From Zygaena filipendulae (Eukaryota; Arthropoda; Insecta; Lepidoptera; Zygaenidae), in assembly GCA_907165275.2 (NCBI GenBank), contig OU015669.1, positions 6,656,501 through 6,720,500 on the forward strand: a stretch of DNA of 64,000 nt, read 5' to 3'. Positions 1-64,000 of the stretch are shown here, piece after piece (the stretch's first letter is position 1; every line of letters starts with the position of its first letter). The position numbers were made by a program, and so were the translations under genes. The notes beneath the pieces were generated by a model, which worked only from the letters and a program-made list of their open reading frames with translations, made no database searches and was not told where the DNA came from.

Positions 1-1121
1 CATTGTTATTCATTAAAAGCCTCTTAAACTCAGCTTTTTCAAACAAATTTCACCTGAACATTGGCATTTGAAAATAATTGTAAAAGCAAATAAATAAGTG
101 ATGTCTATAGAACCTCCTCCTTTTTGGAAGTCGGTTAAAAACTCCTATCTACTCATAGACATCACTTATATAATATATCTAATTTTTTTTATGAACAAAT
201 TTTAAAAATCACTGTACGTGGAACGAGTTTTATGGAATTCTCTCCTGCAAATCTTTCAGACAGTCTGTGTTTTTACTTTTCGCACCTATCTCTATATATT
301 TATAAGTCCTAAAAGTTAAATGTTTGACGGTTGCTGAATACCTAAAGATTGAAATCATGAAAACATTTAAATCAGTATCGTAATGCCATCTTACGGGATG
401 AAGTGATTACGAGAATCTTGTAAATAGAGCCTTCGACAGCAAAACAAACAAAATCGTTCACAGAGGTGTAGCCGCTCTACGTATACTACGCCTTTGAAGC
501 CTTTGACGTAGATGGCGCTATAAACTTTGATAATAAGGTTTCGTTTGTATTCTTTGCTACCATTTTCCATTTGTCTCACATAGATATGGATCAAGTGTAA
601 GAGTATCTACTTGTATCTTGAAAATCGTTTTTCATCCGACAAGCATCATCAAATAAAATAGCACACAGAGTGTAGCGCCTGTGGGAAAGCCAAGAAACAT
701 CCAAAGAAATCTCTACCGATGAGGTACCGCAGGTACCAAGAGCACAAAGTTTATTAATGGAAATTTACATAATTTGTCAACTTTTTACGATGATACAAAT
801 GTACAGATGTATTATATTATTATAGTAACCTGTTGATGGTCCTAAATAAATTTAAAAAGAGGCAATAAACCATCATAAATAGCTGTAAAAAACGTACCTA
901 CCCATGGAAAAATTCCAAAATGTTCTGTTTCTAAAAGTTTTAGAACTCATGATTTCTATTTTGTTTAAATTGTATTTTTAACACTTTGTTGGTATGCTGT
1001 ATGTAGGTATATACGTAAAAATTTCAAATAATATTCATTTTGTTTATTGAAGCAAAATTTATTTTTAAGTGATATACTAACTATACCTATCTTTCATTTT
1101 ACATTTTCATGCACCTTTGTT
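1..1121. other. Downstream flank of K1, no gene seen
   Basis: AT-rich DNA without a supportable gene. Holds one small foldback at 95-168 that encloses a fragment of the AACCTCCTCC...GTCGGTTAAA repeat family seen complete at 49.9-51.1 kb. Confidence 0.5.
95..168. repeat. Short foldback with 14-bp arms around a repeat fragment
   Basis: TAAGTGATGTCTAT at 95-108 is repeated inverted at 155-168. The interior (111-138) matches the right end of the large foldback at 49881-51082. Confidence 0.6.
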
Positions 1122-1960
1122 TCAATCAAAATCGTCTTTATGTACCAGTCTTACTAAACTTGGAAACCATTTAAACTCGTTCGTGGAAGCATTCGCTTCG
1201 AGAGGCTTCACGTAATTTTCTGAATTTCTCGTGAAGTTTTCCTTTTCTGCAAATTTATTGGTGGAATCGGATATTGAAGTTGTAGGTCTTTTCACTGGAA
1301 CGAACTCGAATGTATCGTTATACTCAGACGTGTAAGACTTTTTCATCTCACACAAACTGTTGTCAACTATTTTGAATGCTGTAAAACAACCAAGTAGATA
1401 ACAAGTATAAACACAGAAACAATACGTTTACCAAGTATAAGTAGTTGGTAAGTAAGGTACAGCTGAATCCTAATAAACGCAAAGTCGAAACCAATGAATC
1501 AAAAAGATTTTTGAAAGTCATACATACTGCCAACTCTTCTGCAATTCACTTTGTATAACGTGCAAATATCCTCAAACTCAGCCAGATTGAGTCGTTTCTC
1601 ATCAAAACCGCATATTTTGGAGCCTCCAGACCTGCATCGATGATACCTATGGCAGTTATATGTAACCAAATCGTTCATTATGTCTCGGTCATACGGCTGA
1701 AATTATATTTAAAAAAAGATGTTTTTCATTTTACGTTATAATTGTTTTCGTTTAAAAATTCATTTTAAAATATCACTCACATTAATGCAATGAGTCGTGA
1801 TAAATAAAACTGAAAAACAAAAACGTTTTCGCTAGGAGTTATTAACAATCTGATAAAAATAGATCAATCAGTAAATCACCGTTCATTAATTATTATTTAG
1901 TCTATTAAGGAATAAACTATACCAACCCAAGTTACTAGTATAAATAAACAATAATTTCAT
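1122..1960 (-). CDS. K1: secreted Kazal-like protein with polar C-terminal tail (159 aa, 4 coding exons)
   Basis: Exons, in order of transcription: 1936-1960, 1781-1809, 1528-1696, 1122-1378; intron phases 1, 0, 1. The first two exons join to a signal peptide MKLLFIYT|ILFITTHCIN. The third holds five cysteines: C-x5-C-x7-C-G-x14-C-x6-C. The sixth follows 13 residues later on the last exon (DNSLCEMKK). About 80 polar residues rich in Ser, Thr, Asn and Glu come after it. Donors are A|GTAACT, GTGAGT and GTATGT; acceptors include TTTTTCAG and TTTACAG. The Kazal fold is inferred from cysteine spacing and the xCG-FED-C pattern, a family of extracellular protease inhibitors. The P1-position residue is Ser (C-R-S), not the His of most cluster members, so inhibition is not assured. 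K2 ends only about 150 bp upstream on the same strand. Confidence 0.8.
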
Positions 1961-2107
1961 TCTGTAAATATGAAATCACATTATATTTTAACTAATAATT
2001 ATAACTGCTTTTATTAAAAAAGAACGATCAGGTACATGCTAGTTGTAATGATTTAATAATAATTAAAACCTTTTTTTATATTTATATGCATCATAATTAT
2101 AATTTTA

Positions 2108-2591
2108 TTATAACGTTCGGTTGCATACTTTATTGGTCGTAACCATATAATCTGAAAATGAATAGTTGAAATGATACTTGTAGGTACATAATATTTTTAC
2201 TGACAAAAAAATCTAAAAATATTATATTCTAACTGAGCCAGTCATAATTTAAGATATTTCTTTTATTATTTATTAATTAATTTAGATTAATTTAGATAAA
2301 AAAAGGATAAAAGCGGCTTAAACCAAGAACTTGTGGTATGAATTTATTATACTTACTATGTCCATATCTACAATTGTGTTTGAAAACGTTGCATTCGTTG
2401 ACAAACATCATCGCCCGGCCTATCCTTCTGTCTCTGGCGCAAACCCGGGGTCCTTTACCCCTGCAGTACTTAGACCTCCAGCACCAGTAGTCAGAGATCA
2501 CTTTTCGTCTCTGCGGGGGGGCTCGGGACACCCTCAAGTTGGTCGAAGCACTGCAATCCGTGTGACCCTTGCAGCATGTCACTATTGTAAA
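2108..2591 (-). CDS. K2: Kazal-like protein, partial model (start exon not found)
   Basis: Two exons are visible: 2357-2591 and 2108-2151. The first enters after CTCATTCCCAG in phase 0 and ends at a GTAAGT donor in phase 1. The second enters after TTCATTTTCAG. Domain exon: a basic N-terminal stretch with three extra Cys (TCCKGHTDC), then WCWRSKYCRGKGPRVCA and FVNECNVFKHNC. The last cysteine (NKVCNRTL, then stop) sits exactly 13 residues after the fifth, as in most paralogs, which supports the splice. This is the most divergent member: CA replaces CG and Gly sits at the P1 position. It is GC-richer and Arg-rich. No signal-peptide exon could be found between 2592 and the end of K3 at 3215. It may borrow the K3 leader by alternative splicing (same phase), have an unrecognised leader, or be decaying. 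Confidence 0.6.
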
Positions 2592-3214
2592 CTGGGAATG
2601 AGAGATTGAGAGCTTTTAGGTGTTAGCCATTAAATAGCTGTAAGCTGACCCAGGCTTAACATAATTTTTTTTATTATCATTATGGACCACGTCTAAAGCA
2701 GGTATTGTGACCAGGTTAATAATTATTACCAGGAATAAAAGTCGCGGTCTTCCGCACTCCTCCTTTATTATTATAACAATCTAAAAAATCGTCAAATAAA
2801 AATGGACTCATCAAGTAATTTTTGTAAAAAATTGACAGTGTTCATAGAACCTAAATATATTACCCGCCATTTTGTTTTCATTAGTGGACAGTTTAGATTT
2901 CTCATCTTTCTTTTTTTTTCTGGAAATAAATCAGAAGTTTATCTAGTCATAGAACCTAATACCGAATAAATACTTAGCGCTTATTAAACTAAACCGGCGA
3001 GACCAACTTTAATAGTTAATCTATTATTTGTTTGCCAGTCCTCGATGATTTTCATGAGAATTATCTACTATTTGGTACCTACTCACTAATTTACATTGAA
3101 ATGAGAAAATATTTTTATAAATATTTGTATTTTTTAGTCAGACAATATCCACACTGATACAAGAAGACTTCTATGAGGAATCAAGCAACTTAATGGAAAT
3201 CGGATCCATTTCTT

Positions 3215-4783
3215 TCATTGAATTTTCTTAGATTTCCTTGAACGGAGCGCCGGTAAGGATTCGCAACGCTGTGGTTCGGTTTTCTGGAATTCTGAAAGTA
3301 GAACATTATTTTCATTACCTTATGTTATTGCTCATACAGATAAAAAGATCCTATCCAAAAAAATTCAGTCCATAAAAGTAGGCATCCTGTCCCCTTAGCC
3401 AAGTTGACAAACTCTAGTCGATATCGCTATATAAAACTAAGGCAGTTATCGTCATGTCACGTGCTGACGCAATATTGGATGACTGATTGGGCGATTTTTC
3501 TTAACCAAGTGGCATGACAATAAGTTCCTTAGTTTTCTAGAGCGATAACGATTAAAGATTGTTAAGGGAACTTATGAATCATATTTGTTAACCTGTTTTC
3601 TTTAAACAGTTATACTCCATCATGTCACAAGAGTCCAGGAACCTCCTCACGTTCCCCTGTTTGTCCTCACCACATTTCTCGCTACCATTATGTATGCAGA
3701 TTTTCGCGTGGTAACATATCTGAAAGACAAGTAAAATAGAATTTCAATGTCCCATTTAGGTACGAGTACATTAATGAGTATTAAGATTTTTTAAATATTT
3801 ACAAACTCACTTCACTAAGGTTTTAAGGGCCGTTTATATCTACAGACATAGAGCGTGCCCGACACGTTCCGTCGCAGTCACCAACAGGCACCGTTTATTT
3901 ACATCTGAGCGTGCCAGACACGTGCCGGGCCGAAACCGAGAGACATGTAGCCACAGACGCGGTCAGACATGAGCGGCGCCATAGCCGCGCAGACAAAATA
4001 TTCTTTCCGCGAATACTGTCTGTCGGCGTCTGCGCGGCCGTGTTACGATAGATATTATTTTGTCTGCAACGGAACGTGTCTGGCACGCTCAATGTCTGTA
4101 GATATAAACGGACCTTTATTGGTACTACAGGTATTCCACATTCATTGTTCAGAATCCATCAAGCATTTAAACTTTTCGGTACTTATCTTCATATTCATTA
4201 CTATGAAAACAGCTTTACACAAAAATATTATGTGTACGGGGTTAGACGGAAAGGGGAACCACCTATTAAGCCGCAAGCATTTTAGAGTAAGTATTATTGA
4301 TAACGAATTTATGTGATATATATGATATATAGTTCATCAACAAACGTTAATAATTATTATTATTGAGTGTTTTTTTTTTCCAAAATGTGCAGGTACCTAG
4401 CTATATACCACGATGTCCTAAATTTGCGCAGTAAATAGCTCAATTTCAATTAATTTAACTAGATGAGTTGTAGTAGGCTAAAATACACATAGGTATAGAT
4501 ACTTACTCTATTCTTATCCCAATCGCAAACCATGTCCGTTAACAAATAAGTCACGCCTGCAATAAAAGATTTATATAGCTGTAGATAATTTTTTTTATAT
4601 AATTATTTTAATCGCAATTTTTTTATTATAACATCCGTAAATTATATCGATCGCCAGATATTAGGATTAAAATTCGTGACGTTTGGTGTTTTGTTAACGT
4701 TTATCCTATAGGTGCCGCGCTATTTTTAAACTTATATTATCAAAATGTTAAACCTTACCAATACATAAAAATAACAAACGCAT
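3215..4783 (-). CDS. K3: small secreted Kazal-like protein (92 aa, 4 coding exons)
   Basis: Exons 4759-4783, 4507-4556, 3593-3719, 3215-3291; phases 1, 0, 1. The 25-nt first exon encodes MRLLFLCI and ends at a strong GTAAGG donor. It joins GVTYLLTDMVCDWDKNR to complete the leader. Domain exon: ICYHAKICIHNGSEKCGED, then RRFLDSCDMMEYNC. The last exon adds the sixth Cys 13 residues on (PQRCESLPALRSRKSKK), then a short basic tail and stop. His is at the P1-like position (C-I-H). Acceptors TTGTCTTTCAG and CTACTTTCAG are strong. A small terminal-inverted-repeat element (3392-3568) lies in the last intron. A predicted extracellular protein; its target is unknown. Confidence 0.82.
3392..3568. repeat. 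MITE-like element with CCCTTA ends in the K3 last intron
   Basis: CCCTTAGCCAAG at the left and CTTAACAATC-type inverted end at the right, with further inverted similarity inside (AAAACTAAGG). A relative with a CCCTTAGTCAAGTGGACAA end begins near 30552. Confidence 0.5.
3827..4113. repeat. MITE, family GTCCGTTTATATCTACAGAC, copy 1
   Basis: Inverted ends of about 45 bp read GGNCCGTTTATATCTACAGA followed by CATNGAGCGTGCCNGACACG. The middle is GC-rich and partly palindromic (GCGGCGCCATAGCCGCGC). Lies in intron 2 of K3; a second copy is at 40.24 kb. Confidence 0.7.
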
Positions 4784-4978
4784 TTTGTTATATCGCTTTA
4801 GAAAACTGTAGGTACTCTTACACAAAGCAATTGTATATTATTCTTTATTTCAGTATTGAAATACATTAAATAAAGCTCTATTTACACAATTGGTTGGCCA
4901 AAAAGCATATAGTTACATATTTTAAAAAACTGAAGATGAAGGTTCATATTATTCAGCTTTTCAAAATATGCGTCCTGT

Positions 4979-5204
4979 GGAGCTAGGATGCGCAACATGA
5001 TAAAATTTTATCGAGCCATTTTATCGATTCTCGTCGACATAATATATCGTTTTGTCTACCAGTGGTAAAAAATGTTTAACCGAATCTAGTCTTAACTCAA
5101 TACCCCACTACTGCCCTTTTTTGCTTGGACGCCCACAAATATTTGTCGTGTCGACAATTTTATCTTTCGTTCGATAAACATATCATGTTGCGCATCCTAG
5201 CTCC
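4979..5204. repeat. MITE, family TAAGATGCGCAACACGATAA, copy 1 (longer form)
   Basis: Ends GGAGCTAGGATGCGCAACAT in inverted orientation, with TAAAATTTTATCGAGCCATT in the left arm. It abuts the shorter second copy. Confidence 0.7.
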
Positions 5205-5208
5205 GCTG

Positions 5209-5349
5209 GGGGGCTAAGATGCGCAACACGATAAAATTTTATCGAGCCATTTTATCGATTCTCGTCGACATAATATTGTATGGCTTTGTAGACGAGAATC
5301 GATAAAATGGCTCGATAAAATTTTATCGTGTTGCGCATCTTATCACCCC
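5209..5349. repeat. MITE, family TAAGATGCGCAACACGATAA, copy 2 (near-perfect foldback)
   Basis: Two arms of about 60 bp, almost perfect, separated by roughly ten bases. Highly similar to the copy at 46.55 kb, so recent spread is likely. Confidence 0.8.
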
Positions 5350-5784
5350 TGGTATAGGTAACTGTTAGGTAACAGAAGAAAACACTTTAAAAACTGTTAA
5401 AGCCTGTGTAAAGTATCAGTTATATAAAGGCTTTTAAAGTAAGAGCAAAAAGGTAACTTCGAAAAATCAGTTTAATTTTGTAGGTACGAGACCAAACATC
5501 CTTACACACAAAAACTCGATGGTTATTATTGGTATTAAAACTCCCAGAATTTCCTGTGGATAGTTTTATTTATTTTTCCTTAGGTTATTTATCTAGAAAT
5601 GTGGGCATATAGCTTAAATCATTAGCTTTACCTAATTAACGTAAACGTAGGTTAGGTATAACAATTTTTCAGTAAATAAATCCGTGAATAACGTCGCTAT
5701 TGTGCACACTGATTTACTTTGTTATAACATTTTACCTTACGAGCAGTCATTTTTTTATATAATCTAATATAAAAACCATTTTTC

Positions 5785-7847
5785 ATGAATATTACAGTTT
5801 TTTCTCTGTTTTTTGCCATATTAGTTGGGAATTCCTTTTGCTGTAAAAAGAAGAGGGTAAGTAGGTGCCTACTGTTTGCGTGGGTAGCGCCCTACGCAGA
5901 TAACTAATATAAAGGCTTTGTATATTTTAGCTAAATTATGAGAACAAATACGGCAGAATAATATCTATGTAGGTATTATGTAATTTTGTGATTATTGGTT
6001 CAATACAGTGTCATCACATATTTGTAAAAAATATTTGATCATAATTTCATGTTCCCCGCGGTTTCACACCGCAGTAATTTTGGGGATTCCGCGGGAATTC
6101 CGGTATAAAAAGTAACTATGATGTTCTCTGTTTTCCCGACAATGTGCATGCAAAATTTCATGATGATCGGTTGGATCGTTATTCGTTCAGGTGTGAAAGC
6201 GTAACAAACAAACATTACTTTCACATTTTTAATATTACTAAGTATTACACCAATTAATATCTACTTTGAAAGGCTGCTGAGAATTCTCACAATTGCATTT
6301 CTGCCAATTTCTAAAGACAAAGCCGTATTTGAAATCGAAACATACCTGCCTACTAGTTGAAAATCTGTCGGCAAGCACCAACAATATGTTCCGGCAGCCT
6401 CACTTGAAAATCAGTTCACATTCAAATCTAGGTTTGTTTACAATCTTCAACCACACCTTCACCTAACCTCAGGTGAAATGTCTGCAATAAAAAAGCTGAA
6501 AATGACCTTTTGCAGCACGCATCTTAATAGGTACAACCTGCGCAGTTTTTGTAAATATTACCAGCATGAGAACAGTAGTTTCACCCATGTGAATTGCGGG
6601 ATTTATTGAGATAAAAAGTTTCATGGATAAGTTTTGTCTCAGAACATACACTATTTAAGAGACATTTTTCATACACTTTTAATTATTTTTGCGTAATGCA
6701 CATACAAACGGAGAAATAAACCAATAAGAACATAATGCTATCGATCGCTTCTTTCGAACCTATTCCATCTATTTATTTGTTTACATAGTACAAACAGTAT
6801 TCAATTCCTGCAAGAACTCCTTGTATCAGGATTCAGGAACCTTCGCGGGCGTACGCAAAACAACCTGCCAAATTTTCATCACAGTCGGAATATTGGTTCA
6901 GGAAAGCATTGCGTAGTATCAGAAAAATCGTTCACATGCTAACTCAAACTCAGAGAAACAGAGAAACTAGACGCAAATTCTTTTTTTAAAGTCATTGAAT
7001 AACAATGAGGGGAGAGGGTGCCGTATAGACAATAACGGAGTCCTTGTTGTTTCAGCCGACATGTCTGGATGCCTACGGTTGCGTTCACAACGGTAGGCGG
7101 ACATGTGGTTTGCAGCCAACCAACGGGGAAGTCAGGTGGTTCCTCGACAAATGCGATCTTCTGGAATTCAACTGTGAATACAAAACTAGTCAGTCATTAT
7201 ACTGTTCGTTCGTAATTTTGTCACAAATACGTCATGGCAGAGGCGATGTGTTATGGCATAGTGAATAAGAGCCCTGATTGCTACGCCTGGTGGCGTGGGT
7301 TATCCCCGCGTCAGAGTAAAAATTTTTGTTATGAATATTGATGTTTCCTCTGTCTGGGCACTTAGTACGTATCTATACATCAAAAAGAGTATATTATGGT
7401 AATTACAAGCTCTGCTTAGTTTGGAATCAGGTAGCGCTATGTCACAGTAAACAAGCATTTATTTTCTTTACTCCCGCTGTCGTTGTCTCGTTTTTCCGTC
7501 TATACGTCATTAAGACTTCATGTGAAAATGATTGCCGAACTGTAAAAACTGTACCTAGCTCTATTATAGAGTTCACTCTACACAATTTTTGGCATATCTC
7601 TTATCCGTCGTAATAAAGTTCTGTTCTCTTTATTTTTTTCCGGTGCTTGGATTGATTGTCCATCTATACATACAACTGATCTATATTCTGCAGCGTTAAA
7701 ATCGAATACTTACTTCAGTTGAACTGAACATTTGGATACTCTAAACGTACCTATAGTAAATTTTATCAATATTAATTTTCAGCTTTCGAATTAGTTCATA
7801 AAAGAAAATGCAGCCACGTACCGCCAATAAAGCTCAATTCAACGTAA
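5785..7847 (+). CDS. K4: small secreted Kazal-like protein (89 aa, 3 coding exons)
   Basis: Exons 5785-5856, 7056-7188, 7783-7847; phases 0 and 1. Exon 1 encodes an unsplit signal peptide MNITVFSLFFAILVGNSFCC followed by KKKR and a GTAAGT donor. Exon 2 reads PTCLDAYGCVHNGRRTCGL, then RWFLDKCDLLEFNC. Exon 3 brings the sixth Cys (HKRKCSHVPP) 13 residues after the fifth, then stop. The donor of exon 2 (ACTA|GTCAGT) is not ideal. Reading through it would instead add 26 unrelated residues and stop at 7266-7268. Directly before codon 5 of the leader is an ATTACAG|TT in phase 1, the same phase where the paralogs splice. An upstream initiator exon is therefore possible, but none was found. A SINE remnant sits in intron 2. 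Confidence 0.8.
6045..6235 (-). mobile_element. Helitron-like non-autonomous element in K4 intron 1
   Basis: Degraded copy: CCCCGCGGTTTCACACCGC, GGAATTCCGG, and a TTACGCTTTCACACC-type interior. Confidence 0.5.
7262..7450 (+). mobile_element. tRNA-derived SINE remnant in K4 intron 2
   Basis: Shares the tail segment AAGCTCTGCTTAGTTTGGAA and GGTAGCGCTATGTCACAG with the copies at 16.7 and 24.1 kb. The tRNA-like head is poorly preserved. Confidence 0.5.
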
Positions 7848-8022
7848 CAACAACGTTGTTCAAAATTTCTAGACAAGGTAAATATAATGCCAGTTGATAC
7901 CTTTAAATAGAAACTGACAATAGAGCCACGATTGTAAACAAACTGAACTATGTTCGACATCTATGTGAGAATAGAGTCGATGACATTCGCAGTCTTCACC
8001 TCCGTAGAGCTGGATATCCAAT

Positions 8023-10511
8023 ATGGTTACGAAAGTAAATATTGCAGGTTAGTTCCTTAAAATACATGTAGGTACATTGCTTGCATTCATAGTGTATGAA
8101 AAAATTGTAGGAGCACTTTTGGAGTTTTCAAATAGTACTATCTCTATTTTTTTACCCTAAATCTATTTTAACATCATTTAATCAATGAATACATATTTAT
8201 CAAATACAATATTATTTGAATATTATGTCCATTTAAGTATGATATCGATCATACTTAAATGGACATAATATAATTATGTATTTTAAATACCTACAATCTT
8301 TCACAGACACATAAACTGTTATTTGTAAAACTTCTTTAGCCGTGACTATTTGCCCTATGTTTCGGTTGATAAAAGCAACTATAATAGTTCATGGTATAAG
8401 GTTAAACGAAAGACGAGGGATATTTGATATTCGATTCTTGTTCCAAATATTTAAAAACCATCTATCGTAATTTTTTTAAGTAACTATCCAATAAATGACA
8501 TCGTTCATGTAAACCTAGAGGCAATGATTTTTTTACCTTTAATACAATATCATTGCCTTAAAGTCATCAAACGCCCCTTTTCTTTGCATTATCTTCGATG
8601 AGCAAATGTCTAACCGCCGCACTCAGAGTCGACTTTAATGATTACTTAGTTAAGTATAGATTTTTGAAACAAAATTGCCGCAATCAGAGACGTTCAGTAA
8701 ATTATTGTTAATTGGCATTTAATGAGATGTAACTTAATTAGTTAAATGCCAATCAACATTAATTTATTTGACTTGTCTGATTGCGGCAGTTTTGTTTTAA
8801 AAATCTATACTTAACTAAGTAATCATTAAAGTCGACTCTGAGTGCGGCGGTAAGTCCGTTATAATTTATCAGTAGATTTTTTTTCTGTTGACTCGTTTTC
8901 TTTAGTCACATGGAAGCATAAATTATCAAGAGTATAACCTTCGTTTAATTTTACATGATGTTTATTAAATCTGACACAACGTAAACACCTGTTTTGTGTA
9001 CTTAAATAAATAAATACAGTTTTATATTTTCCAACAACGTAGAGGAAAATTTTACAGACTCGCACTTTTTTTGGTCGACGCCATTTATATTTGACTCTTT
9101 TTCAAATACGAGTAAATACTCTCGTTTATTCCTAGTTATCTTGCTGCTGATCCACGCCGTGGTAGCACTCGCCCACGGCCCGCCTTTGGAGCGAGATAAC
9201 GAAGACGTCGCTATGGGGAGGAAGGTAAAAAAAGTAATGGCAACACCCTTACATTTTTTTTTTAAACGGACATAAGATATTTTTCTTTAATATTTTTTCT
9301 TATTGATGTGTAACTAATCTTGAAGTGAGATTTAAGGAAGTGTGACGAGAATAATAACAACTTCACCACAACAACATATTCTTGTTGCCATAAAGCTGTG
9401 GTGATGAAACAAAACTATAAAACACCTACAATTCTTTGATTAAATGTCAAAATAATGGGTCTGTCACCAATGATAATTTAAATGCATCCAGCAAAATAGT
9501 TGCCATTTAAAGTGACACGACAAATATTGACAAGTGATAGCTATAAAAGCACATTTCGTAACAATTAGTCCCAAACTACTTATACCACTACCACAAAAGC
9601 TAAAACAACATTCGGTAACAATTAGTCCGATACTACAATTATCACGATAAGGTCAAAGACAGTAGAGCTTTTAAGACTGTGACGCGTTACTACGACTTAT
9701 TCTAATTGCTGAAGGTATAAATAAGGCTACCATGTAGCTTCAGTGTGGATTGTTGTACTTTATTGACTTGTTTACTGAGGTGGATTGCTGTGCAGCTTTT
9801 CTTACGGTGTCTACCTTCATAAAGCCTATGATAATCTATTCGTACATAGAATAGAATTAATAGAATTAACGTATAGGTTCTGTTCCTATGGATTTATCAT
9901 AGATCAAACTCCCGCCCTCTAAATAAGAAGCGAAATTTCTTCTAGCAGTTAGCTAATTGTTATTTTTCTTTCAGATGGGACCCAAGTGGTGCAGCATGGC
10001 AAAAGTATGCAACCATGACAGAGTGCCGATCTGTGGCATCAGCCACGCTGGTGACGTCATGGGTTTCAGAGACTTGTGCGACATGTTCGACTTCAATTGC
10101 ATAAGAAGGAGGAGTTAGAAACTTTTTGAATTTTTAGCTTGTTACTTATTAGTTAGGAGATACTTTGGGAAAGTTTTCTAGCTTTTCTAAAGAATTCGGA
10201 TAGCCTAGTCTAAATTTTAAATTATATATACCTACCCACCCTAGATCAGTCGTTCCCAATAACATTACTCTATATTATACACAGGTATTCATACCTGTTC
10301 AAATGGTGACCGACAAATTGAAAAATAAATAGAATCTGATACACGAGGGTGAATTTACATATCTGTAGTAAGGGTATTAAAAGTTTTCAATTCACTTTTC
10401 ATTTGATATTATCTCTATTTTATTTCAGATTTCAAGCAAACCAGCTGTCCTCAAGATAAGACGCTTCTGACCGTGTCCCGTCGACCCACCGGTGGTTTTT
10501 ATGACGAATAA
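8023..10511 (+). CDS. K5: small secreted Kazal-like protein (111 aa, 4 coding exons)
   Basis: Exons 8023-8047, 9136-9224, 9975-10113, 10429-10511; phases 1, 0, 1. The 25-nt exon MVTKVNIA (donor CAG|GTTAGT) joins VILLLIHAVVALAHG, a clear signal peptide, followed by an acidic linker. Domain: PKWCSMAKVCNHDRVPICG, then GFRDLCDMFDFNC. The last exon supplies KQTSCPQDK and a basic tail. The donor of exon 3 is A|GTTAGA; without splicing the frame ends at once at the TAG inside it, giving a protein that lacks the sixth cysteine. A conserved P-x-CG and His at the P1-like position match K8 and K9. A 237-bp foldback MITE lies in intron 1. AATAAA overlaps the stop codon. Confidence 0.82.
8221..8270. repeat. 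Perfect 50-bp palindrome in K5 intron 1
   Basis: Two 23-bp arms beginning TATTATGTCCATTTAAGTAT, four-base centre, no mismatch. Confidence 0.8.
8614..8850. repeat. Foldback MITE flanked by TAA in K5 intron 1
   Basis: Long inverted arms of about 110 bp starting CCGCCGCACTCAGAGTCGAC. TAA directly abuts both ends (8611-8613, 8851-8853), like the 3-bp target duplication of PIF/Harbinger elements. Confidence 0.75.
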
Positions 10512-11009
10512 AGCTAATTTTTTTGCAAATTTATTAAATTACCTATTCCTAAAACGGTTACCATATTGTAATAGTGCAACTAGTATTATTTAAGTGCTTT
10601 TGTATAACTGAACTTAATGTATACTTGACAATATAAAAACTTTATTGAGATTGTCATAAATGACAATGATTGTGGCAATGATTTGTTTAATTATTATTTA
10701 GTAATAAAATCAGACATATTATAGTTATAAAAAAAACTCAGAAATGAATGTTAATATTTATTTAACAAATATTTTTTTTTACCTGTCAAATTCGAATTTA
10801 TTGAATGTTTTGACTTTGTTAATTTTGTTTAGGCGAAGTACGAAGAAACAGAACCCAAATCAACCCTGGGGTTTTGACTTTTAAACTTAAATTAAAAAAA
10901 TCAACCACTTTTACTATGTCCATTTTATTTTCGAGTACACTTAGATATTTCTTATTCTTACAAAATTTAGCCTGATCAAGAATTTAAGACATAATCTTAT
11001 CTATCTTCT

Positions 11010-11298
11010 TCTTAATATATATATAAATCACGTGTCACGTTGTTTGTCCGCGATGGACTCCTAAACTACTGAACGGATTTTGATAAAATTTTGTAACCAT
11101 TTATAATATGGTCCAACTTAAAAGAGAGGATAGTTTTTATCCCGGAATTCCCGCGGGAACTCCGGCACTAAGGCGGGGAACAGCTAATGACCGTAAACTG
11201 CTGTCGGGGTACAAAGAAGGACATAGAGTACTTTTTTCCCGCAACCTCCGCGGAAACTCCGAAATTACCGCGGATGAAATCGCGCGGGACAGATAGTA
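11010..11298 (+). mobile_element. Helitron-like element, CACGTGTCACGTTGTTTGTC subfamily
   Basis: Starts near TAATATATATAAATCACGTG and ends with a GC hairpin plus GGGACAGATAG, a damaged CTAG end. Followed head-to-tail by a second copy. Confidence 0.65.
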
Positions 11299-11552
11299 AT
11301 CTAATATATATAAATCACGTGTCACGTTGTTTGTCCGCGATGGACTCCGAAACTGCTGAACGGATTTTGATAAAATTTTGTAACCATTTATAATATGGTC
11401 CAACTTAAAAGATAGGATAGTTTGTATCCCGGAATTCTCGCGGGAACTCCGGAATTAATGCGGGGAACAGCTAATCACCGTGAACTACTTTTTCCCGGAA
11501 TTCCTGCGGGAACTCAAAAATTACCCCAGATGAAATCGCGGGGGACAGCTAG
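11299..11552 (+). mobile_element. Helitron-like element, second tandem copy
   Basis: Same subfamily as the preceding copy, with an intact end GGGGACAGCTAG. Other members are at 33.9 and 48.5 kb. Confidence 0.7.
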
Positions 11553-11889
11553 TATATAATATATAAAAACAGGGGCGTCTTTCCCATAGGGTCGGGCGAT
11601 CAACATCTGAATGAATCTGGTGGTAGATAGTACGTACTTACCTACCTACATACCTTACTCAACTACAATTTCGCACCCGGGCGCCGCATATGGTTATGAA
11701 GTATAAAAAGACGTATTTGTATTTAAGGAAGTTAGCAAAAGATGCTGTAAAATAATATTAATCTCAAAACCTTTAGAGATAATGTGTTGAATCTCAAAGT
11801 TACCTATTTTATCTGAGTGCTGCGTTTGGTTACCATTAAATTATTTAAAATCAATGTTTCGGACATGATCCTATAAATCTAAAGCTAAA

Positions 11890-12085
11890 CTAATATTATA
11901 AAGGGGAAAGATTTTTCTTTGTTTGTTTGTTACAATTCAACTTGCATACTACTGGACCGATTTAAAAAAATATTTTCACCATGAAAATGCTATATTATCC
12001 CTGAGTAACATAGACTGTATTGTAACCCGGAATTCCCGCGGGAACTCCGAAATAACCGCGGGTGAATCCACGGACATCAAGCTAG
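11890..12085 (+). mobile_element. Helitron-like element
   Basis: CTAATATTATAAAGGGGAAA start, GGAATTCCCGCGGGAACTCC, hairpin, and AAGCTAG end. Confidence 0.65.
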
Positions 12086-12876
12086 TAATTAATAATAATG
12101 TTAATACTGGCATATAAACTAATAAATTACTACAATAATATAGTACAATTAATATAAATTGAATCTGATACACGAGGGTGAATTTACATATTTGTAGTAA
12201 GGGTTTTAAAAGTTTTCAATTCACTTTTAATTTCATATTATTTATTTACCTTGCCTAAAGGGACTCCTTTTAATAACATATTTTAGATTTATTTTAGGTT
12301 AGGTTAAGTTTAGTTTTATATTATATATATAACATTGAAGTGTATGTTTCTAATGTTTAATGTTCGAAATAAATGTGTTCTTTATTTGCAAAATTAATAT
12401 AACATAATAAAAAGGTTTAAAAATTATTATCAAACGGCGCTATCTGTTCCGTAACTAAGCTGGCTTATTCATTTTTTTGTTTTGTAAAATTATACCTACG
12501 ACACATACCTACTAGACACCCATACTTAGTAAATACTTTACAAACGTTTATCACGTAAATTTCAAGCTGCAAGTTAGGTAGCTAGTTTTTGGGGAGAACA
12601 CATCATACAGGGAAATATAGGGTTTGCATCCCAGAGTTCCCGAGGGTATCCCGAAAGTCACGTCGGAGGACATGTGGTGAATTCCTAATAAAGAATTTTA
12701 GTTAACTATACTTTAACGGACCAAATGTCATGTAACGAAATAGAAGCCTCTTGTTTTGCCAGCAATCAGTATCCGGTGATTGTTAGCAATTGTTTATAAA
12801 GCTGTGGCAAGGACAACATCGGTAACAAATAACAAGGGACTCGTATTGGATCAAAGTATCAGTTACGGTAGATGTA

Positions 12877-13783
12877 ATGCCTCTTTTATGTGGCAGTGTT
12901 TTGTTTATTATTATATTATTAACGCCAGTTGTGAATTCTCATTTAATAGGAGATAAAGCACATTTGGTAAGGTTTTAAGAAAGCAATGTAAAGGTTACTT
13001 TGATAAACAAAAAAATTGTATGGTGTTTTATTGTAAAAGCTTTGTAAGGAGAAACAGTTCGCATATAACTATCGCAAAAAAAAATTCAAAGATCAAGAAC
13101 TTTTCAACTAAATTTATTTTTATTTATTTATTTACTAATTTACAAACATTGATAACAATCTGACAGTGCTACATAAACCGTTTTAGGTTTTTCCGTGCAC
13201 CGACACATCCGTCGTTATTCGTATATAGGTATAAAATGATTCTACAGTCGACAGATAAACAGCCAGATTGCCTATTCAAACACAAAAAATATTCATCCAT
13301 ATTGTTGCATTACATATTTTTTCTATTTTTGAGCTTAATTTCAGGTTAGCTTTTATCTTTATCAGCCCTGTTACTGATTGTATTTGCAGACAGAATTAAA
13401 GAAGCTCTGTGACCATGCATACTCCTGTTTTCACGACATGGTTATCATTTGTGGAAAATCTGTCAACGAAGCTAGAACGTTCCTTGATCTATGCGATCTG
13501 TATGAATACTCCTGCGAGTACAACATGGGTATGTTTCCTAATAAAAAATTTTGAAGTATTTCCTGACGTGCGTGTACGCAATCTGCAGTAGGTATTACGC
13601 TCAATGATACATTTATGTAATTTTAGTTTTTCATATCAAAAGGCGAAGAAGTTAAATATGAGAGTGATTTAAATTTTATTTATTTTATGTAGGTAGTAAT
13701 ACAAAAATATATTTTTATTAGTTTACAGGCACGTTAAAGAAGAAGAAGGTGTTTGTCCAAATCCCAAAGAATTGGGTAAATAA
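12877..13783 (+). CDS. K6: small secreted Kazal-like protein (96 aa, 3 coding exons)
   Basis: Exons 12877-12966, 13390-13528, 13722-13783; phases 0 and 1. Exon 1 encodes MPLLCGSVLFIIILLTPVVN, a strong unsplit leader, ending at a GTAAGG donor. Exon 2: KKLCDHAYSCFHDMVIICG, then RTFLDLCDLYEYSC, ending G|GTATGT. Exon 3 uses TTTTTATTAG and reads HVKEEEGVCPNPKELGK, then stop, giving the sixth Cys. A second AG eight bases later is out of frame with this Cys and would give a Lys-rich end without it, so it was not preferred. An arthropod initiator-like TCAGT lies 15-19 bp before the ATG. AATAAA overlaps the stop. Confidence 0.82.
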
Positions 13784-13933
13784 AGAAATTAAAATATTGT
13801 AAAAAATTGTATTTACAAAGTCTTGCCTACCTATAAATAGCACAACAAATTAATTTCACATAATATAAAGATATTACGTTGCATTCTTCAATAATTATGC
13901 GTTTAAATTTTACCTGCCAAAACCTTTTCCCAT

Positions 13934-16163
13934 TTATAGCTTAAGCTCACATGAGGGCACTACGGAAAATTCTGAAAGAAAATACTGAACGTCAATAACA
14001 TACCTACGTATGATAGAAAATAATGTAATGCATTAAGAGATTATTTTTATTTCGTCGAACCACTCATATTTATAATAACCACTTTTGTAATGATGGAACT
14101 TAAATTAAAGACATAAGATACAAGTGGTAAATAGAGTAGATTTTAGTCTGCACTATAAGCAAATAAATTTGAGCTGAAAAAAGAACTATGATCATTTTTA
14201 TGAAACCTGGCGCCACTCTACAGTGTCCAACAGTAATCATATATATGTCGTAAAAAGCCTTTTAGGGTGTAGTTCATTAGGGGAACTTCAAGCGCAAAAA
14301 TATATAGGTACCTACCTAAGTTTTTTACGCGTGTACATTTTTTTCCAAATTCATAAAAAATGTGGATTTTTGTATGAACCAAGCCCACTCCCAAACATTG
14401 TCCAACAGTGACGTGACGTTTAATATGTTTTAGGCTTTTATTTCTAGACAAACTTTTACCACTTACTGTATTTCCAATAACAGTTTACGTGAAGCATATG
14501 GCAAACATCCTCAAATTTCGCGTATCCGATTACATCATCAAGTCCACACACGGTCTCATTGGTCCTATGACAAATAGCGGCTACTGAACACCAATGATCG
14601 ACATTATCTTTATGTTTCTGTTCATATGACACTAGATTTTTACTTATTAAACTTTTAGTGACTGGCTGAAAATGAAACTTTGGTCTAGTTTATGACTGGA
14701 TATAGATAAGCAATAGTGTGTTAACCCACACTGGAGAAATGAGTAAATTATAGCGTCATTTTGTGTCAGCATTTTTTAAGTTCAACATTTTGTTGGTATT
14801 TTAGTAATGTAATAAGGTAATTGAGAATAGAGACACGTTGTCTCACGCCATATGTTGGACGTTTACTTGGCGCGAGACACTAACGTGTCTCCGGAACACA
14901 TAATTTTAAAAACTTTCTATAACTCTCAATAAAGCGTTTTGTACCTATCAATAACTTAATTTTGTGGGTTAACATGTTATTGCTTATCGGCGTCCAACTA
15001 AGACAACAGGGTGTATGGAAAAGGAAAAAATATGCCGCGCAAACTTACAAGTACAAAAACAAAAGAGAGTGGCCATTAATTTTTATTAGGTATTATTTCA
15101 AATAGGTATTGATTATTTAAAGACAATCACCAAATCGTATCTACTATTTAACTGAAATACTTAGTTTAAGATTATGCCTATTAATTTACATTACATTGTA
15201 ATTCATTGATTAAACATTATCTCACCTTTTTAACCGATCCATCACGCTGTACCAAGACTGTAGGATCGTGTTTATTATGCAACTGGTTAAGTAAAATGTC
15301 TGTAAATAATATACTGTACTTTGGTATGTTTTTTCCGAGCTTAGTGAACGGATCGGTTTCGTCCTCTACATTTGCTCTACGCGTGGCACGTATCGGTACT
15401 TCTAGTTTTTCAAGAGATTTAGGTTTCTTCAGAGCGAGGTCATTACTGAAATTTTCTACTAAAGCCTTAGTCTGATCTTCAATGCTTTCAGTCATTTTCA
15501 ATAGATGCTCCAAAGCTTGTGTATGTTGTATTAATTGCTCTTCTATGAATTGATTATTATTATTATATTTTTTAACGACCGTATTCAATGATTTCTGCAC
15601 AAAAAAATTCAAATAGATAACCTTTAAAATAATATGTTTCAACTTTCAACACGCTTGTTCTTTAAGTAATAATTTAATTACCGTATTGATACGTTTAAAT
15701 TTGATTTTTTTTTCTTATTTTTTTTTTGTTTCTTTTAGTTTTTTAATAAACTTAATATTTTTGTTACATTTTTGTTTATTTTGTACTCACAAGTATGTTG
15801 AAAATCGTAAGAAACAAGTGAGCATATCACTCATTATCATAATACATACTTACAACATAATAATAATTGTTAATTAAATGTAATTCCAGTCTAATATTTC
15901 GAGTGTACATTAAGAGCTTTAAGGATTTCCTTATTTTTTATACTGCAGATTTATTAAGTTAGCAGATTTATTAATAGCAATAAGGACTTGTCACTTATAC
16001 ATTACCTTTCCAAGCTGTTCCTCAGCTACTTCACGTATTCGCACTTGATGCGAATACTGTACCAGTATTATTAACGTCGTAACTAAAATTTAATTAGCTA
16101 ACATTAAATAAATCGGATAAAGTAATCGGATAGTTTACTAGTATTCAAACGAGCATGCAACAT
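13934..16163 (-). CDS. K7: secreted Kazal-like protein with a 123-residue inserted exon (219 aa, 5 coding exons)
   Basis: Exons 16139-16163, 16006-16082, 15226-15594, 14467-14617, 13934-13971; phases 1, 0, 0, 1. Leader: MLHARLNT|ITTLIILVQYSHQ. An extra 369-nt exon follows, entering after TTTTTGTGCAG and leaving at AAG|GTGAGA. It is hydrophilic and probably helical (QFIEEQLIQHTQALEHLLKM), with no cysteine, and resembles nothing I recognise. Domain exon: HWCSVAAICHRTNETVCGL, then AKFEDVCHMLHVNC. The last exon, after TTTTCTTTCAG, gives VVPSCELKL and stop. The P1-like residue is Arg, the one member with a trypsin-type P1. The inserted exon is phase 0 on both sides, so it can be skipped without changing frame. 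The gene is convergent with K6, about 150 bp apart. Confidence 0.78.
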
Positions 16164-16204
16164 ATTTAAATTACAATTCTAAACGGGCGATCGATTTACT
16201 ATTG

Positions 16205-16210
16205 TATATA
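16205..16210 (-). promoter_or_regulatory. TATA box upstream of K7
   Basis: TATATA on the minus strand about 42 bp before the K7 start codon. This spacing suits a transcription start some 10-15 bp ahead of the ATG. TATA-like words are common in such AT-rich DNA, so confidence is low. Confidence 0.3.
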
Positions 16211-16639
16211 ACTTAATGCTCTTGTTGTCATTAAGTTGAGATATAACATTCCGAAAAACTATTGTACCTACTACATATCAGTGTAGATGCTTTATGATCG
16301 ATAATTCGATCCTCAAAAAAGGGCTAACCTATGGGAATAAATCCAAAAATGGAAAATTTTTGTGTTTACTTCATGCAATCTGGTTTTCTGTCGATGTGAC
16401 GTTGATTAAGTTATCTAGCCATATTCTTGTTAAATATTTGCTTGGAAAAATCTAATCCTATTTAATTAAGAAGTAATTCAAACACAATCAACTGGGCGAA
16501 TCTCACCAAGGACTAAAGCCTTCATGATGAAGTACCTACTCGTCTCGTATCCTCAAGCGTTACAGTACTTCCAACAAGTGGGCACACAGCGGCGCCGGTC
16601 CCATTTATAGTGTCGTTCATTGTACGCTGACTCAACTTC

Positions 16640-16880
16640 TTGATCCTGGAAAGAATAATAATAATGCTTGGATATAATCACACATCGCCATCTGGTCCCA
16701 AACTAAGCAGAGCTTATACTATGGGTACCAGACCACGTATATAATAGGTACTTTTATTGGGAATATATAGTAAACACCAATGTTCATCGCATAATTAATG
16801 TATACCTTGATGCGGGGCTCAAACCCGCGAGACCCAGCGTACCAACCAGTTACCTACCACTACACCAACTATCAGGTGCG
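16640..16880 (-). mobile_element. tRNA-derived SINE, reverse orientation
   Basis: On the minus strand, an internal promoter B-box-like GGGTTTGAGCCCCGCA is followed by AAGCTCTGCTTAGTTTGGGA and GATGGCG, as in the copy at 24 kb. Ends in an ATT-rich tail. Confidence 0.6.
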
Positions 16881-18010
16881 TTTTGCCCTTATATCAAAAA
16901 CTTAAATGAAAGAGAGGAACTGTATCTACGAATGAAAAGTTTTCTGTACGAGTTAATACGTGTAATGTTAATTAGTTTGATATTGATTATTATTATTAAT
17001 TACTTAATTTCAATCAATAAAAAAAGCTTGTGTGTACTTAGCAGGCGCGTAAGAAGTTATACTATATATCCTTGACGTGAATACGCTCATTGCCAACTAC
17101 ATCACTTCCGCTTACCAGGCCAGCGACACTCCCTTGAAGCATAAGTTACTATGGATTTATGCGCGAACTTCTTTACCAACTTTGGAATACTTAACCAAAT
17201 TTCATTTGCATTGGTGAGGTTGGCACAAAATGCTTTCATAGATCGGTTTAGCTATTTGTATGGAAGTGCCTACTCTTAGAACGTAGTGATTATTATTTGC
17301 TCAGTGCCGCTTACGTCATGTGCATAACTTCCTTTACAGTCTGCTAAAAGTTATTAATAAACATTATCACGAACGATTAAAATTGTTGTATCCTCGTACA
17401 TACAGCAAATTTGATTTATAGTTATTAAGCGCGTTGTGATCGAGTTAGAGGGACGTTGTCACGGCTCTCGCTCTCCCAACTGAATTGCAATATTAGTTCT
17501 GTCACGATTATATTTTACACGCTTATCTGACCTACACGGATTGGTGCACAAATTGGTATGTAATATACCAAGTAAATAAGTTCATTAAGTTGTCGAATCG
17601 AATTTTTATTCAATATTTATATTTTGAGAATTTCTTTTGCAAGTGTGATACCACATACATAATATTGTATATCCACCCGATACATAAAAACGTAAACAGG
17701 GAAATACAGAATAACTAGATGGAAAACAAAACAAACAAAAGAACATCAAATTGACTGGTAAAGAGAAGAATTGCATAAACTGATGAAGAATCATATCAAA
17801 ATAGATGAAACGCGATAAATGCAAAATTTTTAAATATCATTTATGAGTTCCTATTGAAATTAGGTTACAGGAGAAAAGGATTGAATGAGGCTGCCTAGAA
17901 GGAAACCTTTGAATACCTGTCCACTAATGATGATAATTAAAATGTAAATCTCCTTCTAGTATTCACATTCTTCATTAGGTACTAAAACTATGAAATAAGT
18001 TATTTCTACT

Positions 18011-18231
18011 TAAAGTGCGCCACACACAGAAGCCGGAGGCGAAGCGAAGGCGAAGGCGTGCATTTTGTATCGTTTAAGTTTGTATGAAGCACTACACACT
18101 CGACGCTGTATGAAGCACTACACACTCGACGCTCCGGATCGTGTGTGTAGTGCTTCATACAAACTTAAACGATACAAAATGCACGCCTTCGCCTTCGCTT
18201 CGCCTCCGGCTTCTGTGTGTGGTGGCTTTAA
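18011..18231. repeat. Foldback MITE with CACACACAGAAGCCGGAGGC arms
   Basis: Arms of about 90 bp, near perfect. The left arm also carries a direct duplication of GTATGAAGCACTACACACTC. TTAAAG/CTTTAA at the edges. Lies upstream of K8. Confidence 0.75.
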
Positions 18232-18530
18232 AAGATCATTAGCATTATTACATTAGATAAATTGGATCTATAATAAGAGAGAACCTAGCCGCTAGGTTCA
18301 TTTCAGCTTCAAATTTCAAATATACCTATTGGTTACTACTAAGTCCTAGCAGTATGTATGTATCTACTATATTAGAAATTTGTGAAGTCATGACATCGGC
18401 CAATGTGAAACTTCTGGATGTTAATATTACCACATAATACTAAATGTTGTATCAACACCTACTCGTATTTTTCGGCACGACTCATAATAACTTTTCCTAC
18501 CTTATATTTTACCAGCTGTTCCCCTCGGTT

Positions 18531-18548
18531 CCCCCCCCCCCCCCCCCC
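18531..18548. repeat. Poly(C) tract followed by (CAAA)n
   Basis: Eighteen C in a row, then four or five ACAA units. Such homopolymers are often mis-sequenced. Confidence 0.8.
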
Positions 18549-18758
18549 AACAAACAAACAAACAAACTCACTTCGCATTTATAATATTAGTAAAGATTGT
18601 ATATTTTCTATATTATGTGAAAAACGTGCCTTTGAGAAACCTATCGCGATATCATGTATAGTAATAAAATCTAAGTAAGTATTGAACTTTTTATTGAATG
18701 GGTTTTGATTTGATAAATTTGACATTTCATAAATGCATGTTATACGACTAGTACCTAC

Positions 18759-21700
18759 ATGATTCGTAAACTGTATGTATTTGTAAGTGTTCAGTTAGTA
18801 TTAGTCACATAAAAGTGTTTTATTTTGAATACCTATATTAATTTAAATTTTAATTGTTGCTGATTCAGAGATGTCACGACAAGAAAATTATGTTGGTCCA
18901 TCATGATAATACCACTTGGTACATGATTTATTTTGTTTAATAAGAAAAAAAAAGAAACGATATTTTTATAGATATAAGAAGAGGATGACTATAGTGATTT
19001 ATATTTTATTTTAATAGCTATTTATGTCAGCAGTTTCATATGTGTGTTTTTTTTTTAAACCGACCTATAACAAACGTAGTGATTATTTGCTTAGTGCCTA
19101 TAACACTAAGGTAATATTTCTCTTTGTATTGCTTCTTGCTACTCGTAAGCTGTAGCTTAATAGGAATATAACCTATATTCCGAAAGTGATTTTAGCTTTA
19201 AACTATTTCGGCGCTTCTTTTTATTATGTCAGTCAATCAGGCATTCCCTTAATTATCCTACTAATATTATAAATGTGAAAGTGTGGATGTTTGGGTGTTT
19301 GGATGTTTGTTACTCAATCACGCTAAAACGGCTGAACAGATTTGGATGAAATTTGGCATGTTCTCAGGGGTACAGAGAAGCACATAGGGTACTTTTTATC
19401 CTGGAATTCCCGCGGAACTCCGAAATCACCGCGGGTGAAACCGCGGGGCACAGCTAGTTATAAATAAATTAAATAAATTAATTCATTCGTCCATTGGACT
19501 TTTTACTACCGGCTATAACATATTATATGAGTACTTAATATTCAAAGTTCATTTTCAGCTATCTTCGCGCATTTTATACATTCAATATCTGCTCATAGCG
19601 AAAGTATCAAGGTAATTATATAATTGGGTACTTTATACATTAATAACGATAAATTTTTATTATATTATAAAAATATTCAATTACATAATATAATGCAATA
19701 TAAATCTAACTGATACCGAAAGTAGGTATGTAAGTTGGGCGGGTACTAACGTTTATGCGTTAAAGCGGACAAGGTCGGCCTCAATAGTCTTCAGTATGCG
19801 GGCAGTTCTTATAATATCCTGAAGATGACATTATAAGGTTCGAAAGTAGGCGAGGGACTAGAGTCCTCCGGCTAGCTTTATTTCAGTAATTAAAAGCTGT
19901 TTTATTCGTAAGAAACTTTTTTTTTTTTATAAGTAAGTACAATATTTAAGATGACCAGGAGTCCGTCAAAAATATCAAATACATCAAATTTAAAATATAA
20001 AAAGAACAGATTATATGGTGGAAATATGGTGTAATAATAGTAGATTATACACCAAGGGGATAAAGCACTGTTTTATGTCACGGGCGCTACATTGAATCCT
20101 GAACATAACGAAGGACTCCAAATTTAACTCCCGAGCGCAGCGAGGGTGTTATAAGTTAATTCCCGACCAAAGGGAGGGAATTAAGATTGAGTCCTGAGTG
20201 CAGTGAGGGATTCAAGCGCCCAAGAAAAAAACAGTTTTATCCCTGTGGTGTATACTCTACTTTTCTCACATAATGCGAGACAATAAAAAACCAGGCTTAG
20301 TAGATCCTATATAGCCACTTCTTTCAGCTGGCGTGGCCTACTCGATTTGACAAACAAATGAAGTTCGTCTCACTGCGAATCTAGTGGGCCACGGCTTCGG
20401 TCTTCGAAAATCGAGTTGGCCGCGCCCGCTGAGAACACATTCTGTTTAGCGAAATGAGACGTTATGGACATAGCAATAAGAATTATGAAAGTGAAAATCA
20501 CATTATTGACCAGCGGGCTATAATGAAATTCAATAGAACATTATAACCCGGCTAAAGCCAAGAGATATAATGTCTTGCTTTCGGTAAGGTTTACATGACA
20601 TATAATTCGGCATTGTCGAGCATGTGGTGTGAAAAAAGTATTAAGTACACCTTATTTCCACTAAACGGCTAGTCGCGAGCGGCTGGCCGCGACTCGCGAA
20701 TAAATACGAGTACGAGAGCGCGACTAGTCGCTTAGTGGAAATAAGGTCTTAGAAATGAGGCGGGATATAATATGAGTGGCATATAGCCGCCTCGTTACAA
20801 CATCGCGCTAGCGTGACTCTCCTCTTATTGTCAGGTTCACTGAGCTACATGTTAGACACGTGGAGGAGTGAACCCAATAGCTTTGCTGTTCCAAAATTCT
20901 AAATAATCAGTAGGTAACATTAAAAAGACTTTCTAACGAGTTTCGGACTCAGCTGTCTGGTATAATGTAGGTATACATATGTAGGTAACAAAATTATATT
21001 TTGATTTTAATATTAGGTAGGTAAGTGTAAACGCCATCACGGTACAAATTTCATTTATCAAACAAATAATATTATTTGTTATTTCAGAATGAAGAACAGT
21101 GTAAGATAGCCGATTTGTGTGTCCACGACAAGGTGCCTATGTGCGGGATCGACTCGTGCGGCGAAATGCGAACCTTCATCGACACGTGTGACATGCACGA
21201 GTTCAATTGCGACAGTAAAAAAGGTACTTATTAATTATTGTTTCCGAACAAGGTTGCCACCCGTACTATATTATACCTATAGTATCGTACTATATTTCAG
21301 TCAATTGTATCTACTATATACATATTTTAGAAAAATAATATAGTACGAAAAATTCTATATTTTTATTCTTAATTCAACTTTCACGCTTTTTTATATTAAC
21401 TGTGACTGCATGGTCTGGAACGCACCCGCAGCGCAGCACGGGGAATATCAGAACGAAACGCATACGCGGCAACAAAACGTCAACTGTCAAATTGGCAATA
21501 ATTTTTATAGATGAATGCTCAATTCTGCCCAATACATAATGATTTAAAATAAATATTATGTACAATTTTTTCCCTGCATTTCCCAAAAGAACGTAGGTAC
21601 TATATTTTTGCATCTTTATTTGGAAAAATACTATATTTTTCCAAAGAAGGTGGCAACCCTATTTCTGAATAGCAGTTAGAATAGCACACGCGTTAATTTG

Positions 21701-22229
21701 GAAGTGCCTCTAGGAACTCCGTGAGATTCGTTCTTAGGCGTCTCAATAAGGAAATACGCACTGAACCCATAATGGATGTGGATAACGATGTGGTATCTAA
21801 CAGGAATGATCTTGTTCTTAATATTGATAGGATCAGAAAAAGAAACAGCAAATAGTTACGTATAAATGGCCCTAGAATTTCATACAAAAAAAGATATATT
21901 TGAAGTTTGTTACTGTATCATCAATTGCTGAATTTCGATATTTTTAAAAAAACAACAGTCCTATTTTAGTTATAAGTAGGTAACTGTGATATTAGTGAAG
22001 CTATTTTTATAGTATTTCGAGATTTAGTAAATGATCTGTTGAACTTTATACTAAAACCCGCTGTACTTAGGTATCCCAGGATGAAGTCATAGTTTTCGAT
22101 GCATTTGTAGATTTTCAACAGCGACCAATTCACGAATGTTGGGTAACGTGCAAAAGAGGACGATCTTTCAAGAAACCCGAATACAGAAGTGACTGCAACA
22201 TCAACAGTGTTAATAAGAATAGACATTAA
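18759..22229 (+). CDS. K8: small secreted Kazal-like protein (111 aa, 4 coding exons)
   Basis: Exons 18759-18786 (least certain), 19559-19611, 21088-21223, 22111-22229; phases 1, 0, 1. Leader: MIRKLYVFV|TIFAHFIHSISAHSESIK. The donor of exon 1 (GTAA|GTGTTC) is weak; a better GTAAGT four bases earlier is out of phase. Domain: EEQCKIADLCVHDKVPMCG, an extra Cys in IDSCGE, then RTFIDTCDMHEFNC. The last exon reads PIHECWVTCKRGRSFKKP, with two or three more Cys, then a short tail. It is nearly identical in the domain to K9, so the two are a recent tandem pair. AATAAA overlaps the stop. A MITE with GGTTGCCACC ends occupies the last intron, and a Helitron-like element lies between exons 1 and 2. Confidence 0.8.
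19256..19457 (+). mobile_element. Helitron-like element with well-kept ends, between K8 exons 1 and 2
   Basis: Begins TCCTACTAATATTATAAATG and ends CCGCGGGGCACAGCTAG after a GC hairpin. The base before is A and the base after is T, as expected for Helitron insertion. Confidence 0.75.
20037..20263. repeat. MITE with TAGAGTATACACCA-like inverted ends in K8 intron 2
   Basis: Ends GTAGATTATACACCA and TGGTGTATACTCTAC are inverted. The interior carries GAGCGCAGCGAGG and TAATTCCCGACC segments. The related GAGCGTAGCGAGAG occurs in the element at 32.5 kb. Confidence 0.65.
20650..20746. repeat. MITE, family CCTTATTTCCACTAA, copy 1
   Basis: Inverted ends CCTTATTTCCACTAAACGGC with a GC-rich partly palindromic middle (GTCGCGAGCGGCTGGCCGCG). 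Confidence 0.7.
21251..21660. repeat. MITE with GGGTTGCCACC ends in K8 last intron, copy 1
   Basis: AGGTTGCCACCCGTACTATA at the left, GGTGGCAACCCT at the right. Interior repeats of TACTATATTTTT. A second copy lies at 63.36 kb. Confidence 0.75.
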
Positions 22230-22609
22230 TAAAAATGTTAATATAAGTAATTGATTGAAGGTTGTTTTCTTTCTCATCTCTTTTACACGTAAGGCTCATC
22301 GAAACTTATCTATGCTTTAAAACGACAAAATAAGAAGCTACAAAAAACACGAATTAGAGCTTAAAATATCTAAAAGATGAAACTGAATGACTGATTGATG
22401 ATAGAATTATACCTAATAAGCCTATTTAATGTTTCGTTGCCGGGGCACACAGGATCCTAAGGGTGGGCGGGCGATAGTCCTCCGAGCGGCCCAAGTGTGG
22501 GCGGTGAATTTCACACAAGTTATCGAAATAACATAAAAAGCCCTCAGCGGAATGTTATTAGGCTATAAGGAGAACGAAAAAGGTGAAACTCGATATAATA
22601 TAATATAAA

Positions 22610-23045
22610 CTTTTTATTTTCTATATTCACGCGTAAAGTATAGATATATTCAAAATTAATATTGGAGGATGAATGGTGATCGATACGGATGCCAAAAATG
22701 CAATCAGTAAATTTTTGTCGGTCTGTCTGTCTGTCCGTCTGTATGTGCACGCATGGGTCAAAAACTACTAAAGGGATTTTAACCAAACTTCGTACGATTG
22801 TAGTCTAATAACATAACGCTAAGACACATAGGAGCTGAGCAGTGACGATAAATTTGAAGCAAGTCGGATGAAAATGCGCTTTCGAGCTCTTATCCTCACA
22901 TACGTTTACTCAATCACGCAAAAATGGCTGAACTGATTTGGATGAAATTTGGCATGCATATTGTCAGGGGTACAGAGAAGGACATAGGGTAATTTTTATC
23001 CCGGAATTCCCGCGGGAACTTCGAAATTACGGGGGGCACAGCTAG
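22610..23045 (+). mobile_element. Long Helitron-like element with TGTC microsatellite
   Basis: Carries GGAGGATGAATGGTGATCGA, a GTCTGTCTGTCTGTCCGTCT tract, and the standard CCCGGAATTCCCGCGGGAAC end with CAGCTAG. The same long form occurs inverted at 33.28-33.74 kb. Confidence 0.7.
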
Positions 23046-23545
23046 TAAGGAATATAATATAACAAATACCTATGCCTAATTTAAAAAATGAAATTAGTTA
23101 CGATTCTTTATTACTGTAATATGAGTTAACAGTTCTACTTTTGCTAAATCGACGCCGTGACTTTATTAAGTATTTTTACTATTCCACGTGGTCATTTACT
23201 CGTATGTTCACTTAAAAAAACATTATTTTTACAATATTATTATTGGAGTAAGTCTGTCCTTCATCAGTAAAAAGACTGATTTTGCGTTGCTATGGGTAGG
23301 TACTATAATTATTATAATATTTAAGTATAATCATCTACAGCTTACTATTATGTACCTACATTTTTCAGTAAAGATATTCGTAACATTTATTATATATGCT
23401 TGAACATAATATTATGTATTTTATTCAAGCTAAAGGAAAATATACTTAAATGGTTTTTTTATTTTCATAGGTATACCTACCTACGCGTCAGAGACTTGAT
23501 GTATTTTATGAACGGAACATTTTGCTCGTGAAATGTTAATAAAAA

Positions 23546-23552
23546 TATATAA
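23546..23552 (+). promoter_or_regulatory. TATA box upstream of K9
   Basis: TATATAA lies 48 bp before the chosen ATG, which predicts a start of transcription near 23575 and a short 5' leader. It rests on sequence only. Confidence 0.4.
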
Positions 23553-23593
23553 CCGTGTCTATGGATGATTGACTAATGTTTTTGTATATAGTA

Positions 23594-26500
23594 ATGAATA
23601 GTTATTTGTTAAATTTCTTAGTTATTTGGGCATTATTACTGTTCAAAACTACAACTGGACACGTTGACAGCGCCAAAGTAAGTGATCCACCAACTCTACG
23701 CGCAAAATCAATCGAATTAGCGCAAGTTCAGACCGGTCACTGTTCCGAAATCAAAGGATCCTGGGTTGGTTTTTGATGGGAGTTGACACAGTTTTTTACT
23801 CGGCACTTTTATTGTTAAAAGTGGTTGTAAAAGTTGTTGTTAAAAGTGTAAGAGTTAAACGAAGGACTTTGAGCGAAATTATTGTCACTTGGAGGACAGT
23901 ATATTTCTTCAGAATTAGAGACCAAATATTACAATAACCACACTGTCTAAATTGTTTTTAAAAGCAATAAATTATACCTGTCCGATAGCACTGTTGGTGC
24001 TGTGGTTAACTTGACTGCTAGGTACATTATTAGCGGGTTCGAATCCCGGGTTAGGATGGACATATTTTGTTTACCCCAAGTCTGTGTAGTACCTATTATA
24101 CCAGTTGTCTTTGGTACCCACGGTACAAGTTCTGCTTAGTTTGGGACCAGGAGGCGCTATGTAAACTTCAAGCTTTATTATTTTTATTAGTTAACAGAAG
24201 AATGCAATATAGCCGACATCTGTCGTCATGACCAAGTTCCGATATGCGGCATTGACGCTTGCGGTGAAATGCGCACATTCATAGACACCTGCGACATGCA
24301 CGAGTTTAACTGCGATAGTAAGAAAGGTGAGCTCGAGTGGAATCTTCTTCTTTTGTTTTCTATTAACTAGCTGTTCGACGGTTTCGGAAGTGTTGGTTTG
24401 AGAACTCTGGGATAAAAACTACCCTATGTCCTTCTTTGTACCCCTGATAACGTACATGCTATATGTCATGATGATCAGTTGAATAATTAAGGCATGAAAG
24501 CGTGCCAAATAAATAAATAATTTCTCGGAAATCTCAGCGAATACTGAAAGAATCAAATCGAGACATCACATCTAAGAACCTGGATCAAACATAACAAAAT
24601 CCACTAGGTATTACAATTATTAATGGAGCCTAACATCTTAGATTTCCATCAAATAGCCGGTGAGCTACTCATTAATTTGTTTTCGATTCATTCTGATATT
24701 ATACATACATGTCCTTGGGGCCCCTTATCGTTAGGATTATGTCGTAACTCGTAAGGTACCGTACACAGTAATAAACGTTAATCGAATAACAGAAACTCTA
24801 AAAAGATATGAAGATCTCTAAGGATGTTTAATAAAGACATTTGTCTCGCATATTTTGTATAAATAAAAAAAGTATAAATAAACCACATTACAAGAATAGT
24901 AAGTGCTATTTATTGGGTTTCTAATTCGTGGTCGACCACCGTAGTTCACCTAGGTGTGGGTACATAAGTACATACTACATTCGGCAACAAAAGTCCATAT
25001 AAACACATATCTATCTACAAATGATCCAAATCTGTAGTTTAAAAATATTATTGATAGTTTCATAATATGTAACTGATTTCATGTACTTACTTTCATAACT
25101 CTATGATAAATAGGTACCTAAAAGTTAAAATTTAATTTAAACTTGTAGAAGTTTAGTTATTAGTTAAATTATGGACGTTTCTTTCATGTATAAAATTTAC
25201 AAAATCGTCCCAAATATTTTAGTAGATATGTATAACATTACTAAAAGTTACTTTACAAGGAATTCATTAATTATTTTAATAAGTTCAGGGATGCCTATCC
25301 CATAAAGTGAAAAACCTTTTGAGCATACCTAACGTATATTATACGTATATTAACGTATATTATACGTATATTATACGTATATTATTGTTATCCCGAAAGT
25401 CAGTTGGGCGCGGCCGCGGGGAACAGCTAGCTGATAATTTAGAACTACGTGGTTTGGCGCCGGCGTGGGTGTATATTCGACAGTCGACAGTATGAATTGC
25501 TCTACAAGAGTATTTGATATACCAATTTATTACATAGGATAAAGAGGTCTTCGTATACTGGTCCCAAGAAGTGGCTTGACCCGTCGTTTTATTCAGAGCA
25601 AGCGAGTTGATTCAGAGCGTTTTTTCTCAGAAATGAGAATCGACTGTCGAATATACAATACACCCACGCCGGCGCCAAACCACGTAGTTCTAAATTATCA
25701 GCTAGCTGTTCCCCGCGGCCGCGCCCAACTGACTTTCGGGATCCCTTCCTCCTTTTAATCCGTATTATAAATGCAAAAGTAACTCTGTCTGTTATCTTTT
25801 CACGCCTTAACTACTCAATCGATCATAGCATTTTGCATACACGTTTTCAGGGGTCGAGAAAAAAAACATAAGGTACTTTTTACTCCGGTAAACCTCTAGG
25901 AACAGCTATTATACTATAGTTATTATAATTATTTATTTATTCAGTCAAATTTATAGTTAAAATTTATTTTCTCAAAGAAGATATTCGATGACCTCGTAAT
26001 ATCAGCTCAATATAAAGAGAAGATATGCTAACGCCTTTGATTTGGTAATAAATGCCGACCAAGGTTAGAGTTGACACAACTAATTTCTACTAAGCGGCTA
26101 GTCGCGAGCGGCTGGCGGGTATACCTAATGTGATTATCTAGGAATCGCGCGCGGCCAGCCGCCCGCGACTAGCCGCTTAGTGGAAATAAGGTCTATAGAT
26201 TTGCACCAAAAATATGAATTTTAATGAAAGCCAAATTCGTGTTAAAAAAAAATTGCGAGTATTCGGATAGCGGCTTCGCTGATATTATATTAAAGCTACA
26301 ATATTAACGCATAATGAGTAAAATCCGACAACTCCTATGATGTACAACTATATATAGTATTTTTGTTTATTAAAGAATAAAAAAAAGAATCCGAGATGGT
26401 ACTACTGGGTCATTATCTAAACATAACAAGATTATCGTGGTTTGGACAAAACGACCTCTATCGGGTCAAGAACTAGTCTATCTACTTATAATAAAATCCC

Positions 26501-27291
26501 AAGTAAATGAATTTTCGATCAATAAATTTAAAAGCTTATATAAGAAAAAGCCTATTATTATAATGTGAGTGAGTACTTGAATGATGGACAAACTTGGAAC
26601 TGAGTTGTTCCACTAGATTTCGCAGTGTCATCATTAAATTGCATCAAAAAATACATTGCCTAAATAATGATGTTGTGTTGTGCAGTGTGCTACAGTGGAG
26701 TTTGCTCAGCTTCAGCAATGACATTAGACGTGAAGGTGAAGGTGTGAAGGGCGGGCAATAACGTGATATTTGACTTTGTTATGTCGTCAACTGCTTTAAA
26801 ACAAAAAATGTTAGCTACTCAATAGTGTGACCTGACTATTATCCCCCACCCCACTGTCAACCCAGTCTGTCGTCTAGTCTAGGCGGTGTCGTCAAACCTG
26901 TGTATTAGAGGCTAGCTTTTTCCCCGCAGTTTTACCCACGTCAGCTTTTGGATTTCCTTGGGGGCAACTGAATCCCTGAGGGAATTCAAATGTTGACGTG
27001 ACGACGTCATTTCGGTTTACTGTATCTTCCTATCAGTGAAGGAACTTTTAGGATCGTTTCAGTAGTTTCAGAGATTATCATCTACATTCAAACTTACAAA
27101 ACACTCTTTCTAATATTAGTGTAGATAGATTACTACGCGTGTGGTTTATAGGACATGGCGAAATAATTTGTGAATTTACAGATTTTGTCCAGAAACCAGT
27201 GCACGAATGCTGGGTGACTTGTAAAAGAGGCAGAAGTTTCAAAAAACCCCTATTCGCAGCACCAGATTGTGATAAACAAAACCTCGTATAA
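23594..27291 (+). CDS. K9: small secreted Kazal-like protein, sister of K8 (109 aa, 3 coding exons)
   Basis: Exons 23594-23677, 24191-24326, 27182-27291; phases 0 and 1. Leader: MNSYLLNFLVIWALLLFKTT, unsplit, donor GTAAGT. An in-frame upstream ATG at 23576 would add six residues. The later one is preferred because a TATA box at 23546 places transcription start near 23575. Domain: EECNIADICRHDQVPICG, IDACGE, then RTFIDTCDMHEFNC and donor GTGAGC. Last exon: PVHECWVTCKRGRSFKKP, APDCDKQNLV, stop. The K8-type CWVTC motif and extra Cys are kept. The acceptor of exon 2 (TTTTTATTAG) abuts a SINE. The last intron is about 2.9 kb and full of repeats. AATAAA overlaps the stop. Confidence 0.83.
23975..24190 (+). 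mobile_element. tRNA-derived SINE immediately before K9 exon 2
   Basis: tRNA-like head with A-box-like GGTGCTGTGGTTAAC and B-box GGGTTCGAATCCCGGG, then the family body GTTCTGCTTAGTTTGGGACC and a T/A-rich tail. That tail ends in the AG used as acceptor for K9. Confidence 0.65.
24367..24515 (-). mobile_element. Helitron-like element in K9 last intron
   Basis: Reverse-oriented CTAGCTG end, diverged hairpin, then TAAAAACTACCCTATGTCCT and the GGCATGAAAGCGTGCC interior. Confidence 0.5.
25330..25387. repeat. Microsatellite-like (ACGTATATT)n array
   Basis: Five or six imperfect ACGTATATT units, each near-palindromic, beside the large foldback that follows. Confidence 0.7.
25390..25742. repeat. Large foldback with about 105-bp arms in K9 last intron
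   Basis: The left arm, ATCCCGAAAGTCAGTTGGGC onward, is repeated inverted at the right. Each arm contains GCGGCCGC, a fossil CAGCTAG Helitron-like end and GGCGCCGGCGTGGGTGTATA. The spacer is about 140 bp. Confidence 0.8.
26085..26192. repeat. MITE, family CCTTATTTCCACTAA, copy 2, in K9 last intron
   Basis: The right end GCCGCTTAGTGGAAATAAGG is intact; the left end is worn. Shares GGCTAGTCGCGAGCGGCTGG with copy 1. Confidence 0.7.
26905..27125 (-). mobile_element. Degraded Helitron-like element before K9 last exon
   Basis: GCTAGCTTTTTCCCCGCAGT and an ATTAGTGTAGATAG far end; the hairpin is nearly lost. Confidence 0.4.
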
Positions 27292-27810
27292 TAAAAACTT
27301 AGATTATATTTTAATCGAATATAAAAAGTAACGATTTTACATTGTAATGGCGGGTTAACAATAACTTACTTTGTAAAGGTACTTATTGTTCGAGATCACA
27401 GTTTTTTTTACTTTTATTATAAACTAAATCTTACATTTCATTGTATAAATTTAAATAAAATAAGTAAATATCTAAATGTACAATTTACACTAAATGCCTA
27501 TATAAACTTTAAAGTATTTCTATACAATAAAAATTAATTGGGTAGGTACCTACTTCAATAATATATTTTGTATGACTAAATATGAAGTTATGATTATTAA
27601 AATTTTTAGATACTAAGAAATATTATTAATATATTTATTATATTACTAAAATATATTATTTAAATTATTCCAAAAAACACACGAATTGCCTTACCTACAT
27701 CTGGATAAATATACATAACTTACTCGAATAACTCTTTAAAATATTATATAAGTACTTTTATTTCTTTTGCTAGTTGTGTACTACTACTACTACTGTACTT
27801 TACCTACTAT

Positions 27811-27816
27811 TTTATT
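27811..27816 (-). terminator. Polyadenylation signal AATAAA of the 117-aa secreted-protein gene
   Basis: Canonical AATAAA on the minus strand 22 bp after the stop codon, suggesting a very short 3' UTR. Confidence 0.5.
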
Positions 27817-27837
27817 GATCTAATGGTTTAACTGTAT

Positions 27838-28191
27838 TCATCCATCCAAAAAACCGGCACTTTTTACTATATGATAAATTCTCTCTCTTGGTATTTTCTC
27901 GGCTTCCCTCTCGACCACTTGCATTTCTTTTTTCGTGAACCACGACTCCTTGGCTAGACTGCTGGCAATCGATGGGTTGTCGTAAAAATCGCGTGATTTG
28001 AGTAGTTCCCGAGGTAGTAACGCCTCGCTTGCCGCATTCAGTTCCACGGCCGGGTGCGACCGCACGAGTGGCACCAACCCCTGGGCATACTGGATCCCGA
28101 GGGGTTGTAAGGGTTGAGTGAAGATCAAGCTGGGACGAGCTTGAGCGACAGCTATCACCACTGCCGCAATTACTAAGCAATTTATTTTCAT
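27838..28191 (-). CDS. Small secreted protein, single coding exon (117 aa), unknown function
   Basis: An uninterrupted 117-residue frame begins MKINCLVIAAVVIAVAQARP, a signal peptide with probable cleavage after AQA. The mature part is about 100 residues with no cysteine. Its first half is hydrophobic and proline-rich (FTQPLQPLG, GLVPLVRSHP). Its second half is charged and probably helical, rich in Lys, Glu and Arg (FTKKEMQVVEREAEKIPRER), ending VKSAGFLDG. A TTACAG lies immediately before the ATG, so the 5' UTR is probably split by an intron. AATAAA lies 22 bp after the stop. The gene is convergent with K9 (stop-to-stop about 550 bp) but unrelated to the Kazal-like family. I do not recognise the family. 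Lack of cysteine and a charged helical end would fit a secreted structural, cuticular or salivary protein; this is a guess. Confidence 0.75.
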   Translation of the reverse strand: MKINCLVIAAVVIAVAQARPSLIFTQPLQPLGIQYAQGLVPLVRSHPAVELNAASEALLPRELLKSRDFYDNPSIASSLAKESWFTKKEMQVVEREAEKIPRERIYHIVKSAGFLDG

Positions 28192-29310
28192 CTGTAATCA
28201 AATGGAAATTATTAGATACGAGTACGATCCATATTATCTAATTTTTATCATTTAATTCCATGTAGGTAGGTATGTACATAATCAAAGTTTAATTATTATG
28301 AGCGATTAAAGGCGCTATATTTGTTTCTGATTGTGTGTTCGATATTTTATAAACTACGCATAAAACTGATTTTTATGTGGTTCTCACAATCATTTACGAA
28401 ATGTAAAGATTCACATATGTACCTGTCTATATTAGGATATTTCCGAGAAAATTCTGAAACCCGCCGGGAATAGCAGTAGATAAAAGGAGAAACTTAATGA
28501 TAAACCGCTGGATCTAGAAACTATTTCCGTACAGGACTTCTTTTTACAAAATAAAATTTATATATAAGCACTATCAAAGATAAAACTCTATCAAAGGGTT
28601 TTTGGAAATTCAAACTCTAAGAACGTAATGAGATACCGCGAACAGTCACGCACAAACGGCTGAACGAGATTGGATGAAAAGAATTTCTAGAATTTGATTT
28701 CATTATTTGATTCTTTGAAACCCCAGAGAACATCTAGTATTTCTGAGTATTTCTCACTTATTCATTTACCTACCGATCTGTATTCTTATTACAATACAAC
28801 GAAATCTATTCGGCGACGGCTCAGAAAGCTTGTCATTTAAAAGTAGAACACATAAAAGTTTTATATCTAGATCACGAAAGTAATTACAGTTTAAGTAAAT
28901 CCAAACATTAACTCAGTTTTTAAAGCATTTTTCATTACTACAACCACTTATATTAATGTATTTTAATTATTTTATAGTACTTATATGTCATATATTAAAG
29001 ATTATTAAAAAAACAACTTAATTTATTATTAAAAAGATTTTCGTAAGAAAAGTAATGTGCAAATTATTACGGATTTATATGTGATTTAACATACACGAAA
29101 ATAGAAGTGCCATTGCTATCGGTACAAGTAGTAATAAACTAGAAGTATCAGCTGTAGCAGTTCTTCAAAAACTTGGGTTTTTACCCTTTGCACCTCAGGG
29201 TTTGAATAACCAAACAAAAATTTCGAATACCCTTTTCCTTAAGTTTATTTCATCAAAAATAAATAAACAAATAACTGTTCAAGATAAACTTTAACTCCCT
29301 TTTCACCCCC

Positions 29311-29576
29311 TCAGAAATATTATAAAGCTAAAGAGTTTGATGGTTTGTTTACATGCGCGCTAATCTCAGGAACTACTGGTTCGATTTGAAAAATTCTTTC
29401 AGTGTTTCACGCTACGACCAATAGGAGCGGAACAGCAATGAAAAGTGTTGCAAAAAACGGGAAAAATATTCTTTTTGAGAGCTTCCGTTGCGTACGCTAC
29501 GTTAACGATTAGCTGTGCAATATTTTAGTTAGTTTTTCCTCAAATTAAAACGGGTGAAACCACGGGGCACAGCTAT
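29311..29576 (+). mobile_element. Helitron-like element, diverged
   Basis: AATATTATAAAGCTAAAGAG start and a GGGTGAAACCACGGGGCACA end followed by GCTAT instead of GCTAG. Confidence 0.5.
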
Positions 29577-29689
29577 CTATTTATATACCTAAGTAAAAAT
29601 GAATCGCCGAAATGTAATGTGATCGCATAACTTCCAACTGTCTAAATTAGATAATTCTTTTTTTACCGATTTCTTTGTGTTCGCTATTG

Positions 29690-29897
29690 TAAGGACAAGG
29701 TTTGTATAAAAGAAGTTTGGAGTTCCTGCGGTAATCCCGAAATTCACGCGGATGAATCTCCGCCACGGTTGGACCAATTTCAACGGGATCTTCCCTGCTA
29801 TTTAGTTAACTGATGTTATAAGGAGTAAATTGGGCTACCTTGGAGTTCCTGCGGAAATTTTGAAACTCACGCGGGTGAAACCGCAGGGCACAGCTAG
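29690..29897 (+). mobile_element. Helitron-like element, diverged
   Basis: Two GGAGTTCCTGCGG blocks, 130 bp apart, suggest two merged copies. Ends AACCGCAGGGCACAGCTAG. Confidence 0.5.
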
Positions 29898-30705
29898 TAC
29901 ATTATAAAAAAAATCCTATCGGATCGTTACGAAATTTATTCTAGGACAATGACACATTCAAGCATTTAATTGGCAATTAAAAAACCTAGTTCACTCAATC
30001 ACAGATGAACAAGAACTTATTCAAATTTGAATTCGTATTATATTATATACGAAACGTATATACTATGTACGAATATTATAAAGAGAAAATATGTATTAGA
30101 TTATTTGTATGTTTGTTTGTATCTAAAGTATCAATAAACTCAAAAACTGCTGAACCGATTTTAGCAATTCTTTCACTCATAGGAAGCTACAGTATTGCTG
30201 AGTAACAAGGGGTACTTTTTTTTCTGGAACTCCCAGGGAAACTTCGCAATTAACTCGGGTGAAACACAATAAAACTCCTAGACGAGACCAACTTTTTATA
30301 CATATCGACACATACAATCACAAATAGTACGACACTAACACTATGAACACTTACATTGACGACACAAAAGTCACGGTCACAACACTAGTGCGCTCGAGCG
30401 TCCACTGCGCGGGCGCACACCGGCCCAGCAATATATAGGCTTTGCGTAAGGCAACAGGCGTATAACCTTCTGATCAGCTTCCGGGACCGCGAGCCTGGCG
30501 GCGAGATGAAGAGTTTTGTAACCTGTACTTTAGTTTATAGAAAGATCAGCCCCCTTAGTCAAGTGGACAATCTATAAATAATCGTTAACGCATAGAAAAC
30601 TAGGGAACGAATCTGGCAACGTAAAATCGTCCGACCAGAAGTTCTATTTTGCGTGACCACGTTAAATACGAATCTCTTCCTTCGTTTTCTATGTGTTAAC
30701 TATAC

Positions 30706-30957
30706 CCTACATCTATTCTATGCATATAAATAATAGTGAAGTGTCTGTTTGTACTTACAAAATACATAATTTTATTTCTCTGTCTGTCTGTCTGTTCCGG
30801 CTAATCTCGGAAATTTCTGGACCGATTTTAACGGGACTTTCACTGGCAGATAGGTGATGTTATAAGGAGTAACTTAGGCTACGTTTATTATAGAAAAAAA
30901 TAGTTCAGACTGCGGGAATTCTGGAACACACGCGGGTGAAACCGCGGAGCGCAGCTA
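30706..30957 (+). mobile_element. Helitron-like element with (TGTC)n
   Basis: Interior TCTGTCTGTCTGTCTGTTCC and GGACCGATTTTAACGGGACT; end ACCGCGGAGCGCAGCTAG. A similar copy lies at 60.1-60.4 kb. Confidence 0.6.
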
Positions 30958-31131
30958 GTACCTAGGTAATAAACGAATGTAGGGATATTCTCTATTCGGT
31001 TTTCTGAATAAATATTGTCAGTCTCCGTGGGGTAAGTAGCAAATGTTGACTTGCGCTCTGAAATCCTAAGTCCCTGGGGGCCTACTTACGTTTCGTTTTA
31101 CGACAAATTAGTTTGCAATCAAGTTTATCGA

Positions 31132-31454
31132 AGGCTAGTTTCCTGGGTAAAAAAATCAAAATTCTATTTAGTCCGTCAGTTAGATAATAAAAAAATAAAA
31201 GACACGTATTTTTTGCTTTTTTAAAATAATGGAAATATGCATAGATAAAGCGCATTAAAGTTTAGGGTGGGGGACTCGTGATGTCACAGCTCGCTATAAC
31301 GTGCGAACAAACTGTAGCGAGGCGTGACGTCATGTGAAATTTCGACTTGATATATCTCCGTTATTTTTTGGTTACATAAAAAAAAAAATACGTGTCCAAT
31401 ATTTTTTAATAATCTACAAAACGGACTAAAAAAGAAAATTTAGGAAACTAGCCT
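31132..31454. repeat. MITE with AGGCTAGTTTCCT ends, copy 1
   Basis: Inverted ends AGGCTAGTTTCCT, subterminal TTAGTCCGT, and a central TGACGTCATGTGAAATTTCG. An almost identical copy in the opposite orientation is at 61.57 kb. Confidence 0.8.
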
Positions 31455-31851
31455 AATCGTCAAATTTTGACTGTCACAGTCGATATGGGAACGATCGACG
31501 ACGATTGTTAACTGGAGTTTGATACGTGTTCTGAATATCTTTAAACTAAAGTAGACCCTATGGGTTCGACGCCCACGGATGAAAGACGTGTTGATACTGT
31601 TTTTGCACAATGTTGGTGCCGTTGCGCGTTGTGGGTGTTACGCGCGTTGTCCTTGCTTAATCGCTATAATACCACCACCTCGCAATAAAATAATTAATCA
31701 ACATAAAATGGGATAAGAAGCTGCCAAATTATTATTTTTAGCTATTCCATTCCACTTATCACCAGTTTATAGCACCGACCACTTAATCAGAACTTATTTT
31801 ACACACAAACAACAAATTTTATGGGAATGTAGATTATTTTCGATTAATAAA

Positions 31852-32130
31852 CTAGCTGTGCTCCACCGTTTCACCCGCGTGAGTTTCGGAATTCTCGCAG
31901 GAACTACTTTTCTAAAATAAAATTAACATCAGAGTATCTGCCAGTGAAAGTCCCTTTAAAATCAGTCCAGCCGTTTCATAGGTTAGCCGTAACAAATAGA
32001 AAGACAAACAGACAGACTAACAAATAAAATAAAAATTATGTAAGTACCGTAACTTTCATTCATGCATTTTGTGAGAAGCTGTTAATTTGGTATTACAAAC
32101 AGACACTTCAATTTTATTTATAGATATGTA
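31852..32130 (-). mobile_element. Helitron-like element
   Basis: CTAGCTGTGCTCCACCGTTT end, GTGAAAGTCCC interior, far end TTTATTTATAGATATG. Confidence 0.6.
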
Positions 32131-32365
32131 TAGATCTATCGTTACATAGAAAAATATTATTGCCGTGATAAAATCCACTCTTAAAGTCTAATCATCTGTT
32201 CGATATCAATTCAGTTTAAATTTCAATTCATGCCCATTAAACTCATTAATTAGCTTCGGTTTTATTCGTCGATAATACCTATCAATCGTTTAGCTTTTGC
32301 GAATAGGCAAAATTCGTTTTTCGATTCCCAACCTTTATAACATAGTATGTTGGGATGCTTTGCAC

Positions 32366-32476
32366 CTTCATAATTTATATCCAGTATCATGTCACAAGAA
32401 TGTGAATTTATTTTCACCGCATTTATCACATTGAACGTAGGTAACATGAATACCTATGTCTGTACAGAAGTCTTCC
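32366..32476 (-). pseudogene. Decayed Kazal-like domain exon (pseudo-K)
   Basis: Read on the minus strand, a remnant of the family domain exon is visible in two frames. The first part reads DFCTDIGIHVTYVQCDKCGE then NKFTFL, where Gly has replaced the second Cys. After a shift, the frame reads CDMILDINYEG, where Tyr has replaced the fifth Cys, ending at a possible GAAG|GTGCAA donor as in K11. About eight bases seem to be missing around FTFL/CDM. Together the frameshift and lost cysteines make a working protein unlikely. A 474-bp inverted-repeat element lies about 25 bp upstream of it. No leader or last exon was found. Confidence 0.5.
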
Positions 32477-32501
32477 AAACAAAAATTTCAAGCAGGATAA
32501 A

Positions 32502-32975
32502 TAGTACATTGTTATCCTAGGGGTGAAAGTAATTCTATTGAACCATGTTTCAACTTTCTATACAGCCGGCGCGATGTAAAATTGAAATAACGTAAAGTTT
32601 AAGTAGGTATTAATTAAAATAAAATTCACTCACTTTTTCTTAAGCTAATTCCTATTTATATTTTTTTATTTTCTTTAATTAATACTTAATAATTAAAGAA
32701 AATATTTTTTTTAGGTCGCCACAATGTAAATAAAAAATACTGGCTGAATAGCTAGCCGGCCAAAGAAAAAGAAATAGGTGGGAAAGTGTCAAGCGACTAT
32801 CCGATCTTCACTCATTTTTTCTTTAGCTAATTCCTATTTTTATTTTGACTTTCCTTGCATTCGTAATGAAAAGCACAGTGTTACCCTCGGGAGAAAGACT
32901 TATTTAGTCCCGAGAGGGGGTTTGGCGCCCGAGCGTAGCGAGAGTTACTTTCACCCCTAGGATAACAATGTACTA
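32502..32975. repeat. Inverted-repeat element with perfect 31-bp ends
   Basis: TAGTACATTGTTATCCTAGG plus eleven more bases at the left is exactly inverted at the right. Inside, TTAAGCTAATTCCTATTT and TTTAGCTAATTCCTATTT form a direct repeat. No transposase frame, so it is non-autonomous. Confidence 0.8.
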
Positions 32976-33281
32976 TTAAAAGTTAAATGTTATCTCGGGA
33001 ACTTTATAATTGTAGTTCAGCTTTTAACAAAGTAGTCACCTCTAAATCACTAACACAATGACTTAGATTATCCCACACGATAATCATTTGATTAGGTACT
33101 TATGTTGTTGTGTTAATTTGGTTAACATTTCGTAAACTGGGTAATTAGGTAAGCTATTCAATCTGGCAATATGATTTCAACTTATTCATTTAAATGAAAT
33201 GGCACCACAAGTTACACATATTTTCAGAAAATATCTAATTACTTGAGTAGGTACTAAAAAACTATATATACTTATTTTCAA

Positions 33282-33735
33282 CTCGCTGTGCCCCGCGGTT
33301 TCACCCGCGGTAGTTTCGGAGTTCCCGCGGGAATTCCGGGATAAAAAGTATGACCTTCTCTGTACCCCTGACAACGTGCATGCCAAATTTCATCCTAATC
33401 CGTTCAGCCGTTTTTGCGTGATTGAGTAAACGTATGCGAGGATAAGAGCTCGAAAGCCCATGTGTCTCGAAAGCCCAGCTCCTATGTGTCTTAGCGTTAT
33501 GTTATATAGCCTACCTGCTCAGGAGTGTGGACTACAATCGTACCAAGTTTGGTTAAAATCCCTTCAGTAATTTTTGACCCATGCGTACACATACAGACAG
33601 ACAGACACACAGACAGACAGACTGACAGACAAAAAATTTACTGATTGCATTTTTGGCATCAGTATCGATCACCATTCATCCTCCAATATTAATTTTGAAT
33701 ACTCTACAGTTTTATTATAAGTATAGATATAGATG
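33282..33735 (-). mobile_element. Long Helitron-like element with TGTC microsatellite, reverse
   Basis: Mirror of the long form at 22.6-23.0 kb, including ACAGACAGACAGACTGACAG and ATCACCATTCATCCTCC. The terminal CTAG has become CTCG... (ACTCGCTG). Confidence 0.7.
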
Positions 33736-33902
33736 AAAAAATACAAGATATTATAGGTACGTGTAATCACACCAAGTTTATGTCCAACTCGAGAGCTTTA
33801 AACGTTAATGAATGTCAAATGCAAGAATGTCATTATCATTACCAATCCAATTCCCGCTATGCAAAGTAAGTCGAGACTCGAGAGTAAGTCGGGACAGCTA
33901 GT

Positions 33903-34075
33903 CTATTATATATATATCACGTGTCACGTTGTTTGTCCGCGATGGACTCCGAAACTACTAAACGGATTTTGATAAAATTTTGTAACCATTTATAATATGG
34001 TCCAACTTAAAAGATAGGATAGTTTTTATCCCGGACTCCGAAATTACGGCGGACGAAATCGCGGGGGACAGCTAG
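33903..34075 (+). mobile_element. Helitron-like element, CACGTGTCACGTTG subfamily
   Basis: Short form of the elements at 11.0-11.5 kb, ending GCGGGGGACAGCTAG. Confidence 0.7.
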
Positions 34076-35630
34076 TAATTTATAAAAACCAAAAACAATA
34101 AGAAGGAGGTGAGAAGCAATCAATTTTACTCGTTCCGTGTACTTATACTTTTATATTTCGGTGATACTATTTCTACCCGAATAAGTTAGAAATTAGAATA
34201 CGTCTTATAAAATTATATGTAAATAGCTAGCACAAGAAATTAATTACAACAGATATTTTGAATAAGAGGCAAAGACCGCAAACAAAAGTGAAATAATTTG
34301 TGACTGAAATTAATGATCGAATCTTTTAAGCCATGGAGCCTATTGGACAATTATTTATATGCATAACAATCACAGTATCAATGAGAACTGCTTTGCTCTA
34401 TAGTTAAGTGGATCATGACCACTTCCGTTTTAGGAGCGTTTTCTTTCCGGAACATTGGCAGTGACTTTTCTAAGTCTAAGTACCTATGTTATGTTACTTA
34501 AATTTATTACAAGTCACATATAAGCTTAATTACTTTCGGTTACGGCATTAATTGATATATTTTCTGTAATTACATGGGTATCATAGTGACTTCCTCATTA
34601 ATTCATTAATGCAATGTTGGTCAATTAAAACCTATCTTTTATTTAGATGTGATTATAAGAAATAGATACTAGCTGGTGCCTGCAGTTTCACCTGCATCTG
34701 TTTTCTGTCTGCATCATTTCCCGGGAACTCTATAACATACTGTTATAAAAAGTATAATTTATGCTTATTCGGGTCATGAGCTATCCCATATATCTACTGT
34801 AATATTAATAGTCAAAGGGATTTTTTGTGATTATTTTAGTTTCTGCATTAAATTGTGTGATTATTGCAATTTTGTAATCGAGTCCCCAGGAACTGTAGCA
34901 AATATGTGTAAAACAAACTGAGAAAAAATCGTAAAAAATTTACATTTTGATAAGGCGAATAAAAGCGTGAGGGGATCTGTTCCTGACGGGGGTCCCCCGA
35001 TAGCACACTTTATTTTTACCTACTGACACGCCATGTTACAATTGTGTATATATTTGTATATATTTACTAAGGAATGTGGATCAAGGCTGTGCCACTTGAT
35101 ATCGCAGCGAATGATTCGAACCGCCCGATGCAAAACATTACGGCATGCCGTCTACAAATTAATTTGAAATTATTCATGGTATTGCTAAAAATGAAACTTG
35201 CAAAGATAATTCTGCATCAATCGACAATCGAATCGTAACCTTTAGGTCGAAAATGACCACTTTCCTAAAACGTCCACTTTCCTAAAAATTCATGTTCGTA
35301 GAGACAAAGTTCATTTAGAAGTTCTCAACTAATTCTCAAATCTATATCTACATATAATAAAATTGTAACAGGTCCGAGGTCGATGTCTGTATATGGGAGA
35401 TAAATAAGAAAAAATAAATTTAGGCGACTCTATGAGTGATATAGAAGCCAAAAATACCGTTTTTAAAATTTTTGTCTGTCTGTCTGTCTGTCTGTATGTT
35501 TGTATTCGTGCTACGCAAAAACTGATTCACCAAATTGAATGCGGTTTTTTTTGTTGTATTGCTAAGGGTCTAACTTAGATACTCATTCCGTAATTCCATC
35601 TGGAACTCGAGATAATAAAAGAAATGCTGG
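34076..35630. other. No gene seen
   Basis: AT-rich spacer with a worn Helitron-like end at about 34.67 kb (CTAGCTGGTGCCTGCAGTTT) and a (TCTG)n-bearing repeat fragment at 35.35-35.63 kb. Confidence 0.4.
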
Positions 35631-35633
35631 TCG

Positions 35634-35824
35634 TCCTACTAATATTATAAATGTGAAAGTGTGGATGTTTGTTACTAAATCACGCAAAAACGGCTAAACG
35701 GATCTGGATGAAATTTGACATGCACGTTGTCAGAGGTACAGAGAAGGACATAGGGTACTTTTTATCCCGGAATTCCCGCGGGAACTCCGAAATTACCGTG
35801 GGTGAAACCGCAGGGCACAGCTAG
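35634..35824 (+). mobile_element. Helitron-like element with well-kept ends
   Basis: TCCTACTAATATTATAAATG start and CCGCAGGGCACAGCTAG end. Nearly identical in its body to the copy at 19.26 kb. Confidence 0.75.
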
Positions 35825-36411
35825 TGACAAATAAGTTATTTTTTGTTCTTTAATGAACCTACTTTATACATATTATATTTTGTATAAAAAGCATTGATTA
35901 ACGATTAACCCAATAAAAGAATCATAAAAATCAGTCTTAAACTATCTGAAAAATAATGAATTACTAGGTATACAGGTATACTAGAATATCTTACGAGTAT
36001 ATTATGGTATAAGTGGCCCTAGGCTAGTTTGACGGAATATAGCCTCTTAAGTATTAAATTGTGTTTGTTTTTTGTTGGCAAATCTTTTGTTTCATTAATG
36101 TCACGTATCCTTACTTGGCTTTAGTGTTGTGTGATGTAACTGACGAGTCTGACGACAAAATATGTTCTATACTTAAATGAGGCTACACAAAGACATGCAA
36201 CCTTCGAAGCTTCGTCCACTTAAAAAAATAACTCTAAAAACTGTTTAATTTTATTTCTAAATTGTATTTCTTGTTTAATGTTTTTTCTAGTAATATTGTT
36301 TCTGTGATTTTACCGGCATTTTGTTTTTCACTGGTTGAATTCACATAAAAAAGGAAGCCCTGTGCCATTTTTTGAGTTTCTGTAGACCCGGCTGTAGTAT
36401 ATCTATTAGTA

Positions 36412-36570
36412 CTAGCTGTTCCCTGCAGTTTTACCTGCGTTAATTTCAGAGTTTCCTCGGGGATTTCGGGACGAAAGTACTCTATGTGCTTCTGTTTACC
36501 CATGACAACGTATAAAATGTCATGATGTACAGTTGAATAGTTAGGGCGTGAAAGCGTAACGAAGTCACAT
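36412..36570 (-). mobile_element. Helitron-like element
   Basis: CTAGCTGTTCCCTGCAGTTT, then GGGCGTGAAAGCGTAAC interior. Confidence 0.6.
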
Positions 36571-37050
36571 TCGGGTTTATAAGAATTTAGTGGTTACAAT
36601 GGTGGGTACCTAGGTCACCATAGTATTTTAAATTTATAGATGTAAAGAATTCGTTTTTACATAATTATGTATCTACCAATATTCACGTAATACATTTACA
36701 GACATTGCTGGCTTTATACTTGTCAAATTATCCCTTCTTAACACTGTTATCGCTCACGAGTCACGACATCTCCCAATTTCATGAACGCTAGAAACGAGGA
36801 TCGCATCATCGGTAATTGACATCGTACTAGTATATTACATCACCTGACCTGCATTCCGCCGGCGTATGAACGAAATACTCGCACATCAGTATGCATTTGT
36901 GAACCAACAAGCCTCTTGAATAAACAACTGCCGCTAAATAAAGAGTTTGAATAAGATAAGGCGGTATTACAAACTCTCACTATATTATGTAGATGCTTTG
37001 GTTATTTTTGCTCTATGTCCACCCTGGTGTTTTCCCACACATTTTACCTA

Positions 37051-37295
37051 CTAGCTGTTGCCCCGCGGTTTCACCCCCTTTAGATTCGGAGATCTCACGG
37101 GAATTCCAAGATAAAAGTAGGTAGGTATACCCTAATTACATTTTGTGTTATTCTAATGTATAAGCTATATTATTGTAAAGTTTCACTAAAATCTATTAAG
37201 TAGTTATTGGGTGAAAGAGTATCAAATAACCATACATACATATATCCATACATAAAAACTTTCGCGTCCATAATATTAGCACAGGTATTATGATC
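37051..37295 (-). mobile_element. Helitron-like element
   Basis: CTAGCTGTTGCCCCGCGGTT end, then a worn body; far end CATAATATTAGCACAGG. Confidence 0.6.
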
Positions 37296-38089
37296 TAGTT
37301 TACTTATCTATTAAGTTTACGGTGCTACGTTCGCGTTGTCCTTAGATTTTACCGCAAAATACATACTCTCCAGTTTAAAAGTAGGTTGAAAAAGAGCCTA
37401 TGTTGACTCCATAGAGGTAAGAATATATTATGTAGAATAATTATACCTATATATAGTTCCGTGATTGACTCCTATAATTCCAACAAGTATCTCTATTTTT
37501 ATCTAGTGTTCGAGTACGAGAGTCTAAACGTTGTGAGTAGAGTATGATATTTTGTCTTTTATTGGTCATGGGTAAAAGTCACCTGAAATAAATTGTATTT
37601 ATGTCTCGTGGTGAAGTTGCAACGCAAAGAAAGTTCATCATTATGAAGTTAGCAACGAACACAAATTAACTTGTTAGGTAGGTGCGTGTTTTCATTGGGT
37701 TTCACAATAACACACACATGTTATTTCAATATTAAGTTAAATTTTCGTATCGTAGAATCATAATGACGTTGAATATTACAAAATTGTGACTATATTGTAA
37801 GCAATGGCTCAGCAACCTTGATTTAAACAGTTTACAAACGCATGATGCTAGTTACGTAATAGGTACTTGTAATATTCTAATAGCCTTTTTGACCTTCGCA
37901 AGGGTCATTGACACTCTGAGGCCTACTTAATATCCATCTGATTAGGGCAAATAAAAACTTTAATTGCAATAAAATATAACCATTGCCATAACAATAACTA
38001 TAATAAAATGAACTTCTTAGTGACGTACAAAAACCTAAATGTAATCAATACTTATAATATCATTGAATGTAGGTAGTTGTATTCCTACC

Positions 38090-38293
38090 TATCTATACTA
38101 AAATTATAAAGCTGAGAAGTTTGTTTGTTTGGTTGAATGCGCTAATCTCAAGAACTACTGGTTCAAATGGATAAAATATTTTTGTGCTTTATAGTTCATT
38201 TATCGCGGAAGGCTTATAGGCTATAACATCACGGCACGACTTTTAGGAGCGGAGCATCAAATTAACGCGAATGAAATAGCGGAGCACAACTAG
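38090..38293 (+). mobile_element. Helitron-like element, diverged
   Basis: CTAAAATTATAAAGCTGAGA start and GCGGAGCACAACTAG end, similar to the copy at 29.3 kb. Confidence 0.5.
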
Positions 38294-38688
38294 TTACTAC
38301 TATACACTGGTATAATATAATACTTATAAAATAATTTGGTATATTCGCGATATTTACAACATATTTATTACTATAAAAATAAATTATATTATCAGGTACG
38401 GGGAGCACTGGAAATAATCCCCTTGTTTTTGTATTATTATGTAAACACCTATCTAATTTCCTCTCTCTTATGAATCTGTCCACTCTAAGGTTGCCTGGGA
38501 GAGATCGCTTTAAGCGATAAGGCCGCCTTTTGTATACCTTTAGCTAAATGAAAGAAAATTTGTAAATACTTTTTTTTTCAGTTTGGTGTGCAATAAAGAA
38601 TTATCTATCTATCTATTATTTATGTTATTATTTTTAATTGTGTTGTAAATTTGCCAGTACCTACCTACTTAATATTTTTAAATGTAAA

Positions 38689-38720
38689 ATTGTGACATAG
38701 ATCTTTATCTATGTCACAAT
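38689..38720. repeat. Short perfect hairpin
   Basis: ATTGTGACATAGAT and its inverse flank a four-base loop. Confidence 0.6.
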
Positions 38721-39311
38721 TATGTAATGGATACAATAAAACTAATATTACAAAAGAAATTATATTTTTATCCACATAATTCATATTATGTAATTCTTAA
38801 ATATCCTATTGTTAAAAACTTCTTTAGTAGGTAAGTAGGTATTTGTTTTTATATCTAAAATACGTATACAAAACGTATACGTTTACAAAACGTTATTTAA
38901 AATATTCTTTTCCGTTTATAGTCGAAATAAACGACGTGTGACCAAGTTCAATGCCATTACGAGGCTGTCGCGTGTAAGTAGGTACGGTCAGCAATAAAAC
39001 ATAATTATTTCAAACTGATCACTTGTATATTTACAGTACCTATCAGAGGCGAAGGTACCATAGAAGCCGATTCCCACCGGCTTCCTTTCAGACGCAACAA
39101 CTCTGTCTACCGTAATTGAGAACGTTGTCTGAGGTACAGGGAATGATTTTATACCGAAATTCCTGCGGGAACTCCGAATTTATCGAAGGTGAAACCGCGG
39201 GGAACAGCGAGTAGTTTAATAAGTAGATTTCCGGCTTCCCCCTCAATATTTCACCCTTCGCCACTGGTACCTATATTGTACAAGAGATTTTAAATTGTAT
39301 TCAATAATCCT

Positions 39312-39576
39312 CACTTATTGTAAATGCGAAAGAGAGTTTGTTTGTTTGTCACGCCCTAACGGCTCAACCGAGACAGAAGGACATAGAGTGCTTTTTATGC
39401 CGGAATTCCCACGGAAACTCCGAAATTGATGCGGGTAAAACTTCATAAAACTTTGCATACTAGGTACACGTTGTCAAGGGTATATAGGTACAAAATATAG
39501 GGTACTAGGTCCTTTATCTCGGAATACCCGCGTGATCTCTGAAATTAACGCGGATGAAACCGCGAGAAACAGCTAG
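39312..39576 (+). mobile_element. Helitron-like elements, merged copies
   Basis: Two GGAATNCCCRCG blocks about 110 bp apart and one final ACAGCTAG. A third worn end lies just upstream at 39.21 kb (ACAGCGAG). Confidence 0.55.
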
Positions 39577-39602
39577 TATTCAATAAACATAGCCACAACA
39601 TT

Positions 39603-39645
39603 ATGCTAAAATTATTCCCTGACTGTCAGGGAATAATTTTAGCAT
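39603..39645. repeat. Perfect hairpin with 21-bp arms
   Basis: ATGCTAAAATTATTCCCTGA plus C and its exact inverse are separated by a single T. Confidence 0.8.
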
Positions 39646-40236
39646 GCAATGTTATGTCATCAGGCACTCTCGTTTTGGGTAAAAATTACGATAAAATAAT
39701 ACCTACAATTAGTATAATTCTGAAGACAAGACAAAAAGCAGCTGGATTAAGATTATTGTGGGGATTTGTGTCCTAACTTTACATTTATATCTCTTACATC
39801 TCAGTACATTTTGCCATGACCAGGGTACATAACTATAGCCTTCTAAGTAGTATCGATTTCATTAATTTTATCCAGATCGCATTTGAGTCTGATACGTTAT
39901 GATTTACGAAGCTAAGCTTATCGAATATGATACTATGACAATAATATATTTAATTATTATTATATAAAATATAATATTATATATAAACTTTCGAACATTG
40001 TCCTTGATTGTATCAAACAATTGGTAGAGTGGTTTGGTAAACAATCACACGAGTTGGCGTTTTCGTATATAAATGACTTTTAAAAGAGAATGACAAAATA
40101 AGTGTGTATTTTGAAATTTATTCATCCGCTCGATTACCTAAAGTAATAACAAATATCCGTTATCCGTTAATATCCATCTATATTCAATTACTTACGTACT
40201 CAGTTCGACTGAGTTACTACGATCATAGACGTTAAA

Positions 40237-40499
40237 AGGTCCATTTATACCTACGTGCCAGACACGTTCCGTCCCAGACACGTGCCAAGAAAAAAAGGTG
40301 GATAAAACAAACATACACCGTTTATTTACAAAAGAAGTCTGCACGGTTCCGACGCTCTATTCACACTGCTTGACATTTCTGCGCAGCCGTGTTACGGTAG
40401 ATATGAATACGTTAATACGCCCTGTATAGAAGAATATTATTTTGTCGGCGACGGAACGTGTCTGGCACGCTCAATGTCTGTAGATATAAATGGACCTTT
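40237..40499. repeat. MITE, family GTCCGTTTATATCTACAGAC, copy 2
   Basis: Same ends and same ACACGTTCCGTC subterminal sequence as the copy at 3.83 kb, with a diverged left end (CCATTTATACCTACGTGCC). Confidence 0.65.
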
Positions 40500-41018
40500 A
40501 TATTTTAAGTTGTGGGAGAGAACAACATAATGTCAAGGCGGCTCGTTAATTGTGCACAGATCTGTGGTTGATAACCGGCAAACAGCTTAAGAGCAGAGTT
40601 GTGGTTTACAATTACCTCCCTGCTGCGATGTAGCAATAGTTCAGGCGGATTATTATTAAGTTAGATATTTCATTATTATTATTTGTATGATGTAAAAAAA
40701 AAATTCTTATTTTATTTTATAATATGTCTCTATTACAAATATCTACATGTATTGTATTCATAAGTAGAAGAGTAAAACCATCAGTTCTGCCTCTTTCAGC
40801 AAAACTGCTGGAACTAATCCTATCACATGTGTGCCTAAATAATGCATTAGGTAGCTGTTATAGTATATTCTCAATTATATTATAAGTCCTTAAAAATAAA
40901 TATGATCAAAAAAATGTACTAAGTACTTACAACATTTGGTAGGTAAAAGTAGTACCTACTCATACGCGTCACAAATAACAAGAACTCTAAAGAATTCTGA
41001 TAATATGTATCCAATAAT

Positions 41019-42740
41019 TCAACTTTCATTGTGATCACCGATTACAAACGACTGTAGAAAATTATCCGCAGTATTAACTCTTCTTTTTGGAAAATGTGTG
41101 GTATCATCTAAATATTTAACTTTATCCCCAAAATGATCTCTTAAGACCTGAAAGAAATCTCTGGTTTCTCCTTTAGCCGTCGTTTCCCACGTTTGGGGTC
41201 TTTTGCAGTCATTGGGATAGGCATCACAACTTGTTTCAGATGAATTATTTTGACCTGTTGTTGTTTCATTTATAGTTTCTGTTACGTTGGGAGATGTACT
41301 GACTGTACTACTTGTGTAATTGCGTTTTGTAGAGGTAGAATTACTCGTGGCCATTTTGTTTTTCTCTGTATGGCGTGTGTTTTTGGTGGATATTTTAGTC
41401 GCTTTCGTTGAATAAGTTTTAGTTATTTTTTCTTTAGTCGAAGAACTTTTATTTTTAATTCCATTTGTTGAGAAGACGATACTAGACGCTGTCGACTTGG
41501 AATCATTTGGTGATACTGATGTAGTTACTGGAGCAGGAAGAATAGTCGGAACAATATTTGGAGAGGATATATTAGAGCCACGTAACATGAAAATATTTTT
41601 AATATAAACGAAAATGTTAGGAAGAGTCGACGATAGCATCGTTGCCGTGATTGAGGATGTTGTAAGGGGTTTACAAGTTATAGGCGTAGATTCTAGAGTC
41701 GTCGAGTCAAGGGTCGTAAAATCAATGGTAGTAGGTTCATTTGTCGTAGATTTTTGAGAAGTGGATGAATGAGTTGTAGATTTATTCTTTTTAAATTGTG
41801 ATGTCAATGCAGATCTAGAAACAGTTGATGCTAAGTTCCGAGTGATTGAAATCGGTTTCTTTGATGATTTACGTGTGCTGGTTAATGTAGATTTTATTTT
41901 AGTTGAGGTAGTTATTTTATTTGTTGATGATGCCTTTTTGGCAGGTTTGTCAGGTGTTGTTTGTAAAGTTTTTTTCGTCAACAATGTTGTGTCAGTAATA
42001 ATATTATCTTCGGTCGTCGAAACAACAGCAGTTGTATATTTATTTGTTGATATTCTGCTATTTGTATCGTTACACTCGTCTATGTCAACTTTATGATATT
42101 CTGTAATACAATGGTTTTCAATTATTACATTGTTTTTTCAGTGACTAAATTCATTATTATTTTATATACTCACCTTGAATATTATAGCAGTTATTTTCAA
42201 CCATATCACAATCGTCTCTGAATAGTCTCGTGCTTAAATCTTTACTATCACGACCACATTGTGGGATACCTGAATGCTTGCAAGGGTTGATAAGCAAACA
42301 TGCTTCTTGAGGCTGAAAATGAACAAACATCGAGTCGTGGTAGCTTGAAATATGGAATGGTGGATAAACTGCTGATCTGCTTTGTATCTTTTATTTTATA
42401 TAGGGTTACTCCAGTGATCTAGCTGTCCTTAGTGCCCTTAGGGCCTTAACTCTTTGGGTAGAAAGTACAGACGTCTTACCGGTACAAAACTTTGGCTCAA
42501 AGGCACAGGAAACGTGGACACAGCAACTGAAAAACAATTCAAAAATGTTTACAATATTTAAGATCCTCACCACCATCATCATATCAGCCGTCGTCACGTC
42601 CACTGGCCCACTGGACATAGGCCTCCCCCAAGGATCGCCACAATGACATGGAGTATAAAAATCTTTCGTAAAAATATGTAATAGTAAATGAAAGTAAGTA
42701 GTAAAATCTCACCAAACAATTGCAAAGCGCGCTGATGCAT
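41019..42740 (-). CDS. K10: secreted Kazal-like protein with long Ser/Thr-rich tail (431 aa, 4 coding exons)
   Basis: Exons 42713-42740, 42480-42526, 42174-42312, 41019-42100; phases 1, 0, 1. Leader: MHQRALQLF|VAVSTFPVPLSQSFVP, the first exon ending at GTGAGA. Domain: QEACLLINPCKHSGIPQCG, then RLFRDDCDMVENNC. The last exon begins EYHKVDIDEC, giving the sixth Cys 13 residues after the fifth and matching K11. It continues for about 330 residues dominated by Thr, Ser and Lys (for example TSTKIKSTLTSTRKSSKK), with one more Cys pair near the end (ETSCDAYPNDCKRP). Such a tail is typical of heavily O-glycosylated mucin-like proteins of extracellular matrix, silk or gut lining. The end (FFQVLRDHFGDKVKYLDD) is less repetitive and may fold. 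The P1-like residue is His. Confidence 0.8.
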
Positions 42741-42929
42741 TGTGTGTATTTTATTGCCTTAGTAACTATTATTTTCTGGGTATACCCATACCCATATACT
42801 GAGTTATAGCTCAGTTTTATAGCAGCAATAGTGGGAGATAAGATACAAACCGATATAACACAATGGATATACATAATACCTATCATATATTCTATTTTTA
42901 TTTTGTTCTTCATAACACGATGACAGCAT

Positions 42930-43200
42930 CATTGTTCTAGTGGTTAGCAATCCCAACTGCTACGACAGGTGTCGCGGGCTCAATCACCGCATCAGGGTTA
43001 AACATTATATTATGATCAACATTAATTTTTACTGTGAATTAAGGTTTAATAAAAAGTACGTGCAACATAAATTATTATGACAATAAGGTGGGAGTATTAT
43101 ATCAGTTATCTTGTACCCATAGTACAGGTTTTGCTTATTTTGGTACCGATTGGTGCTGTGTGACAATGTCCAAGCTTCATTATTGTTAGTTTATTATTTT
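42930..43200 (+). mobile_element. tRNA-derived SINE upstream of K10
   Basis: Head TTCTAGTGGTTAGCAATCCC, worn B box GCGGGCTCAATCACCGC, and body GGTTTTGCTTATTTTGGTAC. Ends in an ATTATT-rich tail. Confidence 0.55.
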
Positions 43201-43201
43201 A

Positions 43202-43405
43202 CTAGCTGTTCCCCGCAGTTTCACCCGCGTTAATTTCGGAGTTCCCATGGGAATTCCAAGAAAAAGTACCCTATGTCCTTCTCTGTGCCCCGGCAACGTG
43301 TATGCAAAATTTCATGGTGATCGGTCGGGCCGTTAAGGCGTGAAAACGTAACAAACAAACAATCATACAGACCAATCAATCATTTTCGGATTTATAATAC
43401 CTACA
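43202..43405 (-). mobile_element. Helitron-like element between K10 and K11
   Basis: CTAGCTGTTCCCCGCAGTTT; interior TTAAGGCGTGAAAACGTAAC. Confidence 0.7.
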
Positions 43406-43566
43406 TAGCAAGGATAATAATCTGCGAAGGAATGATATAAAAACTCACTGTTGCATATCGCTATGAAATATCGTACTTTTTCACTGCATGCACGCCGTTT
43501 TCATACTTGAATCATTGAAACACAAAATAGTCTTTTTCATTTATTCAAATCACATAATACTATATC

Positions 43567-45717
43567 TTATTCCAAATAATCTGACTCTTCGATAACTTTC
43601 AATGATTTATTTTTAGAGCGAACAAATCCTTTTATGACTCTCACCATTTTAACACCGTTCCTCACAATGGTTTCGCGTTTTAGTATCACTGTTTTTGGAT
43701 TTATATTTATTGTACTTTCAGTAGTGATGGGGGCTTCGATGGTATCTGTTTGGGTGTACGGGTGCGTTCGATGGTTTCGACGCCTTTTAGGAAAATATCT
43801 CCTTTTCCCTCGCAACATGTGCAACGGTAGAGAAACGGGCGGCGTTGGAACGGTCTGGTGCACCGTGTTCCTCCGCATATTGCGGGTTACTGAGACGCAA
43901 CCACCGCACTTGGTTTGATAAATGATTCTTTGTCCCAGCCTGTGACGGCGATGGTCTGCACACGGCGGGTTCGATGGGCACGAGAATGATGGACAAGTTG
44001 TCCAGAGGTTCGTTTCAAAGCACTTCGATATGTTCACTTTGATATAATCTGTAATACAATCGAGAAAACCAAACTAGTACCACATGAAGTATGTAAAACC
44101 ACTGAAGACACAATAAAATTGGACATATCCTAACTGGGTATTTACCACGATTTTACCCATGTCTTTTCGGCATTATAGATTGGATTTAAAAAAACCTAAG
44201 AAAGTATTTATTCTATGCCTCAGTATCTGTAGATAATCTCTGGATCTACTGAACCGGTTTTGAAAATTCTTCTACCAATAGAATGCTAGTGTTTCTGAGT
44301 GTCATAGTACTCATAGGGTATGTCTTATCTCGAAATTCCCGCGGGAACTCTAAAATTACCGCGAGTGAAACTGTGGGGGACCAGCTAGTAAAGAATAAAA
44401 ATATAAGTTCATTGAAACCTTCTTGATGGTCACAATTGAATTCCAACATATCGCAAGTGTCCAAGAATAATCTGAAGCTCGTGTTTCTAGTTTTGCTCCG
44501 ACCACATTCGGTTATCCACGTGTGGTTGCAGATGTCCGCCAGCAAGCACCAACCCAGAGGCTTTGGACAATTTGAAATCAATATATTTATTTACTCGCAT
44601 TTCCCTCGCAATAGATAATACTGGCTGCTCCCCGCGGTTTCACTCGCATTAATTTGGGAGCTGTCGCGGGCATTTTGAGACACAAAGTACCCGATGCACT
44701 TACCCTTGACAGCGTGTATGCAAAATTTCACGATATTTCACCGGCATTAATTTCAGAGTTCCCGTGGGAATTCCGGGATAAAAAGTACCATATGTCAGTT
44801 TCGAAATTCTCGCAGGAACTCTGATAAAATTAGCCTAACTCCTTACAACATCAGCTGCCAGTGAAATCATCAAAAAATCGTTCCATGTAAATATGAGAAA
44901 ATGAATTTTCTTCGTAAATTTTTTTCTTAAATTTTTCCAATGTTTTACTATTCGGGGCAAAGTCAAATCCAATAAACCAAAGACCATGAAAATTGATCCA
45001 GCCATTCTCGGACTCCGTAATTTCTATACTTACTTATATATAATTTTAAGACAGATGATTTTTGATGACTCTTCAGTCTTCTTAACCATTTTATTATTTT
45101 TATACCCTTGTTTCTATAAATAATAAGGAGCTATGTTCTATAATTTGTAATGTAATTTGTTTTTTATAACTTACCCATATGAAATGCTGATTTGAAGGCA
45201 ACGATATGAAGAAGGTGCCTGTAATAGAAGCCAGATATTAAAATAAAAGGCAAATGCTACCTTAAATAGATAGACTCACGAAACTTATAGTTTACGATTT
45301 CCAAGGTATTTGAGGATGTACGAGTATGTGACATGTGCCTTTCATGTGCTTATAACAAAAAAGTAAGTATTATTCAACATAAAGAGTAGCTACACCTATA
45401 AGGTACAGCGGACAAAGTTCACGAACGCAATCAAATATAATATATTATGTGTAATTGTATATGCACCTACACCTTAAAGTTCAATAATTTGAGTGGTTTT
45501 TTTGGACGTAGCGTAACTGCATATGCGCTGCTTATCAACTTATGGACATTTATTATGCTTAGTAGTTTTTTGAGACTGATTGTAATTGAATAGAATAATA
45601 AAACCTTTTTCTCGGTCTATAATTTAATCAATCATCGTGATCGAAAATTAATTCACTATGTTTAAATTACAAATATTTGCTTTTTATACCGATTATTATC
45701 AAAGTGTAACTATTCAT
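43567..45717 (-). CDS. K11: secreted Kazal-like protein with Cys- and Arg-rich tail (231 aa, 4 coding exons)
   Basis: Exons 45690-45717, 45175-45218, 44419-44560, 43567-44048; phases 1, 0, 1. Leader: MNSYTLIII|GTFFISLPSNQHFIW; the first four residues equal those of K9. Domain: GWCLLADICNHTWITECG, then RLFLDTCDMLEFNC. The last exon, after TATTACAG, starts DYIKVNISKCF (sixth Cys) and adds at least six more Cys (TCPSFSCPSNPPCADH, TKCGGCVS). A basic segment with RGKRRYFPKRRRNHR follows, then a Thr/Ile-rich part and KSLKVIEESDYLE. Dibasic runs could be processing sites. The acceptor of the domain exon (GTCCAAAG) lacks a good pyrimidine tract and the donor GTTTCA is weak. The domain boundaries nevertheless agree with all paralogs. 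The region is gapped by Helitron-like copies. Confidence 0.77.
44222..44388 (+). mobile_element. Helitron-like element in K11 last intron
   Basis: TCTGGATCTACTGAACCGGT body and GTGGGGGACCAGCTAG end, the subfamily also at 47.5 and 48.0 kb. It begins about 170 bp downstream of the last K11 exon and ends about 30 bp before the domain exon, so it fills the intron. Confidence 0.65.
44620..44870 (-). mobile_element. Two or three worn Helitron-like ends in K11 intron 2
   Basis: CTGGCTGCTCCCCGCGGTTT followed by TTAATTTCAGAGTTCCCGTG and TTTCGAAATTCTCGCAGG, about 70-120 bp apart: nested insertions. Confidence 0.5.
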
Positions 45718-45780
45718 AATTTCTTTGTAAACCAATTTGAATATTTTTTCATTTCTATGTCTTTATTAAAGTACATTTTA

Positions 45781-45786
45781 TTATAT
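45781..45786 (-). promoter_or_regulatory. TATA-like element upstream of K11
   Basis: ATATAA inside a TTTATATAATAAAA stretch, about 64 bp before the K11 start codon on the minus strand. The position is plausible, but the local sequence is AT-rich. Confidence 0.2.
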
Positions 45787-45789
45787 AAA

Positions 45790-46550
45790 TATTATTTCAC
45801 TATAAACTCAATACACAAAAACAAATCATTATGCATGTAAAGATTTAAAGTTTTACTGTGAAATTTTATTTGTAGCCATAAATCAACTTTACTGCTAAAA
45901 ATATATAGGTAGGTATACAGATGGATGTTTGTGTAAAGTGCAATGTTTTCTGTTATTTTATATTTGCTGGGGGATTTGCTGAAATTTATCCCACGCAGCA
46001 CAATGCTATCTCAGTTGATATTATTTTTTATAACATTTTGAGCTAATACAATAGATTTTGTAATTTTTTTTAGCAATAAACATTTCTTTATTCTGTTTTT
46101 ATTTTAAAATGAAATTTGGCAACAGTTTCATCAAATTTAAAATATGTTTATGAAAAAAAAAATTTAATCACACAGGTAGGTAAAGTGGCGGCAAAAAGCT
46201 CATCGATGAAATAGTATAAAACAAAATCGGTTTTGGCGATCATTATTTTCGCGTCTATGTATAAAATCACGTGATCAAAGTCCTTTAGTTTTCTATGCGA
46301 ATGATTGTAGCCCGTGTCGGTGCTTATAGTTATTCTAAACTACCCAACAGATGTTGTTTCCACTATTTACTTTTCTTCCGCAAGCTCTATAATATGTATA
46401 CCTAATATTGTACATTGTTATTAATTTTAATAATATACAACGTGTTAATGAATTGACTGAAAACTAGAAAGTAATTTGTTCAGAATCGACTTACGAATCA
46501 ATCGCACCATGTTTTAATATAGGTTATATTTTGTCATTTTTACTAGCCCA
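45790..46550. other. No gene seen
   Basis: AT-rich spacer upstream of K11. No coding or structured signal recognised. Confidence 0.4.
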
Positions 46551-46552
46551 GG

Positions 46553-46688
46553 GGGACTAAGATGCGCAACACAATAAAATTTTATCGAGCCATTTTATCG
46601 ATTCTCGTCGACATATTGTATGGTTTTGTCGACGAGAATCGATAAAATGGCTCGATATAATTTTATCGTGTTGCGCATCTTAGCCCCA
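46553..46688. repeat. MITE, family TAAGATGCGCAACACGATAA, copy 3
   Basis: Same foldback as at 5.21 kb with a few substitutions; GGGGCTAAGATGCG-type ends are intact on both sides. Confidence 0.8.
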
Positions 46689-47164
46689 CATGTCTAAATT
46701 ATTTATAATACAATATTTGGCGCGTACGCTGCCGCCCGTAGCAAAAAAATCGAATCGGTCATTGGCATGTAGGCGCGGGCGTAGCGTTTGATATTTCGTA
46801 GATAGGTCACCTACAAACTAATGTTGAATAACTTGTAGTCTATTAATATTTTGGACAGAATTTATATTTTAATCACATCATTGTTTATTTTTTAAATAGT
46901 ATGTATCAGGTTTTTGGTCAGTTTATTAACACGTTGTATAGTAAGTAGATAAAATTTGATATTTTGTAATTATGTCGCCATAAAAATATGTAATCTTATT
47001 AGGTTCCTATCTAAAAATGTGATTCCCATAATGCAATGCAATGTTTTGACGTTTGCATATAAAGAAAAAAATTAAGTGCGATAAGTAGATATTAAAAAAA
47101 TGGAATCTTTGTAATCTTTAACATCAAAGATCATGACATTGTAGCCGGAAGAGATTAAAGGAAC

Positions 47165-47260
47165 CGGAACTATGGACGCGTGAGTGCGTTGGACCTGCGG
47201 CTAAGCTCTCAATGTCGAATCGAGGCAAACCGGTCGGGTTCGATTCTCAGTAGGTACCTA
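47165..47260 (+). mobile_element. tRNA-like SINE fragment
   Basis: GCGTGAGTGCGTTGGACCTG and B-box-like CGGGTTCGATTCTCAG. Too diverged to be a working tRNA gene. Confidence 0.4.
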
Positions 47261-47285
47261 CACGGTTCACGCTATCTACATATAT

Positions 47286-47610
47286 CTATACTAATATTAT
47301 AAAGAGGGAAGGGTAACGAATTAGCTCAAAAAGTACTGGACCGATTTTAAAAATTCTTTCACCATTTGAATACTCCATTATCACTGATTAATATAGGCTA
47401 TATTGTAATCCGGAAGTCTCGCGGGAACTCCGAAATTACAGCGGGTGAAAATGCGCGGAACAGCTATCTCTAGATCTACTGAACCGCTTTTGAAAATTCT
47501 TTCACTTACAGGAAGCTACGGTGGTCCTGAGTGACATAGGGTACTTTTTATCCCGGAATTCCCACGGGAACTCCAAAATTACCGCAAGTGAAACCGCGGG
47601 GGATAGCTAG
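47286..47610 (+). mobile_element. Two Helitron-like elements in series
   Basis: The first runs from CTAATATTATAAAGAGGGAA to GGAACAGCTAT near 47466, the second from there to GGGGGATAGCTAG. Confidence 0.65.
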
Positions 47611-47873
47611 TAAATAATATATGTATGGGTCACTAACGTGCACATAATATGAAGATCTATACAGACGCATTAGTGCCATATAGATCGAACAGATCGATAG
47701 ATCGATCGAAACATCGAGAATAATATATTAGGTAACTAATAATTTGATTTCAAGTATTGTAATTGATTTTCTTCATTAAGTATTGTAATTCAAATTTAAA
47801 TTAATTTTAAATTATAGAAATTGTATTCAATGTCAAATTATGTAAGTTTATTAAGGAATAAACAGGGCTTTAA

Positions 47874-47896
47874 TAATAATAATAATAATAATAATT
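47874..47896. repeat. (AAT)n microsatellite
   Basis: About seven AAT units at the end of an ATT-rich, SINE-tail-like stretch (GGAATAAACAGGGCTTTAAT). Confidence 0.7.
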
Positions 47897-47941
47897 TGAT
47901 TTCAAACAAATGTTTATTACAGTAGGTACTAGTTTGTAATC

Positions 47942-48130
47942 CATACTAATATTATAAAGAGGTAAAGTTTGTGAATTTTAAGTTTGTGAGTTTGTGACTT
48001 TGTAGGGGGTAAGTAATCTGTGGATCTACTGGACCGATTTTGAAAATTCTTTCACTTAGGTAATTTTTTTTCCCGAATTTCCCATGAAAACTCTGAAAAT
48101 ACCGCGGCTGAAACCGCGGGGGATAGCTAG
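47942..48130 (+). mobile_element. Helitron-like element
   Basis: CTAATATTATAAAGAGGTAA start and CCGCGGGGGATAGCTAG end. Confidence 0.7.
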
Positions 48131-48486
48131 TATTTTATATGATAAATTAACGTTACCGTTTTGTCCTTTACTGTTTTTCAAACATTTGTTTATTGCTAAT
48201 GTTAATCATACTAAAAACGGCTTGACAAATATGACACCTAAGTAGTAGAAATACTTATTACATTAATCATTACAATAAGTAGATTTATATTATGAACGTG
48301 GTACAAGCGTTGTACTCGTATTAAAATATGAATAGTTACTATGACATGTACGACTTGTAATATACATTATTATAATTATTATTAATAACATTCGTATTCG
48401 TGCTTAGGTAGGTACTTTATTTATACAAAGTAAGCACGAAATTGGGTAATCATATCTATCTACTTAATAAAACCCTATATACTTAA

Positions 48487-48769
48487 TCTAATATATATAA
48501 ATCACGTGTTACGTTGTCTGTCCGCGATGGACTCCGAAACTACTGAATCGATCGTGATTTAATTTGGTCACTATGTTGGATTTGGCCTAACTTAAAAGAT
48601 AGGATAGTTTTTATCCCGGATTTCCCGCAGGAACTCCGGAATTATTGCGGGCACAGCTAAACACCGTAAACTACTGGTAGGGGTACAAAGAAGTACATAG
48701 AGTACTTTTTTCCGGAATTCCCGCGGGAACTCCGAAATTACCGCGGATGAAATCGCGCGGGACAGCTAG
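48487..48769 (+). mobile_element. Helitron-like element, CACGTGTTACGTTG subfamily
   Basis: Longest copy of the subfamily at 11.0 kb, with an internal second GGAATTCCCGCGGGAACTCC block and an intact CAGCTAG. Confidence 0.7.
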
Positions 48770-49880
48770 TATTTTAATATGTTGTGTGGGCGGTGGAATT
48801 GCCTATCTCTAAGGGCAAGTTGTTTCATGAGCCGTTATGGTAATAAAAAATATACGTAGGTTTCTATAACAAATCGCCATAAAATATTCGAATAATATAA
48901 TTATCATTGTTAATAGGTACGAGACATTAATTAACAAACTTGTTCTCAATTAGGGGCAGTATAATCGCAAGAACTACTAACATTTTGTATTACGTAACAC
49001 CCACGTACTGATGGAATTGATTTTTGTTAGCGTCAAATAGGCTGTACGATACGCATGCGCCAAGTTCACGCAAACATTCAATGGTGATTCACTCACACAC
49101 CGCTCTTTTGAGAGTCAAATGCTAGTAGATTTTAGGCTCTATATCGTAGAACTGAGGTCGATTTTACAAAGTAATATGGACGAATGATATTTTTAGACAA
49201 TTCGTGCGTTTACATGGGACACAAACGCGCCCCCTGCCATACAAGTTGAGAAGCATAGAGTCGGAAGGTTTACCTCGTCTAACTATATTTTCTGATTGTT
49301 CACATTTTTAACAACATTTCTGATGAAAACGGGGATATTTTATATCGCCTATTTACTGTGCGCACTTCACTTCTTGAAATCATTGTCAGTTTCATAATAA
49401 GTGTTTATTTTTTCTAAAAAAAAAAAGAGTGTGACTATAAATAAATATTTTAGTAGAAAATTCAACTGTTCATTCACAATTTAAAATTGAACTCTAGATA
49501 CGATCATTTGGCTTCGGTCATTATTTTGACATAGACGGATCTTTGCGGCAAATATAAAATAGTAACCAAAGTGTTTTAAGATTTGACCCACGAGCGGCGT
49601 AAAACGTGATTCATACAGATCGATAAAGAGGGTGATCCGCGAGGTTTCACCCGACTCTGTGAAGTGGAAAGTTAAATAGAACACATAATATAACAATGTA
49701 AGTATTATCTATCGAGAAATTGCAGTAATTTTCAAAGGAATGCATGTAATAATGAAGTGAAAGTTCTTTGAGCACAATATAGGAAAAACATTTAGTTACG
49801 TTACGCGGTACGCTCTGTATATGTGTTTTTAATGTTTAAATACATGATGTTTTTATTATACTCTCAGTTCCAGTGCTTTT
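48770..49880. other. No gene recognised; possible regulatory DNA
   Basis: Less repetitive than its surroundings. ACGCATGCGCCAAG at about 49.05 kb resembles an NRF-1-type promoter word. No exon could be tied to it. Confidence 0.3.
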
Positions 49881-51082
49881 TAACCGACTTCTAAAAAAGG
49901 AGAAGGTTCTCAATCCGACTGTATTTTGTTTTTTTTTTTTGTATGTTTGTTACGCGATTACTCGAAGACGGCTGGATCGATTTGAAAAATTCTTTTTTTG
50001 TTTGAAAGGGTATACCTCCCGAGGTGGTCTATTGTCATGAAGTCAGGATCTGATGATGGGATCTTGAAGAATCGACGGAACTCTTCAAATATTACAGGCG
50101 CGATTTGGGAAGATAAATTGTCACTTTTCTAAACCAACCCACTTATAAAAGCCAAAAATAAATAAAATTTTAACAAAAAATTAAAACCGACTTCAAAACA
50201 CAAAAATGCACTACACTAAAAAGTTAAAAATAACCTAGGTAGGCACCTATATGCTACTTATAGTCTATCACACCTATCATCAGTAGGTAGCACATACGTA
50301 GGTTATTTTTAACTTTATAGTATGCTTTGAAGTCGGTTTTAATTTTTTTGTTAAAATTTTATTTATCTTTCGCTTTTAAGTGGGTTGGTTTATAAAGTGA
50401 CAATTTATCAACCCAAATTGCTGTGTGCCTGTAATATTTGAAGAGTTTCCTCGATTTCTCCATGATCCCATCATCAGATCCTGAATTCTTTACAATGGAA
50501 CCAAACTTGAAAGTACATATACCCTATCAAACAAAAAATATTTTTTTCCAAATCGGTCCAGCCGTCTTCGAGAGATCGCGTGACAAAGATACAAAATAGT
50601 ATATTTCATTATAAGTGCGGAAAGCCTGTCATTGCAAAGAGTTCCGACAAATGTCTACCCGAGCCGAGGCGCAGCCGAAGGTGAGGGTTGACAGTCGGAA
50701 CTAGTTGCAATGACGGTTCCGCACGTGTACTGAACAACTATTTTTAATACAGTTACGAAAAAATTAAGCAATTTAATAAAATATCAAAAACACAACAAAC
50801 TCAACTAAGTTCCAACTGTGATCAAGAGATGGCGCTAGTCGTATTAGTAATGCGAAACCTACGTTTCGCAATGCAAAAAGTGTGTCAAAGTCGTGTCGCC
50901 ATTTTGACAGTTGGCAAAGAGAACGCACGAGTTCGGGAAAGGTAAACAAAAAGCTCGAGTATGTAATAGCCCACATCCCGAACGCTAAACGTCCCTGCAA
51001 TACGCCACTTTTTGAGCAACTGTATTAAAAAAAAACATACAGTCGAATTGATAACCTCCTCCTTTTTTTGGAAGTCTGTTAA
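49881..51082. repeat. Large inverted-repeat element of about 1.2 kb
   Basis: TAACCGACTTCTAAAAAAGG at the left reappears inverted as CCTTTTTTTGGAAGTCTGTT at the right. A second inverted pair inside (AACCGACTTCAAAACACAAA; TTTGAAGTCGGTTTTAATTT) makes the centre fold. About 400 bp at 50.61-51.01 kb interrupts the right arm. Confidence 0.65.
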
Positions 51083-51563
51083 GAAGAAATCAGAGTAGGT
51101 AATAGGGTCGAGCCGTTCTCGCGATGATCCGTCAGACATGTGGCGATTGATTTTTTTAATCTACTTAATGATATCTCGTGCTGTTAATTTGATTATAAGG
51201 CATATAAGTTTGTTTTGTTGGATGTCGCCGATCATTTTTATCTGGAAAAAAGCCTTTGAACCATTGGCGAGTATAATTTAATATAAGTTTTGAACTATTC
51301 GAATTGAATTTGTAAAGCTTCTGAATAATCACTCGCTATACAAGTTTTTCCCAGCAGTTTCGCTAGTTTCTCATGAGAACTCTAAAATATATTTTTTTTT
51401 TTGTGAGAATAATATAGCACCGTTTGGAAAAGAATATGAAGTAGGTACCTATCTTAGAATTTGTTAGAATCCCATAGCTTTGCTTGAATTACCCCGAATA
51501 CCATTTTATGCATTTTTTGTTTATCGTTCATAAAATTTAAAACTCAAGTATAATTTCGATCGA

Positions 51564-51665
51564 GCTAAGATGCGCAACACGATATAATTTTATCGAGCCA
51601 TTTTATCGATTTTCTATGACATATTATACGTATATCGTCTTGTCTACCAGTGGTAACACTGATCG
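51564..51665. repeat. MITE, family TAAGATGCGCAACACGATAA, truncated copy 4
   Basis: Only one arm is recognisable (AGCTAAGATGCGCAACACGA), followed by the CGTCTTGTCTACCAGTGGTA interior also present at 5.05 kb. Confidence 0.6.
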
Positions 51666-51954
51666 ATACTTCAATAAGTAGATAAAACCAAACCTAATTC
51701 CTAATGTAATCACCGGCGGCATAAGTACGTAGATAATCCTGGGGAACCACTTTCTTTTCATTACCAAAATATGACATATCCCTTTTTATCAGAAAAAGGG
51801 TCTGGGAAAAATATACTTGGAAAACTGTATACGTTTTTCCGAGAGCTTTTAGCTTTACAAAAATTACTGCTAAGATTTACATGATCAAATTTTATATACG
51901 TAAAACGTAAGTAACTTTGGGACGTGTTCAAAACGAATTTTGATCTCACTCGCT

Positions 51955-52240
51955 CATCTTTTTTAGGGTTCTGTACCCAAATGGTAAAACGGGACGCTAT
52001 TGTAAGTCTGTCTGTCCGTCTGTCACCAGGCTGTATCTCATGAACCGTGATAGTTAGACAGTTGAATTTTTTCACAGATGATGTATTTCTGTTGCCGCTA
52101 TAACAACAAATACTAAAAAACAGAATAACATAAATATTTAAGGGGGCTGCAATACGACAAACGTGATTTTAGCCGTTTTATAGATAATGGTACGGAACCC
52201 TTCGTACGCGAATCCGACTCGCACTTGGCCGGTTTATTCT
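51955..52240 (+). mobile_element. Interspersed repeat (SINE-like), AGGGTTCTGTACCC family
   Basis: TTTAGGGTTCTGTACCCAAA start, CTGTCTGTCCGTCTGTCACC, CATGAACCGTGATAGTTAGA and a GACTCGCACTTGGCCGGTTT end. From memory this is a very common repeat of lepidopteran genomes. Confidence 0.6.
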
Positions 52241-52561
52241 TAGTGTTTTGATTTAAGAATGTTGCTCTGGATTCAACTTTAGCATTTGAAACAAAAACGA
52301 CCTTTGCTCTTCTGCTGAACTAATAGAAATTTACTCTATTTGTTCTGCAAAAGAACAAAGGTCGTTTCTCACTTCTCATGGTCATAAAGTTCTCGTTTAT
52401 GCTGGGGTTCAAGCGCACTAAAAACCAATTTAATATGTTTTTATGATTAAACCAAATTATTGCAATTGTTGATTCATGTCATTGTCATCTTGTTTTAAGT
52501 GAAAAGTAGATTGTGTAACTCTAGCGTGAAAACAATTTTATCCTCCACTTTAATATCCGCC

Positions 52562-52714
52562 CTGGGGCCGTATTTTTAAATCGCTCGAATTACTTTTCGC
52601 ACACAGTATTGCAAGATTCACATGCGAATGCTTAAAAAATGTATGAGCATTCGCATGTGAATCTTGCGATTCCGTGTACGGAAGTGATTCGAGTGATCCA
52701 AAAATACTGCCTCT
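52562..52714. repeat. Foldback element with CAAGATTCACATGCGAATGC arms
   Basis: A nearly perfect inner pair around TAAAAAATGTATG, and a weaker outer pair (CCGTATTTTTAAATCGCTCG against CGAGTGATCCAAAAATACTG). Confidence 0.7.
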
Positions 52715-52769
52715 GTGTGTAGGTACTTTAAAAGATGGTGATTTTTTATTCATAAAATCCTTGGCGAAA

Positions 52770-52953
52770 GGCGAAAGTGAGTTTGTTTGTTTATTTGGTT
52801 GCTTGTTACGCTTTCACGCCTCAACGGCTCAACGGATCATCATGAAACGCATACAGATTCAGGGGTGCAGAGAAGGACATAGGGTACTTTTTGTCCCGGA
52901 ATTCCCGCGGGATCTCCGAAATTATCGCGGGTGAAACCGCGGAGAACAGCTAG
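52770..52953 (+). mobile_element. Helitron-like element upstream of synaptobrevin exon
   Basis: Body GAGAAGGACATAGGGTACTT and CCGCGGAGAACAGCTAG end, well preserved. Confidence 0.7.
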
Positions 52954-53384
52954 TGGTATTATAAGTTGTTAACCACTGACGAAATGAACATAAATTTTCA
53001 CTGATTTATAAGTAAACGCGTATCAACAAAATAGTCCTCCTTTTTAGGCTTTGACGCATAAATTGAAAACGGAACAAATTCTATTATGAAAAGGGGCTTC
53101 AAGTGGTGAGACATCTATAGTGGGGTGATGACAAAAGACTGCCAGCCACTCGATTGAGATAGACCTTGATTTGAAAAGACATTCAAAGCGCCCTTAAAAC
53201 GACCGGACCGCATAACTTGCTTTGCAATGAGGTTCTGGGTTCGATTTTCAATGGAAAATGAGTTTAAGTGATGAAATGAAATTCCGCTTTCCAGTCAGAC
53301 CGTATAAATATTTATACCCACAATATATGTATGTTGTATGGTGTAAGATATATTGTATGTAGTAATTTATACCAAATACCTATT

Positions 53385-53457
53385 AACCTATGCTTTATCC
53401 CGAAATTCCCGCGGGAACTCCGAAACTAACGGGGGTAAAAGTGCGGAGAACAGCTAT
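53385..53457 (+). mobile_element. Helitron-like 3' end abutting the synaptobrevin exon
   Basis: TTTATCCCGAAATTCCCGCG to GGAGAACAGCTATAG, ending 30 bp before the synaptobrevin coding exon. Confidence 0.65.
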
Positions 53458-53486
53458 AGTAGATATATGAATAAATACCGCGACAG

Positions 53487-55820
53487 GGCGACGGAGGGCG
53501 GACTGGCGCCGGGCGGCGACGGCGACATGCCTGTGGGCGGCCCAAAGACGCCCCAGCAGATCGCCGCCCAGCGCCGCTTGCAGCAGACGCAGGCACAAGT
53601 CGACGAGGTAACCCACTCAAAATCTTTCTGTGTGTATGATCATTGAACATAATAAGTACAATTGACATAATAAAATATATATACCTACCTATCTGTATAT
53701 TGCAAATAAAAATATGGAGTGTGAGTCGCATAAAAAAATTAGGTACAAACAGGGTAACGATGAATCACTTCGTGTACGGAAAAACCTAAGGTTTGTGTTG
53801 CACTGTTAAGCTAATTTGTAGTGTTTTTAAACTGGAAAATAAATAAGTAATCTATATTCGTTGCATATCCATAGCTATATGTATACGTACACCTATCTAA
53901 TTTCCTCTCTCCTATAAATCTGTTCACCTAAACCTGGGAGAGAGTAAAGAAGAGAAAGAATAAAGAGAGTAAGAAGTAAGTTGATTTTAAGAAAATTAAA
54001 AAAAATATTTTTGGTGTAAAATAAAGAGTCTATATCTATCTATATCTAGTAATTTAAAAGTTTGGACGCAGAGCATGATGTCAGGAACTACTGAACCGAT
54101 TACAAAAAAAGATTTGTAGACTTTTTAGATTTCCTCCCGGAAGACCCGAAATTCACAAGAAAATCTAATAAAAATTGGAAATTTCTCTGTTTGTCTGTCC
54201 GTGGATCTGTTTGGACACCCATCACGTAAAAACTATTGGATGGGAATTATAGTTAGCATACCGAGCCCCACTTAACGTCCCGGAAGTCTTGGTTTTAGGT
54301 AAAGAAAGAGCGCGCAGACGCGATATTGGACTTGTTGCTTTAGAATTCCGTGTTTTTAAGTTTTAATATTGTTCTATCCGTATGAAAAGCTTAATAATAA
54401 GATATTTATATCGTGTCATCCGCAGGTGGTAGACATAATGAAAACCAACGTTGAGAAAGTGCTGGAGCGAGATCAGAAATTATCAGAGTTAGATGACAGA
54501 GCAGGTAAATATTTGCAAGAACTGTACCATTTTGGAAAATACATAGGTATAAAATACATATTTTTTTTCTGTCTATTGAATAAAAATAATAATAAAGGTT
54601 TATTGGGTAGGCATAACAACACAATTACAATAACTGTATAAAAAAATACAATTGGAATTGTAGTAACAAATACGACGCTGATCTTCCACGGATGCATTAA
54701 TTAAAACAAAATACAAATGACTATCCTTCCTTAGTTTTTATATTATTACCTACCTAGGTAGGTATCTAAGTATAATTCTGCTTCCATGACGACCGGATTG
54801 GCGCAGTAATCCACCAATTCACCATACATACCCGCTAATCAAGAGGTTCCGGGTTCAATTCCCGATGGTGGTAGACTATGTGTGATGAACACCAGGTTCC
54901 ACCTTCCATTCTGGGCGTGTTTATATATTTACACTAAAATATATACGTGACTATAGTATAATGTATTACTATGTAATATATACAACCTTGGGTTTCCACG
55001 ACAAAAGCTTTATATAGCTTAATGTGGGATCAAATAGCTTTATGTGTTGTGAAGAGTTAATATTATTCCAAATACTTAATAAATATCAGATTTTTTTCTT
55101 TTTCTAAGAGCTTCTTTATAATTCTAAGTTGCGACCAGTTATAACGCTATATAATATAACGAACTCGAATATGTCTACACGTGTTGTAATGTACCATCGA
55201 ATCCCAGACACCGAGGTTACTGATCATCAACTCAACGTCAATCGAACTAGAGTACGAAACCCATCATATCATATCGTAATTTACGATTGCATGTCATATA
55301 TTACGGATATGTGTCTTATTTGTAATAATATTGTTCAGTGTCATATGTTTAATACGATTGTGTGCCATAAAAAATGTAATATTATATTTACAGATGCACT
55401 ACAACAAGGTGCATCTCAGTTTGAACAACAAGCGGGGAAGCTGAAAAGCAAATTCTGGCTTCAAAATTTAAAGGTAATTTATTAAAAAAGTATTATATTA
55501 AAGTATTATTTTAAAACGAGAATCAAATACATAGGTATACTGAAATACTTCTTTCATACTTTAGTATAACCTTACTCACTATTATTATTCGCAATTAATG
55601 TTTTACTAATGTTATTCTTTCAGATGATGATAATCGCCGCTGTAATCGGAATAATCATTTTGGCTTTAATTATTGGTGAGTTTTGCGAAGCATATTAATT
55701 TCGAATATAAAACATCACTCCGTTACAACACAATACCTTATTTCCATATACATATTAATTCTTTTACATATCTACTATAATGCCATTATTTTCTTCACGT
55801 TTTCAGCCAACTTTGTGTGA
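53487..55820 (+). CDS. n-syb: Neuronal synaptobrevin (VAMP, R-SNARE), coding exons 2 to end
   Basis: Exons 53487-53607, 54426-54504, 55394-55473, 55624-55675, 55807-55820; phases 0, 1, 0, 1. This vesicle SNARE pairs with syntaxin and SNAP-25 to fuse synaptic vesicles with the plasma membrane. Seen in order: a Gly/Pro-rich N-terminal part ([15 protein letters not shown]), [18 protein letters not shown], and the SNARE core [20 protein letters not shown], with Arg of LERD as the zero-layer residue. Then come [19 protein letters not shown], the juxtamembrane [12 protein letters not shown], the anchor [17 protein letters not shown], and a short end ANFV. About 120 residues are visible, near full family length. 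The first exon here enters in phase 2 after CGCGACAG, which has a poor pyrimidine tract. A separate upstream start exon is expected. Alternatively translation could start at the in-frame ATG at 53468. Confidence 0.93.
54784..54920 (+). mobile_element. tRNA-derived SINE in synaptobrevin intron
   Basis: CGACCGGATTGGCGCAGTAA head and B box GGTTCCGGGTTCAATTCCCG, then an AGACTATGTGTGATGAACAC body. Confidence 0.6.
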
Positions 55821-56478
55821 ACAAGTTTGGGTAAAAGCCGTTTCATTTAGAAGTTACTTGTTTATAATGTTGATGAGTTTTGTAATTGTATAAAAGTTTA
55901 TTTAATTTTGTTAAATCAATTTAAAAGTTAAGCCTATTTTGGTAAGTGGGCATAATTACATAACCGCATATATACAAATATAGGTATGTTGATGTGGCTT
56001 TGTATCGTTTATCGTTATTGTATACTATACACTTGTTACTGTGAATTCGTTTGACTGTCTGTCTCTATCAACGGCGGGTGTGGCGTGCCATGTTGAAGTC
56101 TTATTTTGTACTCTTTGAATTCCAACTTTGGCGGTAACATGACATTAATATAAGTGAATTGTGATGAATACATTATATAAAATAGAATGTTTTGAATCTT
56201 ATTTGTACATTATATCAAGAAGTCTTAAAAAATAGAGTGTCTACCTAATTATCATTAGTCATTGCCCGCGGTTGCACCTGAATGATTTTCAGGATTTTGG
56301 ACGACTAGGTATGTGTCATGTTGACTCATAATTTACTCATCTCATTTCGAATACAGTAAAAATAAATGTAGTAAGTAGTAATGTAGTAAAAATATCTAAT
56401 AAAAATCAACCAACTGGTAATTTTGTGAGATCAGTGAATTTTGCCTTTAATTGTGGTATAAAATATCTTTACTTAGAT

Positions 56479-56666
56479 ATACGCAGTGAAATTTTCGTAT
56501 TGAAATTTACTTTGGACGCATTTTAGAGCCCGTCTTTACTAACACTATTGAGAATTTTGCTATGGCAATGCCTGTTATTTCCATGGTAAAATTTTCAATA
56601 GTGCATTAAAGACGGGCTTTAAAATGCTTCAAAGTAAATTTCAATACGAACATTTCACCGTGTATG
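56479..56666. repeat. Foldback MITE with GTATTGAAATTTACTTTG arms
   Basis: Arms of about 75 bp with a few mismatches, GCCCGTCTTTACTAACACTA against the inverse of TAGTGCATTAAAGACGGGC. The loop is about 30 bp. Confidence 0.75.
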
Positions 56667-57243
56667 AATTTACTCTTGAACCTGTCACTTAGAGCACCTA
56701 AAACTCTAATGATAAGAATTATTTTATATATTATGTAAAAAAGCGGCATCAATTCTGTCGAACAATATTATTTTTATGTAAGTACTATTCACTTATATCA
56801 ATGTCTTACTAACACAAAAGTTGAGCTTTGTTTTGCAATTGTGTATATTTTTGTGTCTGATATTACTCTACTTATATAACATTTACAAAAGGTATAAAAC
56901 TAAACTACCTACTCAGAATAGGTATCTACATAAAACGGAATTAAACTTTATTCATTCCTCCATTGCAAACGTAGGTTGGATAGTGATAAATAGATGGTAC
57001 TCGTGTAGGTGATCAAGTTGATATAAACAAATTCTCTTTTAGATAGCTGACCAATGGCATTTATCAAATAATTATTTCCGCATTATTCAGCTTATTTAGC
57101 TACAATACAATGCTTACAGTGCTTTGGTGACAGCTCTCAGCCTTAAAAAAACATATAAAGTAGACAATATATTATGCTTAACACCGGTTACTGAATTGTG
57201 TAAGAACTAAACTTTTGGATATATTAATTAATTGGCAGAAGAA

Positions 57244-57270
57244 CTTACGAGTAGTTCATCTACTCGTAAG
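57244..57270. repeat. Short perfect hairpin CTTACGAGTAG
   Basis: Eleven-base arms and a five-base loop in intergenic DNA. Confidence 0.6.
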
Positions 57271-58404
57271 TACCTATCTTATTTTTTGGCCCTGATCTTA
57301 CTCCTTACTTTGGGACTAAGGAAGGTAGTGAAAATCGAAATACTATAAACTTAAAAAAAAATAATGAAATAAAAATTTAATAGTTAAAATCTTAATTTAA
57401 TAAAAAAATCTTATTTCAATAAAAATATTATAAAGATTATAAATTTTATCCACGTAAAACCAGGAATGCTTCTTAATTTTATCACACGTCTTAGAATCAA
57501 TCATTATGCGGTTAGGTATCAATTACTAGGATTAATATTACATACTATAGCTATTTTTTCTATATTCAGTAACCGGAAACTCAATAACTAATGAAGTCTA
57601 TTGTATTTCAAACCGCTTAAATCCTACATTAATGTACTACCTATCTAATCCCATTTAAAAAAAAAATGGTAAAACCATTTTCATCGATATCATATTATAA
57701 TATCTAATGATAAAATATATCGTTGAATGACACTGAAATGCTTAAGAGAACATTATCCAGTTGTCTTCTTGTAAATGTATTTTATATAATACACCTATTG
57801 TATTACACCCATAACAATTCTATATCTATTTCGCATACTTTCATTTGCGTGTATCTTATAGTGATACAAATAATCAATTTGTGTATATTTTCTAGGTCTG
57901 TAAGCATCTTAAGTGGAGGATTAAACGCCGAGGTACGCATTAGAGGCAGACAAATTGTATATTAGATACATGAATTTAGTTTTGTCATCTAGATATTCAT
58001 CAAATACGTTCACTAGATAGTTTGATAAAAGTACTTCATCCAATCATAGTATACTATATACCTACCTAGCATCCCATAAATACTAAATACTTAACAATTA
58101 TATTATTATATGGTAGTTTATGGTCAAATATTCATAAAAGCAAGAAAATTATTATTTATTTTTTTCATTCATTTGAATTTGGTTCTTCGTTTAGTTTGGA
58201 TATCCGTATAATAATTTAATGTTTTAATTTTCTATTATATTTACCTATTGCAATAGTTTGTAGTTTAGTGGTTTTAGCATGGTTTTAGGTTAATTTATTT
58301 TACATTTTTCAAGAATTATACAAGAAAGTCATTCTAAGAAGTTAACTTTTTAAAGTGGTTTTATCTTGTCATTTTTATTCATAAATAAAATATGATATTT
58401 ATTA

Positions 58405-59100
58405 ATCACTAGCTAAAAAACCCGGCTTCGCCCGGGAGTTGATATGAGATGACGTGGTAGAGTCGAAATAAAAAAATAAACTATGACGTAAAAAGTAAAA
58501 AAAAAGTTTATTGAAAACGTTTTCTCATTATTTACAATACTTGTTTATAAACAACATTTTTCATTTTATTGTCCGGAGTATATATACATAAATTTTTCGG
58601 ATTTCCTACTCTTGAGCAAGCTTGGCGCCACTATACTTAATTTCCAAGTTGTAGGGTTGGAAAGTTCCTTATATCTTTAGAAACACGCCCTTTAGATTAA
58701 AACGGGAACTTTCTAGCTTCTGTAGCGGTAGCGTATGTAGTAAAGGCGCGAAATTTAAAAACCCAAATTTTTAAATATTTTGAGAACTAATTTGGATAAC
58801 TAAAATTATGTCGCTTTAACTCCAAAATATAAAATAGCTAATGACGTATAAATACACAAAATTTAATAACTTTTTTATAGCAACAAATTAAATTTAAGAC
58901 TTTATTGAAATTGGAATTTTAAATTTCGTGTCACTACTACACATACTACAATTGCTCGCAACGCTTTTGGAAATGCAACCCAAACAATCGTTGTCCTGAA
59001 TGAAGTTCAAATATTCGATAACAGATGGCGCCACTATATCTATCACTATATCTTTAAAAACATGCCCTTTAGATTAAAACGGGAACTTTCTTGTTCGAGG
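58405..59100. repeat. Repeat with duplicated TTAGATTAAAACGGGAACTT blocks
   Basis: Opens with CTAGCTAAAAAACCCGGCTTCGCCCGGG, an end-like hairpin distinct from the common Helitron-like family. Two blocks about 390 bp apart share CACGCCCTTTAGATTAAAAC and GGCGCCACTATA. Type uncertain. Confidence 0.45.
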
Positions 59101-59249
59101 GGGGATAAAGGGCTATCACACCACATAAGTCCCTTTATCGTGTCGGGACTCCTTTTTAAGTTTTATCGGCACGCACATTTTATCGACTTAGTTTTATTAT
59201 ATATAATGATAGTTTCGTACGATATAGATACCTATGTATCAAATAGGTA

Positions 59250-59400
59250 TATCTAGCTGTTCCCCGCTGTTTCACCCGCGTTAATTTCGGAGTTCCCGCG
59301 GAAATTCCGGAACAAAAGTACCCTATGTCTTCCTGTGTACCCTTGACAACGTGTAGTATTAGGAAAAAGGAGATTGAACCGTAATACATATGAGCTCCGG
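59250..59400 (-). mobile_element. Helitron-like element
   Basis: CTAGCTGTTCCCCGCTGTTT end and CCTTGACAACGTGTA body, truncated. Confidence 0.65.
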
Positions 59401-59455
59401 CCTCCGTCCCAAACCTTTACGTGGATGACTTCTTTTAAGGTTATAATAGACGAAG

Positions 59456-59650
59456 GTAGCTCACGGTTTCACTCGCGTTAATTTCAGAGTTCCCGCGGGA
59501 ATTCCGGATTACAATATAGCCTATGTTACTCAGGGATAATGTAGCTTTCTAATAGTGAAAAAAAATTCAAAATCGATCTAGTTAAATCGTAACCAACAAA
59601 CAGACAAACAAAAAATCAAATCTTTCCTCTTTATAATATTAATATAGATA
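59456..59650 (-). mobile_element. Helitron-like element
   Basis: GTTTCACTCGCGTTAATTTC, body with CAGGGATAATG, and far end TTTATAATATTAATATAG; the terminal CTAG is lost. Confidence 0.6.
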
Positions 59651-60054
59651 TATTCGTACCTAGACAATCTATGATACAAAAACGTTGATTGATTATAATC
59701 TTAAAAACATTGATGGAGAAAGCAAATAATTAATACTTTATCTGGTTGGATTTAAGCGTGATGCAACCAAGGTGTGTTTTGAGCTAGTGAGGGCAAAATA
59801 AAATTGACATAAATTTTTACCCAAAACTAAACTACAGATTTCGAGAAATATGTTTTCGAAAATCAATCGACTTTTTCACTCTTATCAGCTGTGTCTACCT
59901 TAACAATACCTAAGGTGATCGTGTGTGACCATACACACCTGACAAGGCAATCAAACATAAAAACTACATATTATACTAAAAATAATATAATAATATTATA
60001 CTAAAAATACATAATACCTATGAACATCTATACATAGGTAATTATCAATACATC

Positions 60055-60379
60055 TATACTTATACAAAATATAAATAAAATTGAAATGTCTGTTTGTAAT
60101 TCCAAATTAAGAGCTTTTCACTAAATGCATATATGAAAGTATATAGGTACGGTACTGACATAAAAAAAAAACAATTTTTAATTTTTTTCTCTGTCTGTCT
60201 GTCCGTCGGTCTGTCTGTCTGTTTGTTCCGGATAATCTCTGAAACGGCTGGACCAATTTTAACGGGACTTTCACTGGGAGATAGCTGATGTTATAAGTAA
60301 TAACTTAAGCTACTTTTTATCCCGGAATTCCCGCGGGATCTCTGAAATTAACGTGGATAAAACCTCGGGGAACAGCTAG
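60055..60379 (+). mobile_element. Helitron-like element with (TGTC)n
   Basis: TCTGTCTGTCTGTCCGTCGG tract, GGACCAATTTTAACGGGACT, and ACCTCGGGGAACAGCTAG end. Same subfamily as 30.7 kb. Confidence 0.7.
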
Positions 60380-60445
60380 TATACTATAAATTCGCTAGTA
60401 AAGGTTCTAAAAACAAATATTATGTTATAATGCCAAAGATAAAAA

Positions 60446-60844
60446 TATCCCAACAAAAACATTTTCATGTAAAATGTTGCCAAGACGAGACCATATGCCA
60501 GCACTTTCAAAAAGTTATCAGATCTTATGTAGAGCCAAGCTTCTAACTCTACACGCCTTAACTCTACAAGGTCTAACTTCACAAACTCTACACCTTAGCC
60601 AAATATGTGAAAAATTGGTCCATTTTTCATTACTTTTCTATTATACAATAATAGTTCTTTGTAGTAACGAAACGGCCAAGCCACATATTTTGGCTAAGGT
60701 GTAGAGTTTGTGAAGTTAGAGCTTGTAGAGTTAAGGCGTGTAGAGTTAGAAGCTTGGCTCTACATAAGATCTGATAACTTTTTGAAAGTGCTGGCATATG
60801 GTCTCGTCTTGGCAACATTTTACATAAAATGTTTTTGTTAGGAT
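60446..60844. repeat. Long near-perfect foldback with about 160-bp arms
   Basis: CAACAAAAACATTTTCATGT onward is repeated inverted, including GAGACCATATGCCAGCACTT. Within each arm CTCTACACGCCTTAACTCTA forms small direct repeats. The loop is about 70 bp. Confidence 0.85.
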
Positions 60845-61572
60845 TTCATTTCTTTTTGTAAGTCAAAATTGCAGAAGTCTCATACAAACTTCCATCCCCT
60901 AATTTAAGGGGTTGGGAGATAAAAGTTACAAGTTTTATAATTTTTTTGTTGTTTGTTTACTAATACTAGCTTACATACCAAATTTCAGCTTTCTAGGACA
61001 TTAGGAAGTACCCTAAGAATTTTGATGATCATCAGTGAGTCAGTGACGAAATCGAGGTTTTTTTAGATATCAATAAAATCTAAAGGATGGGAGCTATCCA
61101 ATTAAAACTTTATACATTTAATAAGTCTGCTATTGACAACATATTCCGAAAATTTTGTTTATCTGGTATAATCCAGACCCAAGTTACACGGGTTCAAAAA
61201 AACGACGAAACGCTTCGAGAAAAGGTAGGTAGTGCCCTTGCGCTTTGCTGGCTCGTCTTGGCGGGGGCACTACCGTGCCCCCAGATAAAATTAACTGAGT
61301 GACTACCTATATGAAATGCAGAGCTCCCCGACATGCTAGGTAAGGTGAGGTTTGCACTGGGCCTTTCAAGCACGGTGGCAGTCGTGCTTCCGTTGTCTTT
61401 GAGCAATGAGCAAAAAGTTAGGGTCTTCAAAAATAACTGGGAATACAAATATCTTTTTTTTTTTAATTAGTTATTGTTAGATTAACATGCTTTCGTCTTG
61501 GTATCCCAGCTAATAAACTAGTTTTGAAGATTTTTATTTTTTATCTGTACACTGGTAGGTATGAAGTATAAT

Positions 61573-61897
61573 AGGCTAGTTTCCTTTTTTTTTTTTAGTC
61601 CGTTTTGTAGATTATTAAAAAATATTGGACACGTATTTTTTTATTTTTTATGTAACCAAAAAATAACGGAGATATATCAAGTCGAAATTTCACATGACGT
61701 CACGCCTCGCTACAGTTTGTTCGCACGTTATAGCGAGTCACGAGTTATCACGAGTCCCCCACCCTAAACTTTAATGCGCTTTATCTATGCATATTTCCAT
61801 TATTTTAAAAAAGCAAAAAATACGTGTCTTTTATTTTTTTATTATCTAACTGACGGACTAAATAGAATTTTGATTTTTTTACTCAGGAAACTAGCCT
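61573..61897. repeat. MITE with AGGCTAGTTTCCT ends, copy 2
   Basis: Reverse complement of the copy at 31.13 kb over the full length with few differences, so both probably inserted recently. Confidence 0.8.
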
Positions 61898-63358
61898 ATT
61901 TCCTATATTTGTAGTTTCGGATTTTCAGGGCCCAAAATTAACATTTGTGCTTATAAGAGATAGATGAACATTGATGTTACTTCATCGAATGATTTAGCAA
62001 TATGAAACATAATATTATACTCACGAGGATTGATTGGACTGAGTAAAGAAGCACATTTTTACGTCAAACACAAATATTTTATGTTCCAGGTAAATATTCG
62101 TCAGCTTCAGTAAGAATGGGCTCTAATAAAATCCAGGATCCATCATAAACACAAATGCTAATATAAAACTTTTATTGATATATAATAACCAGTGTTTATT
62201 TAATTGTTGTATGTATAATCGTATGCGTCGTATCATACTTAGATCAATTATTTGTCAAACACATGACATTAATAATGTAAAATTTTATTTTTCTTGTCTT
62301 TCAAAAGTCCTGTGCGATATACTATAGGTAATATACTACTACGACGTATTAGAATATTTTTAGATGAACATTCACTTTGTTAAAAAAATCAAATAGGATC
62401 TTTGTATGAAACAATTTGCTATGAATTTAATAAAATGGCTTATCGAATATACCATATCTGATGCAAATACTATACAGATCGCAGTTGTGTTCAATGCAAA
62501 TATTAAAATGATTATTATGTTTACTTTTTTATAATGAATACTTTCCTTTTTTCAGTAGAGTTTGGACCAAAATATCTGAAAATACCATTGTTACTGACCG
62601 CAATTATTTTTGTACTTCAAATTTAATATAAATTCTTTCTGATCCGTTTAAATGTAGTTGTTAAATCTTTGATAAAAACAATATTTACTCCAGTGTTTTG
62701 TCTATTGCTTACTTATATACTTACTAAAGACGTATTCGTAAATTCACTTTTTAGATGTTGAACATAAACATAGATTAGTAATATAGATTTATTAAAGTTT
62801 ATGATCGGACAATGTCCTATGTATATAGGTACCTAGCTACATGGATATTCACTAGTACAATAATAATTTAAACAACACCTTTACTTTATTAACAAGCATA
62901 CTGAGCTTTGCTGAATGTAATTACGCTATCTGAAATTAAATATTATAATATAACAGTTGATCATAGTAAAGTATACTTAGATACCTATTACGCACACTAC
63001 GTAAATGTAAATTACGCATACGTATTTTGTTTCAAAAAAAGTGAAAGTATAATAGCAAAAGTTTATTGTTTAACCACAACTGTGTATTATAATAATTGAT
63101 GACAGATAAACACACAGATTATTTTAAATATTACTATACGTATTACACTGTGTATTGTAAAATATGTGATTCGTATTTGAAACGAAAATTAAAAAATAAA
63201 AATTTCGACGTAAGTAGTAATATTGATTGTTGTTTGTAATTCACCCGATAAAAGTTAGTTAAATAATAATACTGCAGTTATTACTAGGTAGTTATAGCAC
63301 TCGATAGTGCCCATGTATATGGACATTGGGCAATCAGCTCGGTGCTTGGGTTTTAACT
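61898..63358. other. No gene seen
   Basis: AT-rich DNA with no supportable gene, RNA or repeat structure recognised. Confidence 0.4.
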
Positions 63359-63677
63359 AGGGTTGCCACCCGTACTACATTATATACTTAGTATCGTACT
63401 ATATTTCAGTCAATTGTACTATACATTATAGAAAAATAATATAGTACGAAAAATACTATATTTGTATCCCTAATTCAACTGTCGCCCTTTTTTATATTTA
63501 CTGTAACTGGTCTGAAACGGACTGTCTAAATAGCAATAATTTGTAGATGAATGCTGCCCGATACATAATGATTAAAAATAAATTATTTGATTCCCTACAT
63601 TTCCCAAAAGTACAATATTTTTGCATCTTTTTTCGGAAAAATACATACATATTTTTTCCAAAAAAGGTGGCAACCCT
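63359..63677. repeat. MITE with GGGTTGCCACC ends, copy 2
   Basis: Same ends and same GTATCGTACTATATTTCAGT interior as the copy in K8, about 90 bp shorter. Confidence 0.75.
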
Positions 63678-64000
63678 AGTTTTAACCCTATTTAACGCTG
63701 GGCGTTTACGAGCTTTTATCGGGTTTAAACCCAAGCGCCGGATTTAAACCGGGTTGATTGCCCATCTATACAATTATTATTAACTGAACGAAAAACATAG
63801 TGTAATGTAACTGGCCAATGCTACAAAATGCTATATATTTTTTTATTTATTAATGATCAGACGTTGGGGTAGATATTATTATAATATAGGTTTAAGATGC
63901 GTATAATTTGACATGGTTACCTTGTGCTCCTGCCCAATATACCTACTTTGTTTAGTTGCAGATAGACACATAAAAATAGAGGCAAACACGTTCAAATTAT

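What the first reader, a model, noticed from the sequence alone, without database searches (positions are those of the whole stretch)
1122..45717. Undescribed-looking cluster of eleven Kazal-like secreted-protein genes
Eleven paralogs plus one decayed copy share C-x5-C-x7-C-x(13-16)-C-x6-C-x(10-15)-C with a fixed intron pattern. In eight of eleven the fifth-to-sixth Cys distance across the splice is exactly 13, although each join was predicted separately. Kazal domains are established extracellular modules; the assignment here rests on spacing and the P-x-CG and F-D-C motifs. Short exons would hide most members from automated annotation.
Basis: partly seen in the sequence, partly recalled or inferred. 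Interest (0 to 1): 0.9.

Follow-up and report, generated by a model that had tools for sequence, protein, structure and literature searches.

The report
Conserved moth cluster of Kazal-fold genes
A stretch of moth DNA carries eleven related genes for small secreted proteins of the Kazal fold, most with the same unusual amino acid fixed where related protease inhibitors usually vary, which suggests one special partner rather than many different enzymes.

Summary
Eleven paralogous exons carry C-x5-C-x7-C-x(13-16)-C-x6-C, with a GT donor exactly 16 nt from the fifth-Cys codon in 11 of 11. Database orthologs match the models of g5, g8 (no first exon), g9, g11 and the last 67 of 96 residues of g6, sixth-Cys distances included; six joins lack such support. 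The decayed copy is not supported. The Kazal reading holds for the fold: the profile's five PDB hits are Kazal or follistatin-type (two with E below 0.01), and a model of one ortholog (pLDDT 80) matches Kazal structures, greglin first, at modest scores. Printed Pfam Kazal_2 scores stay below the cut-off. Fused entries and shared contigs indicate linkage kept across moths and butterflies. New: conservation at the contact site is reversed from that reported for inhibitory Kazals. P1 is His in 8 of 11 window genes and 76 of 76 homologous domains; the usually conserved P15' Asn is Asp in 10 of 11 and 76 of 76. I infer one ancient binding partner, or a repurposed reactive site; no function was tested.

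The parts
1122..1960 (-). g1: exons 1960-1936, 1809-1781, 1696-1528 (core), 1378-1122 (sixth Cys and tail, stop). P1 = Ser
   Evidence: join not supported by an ortholog
2108..2510 (-). g2: core exon about 2510-2357, sixth-Cys exon 2151-2108; no leader exon assigned. P1 = Gly; P15' Asn kept
   Evidence: most divergent copy (branch 5.55)
3215..4783 (-). g3: exons 4783-4759 and 4556-4507 (split leader), 3719-3593 (core), 3291-3215. P1 = His
5785..7847 (+). g4: exons 5785-5856 (leader), 7056-7188 (core), 7783-7847. P1 = His
   Evidence: core matched by P0033, P0034, P0035; last exon not supported by an ortholog
8023..10511 (+). g5: exons 8023-8047, 9136-9224, 9975-10113 (core), 10429-10511 (x10). 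P1 = His
   Evidence: about 79% identical to P0038 over 105 residues
12877..13783 (+). g6: exons 12877-12966 (leader), 13390-13528 (core), 13722-13783 (x15). P1 = His
   Evidence: 76% identical over 67 residues to the second domain of P0036
13934..14665 (-). g7: core exon 14665-14467, candidate sixth-Cys exon 13971-13934 (x11); upstream exons uncertain (an open stretch ends at donor 15226). P1 = Arg
   Evidence: the weakest model
19559..22229 (+). g8: exons 19559-19611 (second leader exon; first not found), 21088-21223 (core), 22111-22229. Nine Cys. P1 = His
   Evidence: 83.5% identical to P0019 over 97 residues
23594..27291 (+). g9: exons 23594-23677 (leader), 24191-24326 (core), 27182-27291. 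Nine Cys. P1 = His
   Evidence: 77% identical to P0002 over 107 residues
41019..42526 (-). g10: exons 42526-42480 (second leader exon; first not found), 42312-42174 (core), 42100-41019 (x13, then a long Ser/Thr-rich tail). P1 = His
   Evidence: no ortholog found
43567..45717 (-). g11: exons 45717-45690, 45218-45175, 44560-44419 (core), 44048-43567 (x13 and a long tail). P1 = His
   Evidence: about 41% identical to P0070 over 235 alignment columns, window residues 1-231

Best explanation
An old lepidopteran cluster of genes for secreted single-domain proteins of the Kazal fold (non-classical type, near greglin and the termite TFP4). Shown by sequence: paralogy of eleven genes, the shared phase-1 intron between the fifth and sixth Cys, leader exons, and orthologs of at least five members. 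Supported by profile and model: the Kazal fold with a nine-residue loop from the second to the third Cys. Inferred: most members present this loop to one conserved extracellular partner, most likely a serine protease or an inactive protease homolog, read through a histidine at P1. Because P1 is fixed while flanking sequence changes, the members would differ in where and when they are secreted and in their tails (Ser/Thr-rich in g10, extra Cys in g8 and g9) rather than in which enzymes they bind. g1, g2 and g7, with Ser, Gly and Arg at P1, would be the branch with other targets or none.
Confidence: 0.5

Rival explanations
1. The reactive site has been given up: these are non-inhibitory Kazal modules that bind a ligand or receptor, as follistatin-type modules do, and His/Asp are kept for structure or for that contact.
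For: P15' Asn is Asp in 76 of 76; C4-x6-C5 spacing and hits to FSTL1, follistatin and WFIKKN2. Odd number of Cys (nine) in 20 of 20 full-length g8/g9-type proteins, as a covalent dimer would need.
Against: The loop length (C2-x7-C3) is kept in 11 of 11, and the best hits by sequence and fold are inhibitors (greglin, TFP4, infestin).
Confidence: 0.3
2. Ordinary non-classical Kazal inhibitors against diverse digestive or microbial proteases, with P1 His a relic of shared ancestry.
For: The fold and the company of greglin and TFP4, which inhibits chymotrypsin and elastase (PMC4433142, passages). g1, g2 and g7 do vary at P1.
Against: Diversifying inhibitors should vary at P1; here it is fixed among groups that share only 25% mean column identity. 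P1 His is outside the Lys/Arg, Tyr/Phe/Leu/Met and Ala/Ser/Leu/Met classes listed in PMC4433142 (passage).
Confidence: 0.15
3. Unrelated Cys-rich secreted proteins whose spacing only resembles Kazal.
For: Weak Pfam scores and modest fold scores; single weak matches to Toxin_37/termicin (E 0.007) and DUF19 (E 0.02).
Against: Profile hits in the PDB are Kazal or follistatin-type in 5 of 5, and Kazal_2 matches 16 of 19 orthologs at E up to 1.
Confidence: 0.05

Closest known systems
TFP4 of Coptotermes formosanus (PDB 2n17), non-classical group 1 Kazal inhibitor of the defence gland
   Same: Best PDB profile hit (E 9.8e-05); shares the stretch R-T-F-x-x-x-C-D-x-x-x-x-N-C
   Different: [quoted passage not shown] inhibits chymotrypsin and elastase
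Greglin (PDB 4gi3), locust Kazal-type inhibitor crystallised with subtilisin
   Same: Second profile hit and first fold match; C4-x6-C5
   Different: Leu at the P1 position and Asn at P15', as I read the alignment
SPINK9 / LEKTI-2
   Same: Histidine at P1 (PMC12670400, passages)
   Different: Mammalian skin protein; not compared by sequence here
Bombyx mori Kazal genes BmSPI59-68
   Same: Lepidopteran Kazal proteins (PMC3278429, passages)
   Different: Passages give P1 Lys/Arg for BmSPI60, 61, 64 and Ala/Val/Gly for BmSPI66; the tandem groups named there are serpin and TIL. Sequences were not compared with the window
Follistatin-type Kazal modules (FSTL1, follistatin, WFIKKN2)
   Same: Fold matches
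   Different: Here the domain stands alone, with no EGF-like part before it in the models

Membership tests
Kazal domain (fold) | Six Cys with a nine-residue loop from the second to the third Cys (PMC4433142 passages) | tested here: met
   C2-x7-C3 in 11 of 11; a sixth Cys can be joined in 11 of 11, supported by orthologs for five
Kazal domain (fold) | Central helix and three-stranded sheet | tested here: met
   Model of the ortholog P0057, pLDDT 79.7; one ortholog only, not a window protein
Kazal domain (fold) | Closest solved relatives are Kazal | tested here: met
   [not shown]
Kazal domain (fold) | Pfam curated cut-off for Kazal_2 (a detection limit rather than a defining feature) | tested here: not met
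   Printed scores up to 17.1 against 22.8 bits; bits of the best member (E 0.00089) were not printed
Kazal domain (fold) | Disulfides I-V, II-IV, III-VI | not testable with these tools
   No coordinates of the model were inspected
Inhibitory Kazal proteins | Conserved Asn at P15' | tested here: not met
   Asp in 10 of 11 window genes (g2 has Asn) and 76 of 76 homologous domains
Inhibitory Kazal proteins | P1 in one of the usual classes | tested here: not met
   His in 8 of 11; Ser, Gly and Arg in g1, g2 and g7. SPINK9 shows that His need not abolish inhibition
Inhibitory Kazal proteins | Inhibits a serine protease | not testable with these tools
   Needs an assay

The most novel reading that the evidence does not exclude
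A lepidopteran Kazal lineage in which the evolutionary rule of the contact site is turned round: P1, normally the variable residue, is locked as His, and P15', normally the fixed Asn, is locked as Asp, through duplications older than the split of Plutella from other ditrysian moths. The pair would form a dedicated, perhaps pH-sensitive, docking site for one conserved extracellular partner, with nine-Cys members (g8, g9) acting as covalent dimers.
Probability: 0.3. Interest if true: 0.7.

Novelty: new variant of a known kind. Interest (0 to 1): 0.48.

Why it matters
If true, a whole set of conserved but unnamed moth and butterfly proteins, often fused or uncharacterised in databases, gets a fold, a correct exon structure and a sharp prediction: a His/Asp contact pair that should decide binding. 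It would also give a natural case for asking when a Kazal reactive site stops diversifying and becomes tied to one partner.

Tried and rejected
Decayed twelfth copy: searched by profile, tblastn and local alignment with shuffled controls; nothing above chance. First structure job with leader peptides gave a poor model and was not used. Rfam found no RNA family in the window. Single Pfam matches to Toxin_37, DUF19, Kazal_CFAI and AIMP2 were set aside as below cut-off or single. Foldseek rows such as PXR, vaccinia H7, PI3K and Hfq also appear at E above 1 and were taken as noise. The tree has 37 columns for 64 rows: groups g8, g6 and g4 come out as one side of a branch (97/95, 100/100, 92/72), but g5, g9 and g11 do not (two changes each, with other groups nested within them), and g1, g2, g7 have long branches, so I do not argue from its deep forks. 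Paper searches returned nothing; no expression data were found. No paper was read whole: passages only for PMC3278429, PMC5309989, PMC12670400, PMC4433142 and PMC6950245; the others were seen as listings.
Full report
What was checked. A six-frame scan found eleven stretches with C-x5-C-x7-C followed by C-x6-C at the stated spacings, at 1541-1654, 2370-2483, 3606-3716 (minus), 7062-7175, 9990-10100, 13408-13515 (plus), 14480-14590 (minus), 21100-21210, 24203-24313 (plus), 42187-42300 and 44432-44548 (minus). I number them g1 to g11. A profile of the eleven scores them at 65-81 bits and nothing else in the window above 8.3 bits. Six columns are identical in 11 of 11 (five Cys and one Phe).

Gene structure. 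Measured from the first base of the fifth-Cys codon, a GT lies at offset 16 in 11 of 11 genes; the next most frequent offset has 6 of 11. So a phase-1 intron sits between the fifth and sixth Cys in each. Sixth-Cys exons join at x13 in eight genes and at x10, x15 and x11 in g5, g6 and g7. Leaders: a path from ATG to the core was found for g1, g3, g4, g5, g6, g9 and g11 (7 of 11), only the second leader exon for g8 and g10, and no settled leader for g2 and g7. Control: random 1-kb stretches offer an x13 join in 73 of 600 trials, so joins without an ortholog stay provisional.

Orthologs. Three protein searches gave 77 proteins. Seven have no named source; the organisms named for the others are, to my knowledge, all Lepidoptera. 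By best match of the core, 76 domains from 73 proteins fall to g5 (32), g9 (20), g11 (13), g8 (9) and g4 (2); four proteins without a full core (P0014, P0023, P0031, P0032) were dropped, and the truncated first domain of P0034 and the second domain of P0036 were missed by the pattern; both have His at P1 by eye. Alignments: g9 to P0002 77% over 107 residues, g8 to P0019 83.5% over 97, g5 to P0038 79% over 105, g11 to P0070 41% over 235 columns, g6 to P0036 76% over 67. The proteins are annotated predictions, not all of them backed by transcripts, but they were made independently of the window models. Their fifth-to-sixth Cys distances agree: g8 13 in 7 of 9, g9 13 in 14 of 20, g5 10 in 26 of 32, g11 13 in 9 of 13; the exceptions are mostly truncated or fused predictions.

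Linkage. Six entries fuse neighbours: g4+g5 in Euphydryas, Aphomia and Operophtera (P0033, P0034, P0035), g5+g6 in Spodoptera exigua (P0036), g8+g9 in Plutella and Operophtera (P0001, P0014). Plutella holds g5, g8 and g9 (P0058, P0019, P0013). Since Plutella is, as I recall, an early branch of the ditrysian moths, these three groups and their linkage are probably older than that split. The tree needs 10 changes for 11 labels, the least possible, but it is short of columns and leaves g5, g9 and g11 unresolved.

What is odd. With C2 as P3, P1 is two residues on, and the P15' position lies two before the fourth Cys. P1 is His in g3, g4, g5, g6, g8, g9, g10 and g11, Ser in g1, Gly in g2, Arg in g7; in the 76 homologous domains it is His in 76. 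P15' is Asp in 10 of 11 and in 76 of 76 (g2 has Asn). In 39 aligned homologs only A35, H40, P44, D59, D62 and N67 are invariant besides five Cys. In the window set H stands at 8 of 11 against a mean of 4.8 for non-Cys columns, though Asp and Ala at two other columns also reach 8. A passage on ShSPI states the opposite pattern for Kazals: P3 Cys and P15' Asn highly conserved, the other ten contact residues hypervariable (PMC6950245). PMC4433142 lists P1 classes for trypsin-, chymotrypsin- and elastase-like enzymes, none with His (passage). P1 His is known in SPINK9, which inhibits KLK5 with Ki 65 nM and where His was called suboptimal for the S1 pocket (PMC12670400, passages). The sampling is biased: the queries mostly carried His and homologs of g1, g2 and g7 were not found.

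Mechanism, shown and inferred. Shown: paralogy, splice position, leaders for seven, orthology for five, the contact residues. Supported: Kazal fold. Inferred: secretion into an extracellular space, and binding of one conserved partner through the His-bearing loop (about 0.5); loss of inhibition in favour of a ligand or receptor contact (0.3); ordinary diversified inhibition (0.15); not Kazal (0.05). A pH effect of P1 His is a guess from chemistry.

Novelty. I file it as a Kazal-fold family, not as shown inhibitors. None of ten paper searches listed a description of such a lepidopteran cluster; in the passages seen, the silkworm survey names ten Kazal genes and tandem groups of serpins and TIL proteins (PMC3278429). 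That is no proof that it is not in print.

Limits. The window's own genome could not be searched. The organism was not identified beyond a moth or butterfly; the resemblance of g9 to the Operophtera entry P0014 hints at a geometrid but is not a test.

Noticed in passing
window 9136-9233, g5: The part before the Kazal core, HGPPxxxxxxxxx[MI]G[RK]K, is kept in 30 of 30 orthologs that have it; Gly before two basic residues looks like an amidation and cleavage site of a peptide precursor (motif recalled). A second donor 9 nt downstream in the window would give the VKK insert seen in 10 of these 30 proteins.
   Followed up: partly
window 43567-44048, g11: The tail carries a basic site (RGKRRYFP in the window) that recurs in 8 of 13 g11-group proteins, the others being mostly truncated, and a conserved end like ...NGK..KV.KG...DFLE.
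   Followed up: partly
window 21088-22229 and 24191-27291, g8 and g9: Nine Cys in the mature part, an odd number, in 20 of 20 full-length g8/g9-type proteins and in both window genes (read).
   Followed up: partly
window 41019-42100, g10: A long Ser/Thr-rich, mucin-like tail follows the Kazal core; no Pfam match.
   Followed up: no
window 55390-55479, plus strand: Stretch matching Pfam synaptobrevin (27.4 bits, cut-off 26.4): probably an exon of an unrelated neighbouring gene.
   Followed up: no
window 15217-15645, minus strand: Open stretch of 142 codons ending at a strong donor upstream of g7; it may be a long N-terminal exon of g7; no Pfam match.
   Followed up: no
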